From Wenyingzhuangia fucanilytica (GTDB lineage: Bacteria > Bacteroidota > Bacteroidia > Flavobacteriales > Flavobacteriaceae): DNA of 64,000 bases. Each line of letters starts with the position of its first letter. Within the stretch, counting starts at the first letter, position 1. The position numbers and the translations under genes are program-made. Below the pieces are notes generated by a model. It worked only from the letters and a program-made list of their open reading frames with translations, made no database searches and was not told where the DNA came from. Shown piece after piece: positions 1 through 64,000 of the stretch. The stretch spans positions 1,922,001-1,986,000 of the forward strand of contig NZ_CP014224.1 in NCBI RefSeq assembly GCF_001697185.1, given 5' to 3'.

Positions 1-910
1 AAACACTATCAGGATTAAACTCCAAAGGATCTAAAAAATCATCATCAATTCGTCTATAAATAACATCTATCTTTTTAGGTCCATAAATGGTTTTCATATA
101 AACAAAGTTGTTCTCTACAAACAAATCCCTTCCTTCAACCAACTGAATCCCCATCGCTTTAGCTAAGTAAGAATGCTCATAATAAGCCGAATTATAAACT
201 CCTGGCGTTATTACTACACAAGTGGGATTGTCTACACCTTGAGGCTTTACAGAGTTCATAATCGAAAGTAAATTCTCTGCGTAATTATCAACCGTATAGA
301 TAGGATAGTGATTAAATGCACCATATAAAGTACGCTTTAACGCCGCTCTGTTACTAATAACATAACTCACTCCCGAAGGACATCTAATATTATCTTCTAA
401 CACGTAATACTCCCCATCCGAATGCTTGATTAAATCTGTTCCTGAAATGTGATTATAAATTCCTCCTGGAGGTTCAATTCCTTTCATTTGAGATAGAAAA
501 TTTTTAGAAGAAGCTATCAATTCAATAGGTACCACACCATCTTTTATGATTTGTTGATTGTGGTACAAATCTTTTAAAAACAAGTTTAAAGCAACACTCC
601 TTTGCAAAGCTCCAGACTCAATATGCTCCCACTCCTTAGCAGATATAATTCTAGGGAAAAGATCAAAAGGAAATACTTTTTCTTTTGTTTGCTTTTCGCC
701 ATATACCTGAAAGGTAATTCCTTGGTTTAAAAAAGAGGCCTTGGCTTTTTCATTCAACAACTTAAAATCATCTATTTTATATTCATTAAATAAATTAAAA
801 AGTGTTTCATAAATTTTTCTTACTTCTTTCTTTTCCGTAAAAATCTCATCATAAAATCTAGCATCTAAATTGTATGAGGTAAAAATTGGTAATTTTTTGT
901 AATTAGTCAT
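1..910 (-). CDS. Circularly permuted ATP-grasp protein (DUF404/DUF407 type), 3' end outside window
   Basis: An open frame runs leftward from an ATG at 910-908 to the window edge without a stop (about 303 codons), so the C-terminus is missing. The translation starts MTNYKKLPIF and contains the stretches YVLEDNIRCPSGVSY, VITPGVYNSAYYEHSYLA and IDVIYRRIDDDFLDP. These closely parallel the ATP-grasp part of the protein at 4597-7152 (for example ILTPGPHNETYFEHTYL and VDVILRRVDDVFVDP). The family (COG2308) is a predicted amidoligase that would form a peptide-like bond using ATP; no substrate is established. It is divergent from the transglutaminase/ATP-grasp operon that starts at 1251, the arrangement known for this cluster in many bacteria. 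I cannot see whether an alpha-E gene follows. Confidence 0.85.
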   Translation of the reverse strand, partial: MTNYKKLPIFTSYNLDARFYDEIFTEKKEVRKIYETLFNLFNEYKIDDFKLLNEKAKASFLNQGITFQVYGEKQTKEKVFPFDLFPRIISAKEWEHIESGALQRSVALNLFLKDLYHNQQIIKDGVVPIELIASSKNFLSQMKGIEPPGGIYNHISGTDLIKHSDGEYYVLEDNIRCPSGVSYVISNRAALKRTLYGAFNHYPIYTVDNYAENLLSIMNSVKPQGVDNPTCVVITPGVYNSAYYEHSYLAKAMGIQLVEGRDLFVENNFVYMKTIYGPKKIDVIYRRIDDDFLDPLEFNPDSV

Positions 911-1250
911 TTTTAGCATTTAATTCTCTGCAAATTATAAAATTGATCGCCTAAAGGAGTTTGCTCCTACACAGTAAGTCAACTGTTTATTGGCAGTTTT
1001 AAACATGTTTATAATCTTTTTTTTAAAGCAAAAAAAATAGTCATTTAGTCTTTTATAATTAATGGGGTAATCTTAATTTAATGAAAGGATAACATAGAAA
1101 ACACAACCTAAAAAGGGGGTCTAAATTGAATAAAATTTAAATTTACTTGATTTACTTTTCATTAATTATTGAATACTATATAGCTCATTACACATACCAA
1201 ATTTGGCTTTTTAAAAAATTATTTAAAGCTTTTTAATCATCATAAAACCT
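911..1250. other. Divergent intergenic region (340 bp), no gene seen
   Basis: This AT-rich gap separates two divergent amidoligase-cluster genes and must hold both their promoters. I found no exact TTTG-N19-TAnnTTTG promoter on either strand. A small hairpin (AGGAG / CTCCT with a TTTG loop) lies at 955-968. I see no ORF, tRNA or known riboswitch in it. Confidence 0.5.
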
Positions 1251-4200
1251 ATGGCTCTAAAAGTAGTTATCTCACACAAAACAAAATATAAATACGATCG
1301 ATCTGTAAATTTATCTCCTCATATTTTTAGACTAAGACCGGCTCCACACAGTAGGACGCCTATAGAATCTTATTCCTTAAAAATAGAACCCGAAAACCAC
1401 TTTTTTAACTGGCAACAAGACCCTTTTGGAAACTACCAAGCAAGAGTTGTTTTTCCTGATAAAACAAAAGAATTATCTATTCAAGTTGAAATTGTTGCTG
1501 ATTTAAAAACCATCAACCCTTTTGATTTTTTTGTTGAAGATAGCGCTGAAGAATATCCTTTTAAATATTCAGAAGCTCTTAAAAAAGAGTTACATCCTTA
1601 TTTAGAGATTAACGATAAAGGAGAACTTATTGATGCTTTTATTAAAACCATAGATTTTACCCCTAGAAAAACTATCTATTTTTTAATAGACTTAAATCAA
1701 AAAATATATCATTACTTAAACTATAATATCCGATTAGAGCCTGGTGTTCAAACTTCTGAAAAAACGTTGAGTTGCAAAACGGGATCTTGTAGAGATTACG
1801 CATGGTTATTAGTACAAGTAGCACGTCATTTAGGTTTTGGAGCAAGATTTGTTTCTGGTTATATTGTGCAATTAAAAGCAGATGAGGAATCGCTTGACGG
1901 ACCTTCGGGACCTGTAGAAGATTTTACCGATTTACATGCATGGGCAGAAATCTATATTCCGGGAGCAGGTTGGATTGGTTTTGATGCTACCTCTGGACTT
2001 TTGGCAGGAGAAGGACATATTCCTCTTTCTTGTACACCTCATTATGAAAGTGCTGCTCCTGTGACTGGAATGTCTGACAAATGTGAGACTGAATTTGAGT
2101 TTGAAAACTCTGTAACTCGAATTTTAGAATCTCCTAGAGTAACCAAACCATATACTGAAGAACAATGGAAAGCCATTGAAAAATTAGGACATAAAGTAGA
2201 AAGAGATTTACAAAAAGGAGATGTACGCTTAACAATGGGTGGAGAGCCCACTTTTGTTTCTATAGATGATATGGAATCTCCTGAATGGAATACTGATGCT
2301 GATGGCCCACACAAACAAAAACTTGCCAATGATCTTACCAAAAGATTACTTGATAAAGTTGCTAAAGGTGGAATGCTACACCATGCCCAAGGAAAATGGT
2401 ATCCTGGAGAACCCCTACCTAGATGGGAAATACAATTGTATTGGAGAAAAGATGGAAAAAATATTTGGCATAATGAAGAGTTACTTTCTTGCTTTGCCCC
2501 TAACCCAATTGTACCAGAAGGGAGCGATCTTAGGTTTTTAGAAACCCTAAGTAAATACCTTAATGTTTCGTACAAACACATCATTCCTACCTATGAAGAT
2601 GCCTTTTATATGCTTTGGGAAGAAGGAAATTTACCTATAGATATTGATATTAGTAAAGATGATAGTGAGGATTTAATCAGAAAAAAATTAGCCGAAATAC
2701 TAGCCCAAGGTACTCATAAAGCTGTGGGGTATGTACTGCCTTTAAATAAATATCAAGACAAATGGTTTACTAGCGAATGGGTGTTTAGGAGAAATCAATT
2801 ATTCTTAACCCCAGGAACCTCGCCAATTGGATTAAGACTCCCTTTAAGCTCATTAATGTCTAAACCAGAATATGAGGTCTTCCCTGTTTACGAACCAGAC
2901 TTATTCAAAGAAAGAAAAAACTTACCTAGTTTTAAAAGATTGGTAAATATTAGGTATAAAGAGTTTTGTACCAATGGACTAGATACTAATAAACCCAAAT
3001 ACTTTGTTAGAACAGCAATCTGTTCAGAAGTTAGAAATGGTAAATTGTATTTGTTCTTACCTCCATTAGAATCTGCAGATGCCTTTTTAGATTTAATTGC
3101 CTCAATTGAAGCAACTGCTAAAGAATTAAAAATTCCTGTTATTCTAGAAGGATATAACCCTCCTCATGACAATAGAATTGAATCTATGAAAATTACGCCA
3201 GACCCTGGAGTAATAGAGGTAAATGTACACCCCATGAAAAATTGGAGTGAACTGGTAGAAAACACAATGACGTTATATAACGAAGCAAAAAAGTCTCGTT
3301 TAGGAACCGAAAAATTCATGTTAGATGGGAAACACACAGGAACTGGAGGTGGAAACCATGTAACACTTGGTGGAACAACACCTGCCGATAGCCCGTTGTT
3401 AAGAAAGCCTAGTTTGTTAAGAAGTTTACTTACTTTTTGGCAACATCATCCTGGATTGTCCTATTTGTTTTCTGGGGCATTTGTTGGAGCTACAAGTCAA
3501 GCTCCTAGAATAGATGAAGCTAGAATGGAAAACCTATATGAATTAGAAATTGCTTTTAGTCAAATACCTAAAGATGGTGAAGTTCCTTTTTGGTTAACCG
3601 ACAGACTGTTTAGACACTTATTAACAGATTTGACAGGAAACACCCACAGAGCAGAATTTTGTATTGATAAACTATATTCTCCTGATTCATCATCTGGTAG
3701 ATTAGGAATTTTAGAATTAAGAGGTTTTGACATGCCTCCTCATCCACAAATGAGTTTGATGCAAATGCTTTTGGTAAGAACCTTAGTTGCTTGGTTTTGG
3801 AAAAAACCATACGAACATGATTTAGTTAGATGGGGAACAGAACTGCACGATAAATTCTTAATTGAACATTATGTGCGTGAAGACATTAAAGATATTGTTA
3901 ATCAATTAAACAAAGCTGGTTATAAATTTCAACTAGACTGGTTTGATCCTTTCTTTGAATTTAGATTCCCATTACACGGAATGGTAGACATCAATAATAT
4001 TCATTTAGAATTAAGAGCAGGTATAGAACCTTGGAATGTATTAGGAGAAGAGATGACCGGTGGTGGAACGGCTCGTTACGTAGATTCTTCTTTGGAGCGT
4101 TTACAGGTTAAAGTTTCTAATTTTGTGAATGAAAGATATGTATTGACTTGTAATGGTGTAAAAGTTCAATTACAACCCACTACCACTAAAGGAGAATATG

Positions 4201-4586
4201 TTGCTGGAATAAGATACAAAGCATGGGATCCATATTCTGCACTACACCCAACCATTGGAGTAGATACTCCCCTAGCATTTGATATTGTAGACACGTGGAA
4301 TAGAAAATCTATTGGAGGATGTAAATATTTTGTAGCACATCCAGGAGGAAGATCATATGAAACGTTCCCTGTAAATAGTTTTGAAGCAGAATCTAGAAGA
4401 ATCAATCGTTTTTGGGATATTGGTGAAACACAAACGGATGTAGACACTATTGAAGAAATTACGCAAAGTGAAATTGAAGCACCACAAAGGTCTGTAGAAG
4501 AAATTGGTAGCTTAAAAAAATTCAGATATAAAACCATTCCAGTAGACAAAGAATTTCCAAATACCTTAGATTTGCGTAAAAAATAG
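1251..4586 (+). CDS. Transglutaminase-like protein fused to DUF2126
   Basis: This 1111-residue protein has two parts. Residues 1 to about 285 are a bacterial transglutaminase-like (BTLCP) region with a complete Cys-His-Asp triad: C180 in SCRDYA, H229 in DLHAWAE and D245 in FDATSG. The remainder, to about residue 1100, is the large DUF2126 domain, which comparative studies have placed with COOH-NH2 ligase-like enzymes. No signal peptide or membrane segment is visible, so it is probably cytoplasmic. It heads a three-gene operon; the ATP-grasp/alpha-E gene starts 10 bases after its stop. The family suggests ATP-dependent peptide ligation paired with transglutaminase-fold cleavage or transfer, but substrate and product are unknown. 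The domain calls are secure and the role is inference. Confidence 0.88.
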   Translation: MALKVVISHKTKYKYDRSVNLSPHIFRLRPAPHSRTPIESYSLKIEPENHFFNWQQDPFGNYQARVVFPDKTKELSIQVEIVADLKTINPFDFFVEDSAEEYPFKYSEALKKELHPYLEINDKGELIDAFIKTIDFTPRKTIYFLIDLNQKIYHYLNYNIRLEPGVQTSEKTLSCKTGSCRDYAWLLVQVARHLGFGARFVSGYIVQLKADEESLDGPSGPVEDFTDLHAWAEIYIPGAGWIGFDATSGLLAGEGHIPLSCTPHYESAAPVTGMSDKCETEFEFENSVTRILESPRVTKPYTEEQWKAIEKLGHKVERDLQKGDVRLTMGGEPTFVSIDDMESPEWNTDADGPHKQKLANDLTKRLLDKVAKGGMLHHAQGKWYPGEPLPRWEIQLYWRKDGKNIWHNEELLSCFAPNPIVPEGSDLRFLETLSKYLNVSYKHIIPTYEDAFYMLWEEGNLPIDIDISKDDSEDLIRKKLAEILAQGTHKAVGYVLPLNKYQDKWFTSEWVFRRNQLFLTPGTSPIGLRLPLSSLMSKPEYEVFPVYEPDLFKERKNLPSFKRLVNIRYKEFCTNGLDTNKPKYFVRTAICSEVRNGKLYLFLPPLESADAFLDLIASIEATAKELKIPVILEGYNPPHDNRIESMKITPDPGVIEVNVHPMKNWSELVENTMTLYNEAKKSRLGTEKFMLDGKHTGTGGGNHVTLGGTTPADSPLLRKPSLLRSLLTFWQHHPGLSYLFSGAFVGATSQAPRIDEARMENLYELEIAFSQIPKDGEVPFWLTDRLFRHLLTDLTGNTHRAEFCIDKLYSPDSSSGRLGILELRGFDMPPHPQMSLMQMLLVRTLVAWFWKKPYEHDLVRWGTELHDKFLIEHYVREDIKDIVNQLNKAGYKFQLDWFDPFFEFRFPLHGMVDINNIHLELRAGIEPWNVLGEEMTGGGTARYVDSSLERLQVKVSNFVNERYVLTCNGVKVQLQPTTTKGEYVAGIRYKAWDPYSALHPTIGVDTPLAFDIVDTWNRKSIGGCKYFVAHPGGRSYETFPVNSFEAESRRINRFWDIGETQTDVDTIEEITQSEIEAPQRSVEEIGSLKKFRYKTIPVDKEFPNTLDLRKK

Positions 4587-4596
4587 TACAAGGTAG

Positions 4597-7152
4597 ATGG
4601 CCATTGAGGGAAACAACATTTTTAAAGATTATATAGCTGGGTTAAAAGACTATGATGAAGTCATTAAACCAAGTAAAGAAATCAATCAGAATTGGAGTCA
4701 ATTATTTGATAATCTGAAAGAAATAGACACGGAAGAACTTCACGAAATACAAAGTGAAATCAACTGGTTGATGGCAGAAAATGGAGTAACTTATAATGTT
4801 TATAATGCTCCAAATGGTTTAAATAGACCTTGGCAATTAAATGCAATTCCATTTATTATTCACGAAAATGAATGGTCTAAAATTGAAAAAGGAATCAAAC
4901 AAAGAGCTGAGTTATTAAACTTGATTCTAAAAGATATTTATGGAGAACGAAAACTAATAAAAGACAATATTATTCCGCCTGAAGTATTTTATGAGCATAG
5001 AGGTTTTTTAAGACAATGTGATCAAATAGAATACAACACCACTAAAAATTTAATGGTGTACTCAGCTGAACTATCAAGAGGACCCGATGGTAGAATGTGG
5101 GTCGTAAATGATAGAACTCAAGCTCCTTCTGGAATGGGATACGCATTAGAAAACAGGTTTACAACTAGTAGAACTGCATCTAAATTATTTAATGATTTAA
5201 ACGTTAAACAACCCTCCGAGTTTTTTAATGATTTTAATCAAATGCTGATTGATGCCGCTCCTCAAGGTATTGACAACCCTAATATTGTTATTTTAACTCC
5301 AGGTCCCCATAACGAAACCTATTTTGAGCACACTTACTTATCTTCTTTACTAGGACATCCTTTGGTTAAAGGAAATGACTTGGTAGTAAGAAATGGTTTT
5401 GTGTGGATGAAATCCTTAAAAGGTTTAAAAAAAGTAGATGTTATTTTAAGACGTGTAGATGATGTTTTTGTGGATCCTTTAGAACTTAAAGAAGATTCTT
5501 ACCTAGGCGTTGCCGGATTGTTAGAAGTGGTAAGAAACAAGAACATTTCTGTAATAAATCCTGTTGGAAGTGGCGTGATTGAAAACTTTGGATTGATTCC
5601 ATTTATGAACGCCATTTGTAATTATTTTTTTAAAGAAGATTTAATTTTACCCCAAATTGCTTCTTGGTGGTGCGGACAAGAAAAAGAAAGAGCTCTTGTC
5701 TTAAAAAACATCAAAAAATTTGTGGTAAAACGTATTGACAAATCCAATAGAGAAAGTCTGTTTTTTTGTAAATCATTAACAGAAGCAGAAATAGAAAATC
5801 TTAAAAAAGAAATCCTTAAAAATCCACATAGATTTGTGGCTCAAGAATACATTTCTTTTTCATCAGCTCCAAATTACAGTAATGGAACGCTAGAACCTAG
5901 AAAAGTGGTTTGCAGAACTTTTAGCATTGCCAAAGAAAATAGTTATAGTGTAATGCCTGGAGGATTGGTTCGTGTTGCTCCAGACAATAAAGAATTAAGA
6001 GTTTCTAATCAACGAGGGGGAATTAGCAAAGACTTTTGGATTGTTAGTGACCATAATCAAGAAAATATTCAACAATACACTTGGAATAAATCACAAAAAA
6101 CTGAAACCTCAGACATCAATGATTTACCTAGTGATACTGCAAATAATTTATTTTGGTCTGGAAGATATTTAGGAAGGGCTTTAATTACATCTAGATTTAT
6201 AAGAACTGTATTAAACAATATGAATAATGAGCAATATAACACTCATATTCCCGATTCTGAAATTCTAACTCACCTATACAAAGCCATCACCAATATTACC
6301 TCTACATTTCCTGGTTTTGTAGGAAAAGGAAGTGAAGAATTATTAAAAGATCCTTTAAAAGAATTACAATCATTAATTTTAGATCCTACAAGAATTGGTA
6401 GTTTGGCACAAACCCTAAACAGCTTTAACAACTCATACTACACTTTAAGAAACTTATGGTCTAAAGATATGTGGAGAGTTTTTGATAGTATCAAAAAGCT
6501 TTGGAAACAATATGATAGTACCAAAACGTACTCTTTAAACAGCTTGATAAAACTCCTTGATAGAACCATTACAAGATTGGTGGCCTTTATGGCGCTAATT
6601 GAAGAGAGTATTATGGTAAAACAAGGCTTGCTCTTATATTTTATAGGTTTACAAATGGAACAGGCAACTATGAATATTGCCAAATGTCGCTCTCTTATTG
6701 TTTTTGATCACGATAATTATTTGAATTACGATATTTTAGAAGCCCTATTAAACAGTCATGAAAGTTTAAATATTTACAGATATAGTTATCAATCTTATTT
6801 GAGTATTGAAAATGTAATTAGCCTAATTATTTTAGACAAAGAATATGCTAAATCTCTACATTATCAACTACGTAGAATTCAAAAAGACATTGCTAGGTTA
6901 CCAATCCCTCAAAACACTGTAGGGTTTAAAGAATGTCAAGATAAAATACAAAAAGCTTGTTTTATCATGGAGCATATTGATCCAACTGTACTGTTAAACA
7001 TCAACAAAGAAAATTCTCAAAGAGAAAACATGGAAAAAACACTTTCTATGCTTAGTGATTTGTTGCATGAAACTTCTTTGGCAATATCTACAACTTATTT
7101 TGATCACACCTATCAACAAACCCAAATGGTACCTCAAAAAATTGATCTATAA
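4597..7152 (+). CDS. Circularly permuted ATP-grasp / alpha-E (DUF403) fusion protein
   Basis: This 851-residue protein has a circularly permuted ATP-grasp region at about residues 70-490 (MVYSAELSRGPDGRMWVVND, PGPHNETYFEHTYLSSLLG, VDVILRRVDDVF, MPGGLVRVAP) followed by an all-helical alpha-E domain from about residue 510 (TANNLFWSGRYLGRALITSR) to the end. In many genomes these are separate genes (COG2308 and COG2307); here they are fused. The gene lies between two transglutaminase genes, with a 10-base gap before it and a stop/start TAATG overlap after it, so translation is probably coupled. A role in making or attaching a peptide is predicted for the family. No metabolite is known. Confidence 0.88.
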   Translation: MAIEGNNIFKDYIAGLKDYDEVIKPSKEINQNWSQLFDNLKEIDTEELHEIQSEINWLMAENGVTYNVYNAPNGLNRPWQLNAIPFIIHENEWSKIEKGIKQRAELLNLILKDIYGERKLIKDNIIPPEVFYEHRGFLRQCDQIEYNTTKNLMVYSAELSRGPDGRMWVVNDRTQAPSGMGYALENRFTTSRTASKLFNDLNVKQPSEFFNDFNQMLIDAAPQGIDNPNIVILTPGPHNETYFEHTYLSSLLGHPLVKGNDLVVRNGFVWMKSLKGLKKVDVILRRVDDVFVDPLELKEDSYLGVAGLLEVVRNKNISVINPVGSGVIENFGLIPFMNAICNYFFKEDLILPQIASWWCGQEKERALVLKNIKKFVVKRIDKSNRESLFFCKSLTEAEIENLKKEILKNPHRFVAQEYISFSSAPNYSNGTLEPRKVVCRTFSIAKENSYSVMPGGLVRVAPDNKELRVSNQRGGISKDFWIVSDHNQENIQQYTWNKSQKTETSDINDLPSDTANNLFWSGRYLGRALITSRFIRTVLNNMNNEQYNTHIPDSEILTHLYKAITNITSTFPGFVGKGSEELLKDPLKELQSLILDPTRIGSLAQTLNSFNNSYYTLRNLWSKDMWRVFDSIKKLWKQYDSTKTYSLNSLIKLLDRTITRLVAFMALIEESIMVKQGLLLYFIGLQMEQATMNIAKCRSLIVFDHDNYLNYDILEALLNSHESLNIYRYSYQSYLSIENVISLIILDKEYAKSLHYQLRRIQKDIARLPIPQNTVGFKECQDKIQKACFIMEHIDPTVLLNINKENSQRENMEKTLSMLSDLLHETSLAISTTYFDHTYQQTQMVPQKIDL

Positions 7153-8084
7153 TGTTATATAAAGTCATACATACTACCGAATATAAATATGATGAAGGAG
7201 TTACCTTTTGCCATAACATGGCTATTTTAAAACCTAAAAACATCATTGGTCAAGAACTGGTGTCTTATGATTTAAATATTAGCCCCACTCCTGCAGATTT
7301 TTCTGAAAAGTTAGACTTTTTCGGAAACACAGTCACTCGTTTTTCAATTCAAGAATATCATAAAAAATTAAAAGTTACCGCAACAAGCCTTGTCAACAAA
7401 AACATTCTTAAGTGCAAAAACATACATGATTCTGAAGCTGCTAAAAAAATAACATTGTCAGAAACTTTAGAACTTTTAAAAAGTGTTGAACCCGCAATTT
7501 TAGATGCTAGACAATATCAATTAGAATCTGTATTGATTAACACTATTAATGAAGATATTCAAGCCTATGCTAAACAATCTTTTTTACCTAATAGATCTGT
7601 GTTTGAAGCGAGCAATGAACTTATGCAAAGAATATTTAAAGATTTTGAATTCAATACAACTTTTTCTAACGTAGCTACTCCTATTAGTGAGGTAATGAAA
7701 GAAAAAAAAGGGGTCTGTCAAGATTTTGCTCAAATAGCCATTGCTTGTTTAAGATCTGTTAATTTACCAGCAAGATATGTTAGCGGATATATAGAAACAT
7801 TACCCCCTCCAGGAAAAGAAAAACTAGTAGGAACCGATGCTTCACATGCTTGGTTTTCTGTATACATTCCTACTTTTGGCTGGGTAGATTTTGACCCAAC
7901 TAACAATCAAATCCCTAAAGACCAACACATCATTGTTGCTTGGGGTAGAGACTACTACGATGTAGCCCCTTTAAAAGGTGTTTTGTATAGTAGTGGACTA
8001 AGCACATTATCTGTTTCTGTAGATATTAGACCCTATGTAGAAGACAATTTAATGAAGCAATCACAACAACAGCAACAGCAGTAA
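7152..8084 (+). CDS. Transglutaminase-like cysteine protease-family protein
   Basis: This 310-residue protein has a BTLCP N-terminal region and a transglutaminase core with the triad C189 (GVCQDFAQ), H232 (SHAWFSV) and D248 (FDPTNN). Its start overlaps the stop of the upstream ATP-grasp/alpha-E gene by one base. It is a paralogue of the N-terminal part of the protein at 1251-4586, so the operon carries two transglutaminase-fold enzymes, perhaps one for ligation or transfer and one for removal. The C-terminus ends in a run of glutamines encoded by CAA/CAG repeats, a spot prone to length change. No signal peptide is seen. Confidence 0.87.
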   Translation: MLYKVIHTTEYKYDEGVTFCHNMAILKPKNIIGQELVSYDLNISPTPADFSEKLDFFGNTVTRFSIQEYHKKLKVTATSLVNKNILKCKNIHDSEAAKKITLSETLELLKSVEPAILDARQYQLESVLINTINEDIQAYAKQSFLPNRSVFEASNELMQRIFKDFEFNTTFSNVATPISEVMKEKKGVCQDFAQIAIACLRSVNLPARYVSGYIETLPPPGKEKLVGTDASHAWFSVYIPTFGWVDFDPTNNQIPKDQHIIVAWGRDYYDVAPLKGVLYSSGLSTLSVSVDIRPYVEDNLMKQSQQQQQQ

Positions 8085-8157
8085 ACCTTTTAAAAACAAA
8101 ATAGCAAATCACACAATAGATTCTGAATATTTATAAGCTATATTCTAATGATTTGTT

Positions 8158-8165
8158 TATTTTTG
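8158..8165 (+). promoter_or_regulatory. Candidate -7 promoter box (TATTTTTG)
   Basis: An exact match to the Bacteroidota -7 element TAnnTTTG lies 22 bases before the DUF4494 start codon. I see no TTTG at the ideal upstream distance, so this is a half-supported promoter. It suggests that the DUF4494-DUF423 pair is transcribed separately from the amidoligase operon. Confidence 0.45.
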
Positions 8166-8187
8166 GCTCTCTAAAATTTTTATAATT

Positions 8188-8745
8188 ATGTGGTACGAAG
8201 TAAAAGTTAAATACAGTAAAATAGACGATAACGAAAAGATTAAAACCTTTAATCAACCTTATTTATTTGATGCGTTAACTTTTACAGAAGCAGAAGCTCG
8301 TGCTACAGATGAGATGGGTAAATATTTGTCTGAAGGATTTAAAATCACAAATATTAAAGTTGCTAACTTTTCTGAAATTTTCCCAAGTGAACATGGAGAT
8401 CGTTGGTTTAAGTGTAAAGTTTCTTTAGTTACTTTAGATGAGGACAAAGGTTTAGAGCGTAGAACCAATACTTATGTTTTGGTACAAGCTTTAGATGTTA
8501 AAGATGCTTATGAATACTTAACAGAGCAATTTGCAGATACTGTTTCTGATTACTCTATACCAAGTATTACAGAATCTCCTATTATTGATATTTTCCCTTT
8601 CTTTGATGGTGAAGAAGAACCAGTTGCTGTAGCTGCTGCACCACAAACTTATACTGAGGATTCTTTTGATGAAGACAACAACATTGATGATGATGTTTTA
8701 GAAGATGAAATGGTGGATGAAACAGAAGATGTTTTAGAAGACTAA
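8188..8745 (+). CDS. DUF4494 family protein
   Basis: This 185-residue cytoplasmic-looking protein begins MWYEVKVKYSKID, the typical opening of the Bacteroidota-specific DUF4494 family. The conserved domain covers about residues 1-140. The last 40 residues are a strongly acidic tail rich in Asp and Glu. No function is known for the family. Its stop overlaps the start of the DUF423 gene by one base (TAATG), so the two are translationally coupled. Confidence 0.82.
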   Translation: MWYEVKVKYSKIDDNEKIKTFNQPYLFDALTFTEAEARATDEMGKYLSEGFKITNIKVANFSEIFPSEHGDRWFKCKVSLVTLDEDKGLERRTNTYVLVQALDVKDAYEYLTEQFADTVSDYSIPSITESPIIDIFPFFDGEEEPVAVAAAPQTYTEDSFDEDNNIDDDVLEDEMVDETEDVLED

Positions 8746-9119
8746 TGCAAAACATCGCCTATATATTCGGAGGTCTTTTTGGATTTATTTCTATTGTTTT
8801 AGGAGCTTTTGGTAGCCACTTACTAAAGAAAAAATGGTCTAAAGAAATTCTAGATAGTTTTGAAATTGGGGTAAAATATCAAATGTATCATGCCCTATTT
8901 TTAATTTTATTGGGATTGGTATTGCCTTTACCATCAACCATAGCTACATTAGCAATAATACTTGCTATTGTTGGCGTAATTATGTTTTCAGGAAGTATTT
9001 ACGGAATTTGTATTTTAAAAAGTCGTGAAATTCCTGTTAAATTTTTAGGTCCTATCACGCCATTAGGAGGATTATGTTTATTACTCTCTTGGGCATTCTT
9101 TTTATTATCTTTAATATAA
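8745..9119 (+). CDS. DUF423 family membrane protein
   Basis: This 124-residue integral membrane protein has four hydrophobic segments. The family signatures are visible near residues 14-28 (GFISIVLGAFGSHLL), at YQMYHALFLILLG and near the end (GPITPLGGLCLLLSW). The family (YgdD/YwdK-like) is widespread and has no assigned activity. It is the last gene of a short unit that ends at the strong hairpin just downstream. Confidence 0.88.
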   Translation: MQNIAYIFGGLFGFISIVLGAFGSHLLKKKWSKEILDSFEIGVKYQMYHALFLILLGLVLPLPSTIATLAIILAIVGVIMFSGSIYGICILKSREIPVKFLGPITPLGGLCLLLSWAFFLLSLI

Positions 9120-9120
9120 A

Positions 9121-9161
9121 AAACCAAAAGCCTTTCAGTACAACTGAAAGGCTTTTGGTTT
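9121..9161. terminator. Bidirectional hairpin terminator
   Basis: A perfect 18-bp inverted repeat (AAACCAAAAGCCTTTCAG and its complement) with a 5-base loop starts two bases after the DUF423 stop codon. It lies between convergent genes and has A/T runs on both sides, so it can serve both strands. Confidence 0.85.
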
Positions 9162-9185
9162 AATATGATTTCAAAATTATGTTAT

Positions 9186-10049
9186 CTATTGTTGCTCCAC
9201 TGCTGTTTGTAATTTAATTGCTTCTAACTCTTCTGTTTCACCCACAGTTACTTCGATATCCGTTTCCAAAGTATATTCTATAAAACCTTCTTTAGAAATA
9301 ACCAAACTATAAGATCCGTTTGAAATTCCCTGCAAGATAAACACTCCAAAAGCATTTGTTTCTGTTTTTGTTACTAATTCCTGTGTCATAGTATCATATA
9401 ACGAAACTGTTGCTCCTTCAATTGCTGATAAATCTCCTTCTACTTGTCCATCTACATCTTCCAAAACTTTTCCTTGAATAATCCCTGAGTTCTTTTCAGC
9501 ATTTACTCTAATTACTGGCTTTAAACTATAACTCCCATTACCTTGTGCTACAATTGACTCTTGGGCATCCCAATCCAAAACAAAAGTATAAAAGAAACCT
9601 GCTTCAAGTGCTTCATCTAAATTAATCTTTAAACCAGATTGTTGAGCACTAGGAGTACTTAACGGCTTTGCTTCTGTTTCTCCTTTTAACACAACGGTAT
9701 TGTTATCTCCTAAAACCAATCTAATTTGATGCATGGTATTAGCCTCTACAGTTTCATCAGCTAAAATTTTATTTTCTCCACCTACTAATGTTGTTAAATC
9801 AACACTTAAAGGTCCTTCAAAACTTTCTAAACTTTTCCAACCTTCATCATTACCTGCATTGTATTGAATATCTACAATCTCAACATTTACCTGCTCGTAA
9901 TTTCCAGGAGCATCAACTAGTTTAAATTTAACTTGAGCTGTTCCTGCTCCATCACTATTGCTACAGCTTTGCATTAAACCTAATATAGTTAATGACAAAA
10001 CTGAAAAAAACATTTTTCTAAAACTTAATTTAATAGTTTGCATTTTCAT
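9186..10049 (-). CDS. DUF4382 lipoprotein with carboxypeptidase-regulatory-like domain
   Basis: This 287-residue exported protein has a lipoprotein signal peptide ending in a lipobox (LMQSC, Cys about residue 29). A DUF4382 domain follows (about 38-180; AQVKFKLVDAPGNYEQVNVEIVDIQ is its hallmark opening). A CarboxypepD_reg-like Ig-fold domain occupies about residues 190-280 (ATVSLYDTMTQELVTKTETNAFGVFILQGI). The protein probably sits on the periplasmic or outer face of a membrane; no enzyme activity is indicated. A second Met two codons downstream could be the true start. It is convergent with the DUF423 gene and divergent from the gene at 10233. Confidence 0.82.
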   Translation of the reverse strand: MKMQTIKLSFRKMFFSVLSLTILGLMQSCSNSDGAGTAQVKFKLVDAPGNYEQVNVEIVDIQYNAGNDEGWKSLESFEGPLSVDLTTLVGGENKILADETVEANTMHQIRLVLGDNNTVVLKGETEAKPLSTPSAQQSGLKINLDEALEAGFFYTFVLDWDAQESIVAQGNGSYSLKPVIRVNAEKNSGIIQGKVLEDVDGQVEGDLSAIEGATVSLYDTMTQELVTKTETNAFGVFILQGISNGSYSLVISKEGFIEYTLETDIEVTVGETEELEAIKLQTAVEQQ

Positions 10050-10232
10050 AATATATCCTTTTAAAATTAATTCCCTTAAAAAACAACATATACTATGCCA
10101 TAGTTAGACATCGCTGATACTTAAAAAACAATATACTCTTTAATATTTACAAAAGCATAATGCAATTACATCATTAATTTATGCTTTAGAATAAAGATAA
10201 GTAGTATTTTTACGACATCATTTACAAAAAAG

Positions 10233-10604
10233 ATGTCTACCAAAAAACACAGTAGGTCCTACAGACTTTTTAGGATATTTATTTCTAAAAATAGAACTAA
10301 AGTATCACATGCTTTAGACACTTTTTTTTATGGTTTAAAAAGTGAAGCCAAAGACACGGTAAACACTACTCATATCATTCAGAAATACATTCTTCACAGC
10401 GGAGAAATTACTCCAGAAGAAGAAAAGTTTTTAAAATTATATGTGTATGATATGCTTAAAATAGCAGGAATTGGTATTCCTTTTATTTTGCTGCCTGGAG
10501 CAAGTATCATTATCCCTTTTCTTCTTAAAGCTGCCGAAAAAAGAAACATAGACCTAATGCCTTCTAACTTTAAAGGCAAACCTAACAACAAACTAAAGCA
10601 TTAA
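10233..10604 (+). CDS. Small LETM1-like protein
   Basis: This 123-residue protein has a C-terminal half (about residues 60-115: TPEEEKFLKLYVYDMLKIAG, GIPFILLPGASIIIPFL, LMPSNF) resembling the LETM1-like ribosome-binding domain, including the hydrophobic I-P-F-x-L-x-P-G segment. The N-terminal 50 residues are basic and have no recognised domain. Bacterial homologues are uncharacterised. Membrane association through the hydrophobic segment is possible. It stands as its own unit upstream of another small gene. Confidence 0.65.
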   Translation: MSTKKHSRSYRLFRIFISKNRTKVSHALDTFFYGLKSEAKDTVNTTHIIQKYILHSGEITPEEEKFLKLYVYDMLKIAGIGIPFILLPGASIIIPFLLKAAEKRNIDLMPSNFKGKPNNKLKH

Positions 10605-10668
10605 TAATCTATTTTGCTATCTCGTTAATTTTAAGTAAATTAGGTAGAGTAACTTTAAGATTATCATT

Positions 10669-11124
10669 ATGACAAATCAAAAAATAGTATTTAAAAATGC
10701 AGCTAAAATATATGTAGCTATTGTTGGTTTTTACTTTTTTATGAAACTTATTGGAATGTCTGATATTATTGAGTTTAGAATATTAAACATTCTGTTTGTG
10801 ATTTGGGGAATAAACAGTTCCATAAAAAACAATATTTTTCAAAATATGGATAATAATTATTTAACCAATTTATCCATAGGTTTTTCTACTGGTTTATTAG
10901 GAATTTTAGGAGTAATCACCTCTATGGTAATATACATTACCTTAATTGATGATTCTTTAATGATGACTTTACAAACCACTTCTTTTTGGGGAAACAACTT
11001 AACATTACCCAAAGTTGTATTTTCTATGACTATAGAAGCCATGGCATCCTGTGTAATTAGTACTTTTATTTTAATGCAGTATTGGAAAAAACATAAAATT
11101 GAATCTTTGATAAAACATTCATAA
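10669..11124 (+). CDS. Unknown small integral membrane protein
   Basis: This 151-residue protein has four predicted membrane-spanning hydrophobic segments, at roughly 13-30, 35-46, 65-92 and 120-140, and a basic C-terminus. I do not recognise the family beyond a general resemblance to DUF4199-like membrane proteins. It is followed directly by a strong terminator, so it is either monocistronic or the end of a unit with the LETM1-like gene (65-base gap). Confidence 0.65.
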   Translation: MTNQKIVFKNAAKIYVAIVGFYFFMKLIGMSDIIEFRILNILFVIWGINSSIKNNIFQNMDNNYLTNLSIGFSTGLLGILGVITSMVIYITLIDDSLMMTLQTTSFWGNNLTLPKVVFSMTIEAMASCVISTFILMQYWKKHKIESLIKHS

Positions 11125-11156
11125 AAAAATCCCAACTATAACAGTTGGGATTTTTT
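11124..11156 (+). terminator. Rho-independent terminator
   Basis: A 14-bp perfect stem (AAAAAATCCCAACT / AGTTGGGATTTTTT) with a 5-base loop and a U-run starts at the stop codon of the preceding membrane-protein gene. Confidence 0.85.
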
Positions 11157-11192
11157 GTTTTAGTATTTTTGAGCTACTCAATTTTTACACAG

Positions 11193-11477
11193 ATGATTAC
11201 ATTAAAAAACTTTAAGATTATTGCCTTATTAGAAGGAATTTCATATTTATTACTTTTAGGTATTGGTTCTCCTTTAAAACACTTTACAGGAAACGATATA
11301 TTGGTTAGAACTTTAGGAATGCCACATGGTTTATTATTTGTAACCTATGTAATTATGGCATTTTTACTAAAAAGTGAACAAAAATGGACTAACAAAGAAT
11401 TTGCTATTATTTTAGTTTGTTCTATACTTCCTTTTGGAACTTTTTATGCTGATAAAAAATATTTACAGGTAAAATAA
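11193..11477 (+). CDS. DUF3817 family membrane protein
   Basis: This is a protein of about 94 residues, counted from the ATG at 11193 (MITLKNFKIIALLEGISYLLLLG). An in-frame ATG at 11145 exists, but it lies inside the preceding terminator stem, so the downstream start is preferred. The family signature is clear: LEGISYLLLL, the middle PHGLLFVTYV, and a C-terminal LPFGTF-DKK pattern. Three hydrophobic segments are present. DUF3817 domains also occur fused to transporters elsewhere; function is unknown. It is flanked by terminators on both sides, so it is monocistronic. Confidence 0.82.
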   Translation: MITLKNFKIIALLEGISYLLLLGIGSPLKHFTGNDILVRTLGMPHGLLFVTYVIMAFLLKSEQKWTNKEFAIILVCSILPFGTFYADKKYLQVK

Positions 11478-11495
11478 ATACTTAGTATAAAGAAT

Positions 11496-11535
11496 AAAAA
11501 AAGTCCCATTTGAAAATTCAAATGGGACTTTTTTT
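11496..11535. terminator. Bidirectional hairpin terminator
   Basis: A long stem (AAAAAGTCCCATTTG paired with CAAATGGGACTTTTT) lies between the DUF3817 stop and the stop of the convergent TonB-dependent receptor gene. A-runs and T-runs on either side allow it to act on both strands. Confidence 0.85.
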
Positions 11536-11553
11536 ATGAAACAATCTCAATTA

Positions 11554-13896
11554 TTAAAACTTTAAAGTAACACCCACTAAAAAGTTTCTAGTGGCTTGTG
11601 GATAGTACCCAGCACCATCTAATGTTGTTATGGTATTTGGATTAGACCAATCATCATCATAAGTATAATAATACCCTCTATCTACATACTCCTTATTAAA
11701 AATATTATTGATTAAAGCAGAAAAAACAATCGACTTAAAAATCTTTGAAGTTTCTAATACATAAGTAGCGTTAATATCACTAGTATAGTAACTATTTAGA
11801 ACATCGTTACTACTTACTACGCTGTTTAAATTACTCATGTATTGTTTTCCTACATATTTTGATAACAACGATACTTGAAAGTTTTCTATAGGTTGATAAG
11901 TACATACAGTTCCTACGATAACATCTGGAGAAAAAGAAATATTAGTATCTCCCAAGTTTCTATAATTATCATCAATTTTTGCAACAAAATCTCTGTTTTT
12001 ATTAGAACTAACAGAGGTATTGGCTTTTATAGAAAATTGATTACTTATTTTTAAATCTGCATCAATTTCTAAACCTAATCTATAACTACTTCCTGATGTT
12101 GCTCTAATAGGGGCACCTACTCCATCTAAAGCACCAGTTAAAACCAATTGGTTTTTATAATCCATATAGAAAATATTAGAATTTACACTGATAACTTTTC
12201 CATTAGCACGCCATCCAAATTCATAATCATATAAAGTTTCATGAGTATTTACTCCGCCTTCAAAATCGTTTCTATTTGGCTCCCTATTGGCTACTGCAAG
12301 AGAAGCATACAAACTGTTATTTTTGTTGGCTTTATAAGTAAAACCAAATTTTGGATTAAAGAAGTTAAAATTAGCGTTTACATCAATTGGAACTATATCA
12401 GAAGTAATTCCTTTGGTTTTATAATTTACAAACCTTCCTTGTAAATCTATATAAGCAGATAGTTTTTCAACAATATTAAATGTTGCTTTAGCAAAAACAG
12501 AAAAGTCTGATTTTTTAGCATCTGAAAAATAGTATCTATCTCTAATATTGGTGTTTGCTGCTAAATTATTTCCCCAAATAACTTCTCCAAAATGTTCTCC
12601 TGTATAATTAGAATATGAAATTCCTGTGATAAAATTTAAGCCTTTTGTTTTATAATTGGTATTAAAATTAGCCACATAAAAATCATTATCTAACCAACGT
12701 CTTACAATTACATCACTTCCATCAATAATTAAATTATTAAAATCCGCAGCATCTTCTCCTGCTTTGTATTGCTCAAAAAAACCAGAACCTTTGGTATAGT
12801 TCAATCCTAAATTAGTTGACCAATATTTATTTAATTTTTCACTCCAGTGTAATTGATAATGATTTTGGCCGTAATCATCAACTTCATTGTCATAAGTATA
12901 AGGATTTTGTCTTCTATCATCTTCCAACTCATCTGCTGTTAAACCATACCAAGCCTGATATGTTTTTTCTTTTCCACCAAAAGTAATGGCTTTAATCAAA
13001 GTATTTTCATCCGTATAACTGGCCTGTAAATAAAAAGATTTTATATCAGAAAAAGCTCTATCAACATATCCATCAGAATAAATATTAGACAAACGTCCCG
13101 CAATTTCTATATGATCATTTAGTTTTCCTGTACTAAATTTTACAGTATGTTTTCTAGTAGCATAAGACCCAAAAGAATTTGAAATTTCTCCATAAGCTTC
13201 TTCAGAAACCGCATCGGTTAAAATATTAATACTAGCTCCAAAAGCACCAGAACCATTAGTTGATGTACCTACTCCACGTTGCAATTGTAAATTTTGAGTA
13301 GAAGAAGCAAAATCTCCTAAATTCACCCAAAAAGTTCCATGACTTTCTGCATCATTATATGGAATTCCATTCACAGTAACATTGATACGCTCTCCATTAG
13401 AACCACGGACACTCATATAAGTATATCCTACTCCTGCTCCGGCATCGGATGAAGAAACCACCGATGGCATATAGTTTAATAGTACAGGAATATCTTGCCC
13501 CAAATTACGCTTTGCTAATTCCTCTTTAGAAATGTTAGAAAACGTTACAGGAATATCATTATTCACACGAACGGCTGATACTAAAACTTCTTCTAGAACA
13601 GTTGAGTTTTGTTCTAAACTAAACTGAATTTGGGTGTTTTTGTTTAAATCAACTTGCTTAAAAACCGTTTTATATCCTAAATAAGATACTTGAACAGTAT
13701 AAGTTCCTTGGTTTAAGTTAATACTAAACTCTCCATCATCATCTGTTAAAGTTCCGTTCTTATTTTCCACCACAAAAACAGTAGCTCCAAACAAATTTTC
13801 TTTGGATTGATTAACCACACTTCCGGAAAGTGTATAGGTTTGGGAGCTTGCAAGTACACTTACAAACATGAACAAAAAAATAAATATTTTTTTCAT
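11554..13896 (-). CDS. TonB-dependent outer-membrane receptor, TPP-riboswitch controlled (probable thiamine receptor)
   Basis: This 780-residue protein has a signal peptide (about 1-19, ending ASSQT), a CarboxypepD_reg-like domain (about 20-105, GATVFVVENKNGTLTDDDGEF), a TonB plug (about 115-230, with RGSNGERINVTVNGIPYNDAE) and a 22-strand-type beta-barrel to the C-terminal aromatic (NFLVGVTLKF). Sequence alone would give only iron-complex or vitamin receptor. The TPP riboswitch in its leader and the adjacent thiamine-binding protein and PnuC-type permease point to thiamine or a precursor as cargo. This fits the known regulon pattern of an outer-membrane receptor with PnuT in Bacteroidota. 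It is monocistronic, ending at the terminator at 11496-11535. The substrate call is inference. Confidence 0.88.
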   Translation of the reverse strand: MKKIFIFLFMFVSVLASSQTYTLSGSVVNQSKENLFGATVFVVENKNGTLTDDDGEFSINLNQGTYTVQVSYLGYKTVFKQVDLNKNTQIQFSLEQNSTVLEEVLVSAVRVNNDIPVTFSNISKEELAKRNLGQDIPVLLNYMPSVVSSSDAGAGVGYTYMSVRGSNGERINVTVNGIPYNDAESHGTFWVNLGDFASSTQNLQLQRGVGTSTNGSGAFGASINILTDAVSEEAYGEISNSFGSYATRKHTVKFSTGKLNDHIEIAGRLSNIYSDGYVDRAFSDIKSFYLQASYTDENTLIKAITFGGKEKTYQAWYGLTADELEDDRRQNPYTYDNEVDDYGQNHYQLHWSEKLNKYWSTNLGLNYTKGSGFFEQYKAGEDAADFNNLIIDGSDVIVRRWLDNDFYVANFNTNYKTKGLNFITGISYSNYTGEHFGEVIWGNNLAANTNIRDRYYFSDAKKSDFSVFAKATFNIVEKLSAYIDLQGRFVNYKTKGITSDIVPIDVNANFNFFNPKFGFTYKANKNNSLYASLAVANREPNRNDFEGGVNTHETLYDYEFGWRANGKVISVNSNIFYMDYKNQLVLTGALDGVGAPIRATSGSSYRLGLEIDADLKISNQFSIKANTSVSSNKNRDFVAKIDDNYRNLGDTNISFSPDVIVGTVCTYQPIENFQVSLLSKYVGKQYMSNLNSVVSSNDVLNSYYTSDINATYVLETSKIFKSIVFSALINNIFNKEYVDRGYYYTYDDDWSNPNTITTLDGAGYYPQATRNFLVGVTLKF

Positions 13897-13987
13897 TTTA
13901 AAATTTTAAAACGAATAAAAAGAGGTTATTATTCCGGTGTTGAAATTGAATAATATATGGTGAACATTATTAAAAATAACATTCTAT

Positions 13988-14097
13988 TTTCCCTAAACAG
14001 CATTGCCTGTTCTAGGTTCTTTGGGTATGATCTCAGCCGTTGTATGTTGAAAGTATAAAAGTAAAAACGATCAACTAAAAGCACCCCTTTATGAGAA
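13988..14097 (-). promoter_or_regulatory. TPP riboswitch (THI element)
   Basis: Read on the minus strand, the leader shows the conserved TPP-aptamer blocks in order: AAAGGGGTGC, then GGCTGAGATCATACCC, then GAACCTAGAACAGG and GGCAATGCTGTTTAGGGAAA. These correspond to the P1/P2 strand GGGGUGC, the CUGAGA-ACCC helix and the GAACCU...GCAAUGC...AGGGA pyrophosphate-sensing arm. A variable extra arm of about 35 bases lies between the first two blocks. The element is about 90 bases upstream of the receptor start. I see no strong intrinsic terminator between them, so control may act on translation. Confidence 0.92.
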
Positions 14098-14102
14098 CGC
14101 TG

Positions 14103-14133
14103 CAAAAATACGCTCTATTTTGTGAACTAAAAA
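14103..14133 (-). promoter_or_regulatory. Promoter of the riboswitch/receptor transcript
   Basis: On the minus strand TATTTTTG at 14110-14103 matches the Bacteroidota -7 box TAnnTTTG exactly. A TTTT (near TTTG) lies 19 bases further upstream. The predicted start of transcription, about six bases downstream, falls at the edge of the TPP aptamer. It separates receptor transcription from the upstream arfB operon. Confidence 0.7.
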
Positions 14134-14153
14134 CCTTAAAATGATTTATTATT

Positions 14154-14558
14154 TTATTCTTGATTTGGTTTTCTTCTTAAATTTTTCTTTTCAGAATTTC
14201 GTTGCTTTCCATCAATTCTCTTCTGAACAGAAGATTTTGTAGGCTTAGTTGCTTTTCTCATTTTAGGTCTAATCAAATTTTGAGTGATTAAATCTAAAAA
14301 CTTCTTAATGATGAGTTCTTTGTTTTTATGTTGTGATCTACTTTCATCACAAAACAAAATTAACTGATGCTCTTTCGATAGTTTTGATGATAACTTATCT
14401 ATCAACAAAGCTTTTTCCCTATCTGACAAAGCATTAGATTGTTCTAAATTAAAAGTTAATTCAATTTTAGAAGAAACTTTATTTACGTGCTGTCCTCCAG
14501 CTCCAGAACTTCTGATAGCCTTAAAATTAAGCTCTTTTATAATTTCTTCTTTATTCAT
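14154..14558 (-). CDS. arfB: Alternative ribosome-rescue factor / peptidyl-tRNA hydrolase ArfB (YaeJ)
   Basis: This 134-residue protein has the release-factor GGQ loop (SSGAGGQHVNKVSSKIEL, GGQ at residues 21-23) and a basic C-terminal tail rich in Lys and Arg, the two features by which ArfB hydrolyses peptidyl-tRNA on stalled ribosomes while its tail enters the mRNA channel. The length is typical. It lies four bases after the NadR-like kinase gene and is presumably the last gene of that operon, although it has no evident link to thiamine. Confidence 0.9.
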   Translation of the reverse strand: MNKEEIIKELNFKAIRSSGAGGQHVNKVSSKIELTFNLEQSNALSDREKALLIDKLSSKLSKEHQLILFCDESRSQHKNKELIIKKFLDLITQNLIRPKMRKATKPTKSSVQKRIDGKQRNSEKKNLRRKPNQE

Positions 14559-14562
14559 TTCT

Positions 14563-15126
14563 TTACTTTATTAACAATTTATCTATAGCTGTAGTTGCCA
14601 AATTAAAACGAGTTTGTTTATCTCCTTTTATCAGCACATAAGGTTTGTTATATTTTTTTAAAGCATTTTCAAAAGCCATAAACATTTCTTCTCTTTGCTC
14701 TGGTCTATCTCTTAAATCATCTGCTTCCCAGGGAATATCAATATAAGTTAATAAATACAAATCATATTTATTTTCTATGGCTGCTTTATTCAATTTTTCA
14801 TCAACAAAACCATTGTAATACTCTTCTGAATACACTTTGGTTTCAAGTAGGTCTGTATCGCAAATCAACAGTTTATTCGCTTTATTTGCCAAAGTATTTT
14901 CTAAACACATTTGCCCCTTGGCTATTGGTATGATATCTTCTTTTTGACAAACTTGTTGTTCGTTCTCCCATTTTTCTTGTAAATAATCTCTAGAAAATTC
15001 TGGAACCCAAACAGTTTTATAATGCTCTGCTAATTGACGAGAAAGTGTTGTTTTACCTGTAGATTCAGGACCAAACAATACTACTTTTATGATATTATTT
15101 GTTTGTTGTCTAAGCTTTTTTTCCAT
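14563..15126 (-). CDS. NadR-like P-loop kinase, possibly a thiamine kinase
   Basis: This 187-residue protein has an early P-loop (GPESTGKT, residues 19-26) and the NadR/Ttd14 ATPase pattern (WVPEFSRDYL, LLICDTDLLETKVYSEEYY, DIPWEADDLRDRPEQRE). In NadR this domain phosphorylates ribosylnicotinamide. Here there is no nucleotidyltransferase or HTH domain. Its start lies 40 bases inside the end of the upstream PnuC-type permease gene, indicating tight co-expression. Because the neighbours are thiamine-related, metabolic trapping of imported thiamine by phosphorylation is a reasonable alternative to nicotinamide riboside. The kinase fold is secure; the substrate is inference. Confidence 0.8.
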   Translation of the reverse strand: MEKKLRQQTNNIIKVVLFGPESTGKTTLSRQLAEHYKTVWVPEFSRDYLQEKWENEQQVCQKEDIIPIAKGQMCLENTLANKANKLLICDTDLLETKVYSEEYYNGFVDEKLNKAAIENKYDLYLLTYIDIPWEADDLRDRPEQREEMFMAFENALKKYNKPYVLIKGDKQTRFNLATTAIDKLLIK

Positions 15127-15719
15127 GCTAAATACCCTTGAATGGCAAGAATTGTAAAAATAAAATATTGTAACGATAACATTCCTAAACCTCTATAAGC
15201 ATATAGAGGAACTGTAATTAAATCGGCAAAAATCCATAACACCCAATTTTCTATTTTTTTATTGGCCATATACCACATTGCTGTAAAGAAAATACCCGAT
15301 GTAAAAATATCAATATAATTTTCTGGTTTTATATCATATCCAAAAGACTTATATACCAAATAAGTTACCACCATTGTAACAACCACCAATAAAACTCCAA
15401 TAATTTTCTCTTTAAGGCTTGTTCTAGAAACGGGTATTGTAGTTTTATTATTTTTCTTTCTAGACCAGTTCCACCATCCGTAAATACTCATGACTGAATA
15501 ATAAAAATTCATCATCATATCTCCAAAATATTGAGCTTTGTATAGTAAATAAACAGTAATGACTGTAGCAATCAATCCAACAGGATAAACCAGTATATTC
15601 TCTTTTTTAGAATAGATTACACTTGCAATTCCAAAAACAAAAGCAATAGCTTCTAAAACTATATCACCTACAGGAGTATGCTCATAAGCACTTAAAAAAA
15701 AATTAGAAATGTGGTTCAT
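15087..15719 (-). CDS. pnuT: PnuC/PnuT-family vitamin transporter, probable thiamine permease
   Basis: This 210-residue inner-membrane protein has about seven hydrophobic segments. The PnuC-family motif region is visible (YSVMSIYGWWNW, residues about 74-85), as is the C-terminal WILWIFAD-type segment (WVLWIFADLITVPLYAYRGL). PnuC proteins carry nicotinamide riboside, PnuT thiamine and PnuX riboflavin. The family alone does not decide, but an overlapping thiamine-binding protein gene upstream and a TPP-riboswitch receptor downstream favour PnuT. The start overlaps the end of the upstream gene by 17 bases and the end overlaps the kinase gene by 40 bases. Confidence 0.85.
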   Translation of the reverse strand: MNHISNFFLSAYEHTPVGDIVLEAIAFVFGIASVIYSKKENILVYPVGLIATVITVYLLYKAQYFGDMMMNFYYSVMSIYGWWNWSRKKNNKTTIPVSRTSLKEKIIGVLLVVVTMVVTYLVYKSFGYDIKPENYIDIFTSGIFFTAMWYMANKKIENWVLWIFADLITVPLYAYRGLGMLSLQYFIFTILAIQGYLAWKKSLDNKQIIS

Positions 15720-15963
15720 AATTACTTCTATCAGATTTTACCATTTTTAAGTTTACCACAACATTTTCTTGACTTTCAAAAGATTTTTTAATCTCCTCTG
15801 TTAAAAATGGCATCAGCTTATCGTACTCTCCATAAATCTGAGTACTCATTGGGTTTTCTAACACTGTAAATTCAGATGCTCGTAACCTTTTTATAAAATG
15901 TATAATATGTTCTTCAAAATTATTGTTTAGAGGCAATAATGTTAATTCTATAGAAACCTTCAT
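15703..15963 (-). CDS. Thiamine-binding protein, MTH1187/YkoF-like
   Basis: This is a protein of about 86 residues, counted from MKVSIELTLLPL. An in-frame ATG 33 bases upstream (MPIFTSLNKSK) is possible, but the family normally starts at the beta-strand KVSIELTLLPL. The Thiamine_BP pattern is present: an N-terminal strand, RLRASEFTVLENPMSTQIYGEYDKLMPFL, and a C-terminal VNLKMVKSDR strand. MTH1187/YkoF proteins bind thiamine or hydroxymethylpyrimidine. It is the first gene of the operon with the permease, kinase and arfB, and overlaps the permease start by 17 bases. I found no TPP riboswitch in front of it. Confidence 0.8.
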   Translation of the reverse strand: MKVSIELTLLPLNNNFEEHIIHFIKRLRASEFTVLENPMSTQIYGEYDKLMPFLTEEIKKSFESQENVVVNLKMVKSDRSNYEPHF

Positions 15964-16058
15964 TTTTGATTTATTTAAAGAAGTAAAAATAGGCATCGTT
16001 TTTTTAGTGAGTAAACAAATTCATATTAATTTATGTTATACTATCATCTATTAAAAAA

Positions 16059-16092
16059 CAAAAGACCATAAATATTACTTTATGGTCTTTTG
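16059..16092 (-). terminator. Hairpin terminator after the G8 protein gene
   Basis: A 14-bp perfect stem (CAAAAGACCATAAA / TTTATGGTCTTTTG) with a short loop lies 20 bases past the stop of the G8 protein gene on the minus strand, followed by a T-run in that direction. Confidence 0.8.
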
Positions 16093-16111
16093 CTTTTTAG
16101 TTCTAGTTTAT

Positions 16112-19100
16112 TTAATTATTCACCAATAATCTTTTTATTTCTTTGGTGCCGTCTTTAAATTCTATATTGACAATATATATTCCATTGTTAAAATCAAACA
16201 AGTCTATTACATTTCCAACCTTGTTTATTTGTTTAACCAATATTCCTGAAACATTATAAATACTAATTTTAGAAACCTTATCACTTCCTTGTACATAAAC
16301 AGATCCTTTTGCTGGATTTGGGTACATGTTAAATACTTCTCCTTCTGTTATATCAACACTTAAAGATTTTTTACTGCCAGATACCGTATCTTCTACTGTA
16401 CTAGAAATATCATCATAGTAGTATTCTCCTACAAAATTACCAGTATTTATTTTGACTAAGATACTTGAGGTTTCTTCAGTAATATCAACCGTATAAGTAA
16501 ATTCTTGATAAGTATTTGTTAAATCAAATGGAGAAGATGTTTTCTGAATGGTTCCACTTGCCGTAGTATTAACTCCGATTTGGAATTTAAACTTGGCTCC
16601 TGAAGTTGGAGATTTTACCCAAGCTTTAACAGTTAATGTTTTTCCATTTAAATCGCCTACATATTCAGTATTCAATAATTGAACTTTATTATATCCATCA
16701 GCTGTAGTTACATCTATAAAAGTACTTACGTCACCAGAGTTTGAGTTTGTTGTTCCATCAGCAAAAGTAGCCGCTGCCGATCCAGACACACTATGCGTCC
16801 AATCTTCGGTATATCCACATTCAAAATCTCCGTTAATAATAATCCCTCCATCTTCAACTTCACCACAAGTACTTGCAGGAGGAACAGCTTTACCAATTAC
16901 AATAACCTCTGCCAATTTTAATTGAGTATTAGATTTTGCAGATTGCACTCTAACATACCTTGCTGACTTATTAAGATTGGTTAGCGAAAATACTCTTGAT
17001 GAAGGAGAATTACTGTAAAAGTAATTTCCAGTACCTGCATGTGCAATTGCTTCTGCTAAAGTTGTTGTTGAAGTAAAAGGTGTATCACTAATCAACACAT
17101 AAAAATCTTCAAAATCTGGATCATCTTGACTAATTGACGCTCCATTTAATTCTTGAGTTCCCCAAACATCAATGTTTTCTACTGTTGAAATTTGTCCTAA
17201 ATCTAAATCCCACCAAGGTTCACTTTCTTGTTGTGTATAAGCAGATGAACCAATTGGCACTTCTCCTTTTTGGTAAAATTGTGTGTGAATTTTACCGTTT
17301 GTATTTCCATCAATAGCTCTATCAGCAGGAGTAGCGATTGCTACACTTTCAAAACTTTCGTTTGTAGAGGTAGAACTTTGTGTAGCTGTACCATAAATAC
17401 TCAATACTTTTGATTGTGGTGCTAATGCAACTTCAGACTCATAAACTGCACTAGAATATGGAGCTTCTGTTGAATTTGCGTTTACAATATCAACTCTAAT
17501 TTGGAAAGACTTATACTCAAATGTAAATCTATCTGGAATCAATTCATTAATTATAAAATATAATTGATCTCCTCTCTCTGCATCTTTATAAACACCATTT
17601 ACGGTTAAATATTCTTTTAATTTATCTACAGAAGCAAATTCATAAATACGTTGAGGGTATGAATATCTTAAATCTCCTTGTGCCCAAGCTTGTTTAGTTC
17701 CAAAATTATATGTTCCTCCAGAATCTGATACCAAACCGTTTACAGAAAACCTTAACGAATGATCTGCAGAACTTGTAACATCTACCTTTAAATCTACCGT
17801 TAAATCATCATGATATGACAATGCTTCATCAGCATTAGCTGCTAAATACGCACTATTTAATAAAGAAGCATCTGTAAATGGCGTAAAAACAATTTCTCTT
17901 TCTTTATGAATATCAGTATTTGTTAAATACGCAATATTATCACAGTGTTCAGTATAATTATAAGTTGCTCCATTAGAGTCTAATTCAATACCATAATGAT
18001 TGGTTACATTATTTTCAGTTAAATTCACAAATAACCAAGGGGTAAATCCGTTATTTCTAGTCTTCACCTTATCATAGTCAGGACTAGTTCCTACTACTTT
18101 TGACACTCTTATTCCTGTTCCTAAATCTTCTAATTTGATATTTTCAAAAGTGTGGTTTTGAGAGTGCTTCCACATATCAATTCCTTTTGCATTCATATTC
18201 TTTCCTGATATATAAACATCTTTAAAAGAATAATCCATTTGATATGTTAACTGAAAACCTGTATTTACTCCCCATGCTTTAAACCCATCAAAAACAGAAC
18301 GAGATTCGTGATTTACTCCCATATCTCTCTCAATAGAATTCATTGCAGTATAAGAGTTTATAACTGTAGTATTTTCAATAATTAAAGAAACCTCAACAGG
18401 CATTACTCCATCACCAGCTGCACTATAAACGTTTTTTTCTAAAGGAAATTGATCTATTTGAAAACCTGGTCTTACAGCTGCAAGTGCTTCAGGATCTACT
18501 CTTCTTAAATTGTTAACTACCGGATTTAAGTTAGTAATCCCCACAGCAAAATTAGCGTTTGATATTACGTTATTCTTACAAACAACAGCTCTTCCTTTCA
18601 TTGCTAATCCTTCTCCTCTAAAAAGGTAATCATCATAAAATAAAGCTGAATGGTAAAAATCAGCATCAAAAGTAACTTCACCTGAAGTAGGATGCATAGC
18701 TGTTCCTTTTCCATCTCTCGCTTTTCTAATATCCACTAATAAATTATCATTCCAAAAACCAGTTTCATTTCCTGCCTCCGAAACAATTCCTGCTCCACTA
18801 ACATCATATACTACATTTTTAGATACGTTTGCATGAGAATCGTGTTGAGTAATTGCCCAACCAGGATTTCCCCAAACAGCATTTCCTTCTACAACAGCTG
18901 CATTGGTTCCGTTTGTTGCTCCAGTCATATGTAAGTGGATAGAGTATCTACCTCTTGGATTGGTAACAGCATTTGGTTCTGGCTGCTTTAATTGCATACA
19001 CTCTTGTCCTAATGATGATAATTTAGAGATAGGAACTACAGGGTCTAACCATTTATCATATATAAAATCATCGGTCAACCTACTTTTATCTGTTCTTCCC

Positions 19101-20179
19101 ATATCCTTAAACAAAGCATATTTTACTTGTACGTTAGCAGGATTGTGCATTGCCATAAAATGTCCACGCTTAGAAATTTCTGTTTCTGCAGAAGAAAAAG
19201 TAATATTTCTAGACAAGTTACCAACATAACTATTCAATCCCTGAGAGGCATTAGGCCTATGGTTGTTTTGTAAATTTTGATCTACAGTAACCGAAGTTCC
19301 GGATATATTTGTAATCGCAACTTGATCTATTCCTGTTGAAGAAATATCTGACTGATTACCACTACTAGTAATTACCAATTCATCATTTACATTCCACCCT
19401 ATTGGAGTAGTTGTTAATGAAAAACTATTGTTTCCAGAATCTGCAACACCACTCAACATCACCATATTGGTCTTTTCTTTACCTAAAATTTCAATTTCAC
19501 CAGCGGTAATTAAACCAAGAGATAACATTTTAGGATCCCAAGTATTTCTTCCATAAACCCCCGCACCATCATCTACTAATGTTGATGAATACTCACTTAT
19601 AGAAGTATTTAAATTTCCTTCGGCTGCATTGTCAAATCTATCTTTATCATCAGTTGTCGTTATCTGATAAGTTTTAAGATAATGTGGTTTTCCATCTTTA
19701 AAAAATTGTTTTGCTGTAGTAGACCATTTTAAAGGATAAATCCTAGTCTGATTACTCCTGTGCTGCATAATATCAAAAGGTTTAAAAACCACTTCAATAT
19801 TACCATCGGTTACATCATCAGCAATAATTTTAATGTTAGACCCCATAAGTCCTACAAAAGTATCTACAACCAATTTTGTAGTACTAGCTTGATTTGTTTG
19901 TTGAATGATAAATCCACCATCTACTCTAATAGCAAAAATGTGTTCGTCTGAGTTCTCTTCATAAGTAACTGTAAGCCCAGAAGGAATTATTACAATAGCT
20001 GCTGAAGTTGGTACTCCCTTATCTCCCCAAACAGTAGTATCATTCCAATTTCCAGATTTTAGGGCAGTGTGAGTGGCTGTGTCGTCTGGTACTAGATTAT
20101 CAACATCCATACTAGCATACAAAAGATGTGTGCATAGTAACATGGTTACTAATGCACACCTAAAAAGTAGTTTTTTCAT
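16112..20179 (-). CDS. G8-domain, beta-helix, carbohydrate-binding protein secreted by the type IX system
   Basis: This 1355-residue exported protein starts with a signal peptide (about 1-23). A G8 domain follows (about 38-150: SGNWNDTTVWGDKGVPTSAA, then alternating beta strands), then parallel beta-helix-like repeats (about 300-760, with Asn-rich turns and GAGIVSEAGNETGFWNDNLLVD). An F5/8 type C-like domain spans about 935-1100 (ATPADRAIDGNTNGK, PWWDLDLGQISTVENIDVW). A CBM4/9-like jelly roll spans about 1110-1260 (IINGDFECGYTEDW). It ends with a type IX sorting domain (NMYPNPAKGSVYVQG to KRLLVNN). G8 plus beta-helix is the layout of CEMIP/TMEM2 hyaluronidases, but bacterial members are uncharacterised. 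A role in binding or cutting an extracellular polysaccharide is inferred. It is monocistronic. Confidence 0.82.
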   Translation of the reverse strand: MKKLLFRCALVTMLLCTHLLYASMDVDNLVPDDTATHTALKSGNWNDTTVWGDKGVPTSAAIVIIPSGLTVTYEENSDEHIFAIRVDGGFIIQQTNQASTTKLVVDTFVGLMGSNIKIIADDVTDGNIEVVFKPFDIMQHRSNQTRIYPLKWSTTAKQFFKDGKPHYLKTYQITTTDDKDRFDNAAEGNLNTSISEYSSTLVDDGAGVYGRNTWDPKMLSLGLITAGEIEILGKEKTNMVMLSGVADSGNNSFSLTTTPIGWNVNDELVITSSGNQSDISSTGIDQVAITNISGTSVTVDQNLQNNHRPNASQGLNSYVGNLSRNITFSSAETEISKRGHFMAMHNPANVQVKYALFKDMGRTDKSRLTDDFIYDKWLDPVVPISKLSSLGQECMQLKQPEPNAVTNPRGRYSIHLHMTGATNGTNAAVVEGNAVWGNPGWAITQHDSHANVSKNVVYDVSGAGIVSEAGNETGFWNDNLLVDIRKARDGKGTAMHPTSGEVTFDADFYHSALFYDDYLFRGEGLAMKGRAVVCKNNVISNANFAVGITNLNPVVNNLRRVDPEALAAVRPGFQIDQFPLEKNVYSAAGDGVMPVEVSLIIENTTVINSYTAMNSIERDMGVNHESRSVFDGFKAWGVNTGFQLTYQMDYSFKDVYISGKNMNAKGIDMWKHSQNHTFENIKLEDLGTGIRVSKVVGTSPDYDKVKTRNNGFTPWLFVNLTENNVTNHYGIELDSNGATYNYTEHCDNIAYLTNTDIHKEREIVFTPFTDASLLNSAYLAANADEALSYHDDLTVDLKVDVTSSADHSLRFSVNGLVSDSGGTYNFGTKQAWAQGDLRYSYPQRIYEFASVDKLKEYLTVNGVYKDAERGDQLYFIINELIPDRFTFEYKSFQIRVDIVNANSTEAPYSSAVYESEVALAPQSKVLSIYGTATQSSTSTNESFESVAIATPADRAIDGNTNGKIHTQFYQKGEVPIGSSAYTQQESEPWWDLDLGQISTVENIDVWGTQELNGASISQDDPDFEDFYVLISDTPFTSTTTLAEAIAHAGTGNYFYSNSPSSRVFSLTNLNKSARYVRVQSAKSNTQLKLAEVIVIGKAVPPASTCGEVEDGGIIINGDFECGYTEDWTHSVSGSAAATFADGTTNSNSGDVSTFIDVTTADGYNKVQLLNTEYVGDLNGKTLTVKAWVKSPTSGAKFKFQIGVNTTASGTIQKTSSPFDLTNTYQEFTYTVDITEETSSILVKINTGNFVGEYYYDDISSTVEDTVSGSKKSLSVDITEGEVFNMYPNPAKGSVYVQGSDKVSKISIYNVSGILVKQINKVGNVIDLFDFNNGIYIVNIEFKDGTKEIKRLLVNN

Positions 20180-20384
20180 TATTTGTTAGTTTTAGTTAGG
20201 ATATTATCAATAAATAAAGGGTAATATTAATAATATCGAAGCGAATATATAATAATTTATTAAACATTCAAAAACGAAATACTTTATTTTTTAATAAAAA
20301 CATAAACAAAACGTTTAATTATTATGAATAACACAAGTATTTACTTAATTGTAAATGATCTTAAAATTTTATCTTCGTGATGTC

Positions 20385-20861
20385 ATGAATACAGCTACAG
20401 TAAAACAACTAAAAACAGAATTAAATGATATTGATAGGTTAAAACTTATTGATATTATTTTAAGACTATCAAAATTCAAAAAAGAAAATAAAGAACTTTT
20501 AACTTATTTACTTTTTGAATCAGAAAACGAACAGGATTATGTACATGAAATAAAAATAGAGATTGATGAAGCTTTTTCACAGATTAATACTTCTTCTTTT
20601 TTCTACATCAAGAAAAGTGTTCGTAAAATTCTAAAAATGGTTAAAACTTATATACGCTATTCTAACGTAAAAGAAACAGAGATTGAGCTACTCCTCTATT
20701 TTTGTAAAAAGCTTCGTTCTTTAAAGCCATCAATAACTAAAAATCAGCAATTGGTTAATCTTTACGGGAGAGAAATTAAAAATATTGAGAAGAAAATCAA
20801 CACATTACACGAAGATCTTCAGTATGATTTTACCTTGCTTTTAGAAAATTTAAAATCATAA
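20385..20861 (+). CDS. Hypothetical protein, helical
   Basis: This is a protein of about 158 residues starting MNTATVKQLKTELND. An ATG 30 bases upstream is in frame, but a candidate -7 box (TATCTTCG, 20370-20377) sits between the two starts, favouring the downstream one. The sequence is rich in Leu, Lys and Glu, predicted largely alpha-helical, with no signal peptide, membrane segment or recognised motif. It overlaps the 3' end of the convergent DUF4421 gene by six bases. I do not recognise the family. Confidence 0.65.
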   Translation: MNTATVKQLKTELNDIDRLKLIDIILRLSKFKKENKELLTYLLFESENEQDYVHEIKIEIDEAFSQINTSSFFYIKKSVRKILKMVKTYIRYSNVKETEIELLLYFCKKLRSLKPSITKNQQLVNLYGREIKNIEKKINTLHEDLQYDFTLLLENLKS

Positions 20862-21845
20862 ACCAAACCTATTAAATAACTTTTCTAAACTTTTAAAAGC
20901 TTTAAAACGATACCCTAAATGTATAGAGGCAAAAACTCTAGAATCAACTAAATTCATATTTGCATATTCTTCATAAGATGTTGAATTAATCAAAACACTT
21001 ACTCCGTAATAAAATTTGTTTGAAGTATAACCTAAACCTAGTCTAGTTCGTAAGCCTATGTTGGGAATTAAAAGATGATCTTGCTCTACTCCACCTCCGG
21101 TATTGTTGTGAATATTTCTTACATATTTAATTCCTACACTAGGAGTAATTTGCCCAAACAGATATTTATTTTTATCAAAAACTAAATTATAAATATATCC
21201 ACCTATAAAATTTAGATTATAACTTTCATCATTCAACACGAAGTAATCTGTAGTAGGTTTGTCTATTTTTGAATAATTGTATTTTAACACAGCCATCCAA
21301 GTTCCTTTAGATTTTAATTGCCTTTCTGTATTTGAAAAAATAGCTCTATATCCAAATTTATTACTAAAGTAGTATCTTGTTTCTCCTCCAATTTCTAAAG
21401 TATTTAAATTAGAGATTTGCAAATAAGGATCTTTTCCTTTTTCCCAACCATCTACATAATCATCAGTGTTTTTAACATAAAAACCTTTGGTGCGATAGTA
21501 ATAAAATTGTTGATATAACTTAGGGAAATAAATTCTGATTCTGTAATGCCTATATTCAGCAGGACCTTTTAAGGCAAAGTCATTTTTTAAAAAACCGGGA
21601 GTAAAACCTAATTTTACTCCCAATATTTTATAGTTTAGCGAGAATGCTAACTTACCAACTTCATTTTGTCTAAGCGAATAATCATTTGAGGTATTAAGGT
21701 TTGATACCTCTAAGGCTTGTTCCTCTAATTCTAATGAAGTTCTTATATTTATTTTATGCGAAAAAGTTTCTACATACAGAGTATCTTTTTTCTGGCTAAA
21801 TGCAGAAATATAGCATACTATGATAAAGAACTTTATGACACGCAT
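20856..21845 (-). CDS. DUF4421 family outer-membrane protein
   Basis: This 329-residue protein has a signal peptide (about 1-17, IIVCYISAFSQ) and alternating aromatic beta-strand segments typical of a small outer-membrane barrel. The DUF4421 hallmarks are visible: YVETFSHKINIRTSLE near the start, a central GETRYYFSNKFGYRAIF and PSVGIKYVRN toward the end. Function is unknown. It starts directly before the stop of hemF (no gap), so it may be the last gene of the leftward hem unit, although nothing ties it to heme. Confidence 0.78.
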   Translation of the reverse strand: MRVIKFFIIVCYISAFSQKKDTLYVETFSHKINIRTSLELEEQALEVSNLNTSNDYSLRQNEVGKLAFSLNYKILGVKLGFTPGFLKNDFALKGPAEYRHYRIRIYFPKLYQQFYYYRTKGFYVKNTDDYVDGWEKGKDPYLQISNLNTLEIGGETRYYFSNKFGYRAIFSNTERQLKSKGTWMAVLKYNYSKIDKPTTDYFVLNDESYNLNFIGGYIYNLVFDKNKYLFGQITPSVGIKYVRNIHNNTGGGVEQDHLLIPNIGLRTRLGLGYTSNKFYYGVSVLINSTSYEEYANMNLVDSRVFASIHLGYRFKAFKSLEKLFNRFGL

Positions 21846-22748
21846 TTATATCCATTCTTTTGGGTTCATTAATGTTTTAACCAACCTTTCTTCCTCGCTA
21901 TCTTTTTGAGGTTCATGACAATAATGCCATTGTACATGTGGTGGCAAACTCATTAAAATAGATTCAATTCTGCCATTGGTTTTTAAACCAAACAACGTTC
22001 CTCTGTCATGAACTAAATTAAATTCCACATAACGTCCTCTACGGACTTCTTGCCAATCTCTTTGTTCTTTAGTATAAGGTAAATCTTTTCGCTTTTCTGC
22101 AATAGGCACATAACTTTCTAAAAAGCTATTTCCTACTTCTGTAACAAAATTGTACCATTGATCTAAAGACATATCTTCTGTAGGTTTGCAATAATCAAAA
22201 AACAAACCTCCTATTCCTCTAGCTTCATTTCTATGAGCATTCCAAAAATACTCATCACATTTCTTTTTGTACAACGGATAAAATTCAGAATTGTGTTGGT
22301 CACAAGCTGTTTTACAAACTGTATGAAAATGTACAGCATCTTCATCAAACAAATAGTAAGGAGTTAAATCTTGTCCACCACCAAACCATTGGGTAACTAC
22401 ATTACCTGATTCGTCATACATTTCAAAATATCGCCAATTTGCATGTACTGTTGGCACCATAGGATTTTTAGGATGTATCACCAAACTCAAACCACAAGCA
22501 TAGAAATTCCCTTCTTCTACTCCAAATTGTTTACGTAAAGCCAAAGGCAATTCACCATGAACAGATGATATATTCACCCCTCCTTTTTCAAACACTTTTC
22601 CATTTGAAATTACACGAGTTCTACCTCCACCTCCTTCGGGTCTATCCCAAAGATCTTGTACAAATTTTGCTTCACCATCTACAGCCTCTAAACCTGCACA
22701 AATAGTATCTTGTAATTGTTGTATGTAGTTGTAAAATTGTTCTTTCAT
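21846..22748 (-). CDS. hemF: Oxygen-dependent coproporphyrinogen III oxidase
   Basis: This 300-residue protein matches HemF along its full length: GEAKFVQDLWDRPEGGGGRTRVI, the glycine-rich VTQWFGGGQDLTPYYLFDEDAVHFH core, RGIGGLFFDYC, RRGRYVEFNLVHDRGTLFGL and SLPPHVQWHY. It converts coproporphyrinogen III to protoporphyrinogen IX using molecular oxygen and acts in the cytoplasm. It follows hemE after a 90-base gap filled by an imperfect palindrome. Its presence implies aerobic heme synthesis; no oxygen-independent enzyme is seen here. Confidence 0.97.
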   Translation of the reverse strand: MKEQFYNYIQQLQDTICAGLEAVDGEAKFVQDLWDRPEGGGGRTRVISNGKVFEKGGVNISSVHGELPLALRKQFGVEEGNFYACGLSLVIHPKNPMVPTVHANWRYFEMYDESGNVVTQWFGGGQDLTPYYLFDEDAVHFHTVCKTACDQHNSEFYPLYKKKCDEYFWNAHRNEARGIGGLFFDYCKPTEDMSLDQWYNFVTEVGNSFLESYVPIAEKRKDLPYTKEQRDWQEVRRGRYVEFNLVHDRGTLFGLKTNGRIESILMSLPPHVQWHYCHEPQKDSEEERLVKTLMNPKEWI

Positions 22749-22763
22749 TTTTTTAGCTTTTAG

Positions 22764-22832
22764 CTATTGGTACTTGGTCGTTGGACTTTTGATACAATTT
22801 TCAAACGACCAAAAGCCAAGCGTACCAAATAT
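22764..22832. repeat. Imperfect palindromic intergenic repeat, hemE/hemF junction
   Basis: The left arm CTATTGGTACTTGGTCG and following bases pair imperfectly with the right arm, whose complement reads ATATTTGGTACGCTTGG and then CTTTTGGTCGTTT. It belongs to the same TTGGTA-rich style as the repeats at 23870, 24330 and 25633. Confidence 0.6.
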
Positions 22833-22840
22833 CAACTACC

Positions 22841-23866
22841 TTATACTCCGTATTCCTTAACCGCATCAATAAACGCTTTGGCATTGTCTAAACCAATATT
22901 TGGTAAAATACCGTGCCCTAAGTTTACAATATATTTGTCTTTACCAAAAGCATCTATCATAGTAGTTACTTGCTTTTTAATTTCTGCTGGTGGAGAGAAC
23001 AAACGAGTTGGATCAAAATTACCTTGTAAAGTAATGTTTCCTCCTGTTAATTTTCTTGCCCACTCTGGAGTAATTGTCCAATCTACTCCTAAAGCAGATG
23101 CGTTAGATTTAGACATGTCTTCTAAAGCAAACCAACATCCTTTTCCAAAAGCAATTACAGGTGCATCGTCTTTTAAAGCTTCTATAATTTGGTTGATGTA
23201 TTGCCAAGAAAATTCTTGATAATCTGTTGGAGATAACATTCCTCCCCAAGAATCAAAAACTTGTACAGCGTTTACTCCTGCTTCTACTTTCTTTTTAAGA
23301 TATGCAATAGTAGTATCTGTAATTTTTTGCAATAAGGCATGGGCAGCTAAAGGTTGTGTAAAACAAAACTCTTTGGCCATATCAAAATTCTTTGATCCTT
23401 GTCCTTGAATACAGTAACATAAAATTGTCCATGGAGAACCTGCAAAACCAATCAATGGAATTTCATCGTTCAACATTTCTTTTGTCAATTTAATGGCATC
23501 CATTACATATCCTAAAGTTTCATCAATGTCTGGAACAATTACGTTTTCTACATCTTGCATGGTACGGATTGGATTTGGCAACCAAGGTCCAACTCCTGCT
23601 TTCATTTCCACCTCAATATTCATTGCTTGTGGAATCACTAAAATATCCGAAAACAAAATAGCCGCATCCATTCCATATCTACGAATAGGTTGTACGGTAA
23701 TTTCTGCTGCCAACTCTGGTGTTTGACAACGTGTAAAAAAATCGTATTTCTTTTTTATTTCCTGAAACTCTGGCAAGTATCTCCCTGCTTGTCTCATCAT
23801 CCAAACTGGAGGTCTCTCTACAGTTTCGCCTTTTAAGGCTCTTAGGTATAGGTCGTTTTTTATCAT
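22841..23866 (-). CDS. hemE: Uroporphyrinogen decarboxylase
   Basis: This 341-residue protein shows the HemE signatures: [16 protein letters not shown] near the N-terminus (the arginine-rich substrate-binding loop), [46 protein letters not shown] and the C-terminal NLGHGILP. It removes four carboxyl groups from uroporphyrinogen III to give coproporphyrinogen III. It lies between the S23-type gene and hemF. The left arm of an inverted repeat begins only a few bases upstream of its start codon, so its leader has been replaced by repeat sequence. Confidence 0.97.
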
Positions 23867-23869
23867 ATT

Positions 23870-23900
23870 GATGTAGTTGGTAGTTGGTAGTTGGAGTTGG
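23870..23900 (+). repeat. Inverted-repeat arm A (TAGTTGG heptamers) beside the S23-type gene
   Basis: GATG followed by tandem TAGTTGG units, ending GTTGGAGTTGG. The reverse complement of arm B (24330-24360) begins GATGTTGGTAGTTGGTAGTT and ends TTGGAG, so the two arms face each other across the S23-type gene. A second small hairpin (TTGGATATC / ATCCAA) follows directly. Confidence 0.7.
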
Positions 23901-23945
23901 TTATTGGATATCTTTATCCAAACACTTGCTCTTAATACCTGACTA

Positions 23946-24302
23946 CTATTTTTGTAAATATTTATTAAAACCTGATAACTTTCTTTGAATCATTTGTAGA
24001 TTATTTATCAAATTTTCAAAATCTTCTTTGCTTATATATTCTAATTCAAGTGCTATTATTAATTGTGTTTCTAACTCAAAAGCAGAACCCAATGCTATGT
24101 TAATAAATCTTGAAAAATCTTTATTACTATTTCTTCCAGCTCCCTCGGCTATATTTGAAGGTATAGATACAGATGCTCTACATATCTGAGAAGTAATTCC
24201 GTAGACTTCCTCTCTAGGAAAGTTTCGAGTTATTTTATAAACCTGAATACTTAAATCTTTTGATTCTTTCCAAATTTCTAATTCTCTAAAATTATGATGC
24301 AT
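23946..24302 (-). CDS. Four-helix-bundle protein, S23 ribosomal intervening-sequence family
   Basis: This 118-residue protein shows the TIGR02436/S23 pattern: [65 protein letters not shown] and an amphipathic C-terminal helix. The family was first found in intervening sequences of 23S rRNA genes, but stand-alone copies are common in Bacteroidota; related proteins (Avd) serve diversity-generating retroelements. No reverse transcriptase or variable repeat is present here. The gene interrupts the hem series between hemL and hemE and is bracketed by inverted repeats, which suggests that it arrived as a small mobile cassette. Its function here is unknown. Confidence 0.88.
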
Positions 24303-24329
24303 CTTGTAAAATTATAATTATTGATGTCT

Positions 24330-24360
24330 CTCCAATTACAAACTACCAACTACCAACATC
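24330..24360 (-). repeat. Inverted-repeat arm B, overlapping the hemL 3' end
   Basis: This arm is the inverted partner of 23870-23900. Its minus-strand reading encodes the last residues of HemL (MLVVGSL) and the stop codon, followed by ATTGGAG. Thus the repeat forms part of a coding sequence. Confidence 0.7.
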
Positions 24361-25625
24361 GATTTGTCTATCGCTTCCTCCAACTTTTTTAATTCTTTAA
24401 TAGTAATGGTAGTTGATAAAAACCAAGCTTCGAACTGACTTGGTGGTAAAAACACACCGTTTTCTATCATTGCCCAAAAGAATTTTGCAAACTTATCTGT
24501 ATCTGATGTCTGTGCATCAGCAAAATTGGTCACTTCTTTATTGGTAAAAAATGGATTGATCATAGATCCAAATCTATTCACTTTTAAATCTACTCCATAT
24601 TTTTTAGCAGAAGACAATAATACTTCCTCTAACTTTTCTGCAACAGTATTAAACTTTTCATATGGATTTTGATTTTTCAACTCCGTTAAAGTTGAAATTC
24701 CTGCTGCCATCGCAATAGGGTTTCCTGATAAAGTTCCTGCTTGGTACATTCCTCCTAATGGGGCTACATTTTCCATAATTTCGTTACGAGCCCCGTAGGC
24801 TCCTACAGGAAAACCACCACCAATAACTTTTCCTAAACAAGTAATATCTGCTTCTACTCCAACCAATTCTTGTGCTCCTCCAAATTTAGAACGGAAACCT
24901 GTCATTACCTCATCACAAATTAATAAAGCATTTTTTTCTTTAGTTAAAGCTCTTAATCCTTTGATAAAATCATCTGTAGGCTGTACCACTCCCATATTTC
25001 CTGTTACTGGCTCTAAAATCACCCCAGCAATATCATCATGCTTATCAAAATGAGCTTTTACACTTTCTAAATTATTATACTCAGCAATCAACGTATTTTC
25101 TACAGATTGCGCAGGTACTCCTTTAGAACCTGGTAAACTTAAGGTTGCCAAACCAGAACCCGCTGCCACCAACATGGCATCCATATGCCCGTGATAACAA
25201 CCTGAAAACTTAATGATTTTATCTTTTCCTGTATGCGCTCTTGCCAAACGAATAGCACTCAACACAGCCTCTGTACCAGAATTTACAAAACGAACTTTAT
25301 CCATTCCTGGAAAAGCATCGCAAACTATTTTAGCCAACTTAATTTCTGCATTGGTAGAAGCTCCAAATGAAGTTCCTTTTTTTATAGCTTTAGTAACTGC
25401 CTTTTCTACCTTTTTGTTTCTATGACCCAAAATCATAGGACCATAAGACAGTACCAAATCTATGTATTTGTTTCCATCTACATCTTTAATATAAGCTCCT
25501 TTGGCTTTATCTATAAACAAAGGATTTCCACCAACCGATGCAAATGCTCTAACAGGAGAGTTTACAGCTCCTACTAAGTTTTCACATCCTTTTTTGTATA
25601 ATTTTTCTGAGTTTTTTGTGTTCAT
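24336..25625 (-). CDS. hemL: Glutamate-1-semialdehyde 2,1-aminomutase
   Basis: This 429-residue PLP enzyme converts glutamate-1-semialdehyde to 5-aminolevulinate. Visible hallmarks are NSPVRAF near residue 23, FVNSGTEAVLSAIRLARAHTG, the YHGHMDAML segment, LICDEVMTGFR and the PLP lysine K266 in CLGKVIGGGFPVGAYG. The length and domain order are typical. The last seven residues (423-429, MLVVGSL) are encoded by repeat arm B, so the native C-terminus has probably been replaced or extended by repeat insertion; this tail lies outside the catalytic core. Confidence 0.97.
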   Translation of the reverse strand: MNTKNSEKLYKKGCENLVGAVNSPVRAFASVGGNPLFIDKAKGAYIKDVDGNKYIDLVLSYGPMILGHRNKKVEKAVTKAIKKGTSFGASTNAEIKLAKIVCDAFPGMDKVRFVNSGTEAVLSAIRLARAHTGKDKIIKFSGCYHGHMDAMLVAAGSGLATLSLPGSKGVPAQSVENTLIAEYNNLESVKAHFDKHDDIAGVILEPVTGNMGVVQPTDDFIKGLRALTKEKNALLICDEVMTGFRSKFGGAQELVGVEADITCLGKVIGGGFPVGAYGARNEIMENVAPLGGMYQAGTLSGNPIAMAAGISTLTELKNQNPYEKFNTVAEKLEEVLLSSAKKYGVDLKVNRFGSMINPFFTNKEVTNFADAQTSDTDKFAKFFWAMIENGVFLPPSQFEAWFLSTTITIKELKKLEEAIDKSMLVVGSL

Positions 25626-25632
25626 TCTTTAT

Positions 25633-25691
25633 GTATTTGGTATTGGGTATTTGGTAATTAGACCCTCGTCCAACTACTAACTACCAACATC
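25633..25691. repeat. Imperfect palindromic intergenic repeat, hemB/hemL junction
   Basis: The left arm is TATTTGGTATTGGGTATTTGG. The right arm CCAACTACTAACTACCAACA is its imperfect reverse complement. The right arm closely resembles arm B at 24330-24360 and ends at the hemB stop codon. Confidence 0.6.
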
Positions 25692-26659
25692 TAATTTTTC
25701 TGCTTTAAAATTCTAGCTACTTCCTTGGCAAAATAGGTGATGATGATATTTGCTCCGGCTCTTTTCATAGATAACAGAGATTCCATCATGACACGCTCTC
25801 CATCAATCCAACCTTTTTCTGCTGCTGCTTTTACCATGGCATATTCTCCACTTACATTGTAACATGCTATAGGTCTATCAAAATCTTCTTTTAAATCTCT
25901 AATAATATCTAAATAAGAAAGTGCTGGTTTTACCATTAAAATATCTGCTCCTTCTTCGTCATCAAAAGACGCTTCTCTGTGTCCTTCTAACCTGTTAGAT
26001 GGATCCATTTGATAAGTTCTTCTATCTCCAAAAGACGGTGTAGAATCTGCCGCTTCTCTAAAAGGTCCATAAAATGCTGATGCATATTTAACAGAATATC
26101 CCATAATTGGAATGTTTGGAAAACCTGAATTGTCTAAGGCTTCTCTCATAGTAGCAATGGTTCCATCCATCATTCCTGATGGAGCTACCATATCCACCCC
26201 TGCTTTGGCATGAGAAATAGTTTGTTTGGCAATGTTTACCAAAGTAGCATCGTTATCAACATCATGATCGTGAATGATTCCACAATGTCCGTGACTTGTG
26301 TATTCACAAAAACAAACATCTGTAATTACATACAAACTAGGGTAATTCTTTTTTATAAAACGAACCGCTTGTTGCATTATTCCGTTATCATTCCACGTTT
26401 CTGTACCTTCATCATCTTTTTCTGATGGAATTCCGAATAACAAAACTGCTGGTATATTTAAAGAAACTACCTCATCTAATTCTTTAGAAATGGTATCTAA
26501 TGAAAAACGAAAAATACCTGGCATAGAACTAATTTCTTTTTCTATGTTTTCTCCTTCTTCAATAAATAAAGGATACACCAAATCATCAACCGTTAGCTGA
26601 TTTTCTCTAACCAATCTTCTGATTCCTTCTGTTTTTCTTAACCTTCTTGTTCTGTTCAT
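25691..26659 (-). CDS. hemB: Delta-aminolevulinic acid dehydratase (porphobilinogen synthase)
   Basis: This 322-residue enzyme condenses two 5-aminolevulinates to porphobilinogen. It shows the zinc-type cysteine triad C116, C118 and C126 ([13 protein letters not shown]), the Schiff-base lysine regions [15 protein letters not shown] and [14 protein letters not shown], and the C-terminal [10 protein letters not shown]. The cysteine triad marks it as zinc-dependent rather than magnesium-dependent. It sits between hemD and hemL, with repeat-filled gaps on both sides. Confidence 0.97.
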
Positions 26660-26663
26660 TTCT

Positions 26664-26738
26664 TAGTAGTTAGTACATAGTTGTTAGTACAGAGACCTTT
26701 ATTGCTATGTAATTTATTACTCTTAGTACTCTGTACTA
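26664..26738. repeat. Inverted repeat in the hemD/hemB junction
   Basis: The left arm contains two imperfect copies of TAGTT(A/G)(T)TAGTACA. The 10-base TAGTACAGAG at 26685-26694 has a perfect inverted copy at 26729-26738, which reaches into the hemD stop codon. Confidence 0.6.
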
Positions 26739-27380
26739 TATTATCTCTTTTAATTTTTCTATTACAGATTCTACCGAGGTTTCCTCTGCCATATATACTT
26801 CTTCAAAACTATTTAATGCTTCGGTTGCTGTAGTTACTCCTATGCAAATAGCAATGGTATTGCAATTGTTTTTTGCTTTTACATAACTACTAACCCCACT
26901 TGGGCTATAAAACAAAACAGCGTTAAAGTTTTCATCAAAAGTATGTTCACAAAATTCTGTTTTGTAAACTATATATTCAGTTACCAATACTCCATTTTCT
27001 GCCATTACATTAGGCAAATCATTATTGCGAAGATTTCCACAATAAAAATGAATGTCTTCTATTTTTTTAGCAACTAAAATCTCTGTTAATGCTAAAGCAT
27101 TATTTGCAACATCTTGTACTTGAACTCCAAAACTCTCTAATAAAGACTTTGTTTTTAAGCCAACACAATATACGTTTTGAAAATGTTCAACTTTATTTTT
27201 GTTTTTCTCAAACACAGACTTTACCGCATTAGCACTAGTAAAAACCGCATGTGAAATACATTCATCTACTTTAAAATTTTCTCCAAAAGAAATAGAAATC
27301 ATCGCTTTTTCTACAACTGAAAAACCGGATAGCAATTCTTTTTGACTAGGAGTTAATATTTTGGTTGATAGAATTTTCAT
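26736..27380 (-). CDS. hemD: Uroporphyrinogen-III synthase
   Basis: This 214-residue protein lies between hemC and hemB. The family is poorly conserved, but visible pieces fit: a start at the phosphate-like MKILSTKIL, HAVFTSANAVKSVF, VYCVGLKTKSLLESFG, the EYIVYKTEF linker and AVLFYSPSGVSSYV (the usual F-x-SPS-x-V motif), then IGVTTATEAL. It cyclises hydroxymethylbilane to uroporphyrinogen III with inversion of ring D. Position in the cluster supports the call. Confidence 0.9.
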   Translation of the reverse strand: MKILSTKILTPSQKELLSGFSVVEKAMISISFGENFKVDECISHAVFTSANAVKSVFEKNKNKVEHFQNVYCVGLKTKSLLESFGVQVQDVANNALALTEILVAKKIEDIHFYCGNLRNNDLPNVMAENGVLVTEYIVYKTEFCEHTFDENFNAVLFYSPSGVSSYVKAKNNCNTIAICIGVTTATEALNSFEEVYMAEETSVESVIEKLKEII

Positions 27381-27393
27381 TTGTTATTTAAAC

Positions 27394-27438
27394 TCACTTC
27401 TCGATACAATTTTTCGTACCTCAAAATTACTCGAAGTG
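27394..27438. repeat. Inverted repeat in the hemC/hemD junction
   Basis: CACTTCTCGATACAA on the left faces TCGAAGTG on the right, with ATTTTTCGTACCTCAAAAT between them. This is a different palindrome from the TTGGTA type in neighbouring gaps. Confidence 0.55.
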
Positions 27439-27491
27439 ACAAAACTACTTGGATTCAATATTTCTTAATACTTTGTACTCATTACTGAATA

Positions 27492-28412
27492 CTACTTCTT
27501 AATCACTTTTTTAATTTCTTTCATCAACACATCACCTCCATTTGCTAAAATTTCTTGAGCACATTGCTTTCCTAAATCTTTAGCGTCTTTTAAATCTGCT
27601 ATTCTAAAAACGCCTTTTTGCTCTTTTCCATCAATAGCACTTAATAAACCTTTAAAGGTAACTTTATCTGCAACAATTTCGGCATTTCCTCCGATAGGTG
27701 CAGTACAACCACCTTCTAAAGTTCTCATAAAATCACGTTCTATACCTACACAAAGTGCGGTTTCTTCATGGTGAATTTTAGCACAAGCCTCTAAAACTTC
27801 TGTATCGTTTTCTAAAGCAGTAATCATAATAGCTCCTTGTGCAGGCGCTGGAATCATCCAGTCTAACACCAAATGATTTTCTGGTAACAAATTAATACGT
27901 TCTAATCCTGCTTTGGCAAAAATAGCTCCGTTCCAAGGATTATCTTCTAGCTTTTGTAAACGAGTGTTTACATTACCTCGTAAATCTGTTAAATTGTGAG
28001 TAGGGTATTTGTGTAACCACTGTGCTGTTCTACGCAAACTACCTGTAGCAATAGTAGCTCCATCTGCAATCAACTCTTCTTCTGTTCCTTTGTAAACAAC
28101 AACATCGTGTACATCTGCACGTTCTAAAACAGCAGCTTGTACAATGGTTTCTGGTAATTGTGTAGGAACATCTTTTAAAGAATGAACAGCAATAGCTATC
28201 TGTCCTCGTAGCATGGCAACATCTAAAGTTTTGGTAAAAACTCCCATGCTCCCAATTTGATGTAAAGGAATATCTAAAATTTCATCACCTATAGATGATA
28301 GTTCAACAATTTCTGTTTTGTAACCTAATGCTTGAAGTTTACCTTGTACTAAATGAGCTTGCCATAAAGCCAATTCACTATTTCTTGTACCTATTCTAAT
28401 AACTTTACTCAT
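27492..28412 (-). CDS. hemC: Hydroxymethylbilane synthase (porphobilinogen deaminase)
   Basis: This 306-residue enzyme joins four porphobilinogens. It shows IRIGTRNSELALWQAHLV at the start, AVHSLKDVPTQLP, IATGSLRRTAQWLH, DLRGNVNTRLQKL, PAPAQGA and the dipyrromethane-cofactor cysteine C236 in LEGGCTAPIGG. Its start codon overlaps the hemA stop by four bases (ATGA type), so the two are translationally coupled. Confidence 0.97.
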   Translation of the reverse strand: MSKVIRIGTRNSELALWQAHLVQGKLQALGYKTEIVELSSIGDEILDIPLHQIGSMGVFTKTLDVAMLRGQIAIAVHSLKDVPTQLPETIVQAAVLERADVHDVVVYKGTEEELIADGATIATGSLRRTAQWLHKYPTHNLTDLRGNVNTRLQKLEDNPWNGAIFAKAGLERINLLPENHLVLDWMIPAPAQGAIMITALENDTEVLEACAKIHHEETALCVGIERDFMRTLEGGCTAPIGGNAEIVADKVTFKGLLSAIDGKEQKGVFRIADLKDAKDLGKQCAQEILANGGDVLMKEIKKVIKK

Positions 28413-29665
28413 TCTTGAGTTTCTAATGAAGTATTAAATATTTTACTAACCACCTCTATACTTTGATTAACAGATGTATTCTCATCTTTTAAATGTTTAA
28501 CAAACTGTGTGGTTATTTTCTGAATAATTCTAGAGGTAATGATTTCTGCATGTTCTTCATTAAACCCATCTAAACGTTTTTTGTGTAAATCTAATTCATC
28601 ATGCTGAATAGCCATTAAAGACTCTTTTAAAGCAGCGACTGCCGGAGTGAATTTTCTATGCATTACCCACTCATTAAAATCTTGCTTATGTTTATCAATA
28701 ATAAGCATTGCCTTAGGGATTTCTGCAGTACGCTTAGCTAAAGTTTTATCTGTAATTTTAGATAATTGATCTACATTTACCAACGTAATATTCTCAAAAG
28801 ATTTTAAAGCTTTATCTACATTCTCTGGCATAGACAAATCTAAAATCAATAAATTTTTATCTTTTTTGATGTTTTTGGTTGTAATGGTAGGCATATCAGA
28901 ACCTGTAGAAACAATTAACACATCTGCATCATCAATTTCAACATCTAAATTTTCAAAAGTATTGATCGCTATATTTTGATGTACCTCTGAAAACTCAATC
29001 GCCTTAGCGTGTGTTCTATTGATTAAATGAATGTTATTGTTCTCTGTATATTCCAATAAATTTTTACAGGCATTTTTACCAATTTCTCCCAAACCATAAA
29101 CCAATACTCTTTTAGAATTGTAGTTTTCTACATTTTCTATTATGTATTGTGTTGCTGCATAGGCTACAGAAGTAGTTCCAGAACTTAATTCTGTTTGGTT
29201 TTTAACCTCTTTACTTGCCTGTAATACAGAATTCATTAATCTTTCTAAGTAAGTATTAATGGTTCCGTATTTTTGTGCTGTTTGATATGCTTGTTTTAGT
29301 TGCCCTACAATTTCGTAATCTCCTAAAATTTGACTTTCTAAACCAGTTCCAATTTTAAATAGATGTTGAATAGCTTCTGAAGCTTTGTAAATATTAGAAT
29401 ATTTTACAAACTCTTCTACTGTACCGTTAGAATGTTCGCACAGTAAACTAATTAATTCAAAGGGGTGTTTTGCAAACCCTGTAATCTCTGTTCTATTACA
29501 AGTAGAAACTACCATCACTCCATCAATTCCCTTAGACTTAGCATCTTTTAGTAAATCTATTTGCTTTTGCTTAGACAAACTAAAAGCACTACGTGTCTCC
29601 ACATCTGCCTTTTTATAACTAAGCCCTACATTGTAAAGTTTAGTTCCTATTTGTTCAGTTCTCAT
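28409..29665 (-). CDS. hemA: Glutamyl-tRNA reductase
   Basis: This is a protein of about 418 residues from MRTEQIGTKLYNVGLSYKKA. The catalytic cysteine C56 is in STCNRTE; GTGLESQILGDYEIVGQLKQAY, an NADPH-binding Rossmann region (VLVYGLGEIGKNACKNL) and a C-terminal helical dimerisation domain follow. The open frame extends 37 codons upstream, but those codons resemble no HemA, and a good -7 box (29690-29697) lies within them, so the ATG at 29665 is preferred; an ATG at 29680 is less likely. It commits glutamyl-tRNA to tetrapyrrole synthesis and heads the leftward hem series. Confidence 0.96.
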   Translation of the reverse strand: MRTEQIGTKLYNVGLSYKKADVETRSAFSLSKQKQIDLLKDAKSKGIDGVMVVSTCNRTEITGFAKHPFELISLLCEHSNGTVEEFVKYSNIYKASEAIQHLFKIGTGLESQILGDYEIVGQLKQAYQTAQKYGTINTYLERLMNSVLQASKEVKNQTELSSGTTSVAYAATQYIIENVENYNSKRVLVYGLGEIGKNACKNLLEYTENNNIHLINRTHAKAIEFSEVHQNIAINTFENLDVEIDDADVLIVSTGSDMPTITTKNIKKDKNLLILDLSMPENVDKALKSFENITLVNVDQLSKITDKTLAKRTAEIPKAMLIIDKHKQDFNEWVMHRKFTPAVAALKESLMAIQHDELDLHKKRLDGFNEEHAEIITSRIIQKITTQFVKHLKDENTSVNQSIEVVSKIFNTSLETQE

Positions 29666-29689
29666 ATGTTTGCATACCATAAGTATCGA

Positions 29690-29697
29690 CAAAAGTA
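29690..29697 (-). promoter_or_regulatory. Candidate hemA -7 promoter box (TACTTTTG)
   Basis: An exact TAnnTTTG match on the minus strand lies 24 bases before the preferred hemA start. It is contained in one copy of a repeated TCGACAAAAG element (29686-29695), so the repeat could be a regulator site overlapping the promoter. Confidence 0.55.
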
Positions 29698-29881
29698 CCA
29701 CCAATAATCTTTTAAAAACATCGACAAAAGAACTAATAACAACCCTATAAGGTATCTCTCCTAATTTAAAACACATCTAAATAACCAAAACCATAAGTTT
29801 TATTGATGTTTATATTGTTAAAAAATATGATATCTATCATAAAAACATTATTTATAATCTCTTATTTTGCCATAATTAATT

Positions 29882-29889
29882 TAATTTTG
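29882..29889 (+). promoter_or_regulatory. Candidate -7 promoter box of the AraC-hemH-hemJ unit (TAATTTTG)
   Basis: An exact TAnnTTTG match lies 32 bases before the start codon of the AraC-type regulator. A TTTG is present upstream (29866-29869), but the spacing of 12 is short of the usual 19. Confidence 0.5.
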
Positions 29890-29921
29890 TCACGCACAAC
29901 AATAAAAATAGCGATAAAAAG

Positions 29922-30827
29922 ATGATACATTTTGATCCCACAAAATATAAAAACATCGACAAAAGTACTAAGATACTTATTGATGAAAAACATTTGTTTT
30001 CGTTATTAATTTTAGACAACTATCAATCTGAAAAACAACACTATAGATTTGAAACTGAGCGAAACTACATTCAGTTATTCTTTAATTTAAAAAACACCTC
30101 TAAGGTTGCTTTTAATATGGAGCACTGTGCTGTGGAATTGCAAAAAAATGAATCTAGCATGGTATATTTTAAGGATGATAAAATGAATATTTTGTTTGAG
30201 ATGGGAGAAGAATCTCAAATGATAGTCATGCTTGTGCCTGTACAATATTTTCATTCTTTATTTAGTGATGAAAATAATTACTTATTAAACTATAATAATT
30301 TTGTTGTAGGTAAACCTATTATAGAAACCAAAACCACTACTCCTTCTCAACAAGTAGTATTACATCAAATTATTAGCAAACAAGATAATTCTCCATTAGG
30401 AAACTTGTTTTTAAAAGCAAAAGTGTTTGAATTGTTTAGTCTTTATTTTAGCAATGTTGAAGATAACAACAATGAAAATTGTCCTTTTATGGCTAACGAA
30501 GATACATTAAGTCAGCTAAAAAAAGTAAAAGACATTATTATAGAAAATATGGCCGATCCTCCATCATTAGAAGAATTATCTAAAACGGTTGGCTTAAATA
30601 TTAAAAAACTAAAACAAGGATTTAAAGAGGTTTATGGAGCTCCTGTTTTTACATTTTTACTAAACTATAAATTAGAGTTTGCTAAAAAATTACTAACCGA
30701 AAATCAGTTAAACGTAAACGAAATTGGAAATAAAGTAGGCTACAGCAATTCAAGTCATTTTATTGCGGCTTTTAAAAGAAAATTTGGAATTACACCTAAA
30801 CAATTTACCAAACAAAACAATGCTTAA
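29922..30827 (+). CDS. AraC-family transcriptional regulator
   Basis: This 301-residue protein has an N-terminal region of about 190 residues with no recognised ligand-binding domain and a C-terminal double HTH (about 195-300). The HTH shows the AraC pattern SLEELSKTVGLNIKKLKQGFKEVYGAPVFTFLLNYKLEFAK and VNEIGNKVGYSNSSHFIAAFKRKFGITPKQF. It is divergent from hemA and heads the operon with hemH and hemJ (one-base overlap with the next gene), so heme supply or iron is a plausible theme of control. Similar AraC genes next to hemA occur in other Flavobacteriia. The ligand is unknown. Confidence 0.88.
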   Translation: MIHFDPTKYKNIDKSTKILIDEKHLFSLLILDNYQSEKQHYRFETERNYIQLFFNLKNTSKVAFNMEHCAVELQKNESSMVYFKDDKMNILFEMGEESQMIVMLVPVQYFHSLFSDENNYLLNYNNFVVGKPIIETKTTTPSQQVVLHQIISKQDNSPLGNLFLKAKVFELFSLYFSNVEDNNNENCPFMANEDTLSQLKKVKDIIIENMADPPSLEELSKTVGLNIKKLKQGFKEVYGAPVFTFLLNYKLEFAKKLLTENQLNVNEIGNKVGYSNSSHFIAAFKRKFGITPKQFTKQNNA

Positions 30828-31348
30828 TGGAACAGTTAGACCACAGTAAAACTGTAAATAATTTTATTGATTTTCCATTAATTGTGATTGGAGAAGAATT
30901 AAGAACTCCACAAAATGTGGGAATGGGCTTAAGAGTTTCTGAAGCTTTTGGAGTAAAAACTTTTTACCTAAACGATAACTCTCCTAACACAGATAACAGG
31001 TTAGTACAACGAACGGCTAGAAATACTGAAAAAAATATTGAGATTATTAGTTATCATGACATTATCTCATTAATCACCTCTTTAAAAAAAGAGGGTTATA
31101 CTATTATCGCATTAGAAATTACTGATAAAAGTAAAAACATACATCAATACAATTTTAGTACACATCAAAAAATAGCTTTGTTAATTGGTTCTGAAAGATT
31201 TGGAATTAATCAAGAAGCATTAAATCTTTGTGAAGAAAGTATACATATTCCTATGTATGGCAAAAATTCCTCTATGAATGTAATTAACAGTCTTAGTGTG
31301 AGTTTGTATGAAATCACAAAACAATTAATACATAAAAGAATTTCATAA
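30827..31348 (+). CDS. SpoU/TrmH-family tRNA/rRNA 2'-O-methyltransferase
   Basis: This 173-residue protein shows the SPOUT motifs: LRTPQNVGMGLRVSEAFGVKTFYL (motif 1), ALLIGSERFGINQEAL (motif 2) and IPMYGKNSSMNVINSLSVSLYEI (motif 3). It would transfer a methyl group from S-adenosylmethionine to ribose in RNA. The compact size without an N-terminal substrate-binding domain resembles TrmL or TrmH-like small members; the target nucleotide cannot be read from the sequence. It overlaps the AraC gene and hemH by one base each (TAATG junctions). Confidence 0.9.
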   Translation: MEQLDHSKTVNNFIDFPLIVIGEELRTPQNVGMGLRVSEAFGVKTFYLNDNSPNTDNRLVQRTARNTEKNIEIISYHDIISLITSLKKEGYTIIALEITDKSKNIHQYNFSTHQKIALLIGSERFGINQEALNLCEESIHIPMYGKNSSMNVINSLSVSLYEITKQLIHKRIS

Positions 31349-32364
31349 TGAAAGGAATATTACTTGTTAACCTAGGTTCTCCTGACAGCACATCTGTAAA
31401 AGATGTAAAAAATTATTTAGACGAGTTTTTAATGGATGAACGTGTGATTGACACTCCATATTTAACTAGATGTTTATTAGTTAAAGGAATTATTTTAAAC
31501 ACAAGGCCTAAACAATCTGCAGAAGCATATAGCAAAGTTTGGACAGAAGATGGATCTCCTTTAATTGTCATTTCTGAAAAATTTACTGCAAAAATTAAAA
31601 AACAAGTGGATGCTCCTGTGGCACTTGCCATGCGTTACGGAAAACCCTCTATAGAAACAGGGATCACAGAGTTGGCTAACCAAGGAGTTACAGATATTTT
31701 GTTAGTACCTATGTATCCACAATTTGCCATGGCCACTACTGAAACTATAGTTGTTTTAGCAGAAAAAATTATACGAGATAAATTCCCAAACATCAATTTA
31801 AGCTCTTTACCTGCATTTTATCATAAACAGGACTATATTGATGTATTATCTAAAAGTATTCAAGAAACTTTGGAAAAAGAAGAATATGATCATCTCTTAT
31901 TTTCATATCACGGAGTACCAGAAAGACATATCAAAAATTCTGATGTTACCGGAAACCACTGTAAATTAAACGGAGAATGTTGTAATACTAAATCTGACGC
32001 ACATGAGTTTTGTTATAGACATCAGTGCTATGCCACAACTCAAGGAGTTGTAGAAAAACTGAATTTAAAACCTGGATTTTACAGCACTTCTTTCCAATCT
32101 AGACTAGGAAAAGATCCTTGGTTACAACCCTACACGGATGTAACCATAAATGATAGAGCTCAAAATGGAATAAAAAAACTAGCAGTTGTAACTCCTGCCT
32201 TTGTTGCTGATTGTTTAGAAACCATAGAAGAGATTGGTATGGAAGCCAAACATGAGTTTGAGGAAAATACTGGAGAAAAATTCACCACCATTCCTTGTTT
32301 AAACGACAGAGATGACTGGGTTGAAATAGTGAGTAATTGGCTAAATGAATGGTTAAATAAATAA
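31348..32364 (+). CDS. hemH: Ferrochelatase
   Basis: This 338-residue enzyme inserts ferrous iron into porphyrin. It shows GILLVNLGSPDS, PMYPQFAMATTETI, the catalytic histidine H188 in FSYHGVPERHI, TSFQSRLGKDPWLQPYTD and the C-terminal VVTPAFVADCLETIEEIG. A cysteine-rich internal segment (C205, C211, C212, C222, C227) follows the catalytic histidine. Ferrochelatases of some bacteria hold a [2Fe-2S] cluster on internal cysteines, so a cluster is possible here but unproven. It is co-transcribed with hemJ (one-base gap). Confidence 0.97.
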   Translation: MKGILLVNLGSPDSTSVKDVKNYLDEFLMDERVIDTPYLTRCLLVKGIILNTRPKQSAEAYSKVWTEDGSPLIVISEKFTAKIKKQVDAPVALAMRYGKPSIETGITELANQGVTDILLVPMYPQFAMATTETIVVLAEKIIRDKFPNINLSSLPAFYHKQDYIDVLSKSIQETLEKEEYDHLLFSYHGVPERHIKNSDVTGNHCKLNGECCNTKSDAHEFCYRHQCYATTQGVVEKLNLKPGFYSTSFQSRLGKDPWLQPYTDVTINDRAQNGIKKLAVVTPAFVADCLETIEEIGMEAKHEFEENTGEKFTTIPCLNDRDDWVEIVSNWLNEWLNK

Positions 32365-32365
32365 A

Positions 32366-32920
32366 ATGATGGAATACCTATACGTAAAATCTTTACACAT
32401 AATTTTTGTAGTTACCTGGTTTGCTGGTTTGTTTTACATTGTACGCCTTTTTATTTATCATACAGAAGCAGAAGAAAAAGAAGAACCTACTAGGGCTATT
32501 TTACAAAAGCAGTATAAATTAATGGAAAAACGCTTATGGTATATAATTACTTGGCCATCGGCAATTTTAGCCAGTTTATTTGCCTTTTATTTGTTGTATT
32601 TATTACCTCATTATTTAGAACAACCATGGATGTGGGTAAAACTATCATTTGTATTAGCACTATACTTATACCACTATATATGCCATAGAATTTTTGAACA
32701 ATTACAAAACAATGTTTGTAAATACAGTACCATGCAGTTGCGTTTATGGAACGAAGTAGCCACTGTTATTTTATTTGCTGTTGTATTTTTAGTTGTATTA
32801 AAAAATGCTATAGGATGGATTTGGGGTGTAATAGGAATCTTACTATTCTCTATTACCTTAATGATGATGGTAAAACTATACAAAAGACTTAGAGCCAAAA
32901 AAGATTGGGAAAAACAATAA
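32366..32920 (+). CDS. hemJ: Protoporphyrinogen IX oxidase HemJ
   Basis: This 184-residue inner-membrane protein has four main hydrophobic segments. The HemJ family pattern is visible: KSLHIIFVVTWFAGLFYIVRLFIYH (conserved His 11), LMEKRLWYIITWPSAIL and WMWVKLSFVLALYLYHYICH. HemJ oxidises protoporphyrinogen IX to protoporphyrin IX, the step between HemF and HemH, and replaces HemG or HemY. It lies one base after the hemH stop codon and completes the pathway within this window. Confidence 0.93.
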   Translation: MMEYLYVKSLHIIFVVTWFAGLFYIVRLFIYHTEAEEKEEPTRAILQKQYKLMEKRLWYIITWPSAILASLFAFYLLYLLPHYLEQPWMWVKLSFVLALYLYHYICHRIFEQLQNNVCKYSTMQLRLWNEVATVILFAVVFLVVLKNAIGWIWGVIGILLFSITLMMMVKLYKRLRAKKDWEKQ

Positions 32921-32924
32921 ATTT

Positions 32925-32957
32925 AAAAAAGCGACTATTAAAATGGTCGCTTTTTTT
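32925..32957. terminator. Bidirectional hairpin terminator
   Basis: AAAAAAGCGACTA pairs with TGGTCGCTTTTTT (one G-U pair) just after hemJ. It also covers the stop codon of the convergent glycosyltransferase gene. Confidence 0.8.
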
Positions 32958-34089
32958 AGTTTAAGAAAATTACTTCTCCTCTTCCATCAGTAGTGTTACT
33001 ACCAATTAAAAAATCTGTATTTTCTGGTAAAATTTTAAATAAAACTTTACTAAACCTATGAGTTCCTATTTGATTGATAATTTCTTTATAGGTTAAAGCT
33101 CCTTCTTCAAACCAAATTTCTTCTATCTCGTACTCTCTAATATATTCCTCTAACTTTATCAATTCTTGCGTTGGAACCTGAATAACTTTCTTTTTAAGCT
33201 GAAAATTAGCTGTAATATCTCTATCTCCAACAAAAAGAATTCTATCAGTATCATTTACAACAATAGAGGTGTTACTTAGCTTAAAGTATTTTATTAAAAA
33301 AACAATCTTGATTCCACATCTCATTAAAAGAAAATCTAAGGTAGTTAGTTTAAAATGCTTTTCATAAAATATTTTCATTGCCCCATAAAAGTGACGTAAG
33401 TATTTAACATCTTTTCTGGTACTTTCTCCTTTGTAATGTATTACTACAGATTTACCATAGTAATAATTTGTGTAACCTGACTGTGTTAGTTTGTAGCTTA
33501 AATCAATATCCTCACCATACATAAAGTAATCTTCATCAAACCCACCTACTTCTATATATCGATCTTTTTTCATCAACATAAAAGCCCCTACTAAAACCTC
33601 TATTTTTCCTATCCCGTCTTTTGTTAAATAGGTAGAATAATATCCACTTTTGTTAATCCCTATCATTCTTTCAAAAGAAGTTTTAGGCCTAGGCAATCCT
33701 CTTTTACTTTCTGGTAAAAAGTTCCCAGTACCATCAATAAGTCTAACACCTAAAGCACCTAAATTTTCTTGCTCATCAGCAAATGGCAATATTTGATCAA
33801 AAAGAGTTTCTCCTACTACTGTATCAGGATTTAAAATCAATACATATTCCCCTTTAGCAATAGCAACTCCTTGATTATTGGCTTTAGAAAAACCAACATT
33901 TTCTTTATTCTCTATTAAAATGACTTCTGGAAATAGGTCTTTTACCATTTGACAACTTGTGTCTTTAGACACGTTATCAACCACAATAATTTCTCCGTCA
34001 ATATTTTTTAACGCCTTTTTTACACTATATAAACATAGCTCTAAAAAATAACGAACATTATAATTAACAATAACAACAGATACTTTCAT
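32956..34089 (-). CDS. Family 2 glycosyltransferase
   Basis: This 377-residue protein has a GT-A fold N-terminus: VSVVIVNYNVRYFLELCLYSV, EIIVVDNVSKD, NVGFSKANNQG, the metal-binding LNPDT motif (DxD type), and GAFMLMKKDRYIEVGGFDEDYFMYGEDIDLSYKL (the ED acidic pair). This is the rhamnosyltransferase-like subgroup that builds cell-surface glycans from nucleotide sugars. The C-terminal 120 residues have no recognised domain. It follows the LacI regulator on the same strand after 56 bases, but a functional link is not evident. Confidence 0.9.
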   Translation of the reverse strand: MKVSVVIVNYNVRYFLELCLYSVKKALKNIDGEIIVVDNVSKDTSCQMVKDLFPEVILIENKENVGFSKANNQGVAIAKGEYVLILNPDTVVGETLFDQILPFADEQENLGALGVRLIDGTGNFLPESKRGLPRPKTSFERMIGINKSGYYSTYLTKDGIGKIEVLVGAFMLMKKDRYIEVGGFDEDYFMYGEDIDLSYKLTQSGYTNYYYGKSVVIHYKGESTRKDVKYLRHFYGAMKIFYEKHFKLTTLDFLLMRCGIKIVFLIKYFKLSNTSIVVNDTDRILFVGDRDITANFQLKKKVIQVPTQELIKLEEYIREYEIEEIWFEEGALTYKEIINQIGTHRFSKVLFKILPENTDFLIGSNTTDGRGEVIFLN

Positions 34090-34145
34090 TTAACTTGGTA
34101 AAAATTATTTTTTGACCTTAAAAGATTCGAAGATAAAAAGATTCG

Positions 34146-35207
34146 TTACAAAACATCACTTGAATCTTCAAAATTTTCTTTAACTATTATCTCTATGGGA
34201 ATATCAATATTCAAGGAAATAGAGTCGTCTTGGGTGATTTTTTGAAAAATTTTCATCAATGCTTGGTACCCTTGTAACTCTGGTTTTTGATTAATTAAGT
34301 ACTGAATATTTTCATTCTTTAATTCTTCAACATTTTTTTCATTTAAATCAAAACCAACTATTTTAATATTTTTTAATCCTTTGCTTTTTATATAATTTGA
34401 AAAAAGATAAGATCTTGAGTTGGTTATAAAAACTCCTTTTGTTGTTTTAGAGTTTAGCAAATTATTTAAGACGGTATTGTTCTCTAAATTTTGATCTATA
34501 GTATGAACTATTGTATGTATGTTGATTTTTGGGTTCTTTTGTTCTAAAAACTCTTTAAAAGCCAACTCCCTAACTTTTTGATTACCTTGATATTCTGATT
34601 TTTGAAGAAAAGTTAAAGCTATAAAATCTCCACTATCACCTACACAGTTATACAACAACCTACCTGCTACTCTACCTGATTTTATTGAATTTTGACATAT
34701 AAAATTGGCATTAGTAACATTGTTGTTTTTATTATCTATAAATACAAGTTCTTTTTTATTTTCCGTACAATAAGCAACTAATTGATTAGATATTTCATCA
34801 AATAAACTAACTGTAATTACTCCATTGTATTCATCATTAAATACTGGAGATAATAAATTTTTGTATTCCTTAATATCATCAGATCTAAAACTAATAAAAT
34901 CTACTTCTACCCCTAAATTATTTAACTCGTTTAAAGCTTTTTTAACACCATTTTTAGGAAGTGACCAATAGCTAACTTTAGAATTTCCTTTTGGTAAAAT
35001 AACTGCTATTTTTATTTTTTTTCCTGCAGATAGTTTTAACCTACTTGCTACATTATTCTTTACATAACCTGTTTTTTTTATAACCTCTAAAACTCTTTCT
35101 TTTGTTTTAATTGAAACCCCAGTTCTATTATTAAGCACTCTATCTACAGTACCAATAGAAGTGTTTGATAACTTTGCTATTTCTTTTATTCCTACAGGTT
35201 TTTCCAT
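34146..35207 (-). CDS. LacI-family transcriptional regulator
   Basis: This 353-residue protein has an N-terminal LacI HTH (IKEIAKLSNTSIGTVDRVLNNRTGVSIKTKERVLEVIKKTGY) with the hinge helix region NNVASRLKLSAGK, then a periplasmic-binding-protein-like sugar domain. TVDRVLNNR replaces the common TVSRVLN. It lies just downstream of uxaC on the same strand, beyond a terminator, and a perfect 12-bp LacI-type palindrome sits in the uxaC promoter. Control of uxaC by this protein, with a uronate or a derivative as inducer, is inferred. Confidence 0.92.
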   Translation of the reverse strand: MEKPVGIKEIAKLSNTSIGTVDRVLNNRTGVSIKTKERVLEVIKKTGYVKNNVASRLKLSAGKKIKIAVILPKGNSKVSYWSLPKNGVKKALNELNNLGVEVDFISFRSDDIKEYKNLLSPVFNDEYNGVITVSLFDEISNQLVAYCTENKKELVFIDNKNNNVTNANFICQNSIKSGRVAGRLLYNCVGDSGDFIALTFLQKSEYQGNQKVRELAFKEFLEQKNPKINIHTIVHTIDQNLENNTVLNNLLNSKTTKGVFITNSRSYLFSNYIKSKGLKNIKIVGFDLNEKNVEELKNENIQYLINQKPELQGYQALMKIFQKITQDDSISLNIDIPIEIIVKENFEDSSDVL

Positions 35208-35256
35208 CTTAATGTTTAAGATTAATTGTTCTACAAAGAAATTAAATTTTAAATAT

Positions 35257-35295
35257 AAAAAAGCTTGCTAAATAGATTAAATAGCAAGCTTTTTT
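35257..35295 (-). terminator. Hairpin terminator after uxaC
   Basis: A perfect 14-bp stem (AAAAAAGCTTGCTA / TAGCAAGCTTTTTT) with an 11-base loop and A/T runs lies 20 bases past the uxaC stop codon and before the LacI gene. Confidence 0.83.
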
Positions 35296-35315
35296 TGGAG
35301 TGATGAAATTAATAT

Positions 35316-36710
35316 TTAAAAATTTAAATACCCTTTTACATTATTGTAACAAATATCTTTTAAGATTTTTGTCAACCAAGGGATGTCATTTGGCAACTCT
35401 CCCGTTTGGATTTTCCCTCCAAAATAGTTACATAACAACCTTCTAAAATATTCATGCCTTGGATAAGATAAGAAACTTCTAGAATCGGTTAACATTCCTA
35501 TAAAACAAGAAATTAACCCTAAACTAGATAAGGCATCAAAATGATCTTCAATCCCTTTCTTTTGATCTAAAAACCACCAAGAAGCCCCATACTGAACTTT
35601 CCCCTTCATGGTTCCTTCATTAAAGTTTCCAACCATCGCTGCAAAAACATAATTATCGGCAGGGTTTAAATTATAAATAATCGTTTTCCCTAATTTATCT
35701 TCTTTACTTAAACGATTTAAGAATTTTGACAAACTTTGGGCTTGAGGAAAATCACCAATAGAATCCCAACCAGTATCAGGTCCTAGAATACTTAATTTTC
35801 TTGAATTATTATTTCTTAATGCTCCTAAGTGTAATTGCTGTACCCAACCTTTTTCGTGATATTTTTCGAATAAAATTACTAGAATAGCAGATTTATATTC
35901 TTCAATTTCCTTGGCTGTTAAAATCTTATTTTCTTTCCTTTTCTTAAAAATTGTATCTACAGACTTTAAACTAAAATCTGCTGCACAAACATTTTCTAAA
36001 CCATGATCTGAAATTCTACATCCTTTTTCATTAAAAAAATCAATTCTTCCCCCTATAAAGTCAATCAAATCATAAATAGAGCTAATATCCTTTTTAAATA
36101 TTTCTTCTGATTTTTCCATATAATCAAGAAAACCTTCACTCTCTATATTCATAAACCCATCTGGTCTAAAAGAAGCGGTTACCTTAAAAGAATTTCCTTG
36201 TGCTTTAATGGTATCATGGTAGGCCATATCATACAGAGGATCATCCGTAGTACAAATATGTTCAACATTCATTTTTTTTATCAACCCTTGTGTGCTAAAC
36301 TCGGGTAATCGTAATTTTTCTGATGTTTGCTCATAAATACTTGCATGATTTTTTTCTGTAAGCAATTCGTCAATATCAAAATAGCGTTTCATTTCCAAAT
36401 GCGTCCAATGATAAAGAGGATTTAACACTGCATAAGGAACGGTATGAGCCCATTTTTTAAACTTTTCTTCGTCCGAAGTATTTCCTGTAATATACTTTTC
36501 ATCAACCCCTAAAGTTCTCATAGCTCTCCATTTATAATGATCTCCTTTTAACCAAGCTTGAGAAATATTTTGAAAAGAAGTATTATTGGCTATTTCATCT
36601 GGAGGTAAATGACAGTGGTAATCTATTATAGGTAAATCTTTTACTGCATTGTATAACTCAACTGCCTTATCATTCTGAAGTAAAAACTGATCGTTGATAA
36701 AGTTCTTCAT
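35316..36710 (-). CDS. uxaC: Glucuronate isomerase
   Basis: This 464-residue enzyme isomerises D-glucuronate to fructuronate or galacturonate to tagaturonate. It is full length and shows DYHCHLPPDEIA (metal-binding HxH), the WKWRAMR-type segment (HYKWRAMRTLGV), TDDP, the TASFRPD region, QLHLGALRNNN and GMLTDSRSFLSYPRHEYFRR. It is monocistronic: its own promoter with an overlapping LacI-type palindrome, and its own terminator. No other uronate gene (uxuA, uxuB, kdgK, kdgA) is in the window, so the rest of that pathway lies elsewhere. Confidence 0.96.
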   Translation of the reverse strand: MKNFINDQFLLQNDKAVELYNAVKDLPIIDYHCHLPPDEIANNTSFQNISQAWLKGDHYKWRAMRTLGVDEKYITGNTSDEEKFKKWAHTVPYAVLNPLYHWTHLEMKRYFDIDELLTEKNHASIYEQTSEKLRLPEFSTQGLIKKMNVEHICTTDDPLYDMAYHDTIKAQGNSFKVTASFRPDGFMNIESEGFLDYMEKSEEIFKKDISSIYDLIDFIGGRIDFFNEKGCRISDHGLENVCAADFSLKSVDTIFKKRKENKILTAKEIEEYKSAILVILFEKYHEKGWVQQLHLGALRNNNSRKLSILGPDTGWDSIGDFPQAQSLSKFLNRLSKEDKLGKTIIYNLNPADNYVFAAMVGNFNEGTMKGKVQYGASWWFLDQKKGIEDHFDALSSLGLISCFIGMLTDSRSFLSYPRHEYFRRLLCNYFGGKIQTGELPNDIPWLTKILKDICYNNVKGYLNF

Positions 36711-36739
36711 CTATATATTTTATTTGGAAATCAAAATCC

Positions 36740-36751
36740 GTTAACGTTAAC
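36740..36751. promoter_or_regulatory. LacI-family operator palindrome GTTAACGTTAAC
   Basis: A perfect 12-bp palindrome with the central CG typical of LacI/GalR operators lies directly downstream of the uxaC -7 box, sharing its last base. Binding there would block transcription start. The only LacI-type regulator seen in the window is two features downstream. Confidence 0.75.
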
Positions 36752-36781
36752 AAATATATTTGATTTTATCTGTAATTCAAA
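36751..36781 (-). promoter_or_regulatory. uxaC promoter (TTTG-N19-TATATTTG)
   Basis: On the minus strand TTTG (36781-36778), exactly 19 bases, then TATATTTG (36758-36751) is a full match to the Bacteroidota consensus. The start of transcription would fall within the LacI-type palindrome. It is the best promoter match I found in the window. Confidence 0.83.
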
Positions 36782-36896
36782 TAAATCTATAGTATTAATC
36801 ATAAAAACGGTTTTACTGTAATAACTATTTAAACTCTTATTCCATTTTATATAATAGGTAGCATTTAATTTTTCATTATCATTATGACAAACAAAA

Positions 36897-36927
36897 AAGC
36901 CTTATAAACATATCGTTTATAAGGCTT
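36897..36927 (-). terminator. Terminator at the left end of the polysaccharide locus
   Basis: A 13-bp perfect stem (AAGCCTTATAAAC / GTTTATAAGGCTT) with a 5-base loop, followed on the minus strand by TTTTTTG, lies about 80 bases past the stop of the leftmost sulfatase. A second small hairpin (CTCATTT / AAATGAG) is at 36932-36946. The rest of the gap up to uxaC holds only the uxaC promoter and operator. Confidence 0.82.
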
Positions 36928-37005
36928 ATACCTCATTTAAAATGAGAGCTTCGGAGTAAGTATAATTCTATTATAGTTAATCTTTTTGAAGTAAATCCAA
37001 AATGT

Positions 37006-38568
37006 TTATCTCAATTTTAATTGTTGAATTTTTTGATAATCATTTCCTCTTAACTCTTCAAAAACACCTAATAATTCTTTAAGTTTATTTGGGTATGATT
37101 TTGCTAAATTATTTTGTTGTCCAACGTCTTTCTTTAGATCATACAATTGATAATCTTTAGAGTTTCCAAATTCTATTCCCACTTTTTCACTAAAAGCTGG
37201 ACCTTTATAAGGAGGAATCATTAACCAATCTCCACTTCTTAAAGCTGTTCTAGAGGTTGCTTCAATAATTAAATTATCTCTACCCTTTGTAGTTTCTCCC
37301 ATAAAGGTTGATAATAAATTTTGACTATCTAACCCTTCTTCTACTTTTGCTCCTGTTAAATTAGCTAAAGAAGACAATAAATCCATTTGACAAACAACAG
37401 CATCAGAAACCATTGGTTTTATTGTTCCTTTCCAGGTAACACTAAAAGGAACTCTTACACCAGCTTCGAACAAACTATACTTTCCTCCTCTTAAATCACC
37501 TGCTGGTTTATGATTTCCTAATTTTTCAACTGCATCATCATAATATCCATCATTTAACACAGGTCCATTATCACTAGAAAAAACAATTAATGTGTTTTCT
37601 AACATTCCTTCTTGTTCTAAAGTTTTCATAAACTCTCCAATACACCAATCAGCTTCTAAAATAACATCTCCTCTTGGTCCTAAACCAGATTTTCCTGCAA
37701 ATCTTGGGTGTGGAATTCTTGGCACATGTGGTTGTTGCATTGCATAGTATAGAAAAAATGGTTTTTCTTTATGTGTTTTTACATAGTTTTTCGCTTTGGC
37801 TAAAAAGTGATCTGCCATATCAGTGTCAACCCATTTTGCAGCTTCTCCACCTTTCATAAATCCAATTCTAGGAACCCCATTTACAATACTATTATTATGT
37901 CCATGGTGCCATTTCATTGTTAACATTTCTGGATGATCTATAGCTGTTGGTTCTCCTTCAAAATTATTTTTATAATCAACAGAAATTGGGTCTTTAGGAT
38001 CAAGTCCAACAACATTTCCGTTCTCTATATACACTGTAGGAACTCGGTCTTGTGTTGCTGCAAGTATATAAGAAGAATCAAAACCAACCTCATTTGGTCC
38101 AGGTTTAATTTGTTCGTTCCAATTAACATAACCAGTACCTAAACCTAAATGCCATTTTCCTATAATAGCAGTATCATAGCCTTTACTTTTTAACATTTTA
38201 GGTAATGTTTGTTGTTCTGTACCAATAATTAAAGGTGCTGTTCCTGGTAAAATTTTAGCATCTTTATTTCTCCACGGATACACTCCTGTTAACAATGCAT
38301 AACGACTTGGAGTACAAGTGGCTGAAGAAGCATAACCGTTTGTAAATTTTACTCCTTGATTGATTAAATTATCAATATTTGGAGTTTCCAATTCTGTGGC
38401 TCCATAAGCACTAACATCACCATATCCTAAGTCATCTAAATAGATGACCACTACATTAGGTTTTGTTTTATTTATTACTTTTTTTTCTTCTTTATTGGAT
38501 TTGCACGAAACCATGCTACCAACAGCCAAAATGGCTAAACTAGACAGAAAGATGTTTCTTAAATTCAT
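37006..38568 (-). CDS. S1 sulfatase, lipoprotein (C-T-P-S-R)
   Basis: This is a protein of about 520 residues, counted from MNLRNIFLSSLAIL; the open frame extends 17 codons further but the signal peptide begins here. Lipobox cysteine is C22 (GSMVSCKS). The formylglycine site is C85 in CTPSRYALLTG, with the metal ligands of VIYLDDLGYGD upstream and FSSDNGPV downstream, and GKWHLGLG. It resembles arylsulfatase A-type members that cut exo-sulfates from galactose-containing polymers. It is the last gene of the locus, 85 bases after a GH110 gene. Activity needs a sulfatase-maturing enzyme, which is not in this window. The substrate is inferred from context. Confidence 0.9.
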   Translation of the reverse strand: MNLRNIFLSSLAILAVGSMVSCKSNKEEKKVINKTKPNVVVIYLDDLGYGDVSAYGATELETPNIDNLINQGVKFTNGYASSATCTPSRYALLTGVYPWRNKDAKILPGTAPLIIGTEQQTLPKMLKSKGYDTAIIGKWHLGLGTGYVNWNEQIKPGPNEVGFDSSYILAATQDRVPTVYIENGNVVGLDPKDPISVDYKNNFEGEPTAIDHPEMLTMKWHHGHNNSIVNGVPRIGFMKGGEAAKWVDTDMADHFLAKAKNYVKTHKEKPFFLYYAMQQPHVPRIPHPRFAGKSGLGPRGDVILEADWCIGEFMKTLEQEGMLENTLIVFSSDNGPVLNDGYYDDAVEKLGNHKPAGDLRGGKYSLFEAGVRVPFSVTWKGTIKPMVSDAVVCQMDLLSSLANLTGAKVEEGLDSQNLLSTFMGETTKGRDNLIIEATSRTALRSGDWLMIPPYKGPAFSEKVGIEFGNSKDYQLYDLKKDVGQQNNLAKSYPNKLKELLGVFEELRGNDYQKIQQLKLR

Positions 38569-38653
38569 TTTATATATTTTAATTTTAAACTGGATATTTA
38601 TTTTACGAGTTAGTATCAAAACAGATGGTAGTAATGACTTTTTTATTTATCTA

Positions 38654-40555
38654 TTATTTAAATTTCAACTTTGGTAATAGATTGTCTTTTACTAAAATTT
38701 GTTTTGCTTTTCCTTTGTACTTATTCTTTTTAAAGGTGATATTCTTTGATGTTTTAACAGTTATTGCAGGGTTTTCTGGATGCAATATTTTAAAAGTTCC
38801 TGAATTACTAATTGTATTTTTAGAAAAAATTAATCCATCTGTATTGGCAACCTCTAAGATTAAATTATCAAATTGATTAAAGGTGTTATTGATAATACTA
38901 ATATTTTTAAACGCAATATTTTCATTATCATCATCAGTAACAAAACGAATCACTCCTCTGTTCTGACCACTATGTGTACAGTCTTGAAAAGTATTATTTT
39001 CTATTAAAATATTAGCTCCATTACCTGATTCGTACCAATGTCCACTTTCTACAGGAATTAAAATAGCTTCCATTTCTGTACTAAAAAAGTTATTTCTTAC
39101 AATTGTTTTTAAGGGATTAGATATTAATAACCCTCTTGCTCTATTATTACTAATGGTACAATTTTCTACTAACAAATCTGGATATGCATCTAAATTTTCA
39201 ATTAAATCCCCTGTCTTAATTTCTTTAGGTAGTTCTTCATTAAAAGTTATAATTTGGTATCGTCCGTTAATGAATTGAACCTCTTTAATAGTTAATTTGT
39301 GATACGGAAAAAATGAATCACTCAATCTAACCAAACCAATAAGATCTTCTTCTTTTCCTATTTGAAAACCTTGTTGTTGCGAATGTCCCATTCTAACCCC
39401 TATTTTATTCCCTCCCAAAACATCAACAATTTTTTGATAGGTTCCGTGAACGTTCATCGCATCGTCTAACTGATTTTGAAAAGTGGAATTTCTCAATACT
39501 ATTTTTCCTCTACACCCTACAAAATGTGTAGCATCAGCAGTTGCAGATACCATTCTACCATGAGAGGGAGTGATATTAAAATTATCTAAAATTAAATCTG
39601 ATGAATTTTCTGCAATAATCCCCATTCCACCAGCGTGATGAATATTTACATTGGTTCCATTAAAGCCATCAGTATTTGTTACTCTAAAGGCCGGGGCCAA
39701 TCTATTTACACTTTGATCTCCTTTTGCCGTTAAAATCATTCCTACAGGAGGTAACTTTTTTTTGTGGTTAAAAACCCTTACCAAACCTGGTTTTAACTCC
39801 TTTACTATTAGATTATTTTCTTTTCCATAATCTTTAAACAACTTTCCTCTATCATCTACTTCGTACTTGTATTTAATTTTATCTAGATTTCTAGAAACAT
39901 TATTTTTTCTAATAGTTGTTAGGTTTGTATAACTTTCGGTATCAAACATAATTGCCTCTCTAATAGGATCATACAATATAGTTTGGCCTAAATTATGTTC
40001 GTAAAACTCTTTTATAAAAATCAATTCTCCATTTCTAATTTCATAAGGATATTTATCCGAAATGGTCATATCAAAAGTTTTGTTTTTTTCATCAACAGCT
40101 ACAATTTTTGTTTCGCTATGAAAAGGAATTTCCCAATCTACAGATACATTTTTAACCGTAACATTTTTAGAACTATTAATTAAAAAAGGAACCATTTTTC
40201 CATGAAAAATAAAGGTAGATCCTTGACCATCTATAGTGATGTTTTTAAAATCAAAAATTGGAAAAGCAGTTCTTACCATTACATCGTCATGATTAGAAAT
40301 GTAACAAAACTTTTCTAGTGCTTTATCAGAATAAAAATGATAGATACCTTTTTCAAATTTAATTTGATTTTCTTGCTCCTTATTTAAATTTAAAATTTTA
40401 TTTAAAACAGCTGGAGTAGCGTCCTCAGCAATATCTGTTTTAAAAACAATAGGCTCCACAGCTGTTGGTTTAGCAAATGAATTTGTAGTAAATACAAATA
40501 GTACTACCCAAAAACTTTTTATCAAACCTAAAATATTCTTTTTAGTATTTTTCAT
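38654..40555 (-). CDS. GH110-family alpha-1,3-galactosidase (copy 1)
   Basis: This 633-residue secreted protein has a signal peptide (about 1-28, TTNSFAKP) and a right-handed parallel beta-helix with NNTF/NNRARG-type coils. Signature regions are ITIDGQGSTFIFHGKMVPF, HAGGMGIIAENSSD, the acid cluster D341 (TADATHFVGCRG) and D364-D365 (LDDAMNVHGTY), and the C-terminal NNTF repeats. The three-aspartate arrangement, 23 residues apart, is that of GH110 exo-alpha-1,3-galactosidases. In carrageenans the alpha-galactose is linked 1,3 to beta-galactose, so this enzyme would act after desulfation. It has its own unit after the terminator at 40646. Confidence 0.85.
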   Translation of the reverse strand: MKNTKKNILGLIKSFWVVLFVFTTNSFAKPTAVEPIVFKTDIAEDATPAVLNKILNLNKEQENQIKFEKGIYHFYSDKALEKFCYISNHDDVMVRTAFPIFDFKNITIDGQGSTFIFHGKMVPFLINSSKNVTVKNVSVDWEIPFHSETKIVAVDEKNKTFDMTISDKYPYEIRNGELIFIKEFYEHNLGQTILYDPIREAIMFDTESYTNLTTIRKNNVSRNLDKIKYKYEVDDRGKLFKDYGKENNLIVKELKPGLVRVFNHKKKLPPVGMILTAKGDQSVNRLAPAFRVTNTDGFNGTNVNIHHAGGMGIIAENSSDLILDNFNITPSHGRMVSATADATHFVGCRGKIVLRNSTFQNQLDDAMNVHGTYQKIVDVLGGNKIGVRMGHSQQQGFQIGKEEDLIGLVRLSDSFFPYHKLTIKEVQFINGRYQIITFNEELPKEIKTGDLIENLDAYPDLLVENCTISNNRARGLLISNPLKTIVRNNFFSTEMEAILIPVESGHWYESGNGANILIENNTFQDCTHSGQNRGVIRFVTDDDNENIAFKNISIINNTFNQFDNLILEVANTDGLIFSKNTISNSGTFKILHPENPAITVKTSKNITFKKNKYKGKAKQILVKDNLLPKLKFK

Positions 40556-40645
40556 TCTTAATTTTAATTACTTGCCTCTAGCAAAGATTGTTTTTTAATA
40601 AAAGATAAATGTTTCCTTTTGTAAATTAATTGTATCTATAAGTAA

Positions 40646-40678
40646 AAAAGGACTTATTCATAAAGAATAAGTCCTTTT
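40646..40678 (-). terminator. Terminator after the GH2/sulfatase operon
   Basis: A perfect 14-bp stem (AAAAGGACTTATTC / GAATAAGTCCTTTT) with a 5-base loop lies just past the GH2 stop codon on the minus strand. It closes the four-gene unit 47342-40700. Confidence 0.83.
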
Positions 40679-40699
40679 AAAACCCTGTTAATATTACAT

Positions 40700-43045
40700 T
40701 TACAGGTTTATCTCATAAGTTTGCTCAATCTTGTTCGATTTTGCAACAATTTTAATTTTACCTTTTTTAGTTCCGATTTTTAACAATCCTGTTGCAATTC
40801 CGGCTTCGGCTTTTATCTCTCCTACATTTTGCATGCTTGCATCTCCTTCTATTTCAAAAGTTACCTTTTCTGAATAATCAGGGACAATAGTTCCATTTTC
40901 ATCAACGGCTGCTACATATACAAATAAAACATCATTTACTCCAGCTTCTGGCTTTTTTCCAGAGGTGTCTATCCAAATTTTTAATGCTGTTGGATTTCCT
41001 GGTGTTGTTACTTCATCAATCTTTACTTCTTTTCCATCTACATAACCTACAGCTTTTAAAGTTCCTGCTTTAAAGCTTTTTAAATTGAATGTAAAAGGAG
41101 GATGTGACAAATCTGATGAATTTTTATCTGTATCTGGTTTTTGTTTTCCTATTAACTCATCATTTAAGTACAAGGCAAGTTCATCACAATTACTATATAC
41201 TTTTAGATTTAATGGAGATTTTTTATTCCAATAAGAAGCAATTTTTACTACAGCTCCATCCTCTATATCTCTTTGACTTTGATAAAAATAATAAGCAAAT
41301 TTTGGCAATCTAAAAATATCCATCAAACCAGATGCTTCTATATCGTTATGATATCCTCTATTATAATCATACATCACCCAATAACTGTCTGAAAAAGCTA
41401 CTGTATTCTGTAAGTTATCATTATGAGCTTCTTGTACATTGGCTGCTTGTCTTAATAAACGCTCTTCTCCAAATGCACGCTTTTGTCTACTACTAAATTC
41501 ATCTCGTAAATCGTTCGGTAATTGATCTTGATTTAACCCTGCATTTTTAGAATAATACTCCCAATCTCCATATTCTGAAACTGAATAAGGTTTGTCTTTA
41601 AGTTTGTGAGGAGACAATATTCTATGTTGTCTTGCTTGTAAATAAATATCATATACATCGTCCATCCAACCACTAGAGTACACATTTTCTCCAGGGTATT
41701 CTGCATGTACAATTCTATCTAACTCCTCCATAAAGAAAACTGGCATTTGCGTTTCGTTAAGAGATACTTCCCATGCCAACACTGATGGGTGATTTCTATC
41801 TCTACGAATTAATTGTTCTGCCGATTTGTAACAATACGCTCTAAACTGATCGTTATCTAAGTAGTATTGCCATCCTAAAATAGCATCTAAAACAACCAAT
41901 CCTAATTCATCACAAGCATCTAAAAAAGATGGTGATTGAGGGTAATGAGATAACCTTATATAATTAAAACCAGCATCTTTTATTTTTTTTGCATCACGAT
42001 ATTGAGCATTATCAGAAAGTGCATAACCCACAAACGGATACTCTTGATGTCTATTTACCCCTCTTAAAAAGGTTTTTTCTCCGTTAATAAACAATTCTTT
42101 GTTTTTAAACTCAAATTTTCTAATTCCAAAACGTGTTGTTTCTTGATCTATTATATTTCCATCTACTATTATTGAAGTTTCTAAACTGTATAAATTTGGT
42201 TGTTTAGGAGACCATAACTTAGCGTTTGGTAACGTAATATTCATACTAACATCTATATCTTTTCCTGATTGAATAGAAATATCTGATGTTGTTTTGCTTT
42301 GTACTTCTTTATTATCAAATAATATTTTTTGGGTGACTTTGATCGTTTTATCACTTGTAAATTCATTAACAACATTAGTCTTAATTGCTATTTCTGATAA
42401 GTCTTTAGAAACTTTAGGATAAGTAATAAATACTCCTCCTCCAGCAACTTTATTTGCTATTGCAGGGTGAGAAATATACAATTTGTCCTTAACACTTAAC
42501 CAAGCGTTTCTGTACAAACCTCCATACATATTAAAATCTAACTTTGCCAAAGGTTTTGGTCCAGTTAGCGGGTTATCTGTATTATTAAGTCTAACAGCAA
42601 TCGTGTTTGTTTGTCCCTTAACAATATATTTAGTAGCATCAATCACTACTGGTAAATAACCTCCTTTGTGCATAGCTACTTCTACTCCATTAATCCAAAT
42701 AACAGAATGACTCATTGCCGCCTCAAACTCTACAAACACTTTTTTGTCATCATCTACTAGTGGCAAATCAAAAGATTTTCTATACCAACAGATACCTTGC
42801 CATTGATTATTAACTATAAGAGGCTCTAGATGAGCTGTATGAGGCAAGTTTACAGTTTCCCAATTTGAATCATTAAAATCTACATTTTCAAATTGAGCTT
42901 CATTATTATCATCTTTATCTAAGAGTTTAAATTTCCATTCAGAATTTATCTTAAAATGAACATTATTGGACTTTTGACATGAAAACAAACAAACCCCAAC
43001 AAAAAGGCTTAGAATGAATATTTTTATTTTAGATAGTAACTCCAT
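40700..43045 (-). CDS. GH2 glycoside hydrolase, probable beta-galactosidase, lipoprotein
   Basis: This 781-residue protein has lipobox C23 (CLFSC), a GH2 N-terminal jelly roll (about 35-190, NLPHTAHLEP), an Ig-like middle domain, and a TIM barrel (about 310-590). The acid/base is E431 (EVSLNE) and the nucleophile E491 (SVSEYGD). C-terminal Ig-like domains resemble DUF4982 and the BIG family (AVDENGTIVPDYSEKVTFEIEGDA). Substrate specificity is not readable from the sequence, but in a galactan locus an exo-beta-galactosidase is expected to alternate with GH110. It follows a sulfatase gene after 17 bases. Confidence 0.88.
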   Translation of the reverse strand: MELLSKIKIFILSLFVGVCLFSCQKSNNVHFKINSEWKFKLLDKDDNNEAQFENVDFNDSNWETVNLPHTAHLEPLIVNNQWQGICWYRKSFDLPLVDDDKKVFVEFEAAMSHSVIWINGVEVAMHKGGYLPVVIDATKYIVKGQTNTIAVRLNNTDNPLTGPKPLAKLDFNMYGGLYRNAWLSVKDKLYISHPAIANKVAGGGVFITYPKVSKDLSEIAIKTNVVNEFTSDKTIKVTQKILFDNKEVQSKTTSDISIQSGKDIDVSMNITLPNAKLWSPKQPNLYSLETSIIVDGNIIDQETTRFGIRKFEFKNKELFINGEKTFLRGVNRHQEYPFVGYALSDNAQYRDAKKIKDAGFNYIRLSHYPQSPSFLDACDELGLVVLDAILGWQYYLDNDQFRAYCYKSAEQLIRRDRNHPSVLAWEVSLNETQMPVFFMEELDRIVHAEYPGENVYSSGWMDDVYDIYLQARQHRILSPHKLKDKPYSVSEYGDWEYYSKNAGLNQDQLPNDLRDEFSSRQKRAFGEERLLRQAANVQEAHNDNLQNTVAFSDSYWVMYDYNRGYHNDIEASGLMDIFRLPKFAYYFYQSQRDIEDGAVVKIASYWNKKSPLNLKVYSNCDELALYLNDELIGKQKPDTDKNSSDLSHPPFTFNLKSFKAGTLKAVGYVDGKEVKIDEVTTPGNPTALKIWIDTSGKKPEAGVNDVLFVYVAAVDENGTIVPDYSEKVTFEIEGDASMQNVGEIKAEAGIATGLLKIGTKKGKIKIVAKSNKIEQTYEINL

Positions 43046-43062
43046 AAGTTTTAAAATAATTG

Positions 43063-44550
43063 TTAATTTTTATGATACTTTTTGTACAGATTAGAAAAGT
43101 GCTTATAACCTATTTCTTCTCCATTTACCATTCTTTGATAGTCTTTAGGATATGTTTTTTTTACCCACTCTACTAGTTCTGGTCCCTTAGTAATAATTGG
43201 TTCATAAATATCACTTACAGGTTCCATTTTTTTATCAAAACAAATGGTTTCTTTACGCAGTTTTTTTAGAATTTTAGCATACTTAGGATTGGTTGCTAAA
43301 TTGTGTAGTTGATAAGGATCGTTTTTTAAATCATATAATTCTTCTACTGGTTTTGAAGGTTCAAAAAATGGTTTTTGATTCTCATTTAACTTTCCTTCTT
43401 TATACAGTTTTCTCATTACATGTACTGCTGGTCTATAAAACTCTAAATATGCCTGATGAGCATCATAAGGAACTTCTGGCTTGTCATTTCTAATATAAGA
43501 CCAATCTGCCGAAGTAACCGCTCTTGATTTCTCTTCAATTTCATCCCATAAATCTCTTGCTCCATATACGTATTCTCTATCAAATTTTTTACTAAAAATT
43601 GGTTGACCTGTCATATAATCTGGAACTTTAACTCCTGCATAATCTACAATAGTTGCCGTGATATCTGTAGCAGAAACTACTTGATTGCTAACTTGTCCTG
43701 CTTTTATATTCTTAGGATAGTGAATTAACAAAGGAATTCTTAATCCTGGATCTTGTAAATATCCTTTTCCTCTAATGTTACAACGCCCGTTATCTCCAAT
43801 AAAAATAACGATTGTATTATCTGCCATTCCTTTTTCTTCTAACTCCTTAAAAATCATCCCAACTTCATTGTCCATGTACTCTATTTGATCTAAATACTTA
43901 GCCCAGTCTAGTCTAACCGCAGGATGATCTGCCATATATGGAGGCATATTTACTGTTTTAGGATTTACTGGATGCTTAGACTGTTCTCTAACCTCGTTCC
44001 ACCAAGGACCTCTGTGAGTAACAACACATTGAATTTGAGCAAAGAAAGGTTGATCTTCTTTTTCAAAAGTATCGTACTTATCAAAAAGTCCAAACTTGGT
44101 TTTACCATCCCATTCACCAATAGGTTTATTCTTAAAATTCACATCAATTTTTCTACCCTTATTCATTACTCCGTGGTGACCTAAAATAGTAGTATACCCA
44201 GCATCTCTTAATAATTTGGTGAAAGGTTTAAATTGAGTATCTAAAGGCACATTCCTGTTACTTCTATGGTTATGTGTGTTTGTTTTTACCTGATGAGTTC
44301 CTATCATCATAGAAGATCTACTAGGAGAGCATATAGGATTGGTTACAAAGGCATTATTAAATCTAATTCCTTCGGATGCCATTTTGTTTAAGTTAGGTGT
44401 TTTAACATCTGGCAAACCATAACATTCTAAATCTGTACTCATATCTTCTGCCATAATCCAGATGATATTTGGTTTTTCTGATTTATTTTTTTGAGCAAAA
44501 ATTAAATTTACACTCAATAAAACAGCACTGTATAAAATTATTTTTTTCAT
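43063..44550 (-). CDS. S1 sulfatase (C-S-P-S-R), heparan N-sulfatase-like subgroup
   Basis: This 495-residue secreted protein has a signal peptide (about 1-19, LIFAQ), catalytic C74 in CSPSRSSMMIG, the metal-site acid pair IMAEDMSTD and FIGDNGRC. The THQVKTNTHNHRS stretch after the active site resembles sulfamidase-type members (S1_8-like); this subfamily call is tentative. Related subfamilies have been reported in carrageenan loci, so the substrate need not be a glycosaminoglycan. It lies in an operon with two more sulfatases upstream (10-base gap) and a GH2 gene downstream. Confidence 0.9.
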   Translation of the reverse strand: MKKIILYSAVLLSVNLIFAQKNKSEKPNIIWIMAEDMSTDLECYGLPDVKTPNLNKMASEGIRFNNAFVTNPICSPSRSSMMIGTHQVKTNTHNHRSNRNVPLDTQFKPFTKLLRDAGYTTILGHHGVMNKGRKIDVNFKNKPIGEWDGKTKFGLFDKYDTFEKEDQPFFAQIQCVVTHRGPWWNEVREQSKHPVNPKTVNMPPYMADHPAVRLDWAKYLDQIEYMDNEVGMIFKELEEKGMADNTIVIFIGDNGRCNIRGKGYLQDPGLRIPLLIHYPKNIKAGQVSNQVVSATDITATIVDYAGVKVPDYMTGQPIFSKKFDREYVYGARDLWDEIEEKSRAVTSADWSYIRNDKPEVPYDAHQAYLEFYRPAVHVMRKLYKEGKLNENQKPFFEPSKPVEELYDLKNDPYQLHNLATNPKYAKILKKLRKETICFDKKMEPVSDIYEPIITKGPELVEWVKKTYPKDYQRMVNGEEIGYKHFSNLYKKYHKN

Positions 44551-44560
44551 AGTTGAATGA

Positions 44561-45973
44561 TTATTTTTTGAAAACTCCTCCTGAAAAAGGAAAATGAGGG
44601 TTCACTTTACTTTCTTTTTTTAAAATAGTATTGGCTTTGGCAACTAACTCCGGATGTTCATTAGAAAGATCTGTCGTTTCATACAAATCCTTACTTAAAT
44701 CATACAACTCTGTATGGTAATTATCCGCATAACGAACTGCTTTCCAATTCCCCATTCTAACAGCTTGTCTAAACCCTTTTACAGATTGCCCTTCTTGAAT
44801 TTCCCAATACAAAAATTCATGCTTTTGCTTTTGTTCTTTTCCTAACAAATGTGGTAAGAAAGAAATACCATCAATATTACTAGGCGTTTTTGTTTTTGCT
44901 ACTTCGGCTAATGTTGGCATTACATCATAAAACGCAGCAGGGAAATTAGTGGTTGCTCCTTCTTTTATTTTGTTTTTCCAATAAGCAATTAAAGGAACTC
45001 TTACTCCTCCTTCGTACACATCTCTTTTATATCCTTTTAAACCTCCAGAGCTATTAAAGAACTTATAATCATGGTGGTTTTCTGCTGTTGGTCCATTGTC
45101 ACTAGAAATTAAAATTAAAGTATTTTCTAACTCTCCTCTTTCTTCTAGCTTGTTAAACAATCTTTTAATTTGCTCATCTAACATGGTAATTCTAGCCGCA
45201 TGTCTTCTTTCTATTTCTGGCCATTCTTCTATTTTATCTTTGTACAAGTCTGTTTTGCTTAAAAAGAATTCATGTGCGTGTGGAATTCTGTAAGACATGT
45301 ATAAAAAGAATGGTTTTTCTTCTGATTTTTTCTCTAAATAATCTAATGCAAAATTAGTTCTAAACTCATCTAAACATTGGTAATTGTTGTAGTTGTAAAA
45401 AATAGAATCTTGATTGTTGTTTACCCAATGTACTCTTTCATCAATTTCTTTTCCGTTTTTATCTTCTCCCCACTGTTCTTGCACAGCATAGTCAAAACCT
45501 CTTCCTTTTGCCCAAGTAGAAGTATCTTCTGGTACTCCTAAATGCCATTTTCCAATCATGGCTGTTTGGTAACCTGCATCTTGCAATACTTCTCCAATAG
45601 TGATTTCATCTTTTTGTAAAGGCACTCTATCCCACTTTCCGTTTATGGCTCCTTTATTTCCTCTAATACTTAAATGACCTGTGTGTTTACCTGTCATTAA
45701 AACAGCTCTAGAAGGAGAACAAACAGAAGTCCCTGCATAAAAATCAGTAAATCGCATTCCCATTTTAACTACTTCATCTAAAAACGGGGTTTTGATTACT
45801 TTTTGACCATAAGAACCTAATTCTCCATAACCTAAATCATCCGCCAATAAAATAATAATATTGGGTTTGTCTAACTGCTTTTTTACAACTTGTTTTTTAT
45901 TTTCTTGTTGCGTATTACAAGCAAATAAACTTGTTAATAAAACTAAAGTTATTCCTAGTTTTAAACTCTTCAT
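44561..45973 (-). CDS. S1 sulfatase, lipoprotein (C-S-P-S-R)
   Basis: This 470-residue protein has lipobox C19 (SLFACN), catalytic C85 in CSPSRAVLMTGKHTGHLSIRGNKG, ADDLGYGELGSYG upstream, IGKWHLG and SSDNGPT downstream. The TGHLSIRGNK run after the active site matches arylsulfatase subgroup S1_16-like, also seen in the sulfatase at 55585. The two share architecture and may act on different positions of the sugar. It is the second gene of a four-gene unit and starts four bases after the previous stop codon. Confidence 0.9.
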   Translation of the reverse strand: MKSLKLGITLVLLTSLFACNTQQENKKQVVKKQLDKPNIIILLADDLGYGELGSYGQKVIKTPFLDEVVKMGMRFTDFYAGTSVCSPSRAVLMTGKHTGHLSIRGNKGAINGKWDRVPLQKDEITIGEVLQDAGYQTAMIGKWHLGVPEDTSTWAKGRGFDYAVQEQWGEDKNGKEIDERVHWVNNNQDSIFYNYNNYQCLDEFRTNFALDYLEKKSEEKPFFLYMSYRIPHAHEFFLSKTDLYKDKIEEWPEIERRHAARITMLDEQIKRLFNKLEERGELENTLILISSDNGPTAENHHDYKFFNSSGGLKGYKRDVYEGGVRVPLIAYWKNKIKEGATTNFPAAFYDVMPTLAEVAKTKTPSNIDGISFLPHLLGKEQKQKHEFLYWEIQEGQSVKGFRQAVRMGNWKAVRYADNYHTELYDLSKDLYETTDLSNEHPELVAKANTILKKESKVNPHFPFSGGVFKK

Positions 45974-45977
45974 GCTA

Positions 45978-47342
45978 CTATTCTTTTAATTGATATAGAC
46001 CAAAAGCAGGTACGGCTTTCTTTTCCCATTTTGCTAAATCTCTTTTTAACTTTTTCTCCATTTTTAATCCTGTACCAATCAAATCATGTAATTCACTAGG
46101 ATCTGTTTTAACATTGTACATTTGATATTTTCCTGAATGGTATTTGATGATTTTCCAATCTCCACGAATGATAGAAGTATATTGATCTTCGTAACTTCTA
46201 AATCCAAACAAGTTTCTGTCTTTAATGCTTTCTCCTTTTAGTAAAGGCATTAAACTAACTCCTTGAATATTTTTGTTTTTATATTTTTTTCCTGAAGCAA
46301 TTTCTACAACAGTAGGAAACACATCAATAGACTGAACAGGTACAAAAGATTCGGTATTCGCTTTGGTAATTCCAGGATATTTAATCATAAACGGAACACG
46401 TGCTCCTCCTTCTGCTAAAGTATCGCCTCCTTTTTTACCTCCTCTTAAAGGAGCATTGGTATAAGCCCCTCCTTGGTCAGATAACAAAATAATTACGGTA
46501 TTGTCTTCAATTCCTTTTTCTTTTAAGGCTTTTCTGACCCTTCCCACAGATTCGTCCATAGCTTCTACCATAGCATGATGATCTGCATATTTCCCAGTAA
46601 TTCCTCTATCTTGATATTTTTTTAACAAATCTTTTCTACCTACAGAAGGTCCGTGTACAGAATAGTACCAAAACGTTAACATAAAGGGTTGTTTTTTATT
46701 ATAACCGCTAATAAAATCAACAGCTCCATCTGTTAAAACATCTGTTAAATAATCTCCTTTTTTAAAACCTTTCATAAATCCTTTTGGATCTTCTGAAGGT
46801 TTAAAGAATGGATAATAATAACTTTTTGGATGTCCTGCATCTGTTACTCCAAACTCGCTATCAAACCCTTGATCTATAGGGTAACGACCTGTATGACCTA
46901 AATGCCATTTCCCTATAAAGTGATTGTAGTATCCATATTCCTTAATTTTTTCTGCATAGGTAGTTTCATCTAACGGCAAATAATTTAAAGATGGCATTTG
47001 CACAGGGTCTGTTTTCCACATTGCATATTTTGCATCAGGATTTTTAGGATCCAAAGCAATATGCCTTACCATTTGCAAACGAACAGCTTCTTTACCTGTT
47101 AATAAAGACAATCTACTAGGACTACATGTAGGGGTAGGAATATAAGCTCTTTGAAAATCTAAACTTTCTTTTTTTAGCTGATCTAAATTTGGGGTTTCAA
47201 AAGAACTATTTCTATAACCTATGTCTGCCCAACCATAATCATCTACAAACAACAGCACAATGTTGGGTTGAGTTCCTGATTTTTGAGCATAACTATTGAC
47301 TACACCAAAGACTAATAAACCAAATAAGATATATTTTTTCAT
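45978..47342 (-). CDS. S1 sulfatase (C-S-P-S-R)
   Basis: This 454-residue secreted protein has a signal peptide (about 1-19, VVNSYAQ), catalytic C73 in CSPSRLSLLTGKEAVRLQ, LLFVDDYGWADIGYRNS with metal-binding acids, GKWHLGHTGRYP and LSDQGGAYT. The GWADIGYRNSSFETPN form is typical of a choline- or arylsulfatase-like marine subgroup. It is the first gene of the unit that ends at 40646; the gap of about 210 bases upstream contains a terminator and presumably a promoter, with no exact consensus seen. Confidence 0.9.
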   Translation of the reverse strand: MKKYILFGLLVFGVVNSYAQKSGTQPNIVLLFVDDYGWADIGYRNSSFETPNLDQLKKESLDFQRAYIPTPTCSPSRLSLLTGKEAVRLQMVRHIALDPKNPDAKYAMWKTDPVQMPSLNYLPLDETTYAEKIKEYGYYNHFIGKWHLGHTGRYPIDQGFDSEFGVTDAGHPKSYYYPFFKPSEDPKGFMKGFKKGDYLTDVLTDGAVDFISGYNKKQPFMLTFWYYSVHGPSVGRKDLLKKYQDRGITGKYADHHAMVEAMDESVGRVRKALKEKGIEDNTVIILLSDQGGAYTNAPLRGGKKGGDTLAEGGARVPFMIKYPGITKANTESFVPVQSIDVFPTVVEIASGKKYKNKNIQGVSLMPLLKGESIKDRNLFGFRSYEDQYTSIIRGDWKIIKYHSGKYQMYNVKTDPSELHDLIGTGLKMEKKLKRDLAKWEKKAVPAFGLYQLKE

Positions 47343-47488
47343 TATAAAATTTTAATAACATCATTTAATTACTACGAAATAAGCCAAAAAACATTTTTAT
47401 AATGTATCTAACTGTTAAAAAAATGTTCCTCTGTGTATAGTTTGCTATATTCCAGTCTTTTTATACAGTATAAGCTTTATAAAAAACA

Positions 47489-47518
47489 AAAGACTTTACT
47501 TAAAAAAGTAAAGTCTTT
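47489..47518 (-). terminator. Terminator after the second GH110 gene
   Basis: A perfect 12-bp stem (AAAGACTTTACT / AGTAAAGTCTTT) followed on the minus strand by TTTGTTTTTTAT lies 36 bases past the GH110 stop codon. Confidence 0.8.
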
Positions 47519-47553
47519 ATTTTAGTTTTAAAAAAATTAGGGAGGTATTAATA

Positions 47554-49374
47554 CTATTTTTTAGAAAGTCCTTTGTTTTTACTTACACTTAAATTACTAA
47601 CATCATCTGATGTTTTTACAACCAAAGGCCAACTAAAGTTTTTAAAACTATTCTTTTTTATAGAAACATCTTCGCAGTAAATTAAATCTACTGAAGGTAA
47701 TTTAGAACCTTCTGGGTAATCGGTACTAAATGTAATTCTATTGCCTTGAATATTTAATTGACTTACAGACATTGCATGTGCTAATAAACCATTATAACTT
47801 TTTATGGTATTATTAGTGAAATTAATATTTCTATGATATTTTTCAGTTCCTAAATGTTGCTTAGGTGTAAACATTGGCCCAATAAATAATGGATAATGTT
47901 CACCCGTACCGTATCCTATATTTTCAAAAGTATTATTAGTGATGGTGATGTCTTTTACTGCTCCGGACTCATACCATTTATTATTATCTCCTTCAATTAA
48001 AATACCATGCATTTGTGATGAGAAATAATTATTCTCTATCACTACCTTACCTTTTGTAGTAATTAAAGCGCCTCTAGCTCTATTGTCTCTAATAGTATTG
48101 TTACTCATGTATAGATCTGGATTCCATGTCAAATTTTCAAAAGACAAAAGTCCTTTTGGCATTTCTTTTGGCACTTGAGCAACCGTTAATAAAAACCTTT
48201 TTTCATTTAATTTTTGAGTTTTGGTAACTGTAGTTTCATAAAGAGGTAATATGGTTTCTCTAGAAATTAATGCCACCTTATCTCCTGGCTCAGAGAAAAC
48301 AATTCCCGCTTGCTGTACATGACTAATCTCACACAAAAAGGTATTATCTCCCAAATACTTCTCCACTTTTACATAAGCACCATGCACATTAATTCCATCA
48401 TCCATCATGTGTTCTAGTAAAGAGTTTTCCACTTTAATCATCCCTTTACATCCTAAAAAATGTGTAGCATCTGCTCTTGTTGAAAAAAATCTATCCTCAC
48501 GAGAGGTAACGATGAATTTATCAACCGTAATATTCTCACATCTTTCGGCAATTAAAGCCATTCCTCCTGCAGCATATACAGTTACATTTTCTATAAAACT
48601 ATCTTTAGATTCTGACAAATGTATGGCTTGTGCAAATCTATTTCCTCCTGGAGTAGGACCATATGTTGCAAAAACAGTTCCTATAGGTGGGGTTACTTCG
48701 GTATAATTAATAAACTTTGCCGTTTTATTATCTAATTTTTCTACTTTAGACTTATTAGAACTTCCTTTTAAATAATAATTTTTGGTATGCCAAATAGGAG
48801 CCCTTGTTTTAGAATCAAAAGCAATGTTTTGACCTATGACATCTTGCCAATCGTAATGATTAAATAATATTTCATTATTCTTTACTTCAAAGCCAAACTT
48901 TCCGTTGTTTACCTCTACTACAAAAGAATTTTCTTTACTATTATTTTCAATAACCTTTAACTCATTCACAAAAGAATGTTCCCAGTCAATTTTAAAGTTT
49001 TTTAACGTTGTGTTTTCTGAGTTTTCTACAACAATAGGACATATTTTTCCGTGAAAATTAAAAGTAGAACCATTACCATCTATAGTAAAATCTTGAAATC
49101 CATAAATAGGAAAAGCAATATGTTTTAAACTATTATCATGATTGGTTACTGCTCTATATTCTTCATAGGCATTCTCTGGATAAAATTCGTACTTCCCTTT
49201 TGGAAAAAATAAGGTAACCTCCTTTTTTCCTTTTAGTGATGTTATTAATCTATAAACTTCTAAAGTTACATCCTTCCCTGGTTTAATTCCATAATCGGAA
49301 ACATTAATAGTTTGCGCATTCCCATAGAAAACAAACATAAAAAGCAAGAAGCAAAGTGTTTGTAATTTCATCAT
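47554..49374 (-). CDS. GH110-family alpha-1,3-galactosidase (copy 2)
   Basis: This 606-residue secreted protein has a signal peptide (about 1-20, FYGNAQ) and the same beta-helix plan as copy 1: FTIDGNGSTFNFHGKICP, YAAGGMALIAERCEN, D302 (RADATHFLGCKG), D325-D326 (MDDGINVHGAY), NNTIRDNRARGALI. It is clearly diverged from the copy at 38654 outside the catalytic region, which suggests a different leaving group or sulfation tolerance. A candidate -7 box precedes it and a terminator follows, so it is probably a monocistronic member of the locus. Confidence 0.85.
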   Translation of the reverse strand: MMKLQTLCFLLFMFVFYGNAQTINVSDYGIKPGKDVTLEVYRLITSLKGKKEVTLFFPKGKYEFYPENAYEEYRAVTNHDNSLKHIAFPIYGFQDFTIDGNGSTFNFHGKICPIVVENSENTTLKNFKIDWEHSFVNELKVIENNSKENSFVVEVNNGKFGFEVKNNEILFNHYDWQDVIGQNIAFDSKTRAPIWHTKNYYLKGSSNKSKVEKLDNKTAKFINYTEVTPPIGTVFATYGPTPGGNRFAQAIHLSESKDSFIENVTVYAAGGMALIAERCENITVDKFIVTSREDRFFSTRADATHFLGCKGMIKVENSLLEHMMDDGINVHGAYVKVEKYLGDNTFLCEISHVQQAGIVFSEPGDKVALISRETILPLYETTVTKTQKLNEKRFLLTVAQVPKEMPKGLLSFENLTWNPDLYMSNNTIRDNRARGALITTKGKVVIENNYFSSQMHGILIEGDNNKWYESGAVKDITITNNTFENIGYGTGEHYPLFIGPMFTPKQHLGTEKYHRNINFTNNTIKSYNGLLAHAMSVSQLNIQGNRITFSTDYPEGSKLPSVDLIYCEDVSIKKNSFKNFSWPLVVKTSDDVSNLSVSKNKGLSKK

Positions 49375-49402
49375 TTAATTCTATATTTTATTGATTACGC
49401 AA

Positions 49403-49410
49403 CAAATCTA
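49403..49410 (-). promoter_or_regulatory. Candidate -7 promoter box of the second GH110 gene (TAGATTTG)
   Basis: An exact TAnnTTTG match on the minus strand lies 28 bases before the start codon. No TTTG is seen at the ideal upstream spacing. Upstream of it lie repeated AGAGATA(A/C)(G/T)TA motifs that could bind a regulator. Confidence 0.5.
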
Positions 49411-49499
49411 GTAGAGATTAATAAGGTTTAAGTATCTCTAAGTATATCTTACTTATCTCTGTGTAATTTATTGTTGATTAGTATTGAATCCCTCTATTT

Positions 49500-51077
49500 T
49501 TAAGAGTTTTTATTAATCAATTTTGTTATTTGTTCTTTTATTTTCTTGTTATTGTCTTTAGATAAATCCATATAGGTATTTAAATCATTAGCCAACTTTA
49601 CAATTATTTTTGCATACTTTTTATCATCAATAAAATTGACCAATTCATCTGGATCAGCTTCAATATCAAACAACCAAGGTTTACCTTTAGCCATTATACT
49701 TAATTTGTATCTACTAGTAATTGCAGCATAATAACCTAAACGTGAAAAAGTAACATCATCCCAATTATCTGGTAATTCATCTTTAAATAGAGGAGAAATA
49801 TCTCTTCCTGCAACTTTAGGACAATCGATGTCTAACAGGCTTAAAAAAGTTGGCATCCAATCGGTATTATTTGCTGCTAAATTCACCACCTTTTTTCTAG
49901 GGATTAAAGGATTTTTACTTTCTTTTCCTTGTGCTAACACGAATGGAATTTTAGCAGATGCTTCGTGAATAGTTCCTTTGTTTACACGTCCGTGCTCTCC
50001 TAATAAATCTCCATGATCTGATGAGAACATCACTATGGTGTTTTCAAAAATTCCTTCATCTTTTAATTTTTGAATAATACGACCTACATTTTCATCCACA
50101 ATTTTTACCATTCCTAAATATTGTTGAATACTCTTTTTCAACTTTTCTTCATCATTGGTTTTGTTATCTGGACTTTGCCATTTAGGTAATTTGGCTTTGT
50201 TTTTAAAAGCATAATCATATGTTTTAGGCAATTCAACCTTCATTCCATTATACAAAGTATCGTATGGAGTTCTAGCTATATCAGGTGTATGTGGATCTGG
50301 AATACTAACTACATAAAAGAAAGGTTTGTTTTTATTGTCTCCAATAAACTCAACAGCCCTATCTCCTAACCAGTCTGTTGTAAACTTTACATTTTTAGAT
50401 TTTTTATCTTGATAAATAGGCTGCCCATATTTATCCTTCCCTATCAATTTTGGATTCTTAGCTGCTCTGTAAGGATTTCCCTCTGCATCTATTCCTTTAA
50501 ATTTATCATGACCTCCATTAAACATAAACTTTTTATCCTGAAACCCATAATTATCTGTAGGAACTCCTGTTGGATATGGAGACCACCATTCGTCTTTATC
50601 TTTATTCCCAGATTCATCTCTACTTTCTGCCAAATGCCATTTCCCTGCATAACCTGTCATATACCCTTCTTCTGATAAAACATCAGCAATGGTAGTTACA
50701 TTAGGTTTTAAATATTTTCCATCCCCTTTTTTATTTGAATTGTTAGGAATCCCTAAAGTCATTGGATACATACCTGTAAACATAGAAGCTCTAGAAGCAG
50801 TACACACTGCTGCACTACAATACATTCTGTTAAATATCGTTCCATTTTCTGCCAAAGCATCAATATTTGGCGTTTCAACAACGGCCTCTTTACCCCACTG
50901 TAAAGCTTGCTCTGGAGTTAATTGATCTCTATAACAACTTAGAGTTCTAAAATTATGTTCATCTGTAATAATCCAAATAACATTTGTTTTTTTGGTTTGT
51001 TGAGCATGTGTATTTACTCCCATAAGTCCAATCATCACGCATAATTGAACTGCGTACAAAAATTTATTTTTTATCAT
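49500..51077 (-). CDS. S1 sulfatase with C-T-A-S-R active-site motif
   Basis: This 525-residue secreted protein has a signal peptide (about 1-25, GVNTHAQ). The active site is C92 in CTASRASMFTG, so the third motif position is Ala instead of the Pro found in the other six sulfatases. Ala is accepted by anaerobic-type sulfatase-maturing enzymes. WIITDEHNFRTLSC and FSSDHGDLLGEHG give the metal ligands; GDLLGEHG is typical of choline- and iduronate-sulfatase-like members. It follows the beta-helix lipoprotein gene by 21 bases and is probably co-transcribed with it. Confidence 0.88.
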   Translation of the reverse strand: MIKNKFLYAVQLCVMIGLMGVNTHAQQTKKTNVIWIITDEHNFRTLSCYRDQLTPEQALQWGKEAVVETPNIDALAENGTIFNRMYCSAAVCTASRASMFTGMYPMTLGIPNNSNKKGDGKYLKPNVTTIADVLSEEGYMTGYAGKWHLAESRDESGNKDKDEWWSPYPTGVPTDNYGFQDKKFMFNGGHDKFKGIDAEGNPYRAAKNPKLIGKDKYGQPIYQDKKSKNVKFTTDWLGDRAVEFIGDNKNKPFFYVVSIPDPHTPDIARTPYDTLYNGMKVELPKTYDYAFKNKAKLPKWQSPDNKTNDEEKLKKSIQQYLGMVKIVDENVGRIIQKLKDEGIFENTIVMFSSDHGDLLGEHGRVNKGTIHEASAKIPFVLAQGKESKNPLIPRKKVVNLAANNTDWMPTFLSLLDIDCPKVAGRDISPLFKDELPDNWDDVTFSRLGYYAAITSRYKLSIMAKGKPWLFDIEADPDELVNFIDDKKYAKIIVKLANDLNTYMDLSKDNNKKIKEQITKLINKNS

Positions 51078-51098
51078 AATTCTATTTTGATTTATTTT

Positions 51099-52382
51099 TT
51101 ATTCACAATTTGTTGTTGATTCTTCATCGTTTACCACTTCAAAACCTGTAATATACCCATTTGCTATTACCTCACTTTCTTGTAAAACTGCTAGATAATT
51201 AGGCGTATTTACCACACCCGCTATAGAAGGCCCTTTGTAGCTTTCCCCTCCTGGTTTTATGGGCTCTGTTGCTACTTGATTTCTTAACTCACAAGGCATA
51301 TATTTATAATGTTTGGGTTTTAGTTGTGCATTGTTTCCAAAAGTTGTGGTAATGTTTTTTATTTCCACCTCTTCAAAAGTTCCATCTACTAATTCTGGAT
51401 TGGTATATTTTTTAGAAACAAAACCTCCTTCTATTCTTACTGCAAAACCGCAACTGTTAGCAGTTATATTTTCTACATAAGCCTTTCCATTGTGCATGGC
51501 ATGTGGAGAAAACATAACAGCGGCATTCCCATTAGTACAAGAAATATTTTGTCCATAAATATTAGAAACACCTCCCAATTGTAAATCATTCATTTTGGTC
51601 CAACCTGTTTCCAATCGCAAAGTTACTCCTCCAGTTCCTTCTAAATTTTTAAATAAAATATTGGTTCCAGCTTGAATTTGAACCATTCCATACCCGTAAT
51701 CTGCATTTAGTGTATTTGCATTTTTTACAATTCCATTTTTAGGAAAATACCATGCTCCATTGTATTCAGTAATTCCAGCCGTAACAGCCGAAAAATCTGT
51801 ATAATCATCTAATACTGTAAAATTTGATAAAAAGAAATTTTCTACATTGCCAAGACTAAAAACTGCAACATTGATATTGTTATTATGTGTTAAATCAACC
51901 GTGAATTTTTCCAATTCATCATTACTAGTAACACTAACATTGCTTATTTTGTCTGATTCTTTTCCAAACCCAAACATGATATAATTCTTATCATCAGTTC
52001 TAAGTGATGGACGGATAACAGCTTTACTATCTATTACAATATGTACGTTAGATTTTAAATTGATTTCTGCAACAGAATAATCTCCTGATGGTATGATTAA
52101 TTTACCACCTCCCAAAGCAGAAACATCATCAATAGCCTGTTGTAATTTTTGACTATCATCTGTTTCAAAAGAATTGTCCACAGCGTAATCATCCACCAAA
52201 TTTTTAGTAACAGAAAAGGTTGTTTGTGGAGTATAAAATTCACTCTCTAAAATCACTTTTAAAGTTTCGTCTATTTCAGAAACTTCTTCTTTGTCTTCTA
52301 GCCCAATCGTTTTTTCTAAAGATTTTTTAGAACAAGACAAAATCATAAAAGGCAATAACAGAAAACAGTATTTATTTTTCAT
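51099..52382 (-). CDS. Right-handed beta-helix lipoprotein, GH82-like (iota-carrageenase-related)
   Basis: This 427-residue protein has lipobox C17 (ILSCSKKS), an N-terminal spacer, and from about residue 75 a parallel beta-helix: DDSQKLQQAIDDVSALGGGKLIIPSGDYSV is the usual cap, followed by NADYGYGMVQIQAGTNILF, GTGGVTLRLETGW (E258) and NGNAAVMFSPHAMHNGK. These resemble proteins annotated as GH82 iota-carrageenases. GH82 uses a Glu and an Asp two residues apart; here E258 is followed two residues later by Gly, so the enzyme may be inactive, may use another acid, or may act on another galactan. A pectate-lyase-like or unrelated beta-helix enzyme is the alternative. Confidence 0.6.
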   Translation of the reverse strand: MKNKYCFLLLPFMILSCSKKSLEKTIGLEDKEEVSEIDETLKVILESEFYTPQTTFSVTKNLVDDYAVDNSFETDDSQKLQQAIDDVSALGGGKLIIPSGDYSVAEINLKSNVHIVIDSKAVIRPSLRTDDKNYIMFGFGKESDKISNVSVTSNDELEKFTVDLTHNNNINVAVFSLGNVENFFLSNFTVLDDYTDFSAVTAGITEYNGAWYFPKNGIVKNANTLNADYGYGMVQIQAGTNILFKNLEGTGGVTLRLETGWTKMNDLQLGGVSNIYGQNISCTNGNAAVMFSPHAMHNGKAYVENITANSCGFAVRIEGGFVSKKYTNPELVDGTFEEVEIKNITTTFGNNAQLKPKHYKYMPCELRNQVATEPIKPGGESYKGPSIAGVVNTPNYLAVLQESEVIANGYITGFEVVNDEESTTNCE

Positions 52383-52395
52383 TTATGTATTATTA

Positions 52396-52427
52396 AAAAG
52401 AGTTTTCTTATATAAGAAAACTCTTTT
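52396..52427. other. Perfect 32-bp palindrome in the leader of the beta-helix gene
   Basis: AAAAGAGTTTTCTTAT is followed immediately by its exact reverse complement. It lies 14 bases before the start codon of the beta-helix gene and about 95 bases past the GH2 stop. As a terminator it would stop the GH2 transcript; its closeness to the next gene leaves no room for a promoter in between, so read-through, RNA processing or stabilisation is likely. Confidence 0.7.
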
Positions 52428-52522
52428 GTTATGTAACCTTAAAAATAATGAGAATGGAAAGTTTTAATGTCTTAGAAAATTTTTATAATGTAGCTGTAAG
52501 TATTTTTTTAAGCTATAAAAAA

Positions 52523-55500
52523 TTAGTTAATTAAAATCTCATCAATTAAAATTCCTTTATTTTCCACAGTTTCTAAAACAATGGTATTTGCTCCTCTTTC
52601 CATTTGAATAGGCAATTTTACTTTGTTCCAAAAATTACCTGTGTTGCGAGTATTTCTTAAAAACAATTTATCTTGAACCACTTTACCATTCACTATTACT
52701 TTTATGTATGTTCCAGGCGCATCATTATATTTTCCGCTGTAACGAATAAACAAATCGGCCTCACCAGCACCTCCATCATTTTCTTGATACCACTCCAAAC
52801 TTGCCCCAACAATATTATTTAGTTTTACATAGCCTTTACCTCTTACCAAGTTGTCTTTTTCTACAACTTTTCCGTTTGTTACTTTAGCATCTTCTGCTTG
52901 TTCTCCTGCAATTATTCGTTCTCCTGAATTTTTGTTCCAAGTAAATCCTAGTTTCTTTGAAAACCTTTCTTCTAAAACTTGAATATCTTTTCCATTTAAA
53001 ACAATTAATGCTTTTACGGTAGTTTCTAATGGAACTTTAAAACTATTGGTATATAAGGTTGATTTTCTTGTTGGACTTGTTCCATCTGTAGTATAATAAA
53101 TTTGAATATCAGTTTTTGGTTTTGTACCTCTTAACACCAACACATCTGTACCTATACTTACTTTATTTGATGTAATTTGTTTCTTTTCGCCTAAAATACA
53201 ACTCGCCAACAAAGCAATATCTCCATTTGCATTGGTAGATTCTATAAAAGCTCTTGTTAATCCGTAAAAAGCTTTTCTATTGTTTGGACCAACATGTTGT
53301 TCTACATCTACAGGGCTTCCATTTCCTAAAGCTTTTATTTTTCCTGCTCCAACTACATTAAAATAAGTTCTATTTTCTCCATAAGGATAAAATTCACCTT
53401 TTTCATCTGTAGTAGTTACACGTACTTGTACAATATCATTTTTCTTATTCCCTAAAGATTCTCCATCAACCGATAATTTTATTTGACTAGGAGCATTGGC
53501 AGTTCTAATAACCTCTTCTGTTATTTGTTTTCCATTTTTATATCCTACCGCTTTTAACGTTCCTGGTTGCCATTTTACCATCCATTGACATTGCATTTCT
53601 AACCATTCTTTACCTGGCTTTTGTTTCCCTAAAGATTTATCATTAAAAAACAACTCCACCTCATCACAATTAGAATATACCCATACTGGAATTTCAGTAT
53701 CTAGAGCAACTTTAGGATGTGTCCAATGCGGTAAAATATGTACCATTGGTTTTGTTGTCCATTGACTTTGGTACAAATAGTACAAATCTTTTTCAAAATT
53801 TGACAAATCAACAGCTCCTCCCATAAAAGCTTTAAAAGGCCAACCTCCGTGTACATAGCCTGCTTCTCCAATATAATCGTGACCTGTCCAACGGAAAGAA
53901 CCGGCATAAGCTGGAATATCTCTTAGTTGAGCAATATTTAAACGAGAAGACACTCTAACCATGGCATTGTCATAACTAGAATTAAAAATTTGTTTATGAT
54001 TCGTTCTGTTTAATTCATCTATCCAATCATGTGTAAACACTTCTTTTTCTGTTAAATCTGGTAATGCATAAGGTTTTTGTTTTTTACTAGGAAATCCATC
54101 TCTAAACCAAGTTTTGGTTCTGTAATACCCTCTTACTTGCCAAGTATGAGTATTTTCTGTTCCTATAAAAACTTTTCCTTTTTGTTCCTCTTTTAAATGA
54201 TCAAAAAAACCTTTTTTCTCACTATGTCCATTCACTCCTAAAACATCCATATATTCAGATTCAGAGTGTCCTGAAGTTACTGGACGAGTATTGTCTAATT
54301 CATGACAAGTTTTTACCAATTCAGCACCAATTTCTCCTTTAGTTTCGTTCCCTACGCTATATATAATAACTGATGGGTGATTTCTATCTCTCTTTATCCA
54401 ATCTGTTAGATCTTGCTTCCACCAATCATCAAAAAATCTACCTCCATAATCTTCTGGGGCTTTTTTCATCCATCCATCAAAAATCTCATCCATCACCAAC
54501 ATTCCTAATTCATCGCAGATATCGTAAAAAATAGGGGTTTGAGGATTGTGCGAAGTTCTAATCGCATTTACTCCCATATTCTTTAATTGTTGAATTCTAT
54601 AACGAATAATTTTATCGGGAACAGCTGCTCCTAAAGGCCCTGCATCTTGATGATTACAAACTCCTTGTAATTTTATGTTTTTTCCATTAATCCAAATTCC
54701 AGATTCGGCTACCCATTTTATATCTCTAACTCCAAACTTTGTTTTTACAACATCTACCACTTTTCCTTTTACCAAAACTTCTGATACCAATGTGTATAAA
54801 TAAGGTGTTCCCGGATTCCAAAGTTTAGGGTTTTCAATTACTAATTGATTTTCAATTGTATTTTGTTCTCCTTGTGCTATTTTTAATTTTTCTGAACTTG
54901 TTACAACTTTAATTCCCTGTGCATTTACAATAGAAGTTCTTAAAACAGCTTTTACTTTTTTAGAACCTCCTGTATTATTTATATCTGTAGTTACTAAAAC
55001 TTTGTTTCCTTTGGTTCTTACAAAAACTCCGTTTCTAGCAATATTTACTTTGTTTTTTACATCAATCCAAGTATGAGAATATATTCCGCTACCGGTATAC
55101 CATCTTGCCGAAGGTTGCTTGTCATTATCCACTCTTACAGTAAAAGTAATTTTATCAGATTTTTGAGCAATTTCACTAATATCATAAGCAAAAGAAATCC
55201 ATCCATAAGGTCTATTTCCTAACTTAATCCCATTTGCCCAAACGGTACTGTTCATAAAAACACCTTCGAAAGCAATTTCTACTTGTTTTTCTTTCCATTC
55301 TTTGGGAACAACAATTGTTTTTCTATACCAACCAAAACCCGCAGGTAAATATCCGCATTGATCTCCCATTGGATTACTTTCATCATAGGCTCCCTCTATA
55401 CTCCAATCATGAGGTAAACTCAGTGTTTTCCAATCTGAATCATTAAAAATAATTTGTTCAGCCCCTGTTATATCTTGTTGAACAAATTTCCAGTTTTCAT

Positions 55501-55570
55501 CAAAATTAATGTGTTGTTGACTGTGTACTGAAACAACAAATAAGAAAATTAAAATTTTATAATACTTCAT
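52523..55570 (-). CDS. Large GH2 glycoside hydrolase (beta-galactosidase type) with carbohydrate-binding C-terminus
   Basis: This 1015-residue secreted protein has a signal peptide (about 1-17, SVHSQ), GH2 sugar-binding (LPHDWSIEGAYD), Ig-like and TIM-barrel domains. The acid/base is E409 (SVGNE) and the nucleophile E472 (GTEN). Then come a DUF4982/Ig-like region (about 630-800), a chitobiase-type Ig domain (IYYTTDGTSPTRKSTLY, about 820-865) and a C-terminal CBM6/malectin-like module (about 885-1015, AEDAKVTNGKV, ADLFIRYSG). The type is common in marine galactan loci. It lies 14 bases after the sulfatase gene upstream. Confidence 0.88.
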   Translation of the reverse strand: MKYYKILIFLFVVSVHSQQHINFDENWKFVQQDITGAEQIIFNDSDWKTLSLPHDWSIEGAYDESNPMGDQCGYLPAGFGWYRKTIVVPKEWKEKQVEIAFEGVFMNSTVWANGIKLGNRPYGWISFAYDISEIAQKSDKITFTVRVDNDKQPSARWYTGSGIYSHTWIDVKNKVNIARNGVFVRTKGNKVLVTTDINNTGGSKKVKAVLRTSIVNAQGIKVVTSSEKLKIAQGEQNTIENQLVIENPKLWNPGTPYLYTLVSEVLVKGKVVDVVKTKFGVRDIKWVAESGIWINGKNIKLQGVCNHQDAGPLGAAVPDKIIRYRIQQLKNMGVNAIRTSHNPQTPIFYDICDELGMLVMDEIFDGWMKKAPEDYGGRFFDDWWKQDLTDWIKRDRNHPSVIIYSVGNETKGEIGAELVKTCHELDNTRPVTSGHSESEYMDVLGVNGHSEKKGFFDHLKEEQKGKVFIGTENTHTWQVRGYYRTKTWFRDGFPSKKQKPYALPDLTEKEVFTHDWIDELNRTNHKQIFNSSYDNAMVRVSSRLNIAQLRDIPAYAGSFRWTGHDYIGEAGYVHGGWPFKAFMGGAVDLSNFEKDLYYLYQSQWTTKPMVHILPHWTHPKVALDTEIPVWVYSNCDEVELFFNDKSLGKQKPGKEWLEMQCQWMVKWQPGTLKAVGYKNGKQITEEVIRTANAPSQIKLSVDGESLGNKKNDIVQVRVTTTDEKGEFYPYGENRTYFNVVGAGKIKALGNGSPVDVEQHVGPNNRKAFYGLTRAFIESTNANGDIALLASCILGEKKQITSNKVSIGTDVLVLRGTKPKTDIQIYYTTDGTSPTRKSTLYTNSFKVPLETTVKALIVLNGKDIQVLEERFSKKLGFTWNKNSGERIIAGEQAEDAKVTNGKVVEKDNLVRGKGYVKLNNIVGASLEWYQENDGGAGEADLFIRYSGKYNDAPGTYIKVIVNGKVVQDKLFLRNTRNTGNFWNKVKLPIQMERGANTIVLETVENKGILIDEILIN

Positions 55571-55584
55571 ATAACTTAAGTTGA

Positions 55585-57015
55585 TTATTGAAACTTAAAG
55601 ATGTTACTTTCACTTCTAGCTTCTGTCATTATTTGTTGAATTTTAGCAACAATTTCAGGATGTTGATTGGCTATATTAGTTGTTTCAAATTCATCATTTT
55701 CTAAATCGTACAATTCAATTTTAGCTTTGGGATTGCTAATTGCTTTATAGATAACTCCTTTCCATTTTCCTAAACGAACCGCTTTACGACCACCTTTAAT
55801 ATTATATTCCCAATACAAATATTCGTGTTGTTTTTGATTGTTTTGACTTAATAAAGTAGGTAAAAAAGAAATTCCATCACTTTGCTTAGGCGTTTCTACT
55901 CCTACAATATCTGCAAGCGTTGGCATTACATCCCAAAAAGCAGACACGTGATTGGTAACCACTCCTGGCTTAATGGTATTTGTCCATGTTGCCACAAAAG
56001 GAGCTCTAATTCCACCTTCGTACAAGTCCCTTTTAATTCCTCTTAAACCAGCTGTGCTATTAAAATATTCTGGATTGGCTCCACCTGCATCGTGTGCACC
56101 ATTATCACTTGTAAACATAATAATCGTGTTTTCCTCTAGACCTAAAGCTTTAACCTTAGCAACAATTTGTCCTACATAAACGTCCATTCTATCTACCATA
56201 GATGCAAAAACAGCATAAGGTATTTCTTGAGTACAATATTTATATTCAATAATATTTGGTCCATAATCTGATGAATAAGGATGATCTTTATAAGGAACTT
56301 CATCAAACTTACCGATGTACTTTTGTAAAATAGAGTCTTTAGGTGATATTAGCTCCGCGTGAGGTAATACTAGAGGTACATAAGCAAAAAATGGTTTGTC
56401 TTTATTTTGTTCTATAAATTCTAATGCTTTTTCTTGAATTTTATCTTGAGCATAAATAACCGTATTTGTCCAATCGTTTCCTTTTAAAGAATCAACTCCC
56501 TGATTGTGGTTTAAATAAGGTGGATAATATCTATGTGCTAATTTTTGATCGTTATACCCATAAAACTCATCAAAACCTTGTTTGTTTGGGTCTCCTTCTC
56601 CAAAACCTAATCCCCATTTACCGAACATTCCTGTTGTATATCCTGCTCCCTTTAACATTTCACCAATGGTTATAGAGTTTGCTGGTAAAGGAATTTGACC
56701 GCCACTAATTTTATCTTCTTTATTTCCTCTAATAGGTGTGTGACCCGTGTGCTGACCTGTCATTAAAGACGATCTAGATGGAGCACATACAGCAGCTCCA
56801 CTATAATGTTGTGTAAATTTAATTCCGCTTTTTGCTAAAGCATCAATATTTGGTGTTTTGAACTTTTGTTGTCCATAAACACTTAAATCTCCAATTCCCA
56901 AATCATCTGCCAAAATATAAATGATGTTTGGCTTTTTATGGCTTACTTTTTCTTTTGTCGTAGCTTTACAAGCTCCTAGCAATAATACAATTGCTAAATA
57001 TTTAAGTTTACTCAT
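55585..57015 (-). CDS. S1 sulfatase, lipoprotein (C-A-P-S-R)
   Basis: This 476-residue protein has lipobox C16 (LLGACKA), catalytic C77 in CAPSRSSLMTGQHTGHTPIRGNK, ADDLGIGDLSVYGQ upstream, GKWGLGFGEG and FTSDNGAHDAGGANPEYF downstream. The TGHTPIRGNK form is the S1_16-like arylsulfatase type and parallels the protein at 44561. Its last 14-base gap to the GH2 gene shows co-transcription. A hairpin separates it from the sulfatase upstream. Confidence 0.9.
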   Translation of the reverse strand: MSKLKYLAIVLLLGACKATTKEKVSHKKPNIIYILADDLGIGDLSVYGQQKFKTPNIDALAKSGIKFTQHYSGAAVCAPSRSSLMTGQHTGHTPIRGNKEDKISGGQIPLPANSITIGEMLKGAGYTTGMFGKWGLGFGEGDPNKQGFDEFYGYNDQKLAHRYYPPYLNHNQGVDSLKGNDWTNTVIYAQDKIQEKALEFIEQNKDKPFFAYVPLVLPHAELISPKDSILQKYIGKFDEVPYKDHPYSSDYGPNIIEYKYCTQEIPYAVFASMVDRMDVYVGQIVAKVKALGLEENTIIMFTSDNGAHDAGGANPEYFNSTAGLRGIKRDLYEGGIRAPFVATWTNTIKPGVVTNHVSAFWDVMPTLADIVGVETPKQSDGISFLPTLLSQNNQKQHEYLYWEYNIKGGRKAVRLGKWKGVIYKAISNPKAKIELYDLENDEFETTNIANQHPEIVAKIQQIMTEARSESNIFKFQ

Positions 57016-57059
57016 TTTTAAATAAAATTATTATTTATATTTTGTCTTTGTAAATACTT

Positions 57060-57096
57060 AAAAGCAATATTTCCTTAAAAGGAACATATTACTTTT
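57060..57096 (-). terminator. Imperfect hairpin between two sulfatase genes
   Basis: AAAAGCAATATTTCC faces GGAACATATTACTTTT with one bulge and one G-U-type pair. It lies just past the stop of the gene at 57106 and 45 bases before the next start codon, so it may end or attenuate the upstream unit. Confidence 0.5.
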
Positions 57097-57105
57097 ACTT
57101 CATTC

Positions 57106-58614
57106 CTACTCTAGATTACTTAGTACTCTGTTTTGTTTTATGGTAGGATCTTGATCTGCATCTACGTAATTTTTGGGCTTTGGATAATGTTCCTTTTTAG
57201 CCTGTACTCTTTGTTTAGGTATCCATTTTTTTAACTCATTCATGGTATTTCTGTATGATTCTTTATGAGCTAAATTCTCCCATTCTCTTGGATCTTTATT
57301 TACGTCATACAATTCCTCTACACCTGACAAATATTGAATGTAGTGGTATTTTTCTGTTAAGACTGAAGTCCCACTAGATGAAATTGTTACTCCTGGATAC
57401 TTCCAATCAGACTTTGGATTTTTTAAGAGTTTAGAAAAATCATGTCCTTCTATGTTTTTCTTTTGGGGTAAATCACAAAGGCTTACCAAGGTAGGATACA
57501 TATCTAACAAACTGACAGGTTTTTCACAATACAAGGTTTTGTTCATTCCTGGTAATCGTACCATTAAAGGCGGTTTAACCGCTTCTGCCCACAAAGTATT
57601 TTTAAGATATCTTAATTTTTCTCCCAAGTGCCAACCATGATCTCCCCATATCATTACAATGGTATTATCTGCATGCCCGCTTTTTTCCAAAGCATCCATC
57701 ACCATTCCCAAACATTTATCTACAAAAGAAATATTGGCCAAATAAGCTCTTGTAGCCTGTTTTCCTAAATTGTGTTTTTTTATCCAGTTGTACTCATCCG
57801 AAGGTTTAAATATTTGTTTTCCTTGAGCATTGGTAATATCCTCTAAATCGTTTTCTTTTATAATAATGTCATCTATTTTATCAACATCATACATGTCAAA
57901 AAACTCTTTAGGAACAAACCAAGGTAAATGAGGTTTTATAAAACCTACCGACATAAAAAAAGGCTTATCAAACTCTCTTTGTAATTGATTTTTTGCCCAA
58001 TCTGCCACAGCGTAATCTACCGTTTCTTCAAAAGTATCTTTGGTAGGACCCCAACTTAATTTGCTAAGTTTGTCTTTAAAATCCGGACTTTTTTGACCAT
58101 TGATAACTCCTCCTTTAGAAGAAGTTAAAAACTTAGGGTTTGCTTTGTCATTGTTATATCTTCTACCCCTAGCAAACTCATCAAAAGCCCAAGCCCCAAA
58201 GTCTGTCTTTCCGTTTTTAGTACCATGCTTGTGAAAAATTTTTCCATTAGACAATGTATGATACCCATTTTTAGAAAAATACTCTGGTAACGTTGCATTT
58301 TTCTTTACCACATCTGAATATACCATATCATGTCCGTTGCTATAAACTCCAGAAGTACTTGGTAAAAAACCTGATAAAATTGCTGACCTAGAAGGACCAC
58401 AAATAGGTGCTGCACAAACAGCATTGTTAAACACCATAGCTCCATTTTTGGTAAACTTATCCATATTAGGAGTTATAGCTTGCTTGTTTCCTTCTAAGGG
58501 TTCTATCCAATCGTTAAGATCATCAATAGCAATAAATAAAACATTTGGTTTTTGTTGTGCATTACCCAACATAAGGTTTATAAATAAACCTAAAATTAAA
58601 GTTACATTTTTCAT
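57106..58614 (-). CDS. S1 sulfatase, iduronate-2-sulfatase-like (C-G-P-S-R)
   Basis: This 502-residue secreted protein has a signal peptide (about 1-19, LMLGNAQ), catalytic C72 in CGPSRSAILSGFLPSTSGVY, FIAIDDLNDW upstream, GFIKPHLPWFVPKEFFDMY and WGDHGWHLGEKLRY downstream. These are the signatures of the iduronate-2-sulfatase-like subgroup (S1_7-like). Members from marine Bacteroidota, including ones in carrageenan loci, act on sulfated galactans. The subfamily call is tentative. It follows the beta-propeller protein gene by 11 bases and shares its promoter. Confidence 0.9.
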   Translation of the reverse strand: MKNVTLILGLFINLMLGNAQQKPNVLFIAIDDLNDWIEPLEGNKQAITPNMDKFTKNGAMVFNNAVCAAPICGPSRSAILSGFLPSTSGVYSNGHDMVYSDVVKKNATLPEYFSKNGYHTLSNGKIFHKHGTKNGKTDFGAWAFDEFARGRRYNNDKANPKFLTSSKGGVINGQKSPDFKDKLSKLSWGPTKDTFEETVDYAVADWAKNQLQREFDKPFFMSVGFIKPHLPWFVPKEFFDMYDVDKIDDIIIKENDLEDITNAQGKQIFKPSDEYNWIKKHNLGKQATRAYLANISFVDKCLGMVMDALEKSGHADNTIVMIWGDHGWHLGEKLRYLKNTLWAEAVKPPLMVRLPGMNKTLYCEKPVSLLDMYPTLVSLCDLPQKKNIEGHDFSKLLKNPKSDWKYPGVTISSSGTSVLTEKYHYIQYLSGVEELYDVNKDPREWENLAHKESYRNTMNELKKWIPKQRVQAKKEHYPKPKNYVDADQDPTIKQNRVLSNLE

Positions 58615-58625
58615 ATTTTTAGTTA

Positions 58626-61331
58626 TTAGTATTCTATATCAATAAACTGTAAAGAACCTGCTAAAACTTTTGTTTGTATTTTTCCGTTAGAGATTTTCAC
58701 TTGTTGTTTTGATAATATATCTACAGCCTTTTTAGGTTGATTTCCATTAAAAGTAATGGTTACCTCTCTATCTTTTGGTTCAATATATCCTGGATCTACT
58801 AATATTACACGAACGTGATTTTTATCGATTCTAACAGCGCTCCAAGAAGCCCCATTGACAATAATTGGCAATTGTGACTTTCCTTTAGACACAATTTCTT
58901 TAAACTCACTCATATAAGTTTTTGCTGCCACTAATTCTCCGTTAGAAACTCCTTTAGATCCATTGCTAACGCTATAAGGAGTTTTATTCTTCTCCAATTC
59001 TTTTGCGTATTCTATTGGAGCAATTGGCACCATTCCATTTGGCATTACAGGCATGTAATTCAACCATCTATAATCTACCCCCAAAGCTATTTTAGAATAA
59101 TCATGAGCTGGAATGTCTGTTCCTGCCCAATGCATTTGAGTTACAGAAAATAAATCTTCGGTATCAGTAGGCTTGTATTGTTTTAAAGAGTGATGACTAT
59201 CTATAGAATGAATTAAATGAGCATCTACATCTTTGATTAAATGCCAAGAACCTATTGACATAATATTCTCTTTTTTAACAATTGGCAAAGCACCAGATTT
59301 CATCAATCCGAATAAAATATTTAATCCTGGTTCTTCTGTAAAATTATTATCGGCAACTACACCATGCTTTGCTCCATAGGCAGCCATCATCACCCCTTGT
59401 CTTAAATAAGGAGAAATAGATTTTTGTCCTCCAGGACTTAAAGGTCTCCAGCTTGTTGGGTTATCATCAATCAAACGCATGGCAAAATCATCTACATAAC
59501 CTGCGACAAACATTCCTACTCTACCCGTAAGGTTAATATCTTGTGTTCTGTTGCTTGTATCTTCTGATGCAGGAGCCAAAATATCGTTGTATTTATTAGA
59601 AAAAAACAACTCTTGCCATAGTGGTAATTTGTTGGTTAATCCCCAAAAAGTATTTTTATATCTAAAATACAACTTAGCTCTATTTTTATTTTTTCTAATA
59701 GCTTTTGCCAATCTAGGCACGTACTCTCTTACAAAATGTTGTACTCTAGGATCATCTACATCATCCATTTCAGCATATACAAAACCTCTACAAGTGGTAG
59801 GGGCTACTTCTAAAACTTGCTCTAAAGTTTCTATTTGAATGTAAAAAGGATCGTTTCCATGACCTGCCCAAAAGGTAAAATGTTGACCCTCTTTCTCATA
59901 ATTTTTAGCCATATTTACGATGTCTTCTCTAGAATCTTCGTATTTACCTCTTTTATCTTTTTTAAGTGCTGACTTTCCTATAACAGCTACTAAAGGAGTT
60001 CTATCAGTCCCTTCTTTTGGTGCTCTTTGAATGACAAACTCAACTTTATTTCCGTTTAACTTTTTAACCTTTCCATCTATTTTTTTACTTGTAACCATCA
60101 CCCAAGATTCATCAGTTTTTTTCTGATAACTAGGCATTTCAAAATCTAAAATTTGCTGATATAACAAGTCTAAATTTTCTTTTACTTGTGCCATGGTTCC
60201 TTCTAAACGATGGTTGGTAGACAACCAAGAAGACTTTTTAAGATTAAACACATAAACTCCATTTCCACCATCTACCTCTCCTGCAGTAATTAGTTGTTCC
60301 GATTGCGGCGCTAATACAAAATCACTATATACAATTTCGTGTTCACTAGCGTATCTAGTTCCTGCTTTCTCTATCAGTTTACCTCTAAGATCTAATCTGT
60401 GAGTAAAGCCTCCAAATTGAAAAACAATTTCATCTTTTATTGGTAACAAACAAGTTCCTTTGGTATTGGCATATCTCTGAATGTCTTTTCTAGTTCCTTT
60501 ATATGCAGTGATTACATTAAAATTTGCATCAAGTCCTACTACCACTGGCACCCAATTAACATCTCCAAAAAATAAAATATCAGACAATCCATCTTTGTTC
60601 AAATCTGCAATTTCTAGATCTGTAATCATGGCTTTGCTTAAATCTTTACTTTTAGATTTTTTGTAATCTAAAGTCTGAACGATTTTTTTAGTATTTGCAT
60701 CTATGATTCCCATAAAATCCCAACGGAATTTATCGTGAGAGTAAGTCATTACAAACAAATCTTGTTGCTGTTTGTTTACAAAATTTCCAGCTTCAATTTT
60801 TCTTATAACTCCTTCAATTTTTGTGGTTGAAACCAATGCTCCTTTTGCATTTAACTCATATAATTGATAATCATTACCTCCTGCAAAAACCCTTATTTGT
60901 TTGTTGTTTTTAGTTACAGCAATCTCAGAAAATCTCACCTTGTGATCTGGGGTAAACTTCCACAACAACTTTCCTTTGCTAGACCAACAATAAATGTTCC
61001 CGTTTCCTGATGCGGCTAAAATATCATCATTTCCATCACCATCTATATCAACTGCTTCAATCTCAAAAATAACCGCAGCTGGCTCTATTTTTTTATTCCA
61101 TATTTTTTTTCCTTCCAAAGAATAACAGCCAATGCCATCACTTAAACTAGAAACATACAATACCTCATGTTTATTTATTGTTGCTATTACAGAGTTTCTA
61201 ATATTTGACTCTTCTACAGAAAAGTTAGCTGTAGCCAAAACTGTTGCATTTGTTTTTACAAATGACATTACCAAAATGAAAGTAAAAGCTTGTACACTTT
61301 TAAAATTCGATAAATATTGATTTATTTTCAT
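58626..61331 (-). CDS. Beta-propeller plus C-terminal catalytic-type domain; GH150 lambda-carrageenase-like candidate
   Basis: This 901-residue secreted protein has a signal peptide (about 1-29) and an N-terminal region of PQQ/FG-GAP-like propeller blades (about 35-390) with calcium-type loops DIDGDGNDD (95-103) and DLNKDGLSD (243-251) and repeats such as YCWSSKGKLLWKF. From about 400 to 900 lies a large domain with conserved-looking acidic and aromatic patches (FWAGHGNDPFYIQIE, FVYAEMDDVDDPRV, SIGSWHLIKDVDAHLIHSIDSHH, GVDYRWLNYMPVMPNGM). Size and a PQQ-like N-terminus match the described lambda-carrageenase family GH150; I cannot confirm this by alignment. It is the first gene of its unit, after a terminator. 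Confidence 0.6.
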   Translation of the reverse strand: MKINQYLSNFKSVQAFTFILVMSFVKTNATVLATANFSVEESNIRNSVIATINKHEVLYVSSLSDGIGCYSLEGKKIWNKKIEPAAVIFEIEAVDIDGDGNDDILAASGNGNIYCWSSKGKLLWKFTPDHKVRFSEIAVTKNNKQIRVFAGGNDYQLYELNAKGALVSTTKIEGVIRKIEAGNFVNKQQQDLFVMTYSHDKFRWDFMGIIDANTKKIVQTLDYKKSKSKDLSKAMITDLEIADLNKDGLSDILFFGDVNWVPVVVGLDANFNVITAYKGTRKDIQRYANTKGTCLLPIKDEIVFQFGGFTHRLDLRGKLIEKAGTRYASEHEIVYSDFVLAPQSEQLITAGEVDGGNGVYVFNLKKSSWLSTNHRLEGTMAQVKENLDLLYQQILDFEMPSYQKKTDESWVMVTSKKIDGKVKKLNGNKVEFVIQRAPKEGTDRTPLVAVIGKSALKKDKRGKYEDSREDIVNMAKNYEKEGQHFTFWAGHGNDPFYIQIETLEQVLEVAPTTCRGFVYAEMDDVDDPRVQHFVREYVPRLAKAIRKNKNRAKLYFRYKNTFWGLTNKLPLWQELFFSNKYNDILAPASEDTSNRTQDINLTGRVGMFVAGYVDDFAMRLIDDNPTSWRPLSPGGQKSISPYLRQGVMMAAYGAKHGVVADNNFTEEPGLNILFGLMKSGALPIVKKENIMSIGSWHLIKDVDAHLIHSIDSHHSLKQYKPTDTEDLFSVTQMHWAGTDIPAHDYSKIALGVDYRWLNYMPVMPNGMVPIAPIEYAKELEKNKTPYSVSNGSKGVSNGELVAAKTYMSEFKEIVSKGKSQLPIIVNGASWSAVRIDKNHVRVILVDPGYIEPKDREVTITFNGNQPKKAVDILSKQQVKISNGKIQTKVLAGSLQFIDIEY

Positions 61332-61438
61332 ATGTTAATCTTATGATTTGATATAATACCTTACAAAAAAAACATATAACTAATAAAATTATGTACTTAT
61401 GAATATATATGATGTATTGCTAAATGTATCTGTAAACA

Positions 61439-61482
61439 AAAAGTCGTTTAAAAAAAGAATTACCTTTTATTAAACGACTTTT
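61439..61482 (-). terminator. Terminator after the GH2-SGNH unit
   Basis: AAAAGTCGTTTA pairs perfectly with TAAACGACTTTT across a 20-base A/T-rich loop, 20 bases past the SGNH gene stop codon on the minus strand, followed there by a T-run. Confidence 0.75.
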
Positions 61483-61502
61483 GATTTTATTTTTTTTTAA
61501 AG

Positions 61503-62315
61503 CTATTCTTTTTCCTTTAAAAACTTAACTGTTTCATAAGCTATTAAATTGTATCCTGTAGAATTTGGATGACGATCGTAGTACCATTCCTTAAGATGTC
61601 CAAAAATAGGGTCCAAAGACATATCATTTACCTTTACAACATACCCATCTGGTTTGTTTCCCCACCCTTTTCTATAATAAACATGAGGTTTTAACCATTC
61701 GTGATATTTTTCAGGAATTTTATCTAAATAACACTGACGTACATTTAAACTGTTTCTACCATTAGCTATTAAATAATTATTATAAGGAGTAAAAATATCT
61801 AATACGTCTAATTGCTCATCTTTACCAACTTGATATATTAAATCATTTACTTCTACACATTTTTCAGGAGACATAAAAGATGTAATGGTTGCTAAATATA
61901 AAACAGCTTTAGGGTGATCTTTTTGTAATTGTTTAATTAAAGCTTTCATTTGAACAGGAAATTCTGCTTTTAAGTCTTTACATTTAAACGAATCATTAAT
62001 TCCCATTCTTAAAAAGATAATATCCACATCTTTTACTGTTGCTATTTTTTCTTCGTAATGTTTACTTCCTAATAACCTTTTAGCGGTTTCTCCTCCTTTT
62101 CCAGCATTAATTACTTCTAATTCGGGTAAACCTTCTACCACAGCTAACTGCTCTATCATTTGTTCTAAATGTGGCCCCTCTGGATTTACTTCTCGTGGCA
62201 TATTACCAATAGTAGTACTATCTCCTACTAGTAAAATTTTTGTCTTTTTTTGCTGACTATACCCAATACTTATTATTAATAAAATAAGTAAAAAATGAAT
62301 TTTATTTTTTTTCAT
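61503..62315 (-). CDS. Secreted SGNH/GDSL hydrolase, carbohydrate esterase-like
   Basis: This 270-residue protein has a signal peptide (about 1-20, IISIGYSQ) and the four SGNH blocks: GDST (S33), INAGKGGET (G74), MGIND (N107) and the C-terminal DRHPNSTGY (D247/H249). The fold fits rhamnogalacturonan acetylesterase-like or other carbohydrate deacetylases. In this locus it could remove acetyl or other ester groups from the galactan; the substrate is inferred. It is 18 bases after the GH2 gene and ends its transcription unit. Confidence 0.85.
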   Translation of the reverse strand: MKKNKIHFLLILLIISIGYSQQKKTKILLVGDSTTIGNMPREVNPEGPHLEQMIEQLAVVEGLPELEVINAGKGGETAKRLLGSKHYEEKIATVKDVDIIFLRMGINDSFKCKDLKAEFPVQMKALIKQLQKDHPKAVLYLATITSFMSPEKCVEVNDLIYQVGKDEQLDVLDIFTPYNNYLIANGRNSLNVRQCYLDKIPEKYHEWLKPHVYYRKGWGNKPDGYVVKVNDMSLDPIFGHLKEWYYDRHPNSTGYNLIAYETVKFLKEKE

Positions 62316-62333
62316 AATATCTCTTAATTTCTA

Positions 62334-64000
62334 TTATTCTTCTACGGTTAAATTAACTTTTGTGGTTTTTAATCCTTTAGAAGTAGCTGTTACTGTAATT
62401 TTTCCTGTTTGTCCTTTTTTAGATTTTACCACAACCAATGCCATTCCGTTAAACACTTTTCTTGTGGTAGCTTGAAAAGATTCGTGACTTGTAGTATCGC
62501 CATTTCCTACAGCAACAATTTCTCCGGGTCCGCTAATAGTATAATTAACAACATTGTGAGTTCTAGGAACTGTTTGTCCTTTTTTGTCTTTAATTTCTAC
62601 AGTTATAAAAGACAAATCTTGTCCGTCTGCTTTTATTTTAGTTCTGTCTGCCGTTAAAGAAACTTTGTTTGCAGTACCTGTAGTTTTTACTTTTTCTGTA
62701 GCCCATTTTTTTCCGTTTTTATAGGCAACTACTTTTAATTCTCCTTTTTGATAAACTACATCTTTCCAAATCAATCTATATTCATATTGACCTTTCTTTT
62801 TTCTCCCTAAAGATTTACCGTTTAAAAACAGTTCTGCCTCATCACCAGAAGTATACACCAAAACAGGAGTTACTTTTCCTACTCTTTCTGGCCAATTCCA
62901 ATGTGGTAAAATATGTGCCATTGGCAATTCTGGTTTCCATTTAGATTGATACAAATAATACCTATCTTTAGGAAAACCACATAAATCTACAATTCCAAAA
63001 TAAGAACTACGTGGTGGAATTTGTTTACCCATTTTAGCCAATTCGGCTTTCATTCTAGCTTTTTCTTTAGGATCCGAAAAGTTTAACAAGTTGGTTTTGT
63101 CTTTGTTATAAGGAGTAGGTTCTCCAATATAATCAAAACCTGTCCATACAAACTGACCAAACAACCAAGGGAATTTATCTTCTGCTTCAAAATCTTTTTC
63201 AGGAATATCTGCCCAATTTGGAGCCGAATAATCGTAACTACTTACCTGAAAGAAACCTCCGTTTCCTTGTTTTTTATCATCAAAGTTTACAGGAAAAAAG
63301 TATTCTCCTCTAGAGCTAATTGTAGAAGCGGTTTCACTTCCATACAATGGCATATTGGGATTTTCTTTTCTAAACTCTTCGTACATATGAGGCTTGTAAT
63401 TAAATCCAAAAACATCTGCTGTGAATTGAAATCCATTGGTTGCAGCCTCGGGTCTACTATTCCCAAAAGTAGTAGGTCTAGTAGTATCTACAGAGCGAAT
63501 AATATCTGCTAGTTTTGCTGCCAAAGGAGCATCGTTTCCTTCTCTTAATTCAATTAATTCATTTCCTGTACTCCACATTACTACAGACGGATGATTACGA
63601 TCTCTTTTTACCATCGTGATTAAATCTTTTTCGTGCCAAGCACCAAATAAAGAAGCATAATCGTTATCTACTTTTTTCTTTCCCCAAACATCAAAAGCTT
63701 CTACTTGTACCAAAACTCCCATTTTGTCACACATTTCTAAAAATTCTGGAGCAGGTGGGTTATGAGACGTACGAATAGCATTGACTCCAAAAGATTTTAA
63801 AATCTCTATTTGACGTTCCATTGCTCTCACGTTTACTGCGGTTCCCAAAGGACCTAAATCGTGATGTTGACAAACACCATTCATTCTTACTTTTTTACCG
63901 TTTAAGAAAAAACCATTGGCATTATATTCTATAGAACGAATTCCGAAAGTGGTGTTATACACATCTAAAATTTTTCCGTTCTTAGTTAAAGTAGTTTTTA
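62334..64000 (-). CDS. GH2 glycoside hydrolase (beta-galactosidase type), 5' end outside window
   Basis: The open frame continues to the right edge without a stop or plausible start, so the N-terminal sugar-binding domain and signal are missing; a GTG at 63962 is internal, not a start. The visible 550 codons hold the end of the Ig-like domain and the TIM barrel: VRMNGVCQHHDLGPLGTAV, RTSHNPPAPEFLEMCD, RDRNHPSVVMWSTGNE (acid/base Glu), PLYGSETAS (nucleophile Glu) and FVWTGFDYIGEPTP. C-terminal DUF4982-like and Ig-like domains follow (ADRTKIKADGQDLSFITVEIKDKKG). It is the third GH2 of the locus and is co-transcribed with the SGNH gene. Confidence 0.87.
   Translation of the reverse strand, partial: KTTLTKNGKILDVYNTTFGIRSIEYNANGFFLNGKKVRMNGVCQHHDLGPLGTAVNVRAMERQIEILKSFGVNAIRTSHNPPAPEFLEMCDKMGVLVQVEAFDVWGKKKVDNDYASLFGAWHEKDLITMVKRDRNHPSVVMWSTGNELIELREGNDAPLAAKLADIIRSVDTTRPTTFGNSRPEAATNGFQFTADVFGFNYKPHMYEEFRKENPNMPLYGSETASTISSRGEYFFPVNFDDKKQGNGGFFQVSSYDYSAPNWADIPEKDFEAEDKFPWLFGQFVWTGFDYIGEPTPYNKDKTNLLNFSDPKEKARMKAELAKMGKQIPPRSSYFGIVDLCGFPKDRYYLYQSKWKPELPMAHILPHWNWPERVGKVTPVLVYTSGDEAELFLNGKSLGRKKKGQYEYRLIWKDVVYQKGELKVVAYKNGKKWATEKVKTTGTANKVSLTADRTKIKADGQDLSFITVEIKDKKGQTVPRTHNVVNYTISGPGEIVAVGNGDTTSHESFQATTRKVFNGMALVVVKSKKGQTGKITVTATSKGLKTTKVNLTVEE

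Follow-up and report, generated by a model that had tools for sequence, protein, structure and literature searches.

A 42-gene locus of Wenyingzhuangia fucanilytica joins a predicted lambda-carrageenan cascade with enzyme families of bridged carrageenans

The closest described relatives of the locus studied here are the lambda-CarPUL of Pseudoalteromonas distincta U2A and PUL 8 and 9 of P. carrageenovora 9T, with which it shares GH150B, a GH110 pair, GH2, and sulfatases of S1_8 and S1_15 type (PMC12549532; PMC6262041; compared by aligning P. carrageenovora plasmid proteins). Among Flavobacteriaceae, bacterium S85 (Ochrovirga pacifica S85) is reported to carry two GH150 genes beside GH2 and GH110 (PMC6262041), and the CarPUL of Bacteroides xylanisolvens BxMAGBOV is described as uniting GH82, GH150 and GH167 with sulfatases, as found here, but comes from cattle gut and also includes GH16_17 carrageenases (PMC13168452; likened by description). 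The kappa/iota CarPULs of Zobellia and Pseudoalteromonas have the GH127 and GH167 families in common with our locus (PMC5698469, PMC6923384), which unlike them contains no GH16. The lambda cascade (2018, 2025) and the GH82, GH150 and GH167 locus of a gut Bacteroides (2026) are already in print, and the statement of a first-pass annotation that lambda loci are far less described than kappa/iota ones is dated, given their description in 2018 (PMC6262041) and biochemistry in 2025 (PMC12549532). A limited literature search found no locus study on theta-carrageenan carrageenases or on carrageenan use by Ochrovirga.

We analyzed a window of 64,000 nucleotides of the W. fucanilytica genome for gene content, family membership, key residues, gene order and conservation; features are given in window positions, flanking genes and the full-length third GH2 in genome positions. 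All 15 open reading frames in question lie on the minus strand (37006-63962, intergenic gaps of 4-211 bp), and Pfam assigns them seven sulfatases (PF00884), two GH110 (GLAA-B barrels), three GH2 and one GDSL/SGNH hydrolase, which together with a beta-helix and a propeller protein bears out the inventory of the first-pass annotation. The same-strand run continues past the window to genome position 2037644 and comprises 42 genes over 78.6 kb with a largest gap of 453 bp. Beyond the window it holds two canonical GH150, a GH110A orthologue, five further sulfatases, two GH167, a GH127, SusC/SusD, a hybrid two-component regulator and a LacZ-type GH2, so that GH150, GH110 and GH2 co-occur in one run as in a lambda-carrageenan PUL. 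The 27-kb window part has 7 of the 84 sulfatase matches of the 3.43-Mb genome, or about ten times the genome average, a clustering that is usual in such loci. None of the 7 GH16 of the genome lies in the run (the nearest is about 256 kb off). Instead, a separate kappa/iota-type locus at 2.51-2.55 Mb contains GH16, dauB/C/D-like genes, GH127 and sulfatases that share 67% and 57% identity with sulfatases of P. carrageenovora; at 1e-15, none of the dau proteins of that species has a match in the run itself. Also outside the window, a GH36-like protein (genome 1989838-1991301) matches solved GH36 weakly (E ~1e-4), and its AlphaFold2 model is poor (mean pLDDT 40.6).

The 901-aa propeller protein (58626..61331) exceeds the cut-offs of all three Pfam domains PF25290/25291/25292 (CGLA_M middle domain 190 bits, propeller 83, C-terminal domain 67) and shares 49% identity with P. 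carrageenovora GH150B and 56-83% with proteins of five named relatives. It is by its sequence a divergent GH150, a predicted lambda-carrageenase of the GH150B type, and the GH150B of P. distincta U2A was shown by assay to be a lambda-carrageenase in the cascade reported there (PMC12549532), so that the earlier proposal of an endo-acting propeller protein is supported at sequence level. Across 34 aligned GH150 rows (one being a cut duplicate), 8 acidic residues are invariant, including D459, D494, E521, E590, D623 and D744 of the middle domain when both GH150 types are aligned.

All 3 GH110 of the genome are located inside the 42-gene run. The flanking one (genome 2003308-2005125) is 56% identical to P. 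carrageenovora GH110A and has its Arg460, which accommodates a 6-sulfate, whereas both window copies lack it. The predicted alpha-1,3-galactosidase at 38654..40555 represents a third type with Pro where GH110A has Arg460 and GH110B Glu480; it retains the catalytic Asp, shares 33% and 31% identity with P. carrageenovora GH110A and GH110B, and has relatives at 65-67% identity in genomes G084, G323 and G334 and in Flammeovirga. The copy at 47554..49374 (34% and 32% identity to GH110A and GH110B) is GH110B-like in having Glu at the E480 position, but has Gly in place of D518, the residue that holds this Glu in GH110B. The GH2 protein truncated by the window end (62334..64000; full gene 821 aa, genome 1984334-1986799) is a predicted beta-galactosidase that passes the NCBIfam GalB equivalog cut-off of 900 with 1008.7 bits and is 43% identical to a P. 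carrageenovora GH2. The GH2 at 52523..55570, with a C-terminal CHB_HEX_C_1/Fn3_assoc region, stays below the GalA cut-off of 900 (621 bits) and recurs at 81-92% identity in three Wenyingzhuangia loci. The GH2 at 40700..43045 is divergent despite its GH2 Pfam domains (GalA 346 bits, under the same cut-off; 24% to P. carrageenovora GH2). An SGNH/GDSL hydrolase and possible esterase (61503..62315; PF13472, 3.8e-12) has matches at 1e-10 in 2 of 17 other-genome sets, both from Wenyingzhuangia.

All seven window sulfatases have the C-x-[PA]-x-R motif, and five of them, that is, 5 of the 12 in the run, were compared with solved structures. The sulfatase at 37006..38619 (CTPSR) shares 46% and 44% identity with two P. 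carrageenovora plasmid arylsulfatases and matches solved S1_15A (2e-154) and S1_15B (2e-143), and three further solved sulfatases score better than S1_15A; we consider it S1_15-type, predicted to act on galactose-6-sulfate. Its start codon in the ORF list is TTG, with an ATG further downstream. The protein at 43063..44550 (CSPSR) is a predicted galactose-2-sulfate sulfatase of S1_8 type, with S1_8A (1.7e-90), S1_8B (2e-68) and S1_8C (3.7e-48) well ahead of the next other solved relative (~3e-34). No subfamily is given for three proteins: the one at 44561..45973 (CSPSR), which is nearest to solved 7an1 and 7ana and then to 6prm, an exo-4S kappa-carrageenan sulfatase; the one at 45978..47342 (PF00884, CSPSR), whose best P. 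carrageenovora match is sulfatase RS20155 at 32%; and the one at 55585..57015 (PF00884, CAPSR), found at 67-90% identity in five relative sets (G334, S85 and three Wenyingzhuangia). The sulfatase at 49500..51077 (CTASR) is nearest to S1_30A (9ihk, 2e-82; next 6e-38), and the one at 57106..58614 (CGPSR) has no close solved relative (best 6hhm at just 8e-44) and 81-86% identity to proteins of three named relatives. Only 1 of the 12 run sulfatases is clearly S1_8, closest to S1_8A, and two others share ~26-28% identity with S1_8 proteins; unlike in U2A and 9T, no strong orthologue of S1_8B or S1_8C, the 2-sulfatases expected in a lambda PUL for alpha- and beta-linked ends, was seen among the run sulfatases (5 of 12 compared with solved structures), which counts against a composite locus as proposed below.

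The 427-aa beta-helix protein (51099..52382) had been called GH82-like, correctly so: it matches the solved iota-carrageenases 1h80 and 3lmw at 7e-66 (residues 44-323 for 1h80), although Pfam gives no match and NCBIfam only weak GH28-type ones (best 4e-10). We regard it as a predicted endo-carrageenase of GH82, the iota-carrageenase family. Like A. fortis CgiA (1h80), it has Q235, E258, H294, the GYG motif and an Arg two residues before the Glu, but Gly260 stands where CgiA has an Asp (A. fortis position 247). Among 29 aligned GH82 sequences this position is Gly in 17 (including P. carrageenovora GH82), Asp in 11 and His in 1; because Gly is so common, Asp is not diagnostic there, and we did not take its loss as evidence for an inactive enzyme. 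The N-terminus looks lipoprotein-like by eye. The catalytic roles of Q, E and H are given in PMC3669377, as are an arginine that binds the DA2S sulfate at +1 and a tyrosine that binds the 4-sulfate at -1, both of which are kept; PMC12549532 describes GH82 as exclusively iota-carrageenan-active.

Two solved relatives were found for the first GH167 copy of the flank, 9whd (4e-252) and 6ptm (8e-238), the latter deposited with a study in which GH167 enzymes are described to release beta-neocarrabiose (PMC6923384). The second copy is 60% identical to the first, and both keep the catalytic E310 and E495 (P. carrageenovora numbering). In a tree of 30 of 32 GH167 sequences (two shorter than 700 aa were dropped; lambda and kappa sides were labeled by hand from neighboring genes), both copies fall in a branch where 19 rows are lambda-side and 2 kappa-side; the P. 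carrageenovora enzyme is among the 7 kappa-side rows of another branch, which also has 2 lambda-side ones. The split is not clean, since the labels require 3 changes (2 of them on starred branches), and for this reason we did not adopt a lambda-specific clade; the lambda-labeled rows G237:C13 and G072:C43 lack a diagnostic neighbor, and the label of G001 and G019, which have no GH150, rests on GH110 or lambda-locus-like sulfatases. With both copies grouping apart from the P. carrageenovora enzyme in this tree, GH167, and likewise GH82, might have shifted in specificity in loci of this kind, which is another point against the composite reading. The GH127 is 57% identical to that of the separate kappa/iota-type locus, where the FAD oxidoreductase of the run also has a paralogue; in G084, GH127 adjoins a GH2 near GH150B. 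Its nearest solved relative, 5mqo, is named an arabinofuranosidase, and its match to the NCBIfam aceric acid hydrolase (727 bits) is under the cut-off of 950; both findings count against a composite locus.

Compared with U2A and 9T, the genes stand here in a single run with 3 GH150, 3 GH110, 12 sulfatases, SusC/SusD, and GH82 together with two GH167 and GH127, whereas the P. carrageenovora plasmid has its lambda genes and its GH82, GH167 and GH16 genes in separate segments. Several but not all related Flavobacteriaceae repeat the association of GH150 with GH82 and/or GH167. In 397 genomes, counted without regard to kinship, 10 of 13 GH150 carriers have GH82 and 9 have GH167, whereas among the 384 genomes without GH150 the numbers are 6 and 8, with copies per genome as lower bounds (the best 4 GH150, 4 GH82 and 2 GH167 candidates of each were scored). 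Of the 9 GH150 carriers with GH167, 7 have the two genes within 11 kb of each other, and of the 10 with GH82, 5 have it within 12 kb of GH150. For 11 of 12 further genomes with GH150, its surroundings were read; for the twelfth, G246, one stretch around GH167 was read instead. In S85 (G180), parts of two contigs match 24 of the 42 run genes at 51-88% identity (paralogues can share a best match), but these parts have no match to the GH127, SusC, SusD or regulator of the run and match one of the three GH110 types at 32% or less. G334 and G388 have GH150B, and genome searches found no GH82 and no GH167 in them, which again speaks against a composite reading.

We consider it probable that the window holds the downstream part of one composite carrageenan locus that serves mainly a lambda cascade. 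Since GH82, two GH167 and GH127 are found in it, the locus most likely extends to segments with 3,6-anhydro bridges as well, such as occur in natural hybrid chains. Activities, substrates, uptake and regulation are all predictions in what follows. The two canonical GH150 and the GH150B would cut beta-1,4 links, and the SusC/SusD pair would import the products. The S1_8-type 2-O-sulfatase and S1_15-type 6-O-sulfatase would then clear the non-reducing end, after which the GH110A-type and GH110B-like enzymes would take off alpha-1,3-galactose and the GalB-type GH2 beta-galactose. Bridged segments of hybrid chains would be left to GH82, the two GH167 and GH127. The first-pass annotation had likewise proposed alternating GH110 and GH2 after desulfation, which agrees by analogy with the cascade reported for P. 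distincta U2A (PMC12549532), and its lambda-carrageenan capacity is supported at sequence level by GH150B type, GH110, GH2, S1_8 and S1_15. Its restriction to unbridged chains is not supported, given the GH82 in the window and the GH127 and two GH167 with both catalytic Glu in the same run. It had itself named an adjacent anhydrogalactosidase or kappa/iota-specific GH16 as evidence to the contrary: taken to the letter, the former is there in the GH127, a putative enzyme of an anhydrogalactosidase family, and the latter is absent from the run.

A locus for unbridged lambda-carrageenan only, with GH82, GH167 and GH127 either re-specialized to lambda-family chains or mere neighbors, is the first rival, and it is unlikely. 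GH150, GH110, S1_8, S1_15 and GH2 do predominate, 19 of the 21 rows in the GH167 pair's branch are lambda-side by hand-set labels, G334 and G388 have GH150B with neither GH82 nor GH167 found, and the lack of GH16 in the run points the same way, as does the separate kappa/iota-type locus, which makes a second route for bridged carrageenan less needed. We nevertheless did not adopt it owing to GH82, GH167 and GH127: GH82 retains its active-site residues, 6PTM from the work on beta-neocarrabiose release (PMC6923384) is among just two solved relatives found for GH167, and GH127 and the FAD oxidoreductase have their paralogues in a kappa/iota-type locus. A quite doubtful proposal is a dedicated hybrid-carrageenan machine. 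In it, the substrates of the GH150B-tied GH82 and GH167 lineages would be G2S-DA2S (theta) or mixed junctions between lambda and bridged units, and the GH110 with Pro (38654-40555) would take terminal alpha-galactose bearing a substituent that GH110A and GH110B both refuse. Still less probable is a locus adapted to theta-carrageenan or to lambda/theta hybrids, with GH150 on unbridged stretches and GH82, GH167 and GH127 on bridged G2S-DA2S. We know of no theta-carrageenan enzyme or sequence marker, which counts against this idea, and GH82 and/or GH167 recurring beside GH150B in several relatives favors it. Theta-carrageenan is described as major in Callophyllis (PMC7511586) and the arginine for the DA2S sulfate is kept in GH82, but so is the tyrosine for the 4-sulfate, which is a better fit to iota (PMC3669377). 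Given three GH150, GH82 and GH167, all carrageenan families, and no match in the run to GH16, the sole agarase family searched by name, it is highly improbable that the locus targets a different sulfated galactan, be it agaran, porphyran or one from animals or green algae, even though several of the sulfatases, one of the GH2 and the SGNH/SASA esterases could not be given a part in carrageenan breakdown.

The composite locus favored here suggests that a single Bacteroidota locus can join a lambda cascade of the type reported for Pseudoalteromonas (PMC12549532) with endo- and exo-acting families for bridged carrageenan. It also puts forward candidate enzymes, namely the GH82 that accompanies GH150, the GH110 with a so far unseen residue in its active site, and the sulfatase at 57106-58614, and the invariant acidic residues of GH150 would aid the search for the catalytic pair of this family. 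Natural carrageenan chains are often mixed, and a composite locus may therefore be what the degradation of real seaweed needs.

The block at window positions 37006-64000 comprises 15 open reading frames, all on the minus strand and separated by gaps of 4-211 bp, and the Pfam scan bore out its first-pass annotation as a one-strand cluster of sulfatases, GH110 and GH2 with seven sulfatases, two GH110-type proteins, three GH2 proteins and one GDSL hydrolase. The third GH2 (62334-64000, cut by the window end) scored 1008.7 against the GalB NCBIfam model (cut-off 900). This block is part of a same-strand run of 42 genes, each covered by the Pfam scan, that reaches genome position 2037644 and spans 78,639 bp with gaps of at most 453 bp. 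Beyond the window, the run encodes a further five sulfatases along with three SASA esterases, a weakly GH36-like protein and two GH42-like proteins (Pfam), as well as a GH110 orthologue (56% identity to Pseudoalteromonas carrageenovora GH110A), an FAD oxidoreductase and two GH150 proteins, followed by SusD, SusC, a hybrid two-component regulator, GH127 and a LacZ-type GH2. All 12 sulfatases of the run (seven in the window, five in the flank) contain the C-x-[PA]-x-R motif, out of 84 sulfatase matches in the 3.43-Mb single-contig genome, of which the window covers bases 1922001-1986000, and all three GH110 of the genome lie inside the run. The GH36-like protein of the run (genome 1989838-1991301; stretch L005:5838-7301), with a Tat-like start and only weak GH36 similarity, was matched at 66-87% identity in the stretches of six relatives and possibly represents a new branch of alpha-galactosidases.

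The 901-aa propeller protein (58626-61331) matched the middle, propeller and C-terminal domains of lambda-carrageenase weakly (190, 83 and 67 bits; Pfam), while the two canonical GH150 of the run (978 and 954 aa) scored 659 and 641 bits for the middle domain. An alignment of 34 GH150 rows (one a cut duplicate; 21 A-type, 13 B-type) split into A and B by score, with D95, D459, D494, E521, E590, D623, D744 and D871 common to the aligned rows. GH150B of P. distincta U2A, with 26% identity to CglA, is described in the accessible text of PMC12549532 as active on lambda- and not on kappa- or iota-carrageenan. Relatives of the window GH150B in the genome scan were those of Ochrovirga pacifica S85 (83%), Wenyingzhuangia aestuarii (79%), W. 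sp. 2_MG-2023 (76%), W. heitensis (72%) and Flavivirga amylovorans (56%), and a PLSDB plasmid search with it returned two records, P. carrageenovora (48% over 98%) and Flammeovirga (25% over 99%). GH150 was matched in 13 of 397 Flavobacteriaceae genomes (weakly in G246, at 38 bits) and was not found in the two other same-genus genomes of this sample; a low-scoring B-type protein occurred in eight of the 13, each time together with a canonical GH150. A third canonical GH150 of the source genome lies away from the run at 657.7 kb. A second GH150 locus (genome ~645600-679000; stretches L017 and L018) has its own hybrid two-component regulator (54%) and SusC/SusD (58-59%, 50-51%), a sulfatase that shares 35% identity with an arylsulfatase of P. 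carrageenovora, and a strand change in its middle.

Families for bridged carrageenan are also encoded. The 427-aa beta-helix protein (51099-52382) had no Pfam match and weak GH28-type matches in NCBIfam, and comparison with solved iota-carrageenases (7e-66) assigns it to GH82. At the position of Asp247 of the A. fortis enzyme it has Gly, which is no argument against activity because 17 of 29 aligned GH82 sequences, including that of P. carrageenovora, have Gly as well (Asp in 11, His in one). A second GH82 of the genome (63209-64156; L095) has Asp at this position, and no neighbour in the 20 kb around it matched our carrageenan panel. The window GH82 retains Q235, E258, H294, the GYG motif and an arginine, whose CgiA_Ce equivalents are highly or strictly conserved according to the available part of PMC3669377. 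Both GH42-like proteins of the run are GH167, one by solved-structure search (9whd, 4e-252; 6ptm, 8e-238) and the other at 60% identity to the first, and both retain the two catalytic glutamates identified from the accessible text of PMC6923384, which reports release of the bridged disaccharide beta-neocarrabiose by GH167.

Five of the seven window sulfatases were compared with solved structures. The enzyme at 43063-44550 is S1_8-type, that at 49500-51077 has S1_30A as nearest solved relative (sulfatase 1_30 also occurs in ruminant carrageenan loci; PMC13168452, available text), that at 44561-45973 is nearest to 7an1/7ana and then to an exo-4S kappa sulfatase, and that at 57106-58614 had no close relative among solved structures. 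The sulfatase at 37006-38619 matched S1_15A/B strongly, but 7ozc, 7oze and 6s20 scored higher, so that its assignment as S1_15-type rests also on 44-46% identity to two P. carrageenovora arylsulfatases and on the two S1_15 named for plasmid PUL 9 in the accessible part of PMC6262041, whose names we paired to plasmid genes ourselves. P. carrageenovora GH110A and GH110B carry D324/R460/T498 and D344/E480/D518, the residues given for U2A in the available text of PMC12549532. At the discriminating site, the flank GH110 has Arg and is of A type, the window GH110 at 47554-49374 has Glu (with Gly at 518), and that at 38654-40555 has Pro. All three retain the catalytic Asp.

The run was set against 19 stretch sets, of which 17 came from other genomes or plasmids and two from the source genome. 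GH150, GH167 and GH82 occurred together in G084, G323 and S85, GH150 with GH167 in G002, G036 and W. sp. 2_MG-2023, and GH150 with GH82 in G168 and Flavivirga, while G051 had a partial GH82 match beside GH150B; neither GH82 nor GH167 was found in the compared stretches of G334, G388 and W. aestuarii, some relatives' stretches being bounded by contig ends or the range chosen. G084 also has a GH2-GH127 pair (79% and 85%) close to GH150B. Across the 397 genomes, counted irrespective of kinship, GH82 was found in 10 of 13 GH150 genomes vs 6 of 384 others (up to four candidates per genome scored for GH150 and GH82) and GH167 in 9 of 13 vs 8 of 384 (up to two GH167 candidates scored); GH167 lay <11 kb from GH150 in seven of nine genomes and GH82 <12 kb from it in five of ten. 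These counts carry the caveat that GH82 and GH167 would be expected in users of carrageenan.

Much of this has precedent: as far as the accessible texts go, a lambda-carrageenan cascade has already appeared in print (PMC12549532), P. carrageenovora and S85 are reported to have lambda loci that combine GH150, GH110 and GH2 (PMC6262041), and a Bacteroides genome has a locus with GH16_17, GH82, GH150, GH167 and sulfatases (PMC13168452), sharing the latter four with our run. Searching titles and abstract openings, mostly outside subscription literature, we found no published account of the run itself.

A separate, kappa/iota-type locus for bridged carrageenan at 2.510-2.546 Mb (genome 2509941-2545926; L070 and L071) contains three GH16, SusC/SusD, dauB/C/D-like genes whose products are 38%, 30% and 37% identical to proteins of P. 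carrageenovora, and two sulfatases that share 67% and 57% identity with sulfatases of that species. From this content, use of bridged forms is to be expected of the genome taken as a whole. The run GH127 and the run FAD oxidoreductase (genome 2006361-2008313; L006:2361-4313) each have a counterpart there, at 57% and 64% identity.

Elsewhere in the window lie clustered genes for DUF2126 amidoligase, circularly permuted ATP-grasp and transglutaminase-like proteins (1251-8084), a protein of 1355 aa that combines a CEMIP-like beta-helix with a secretion-system C-terminal sorting domain (16112-20179) and, ahead of the carrageenan block, haem biosynthesis genes (22841-32364; URO-D, class-III aminotransferase, ALAD, glutamyl-tRNA reductase, ferrochelatase). 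The LacI-type regulator and glucuronate isomerase (UxaC) immediately downstream of the block (34146-36710) had no match in the 19 stretch sets and therefore probably do not belong to it.

Judging from the activities of relatives, the run most likely works as follows: GH150 would fragment the chain, with GH82 doing so on iota-like stretches, and SusC/SusD would import the fragments, whose ends the sulfatases would clear. The GH110A-type enzyme would act with the 6-sulfate present and the GH110B-like enzyme after its removal, GH2 (GalB) would take off beta-galactose, and GH167 together with GH127 would handle bridged units.
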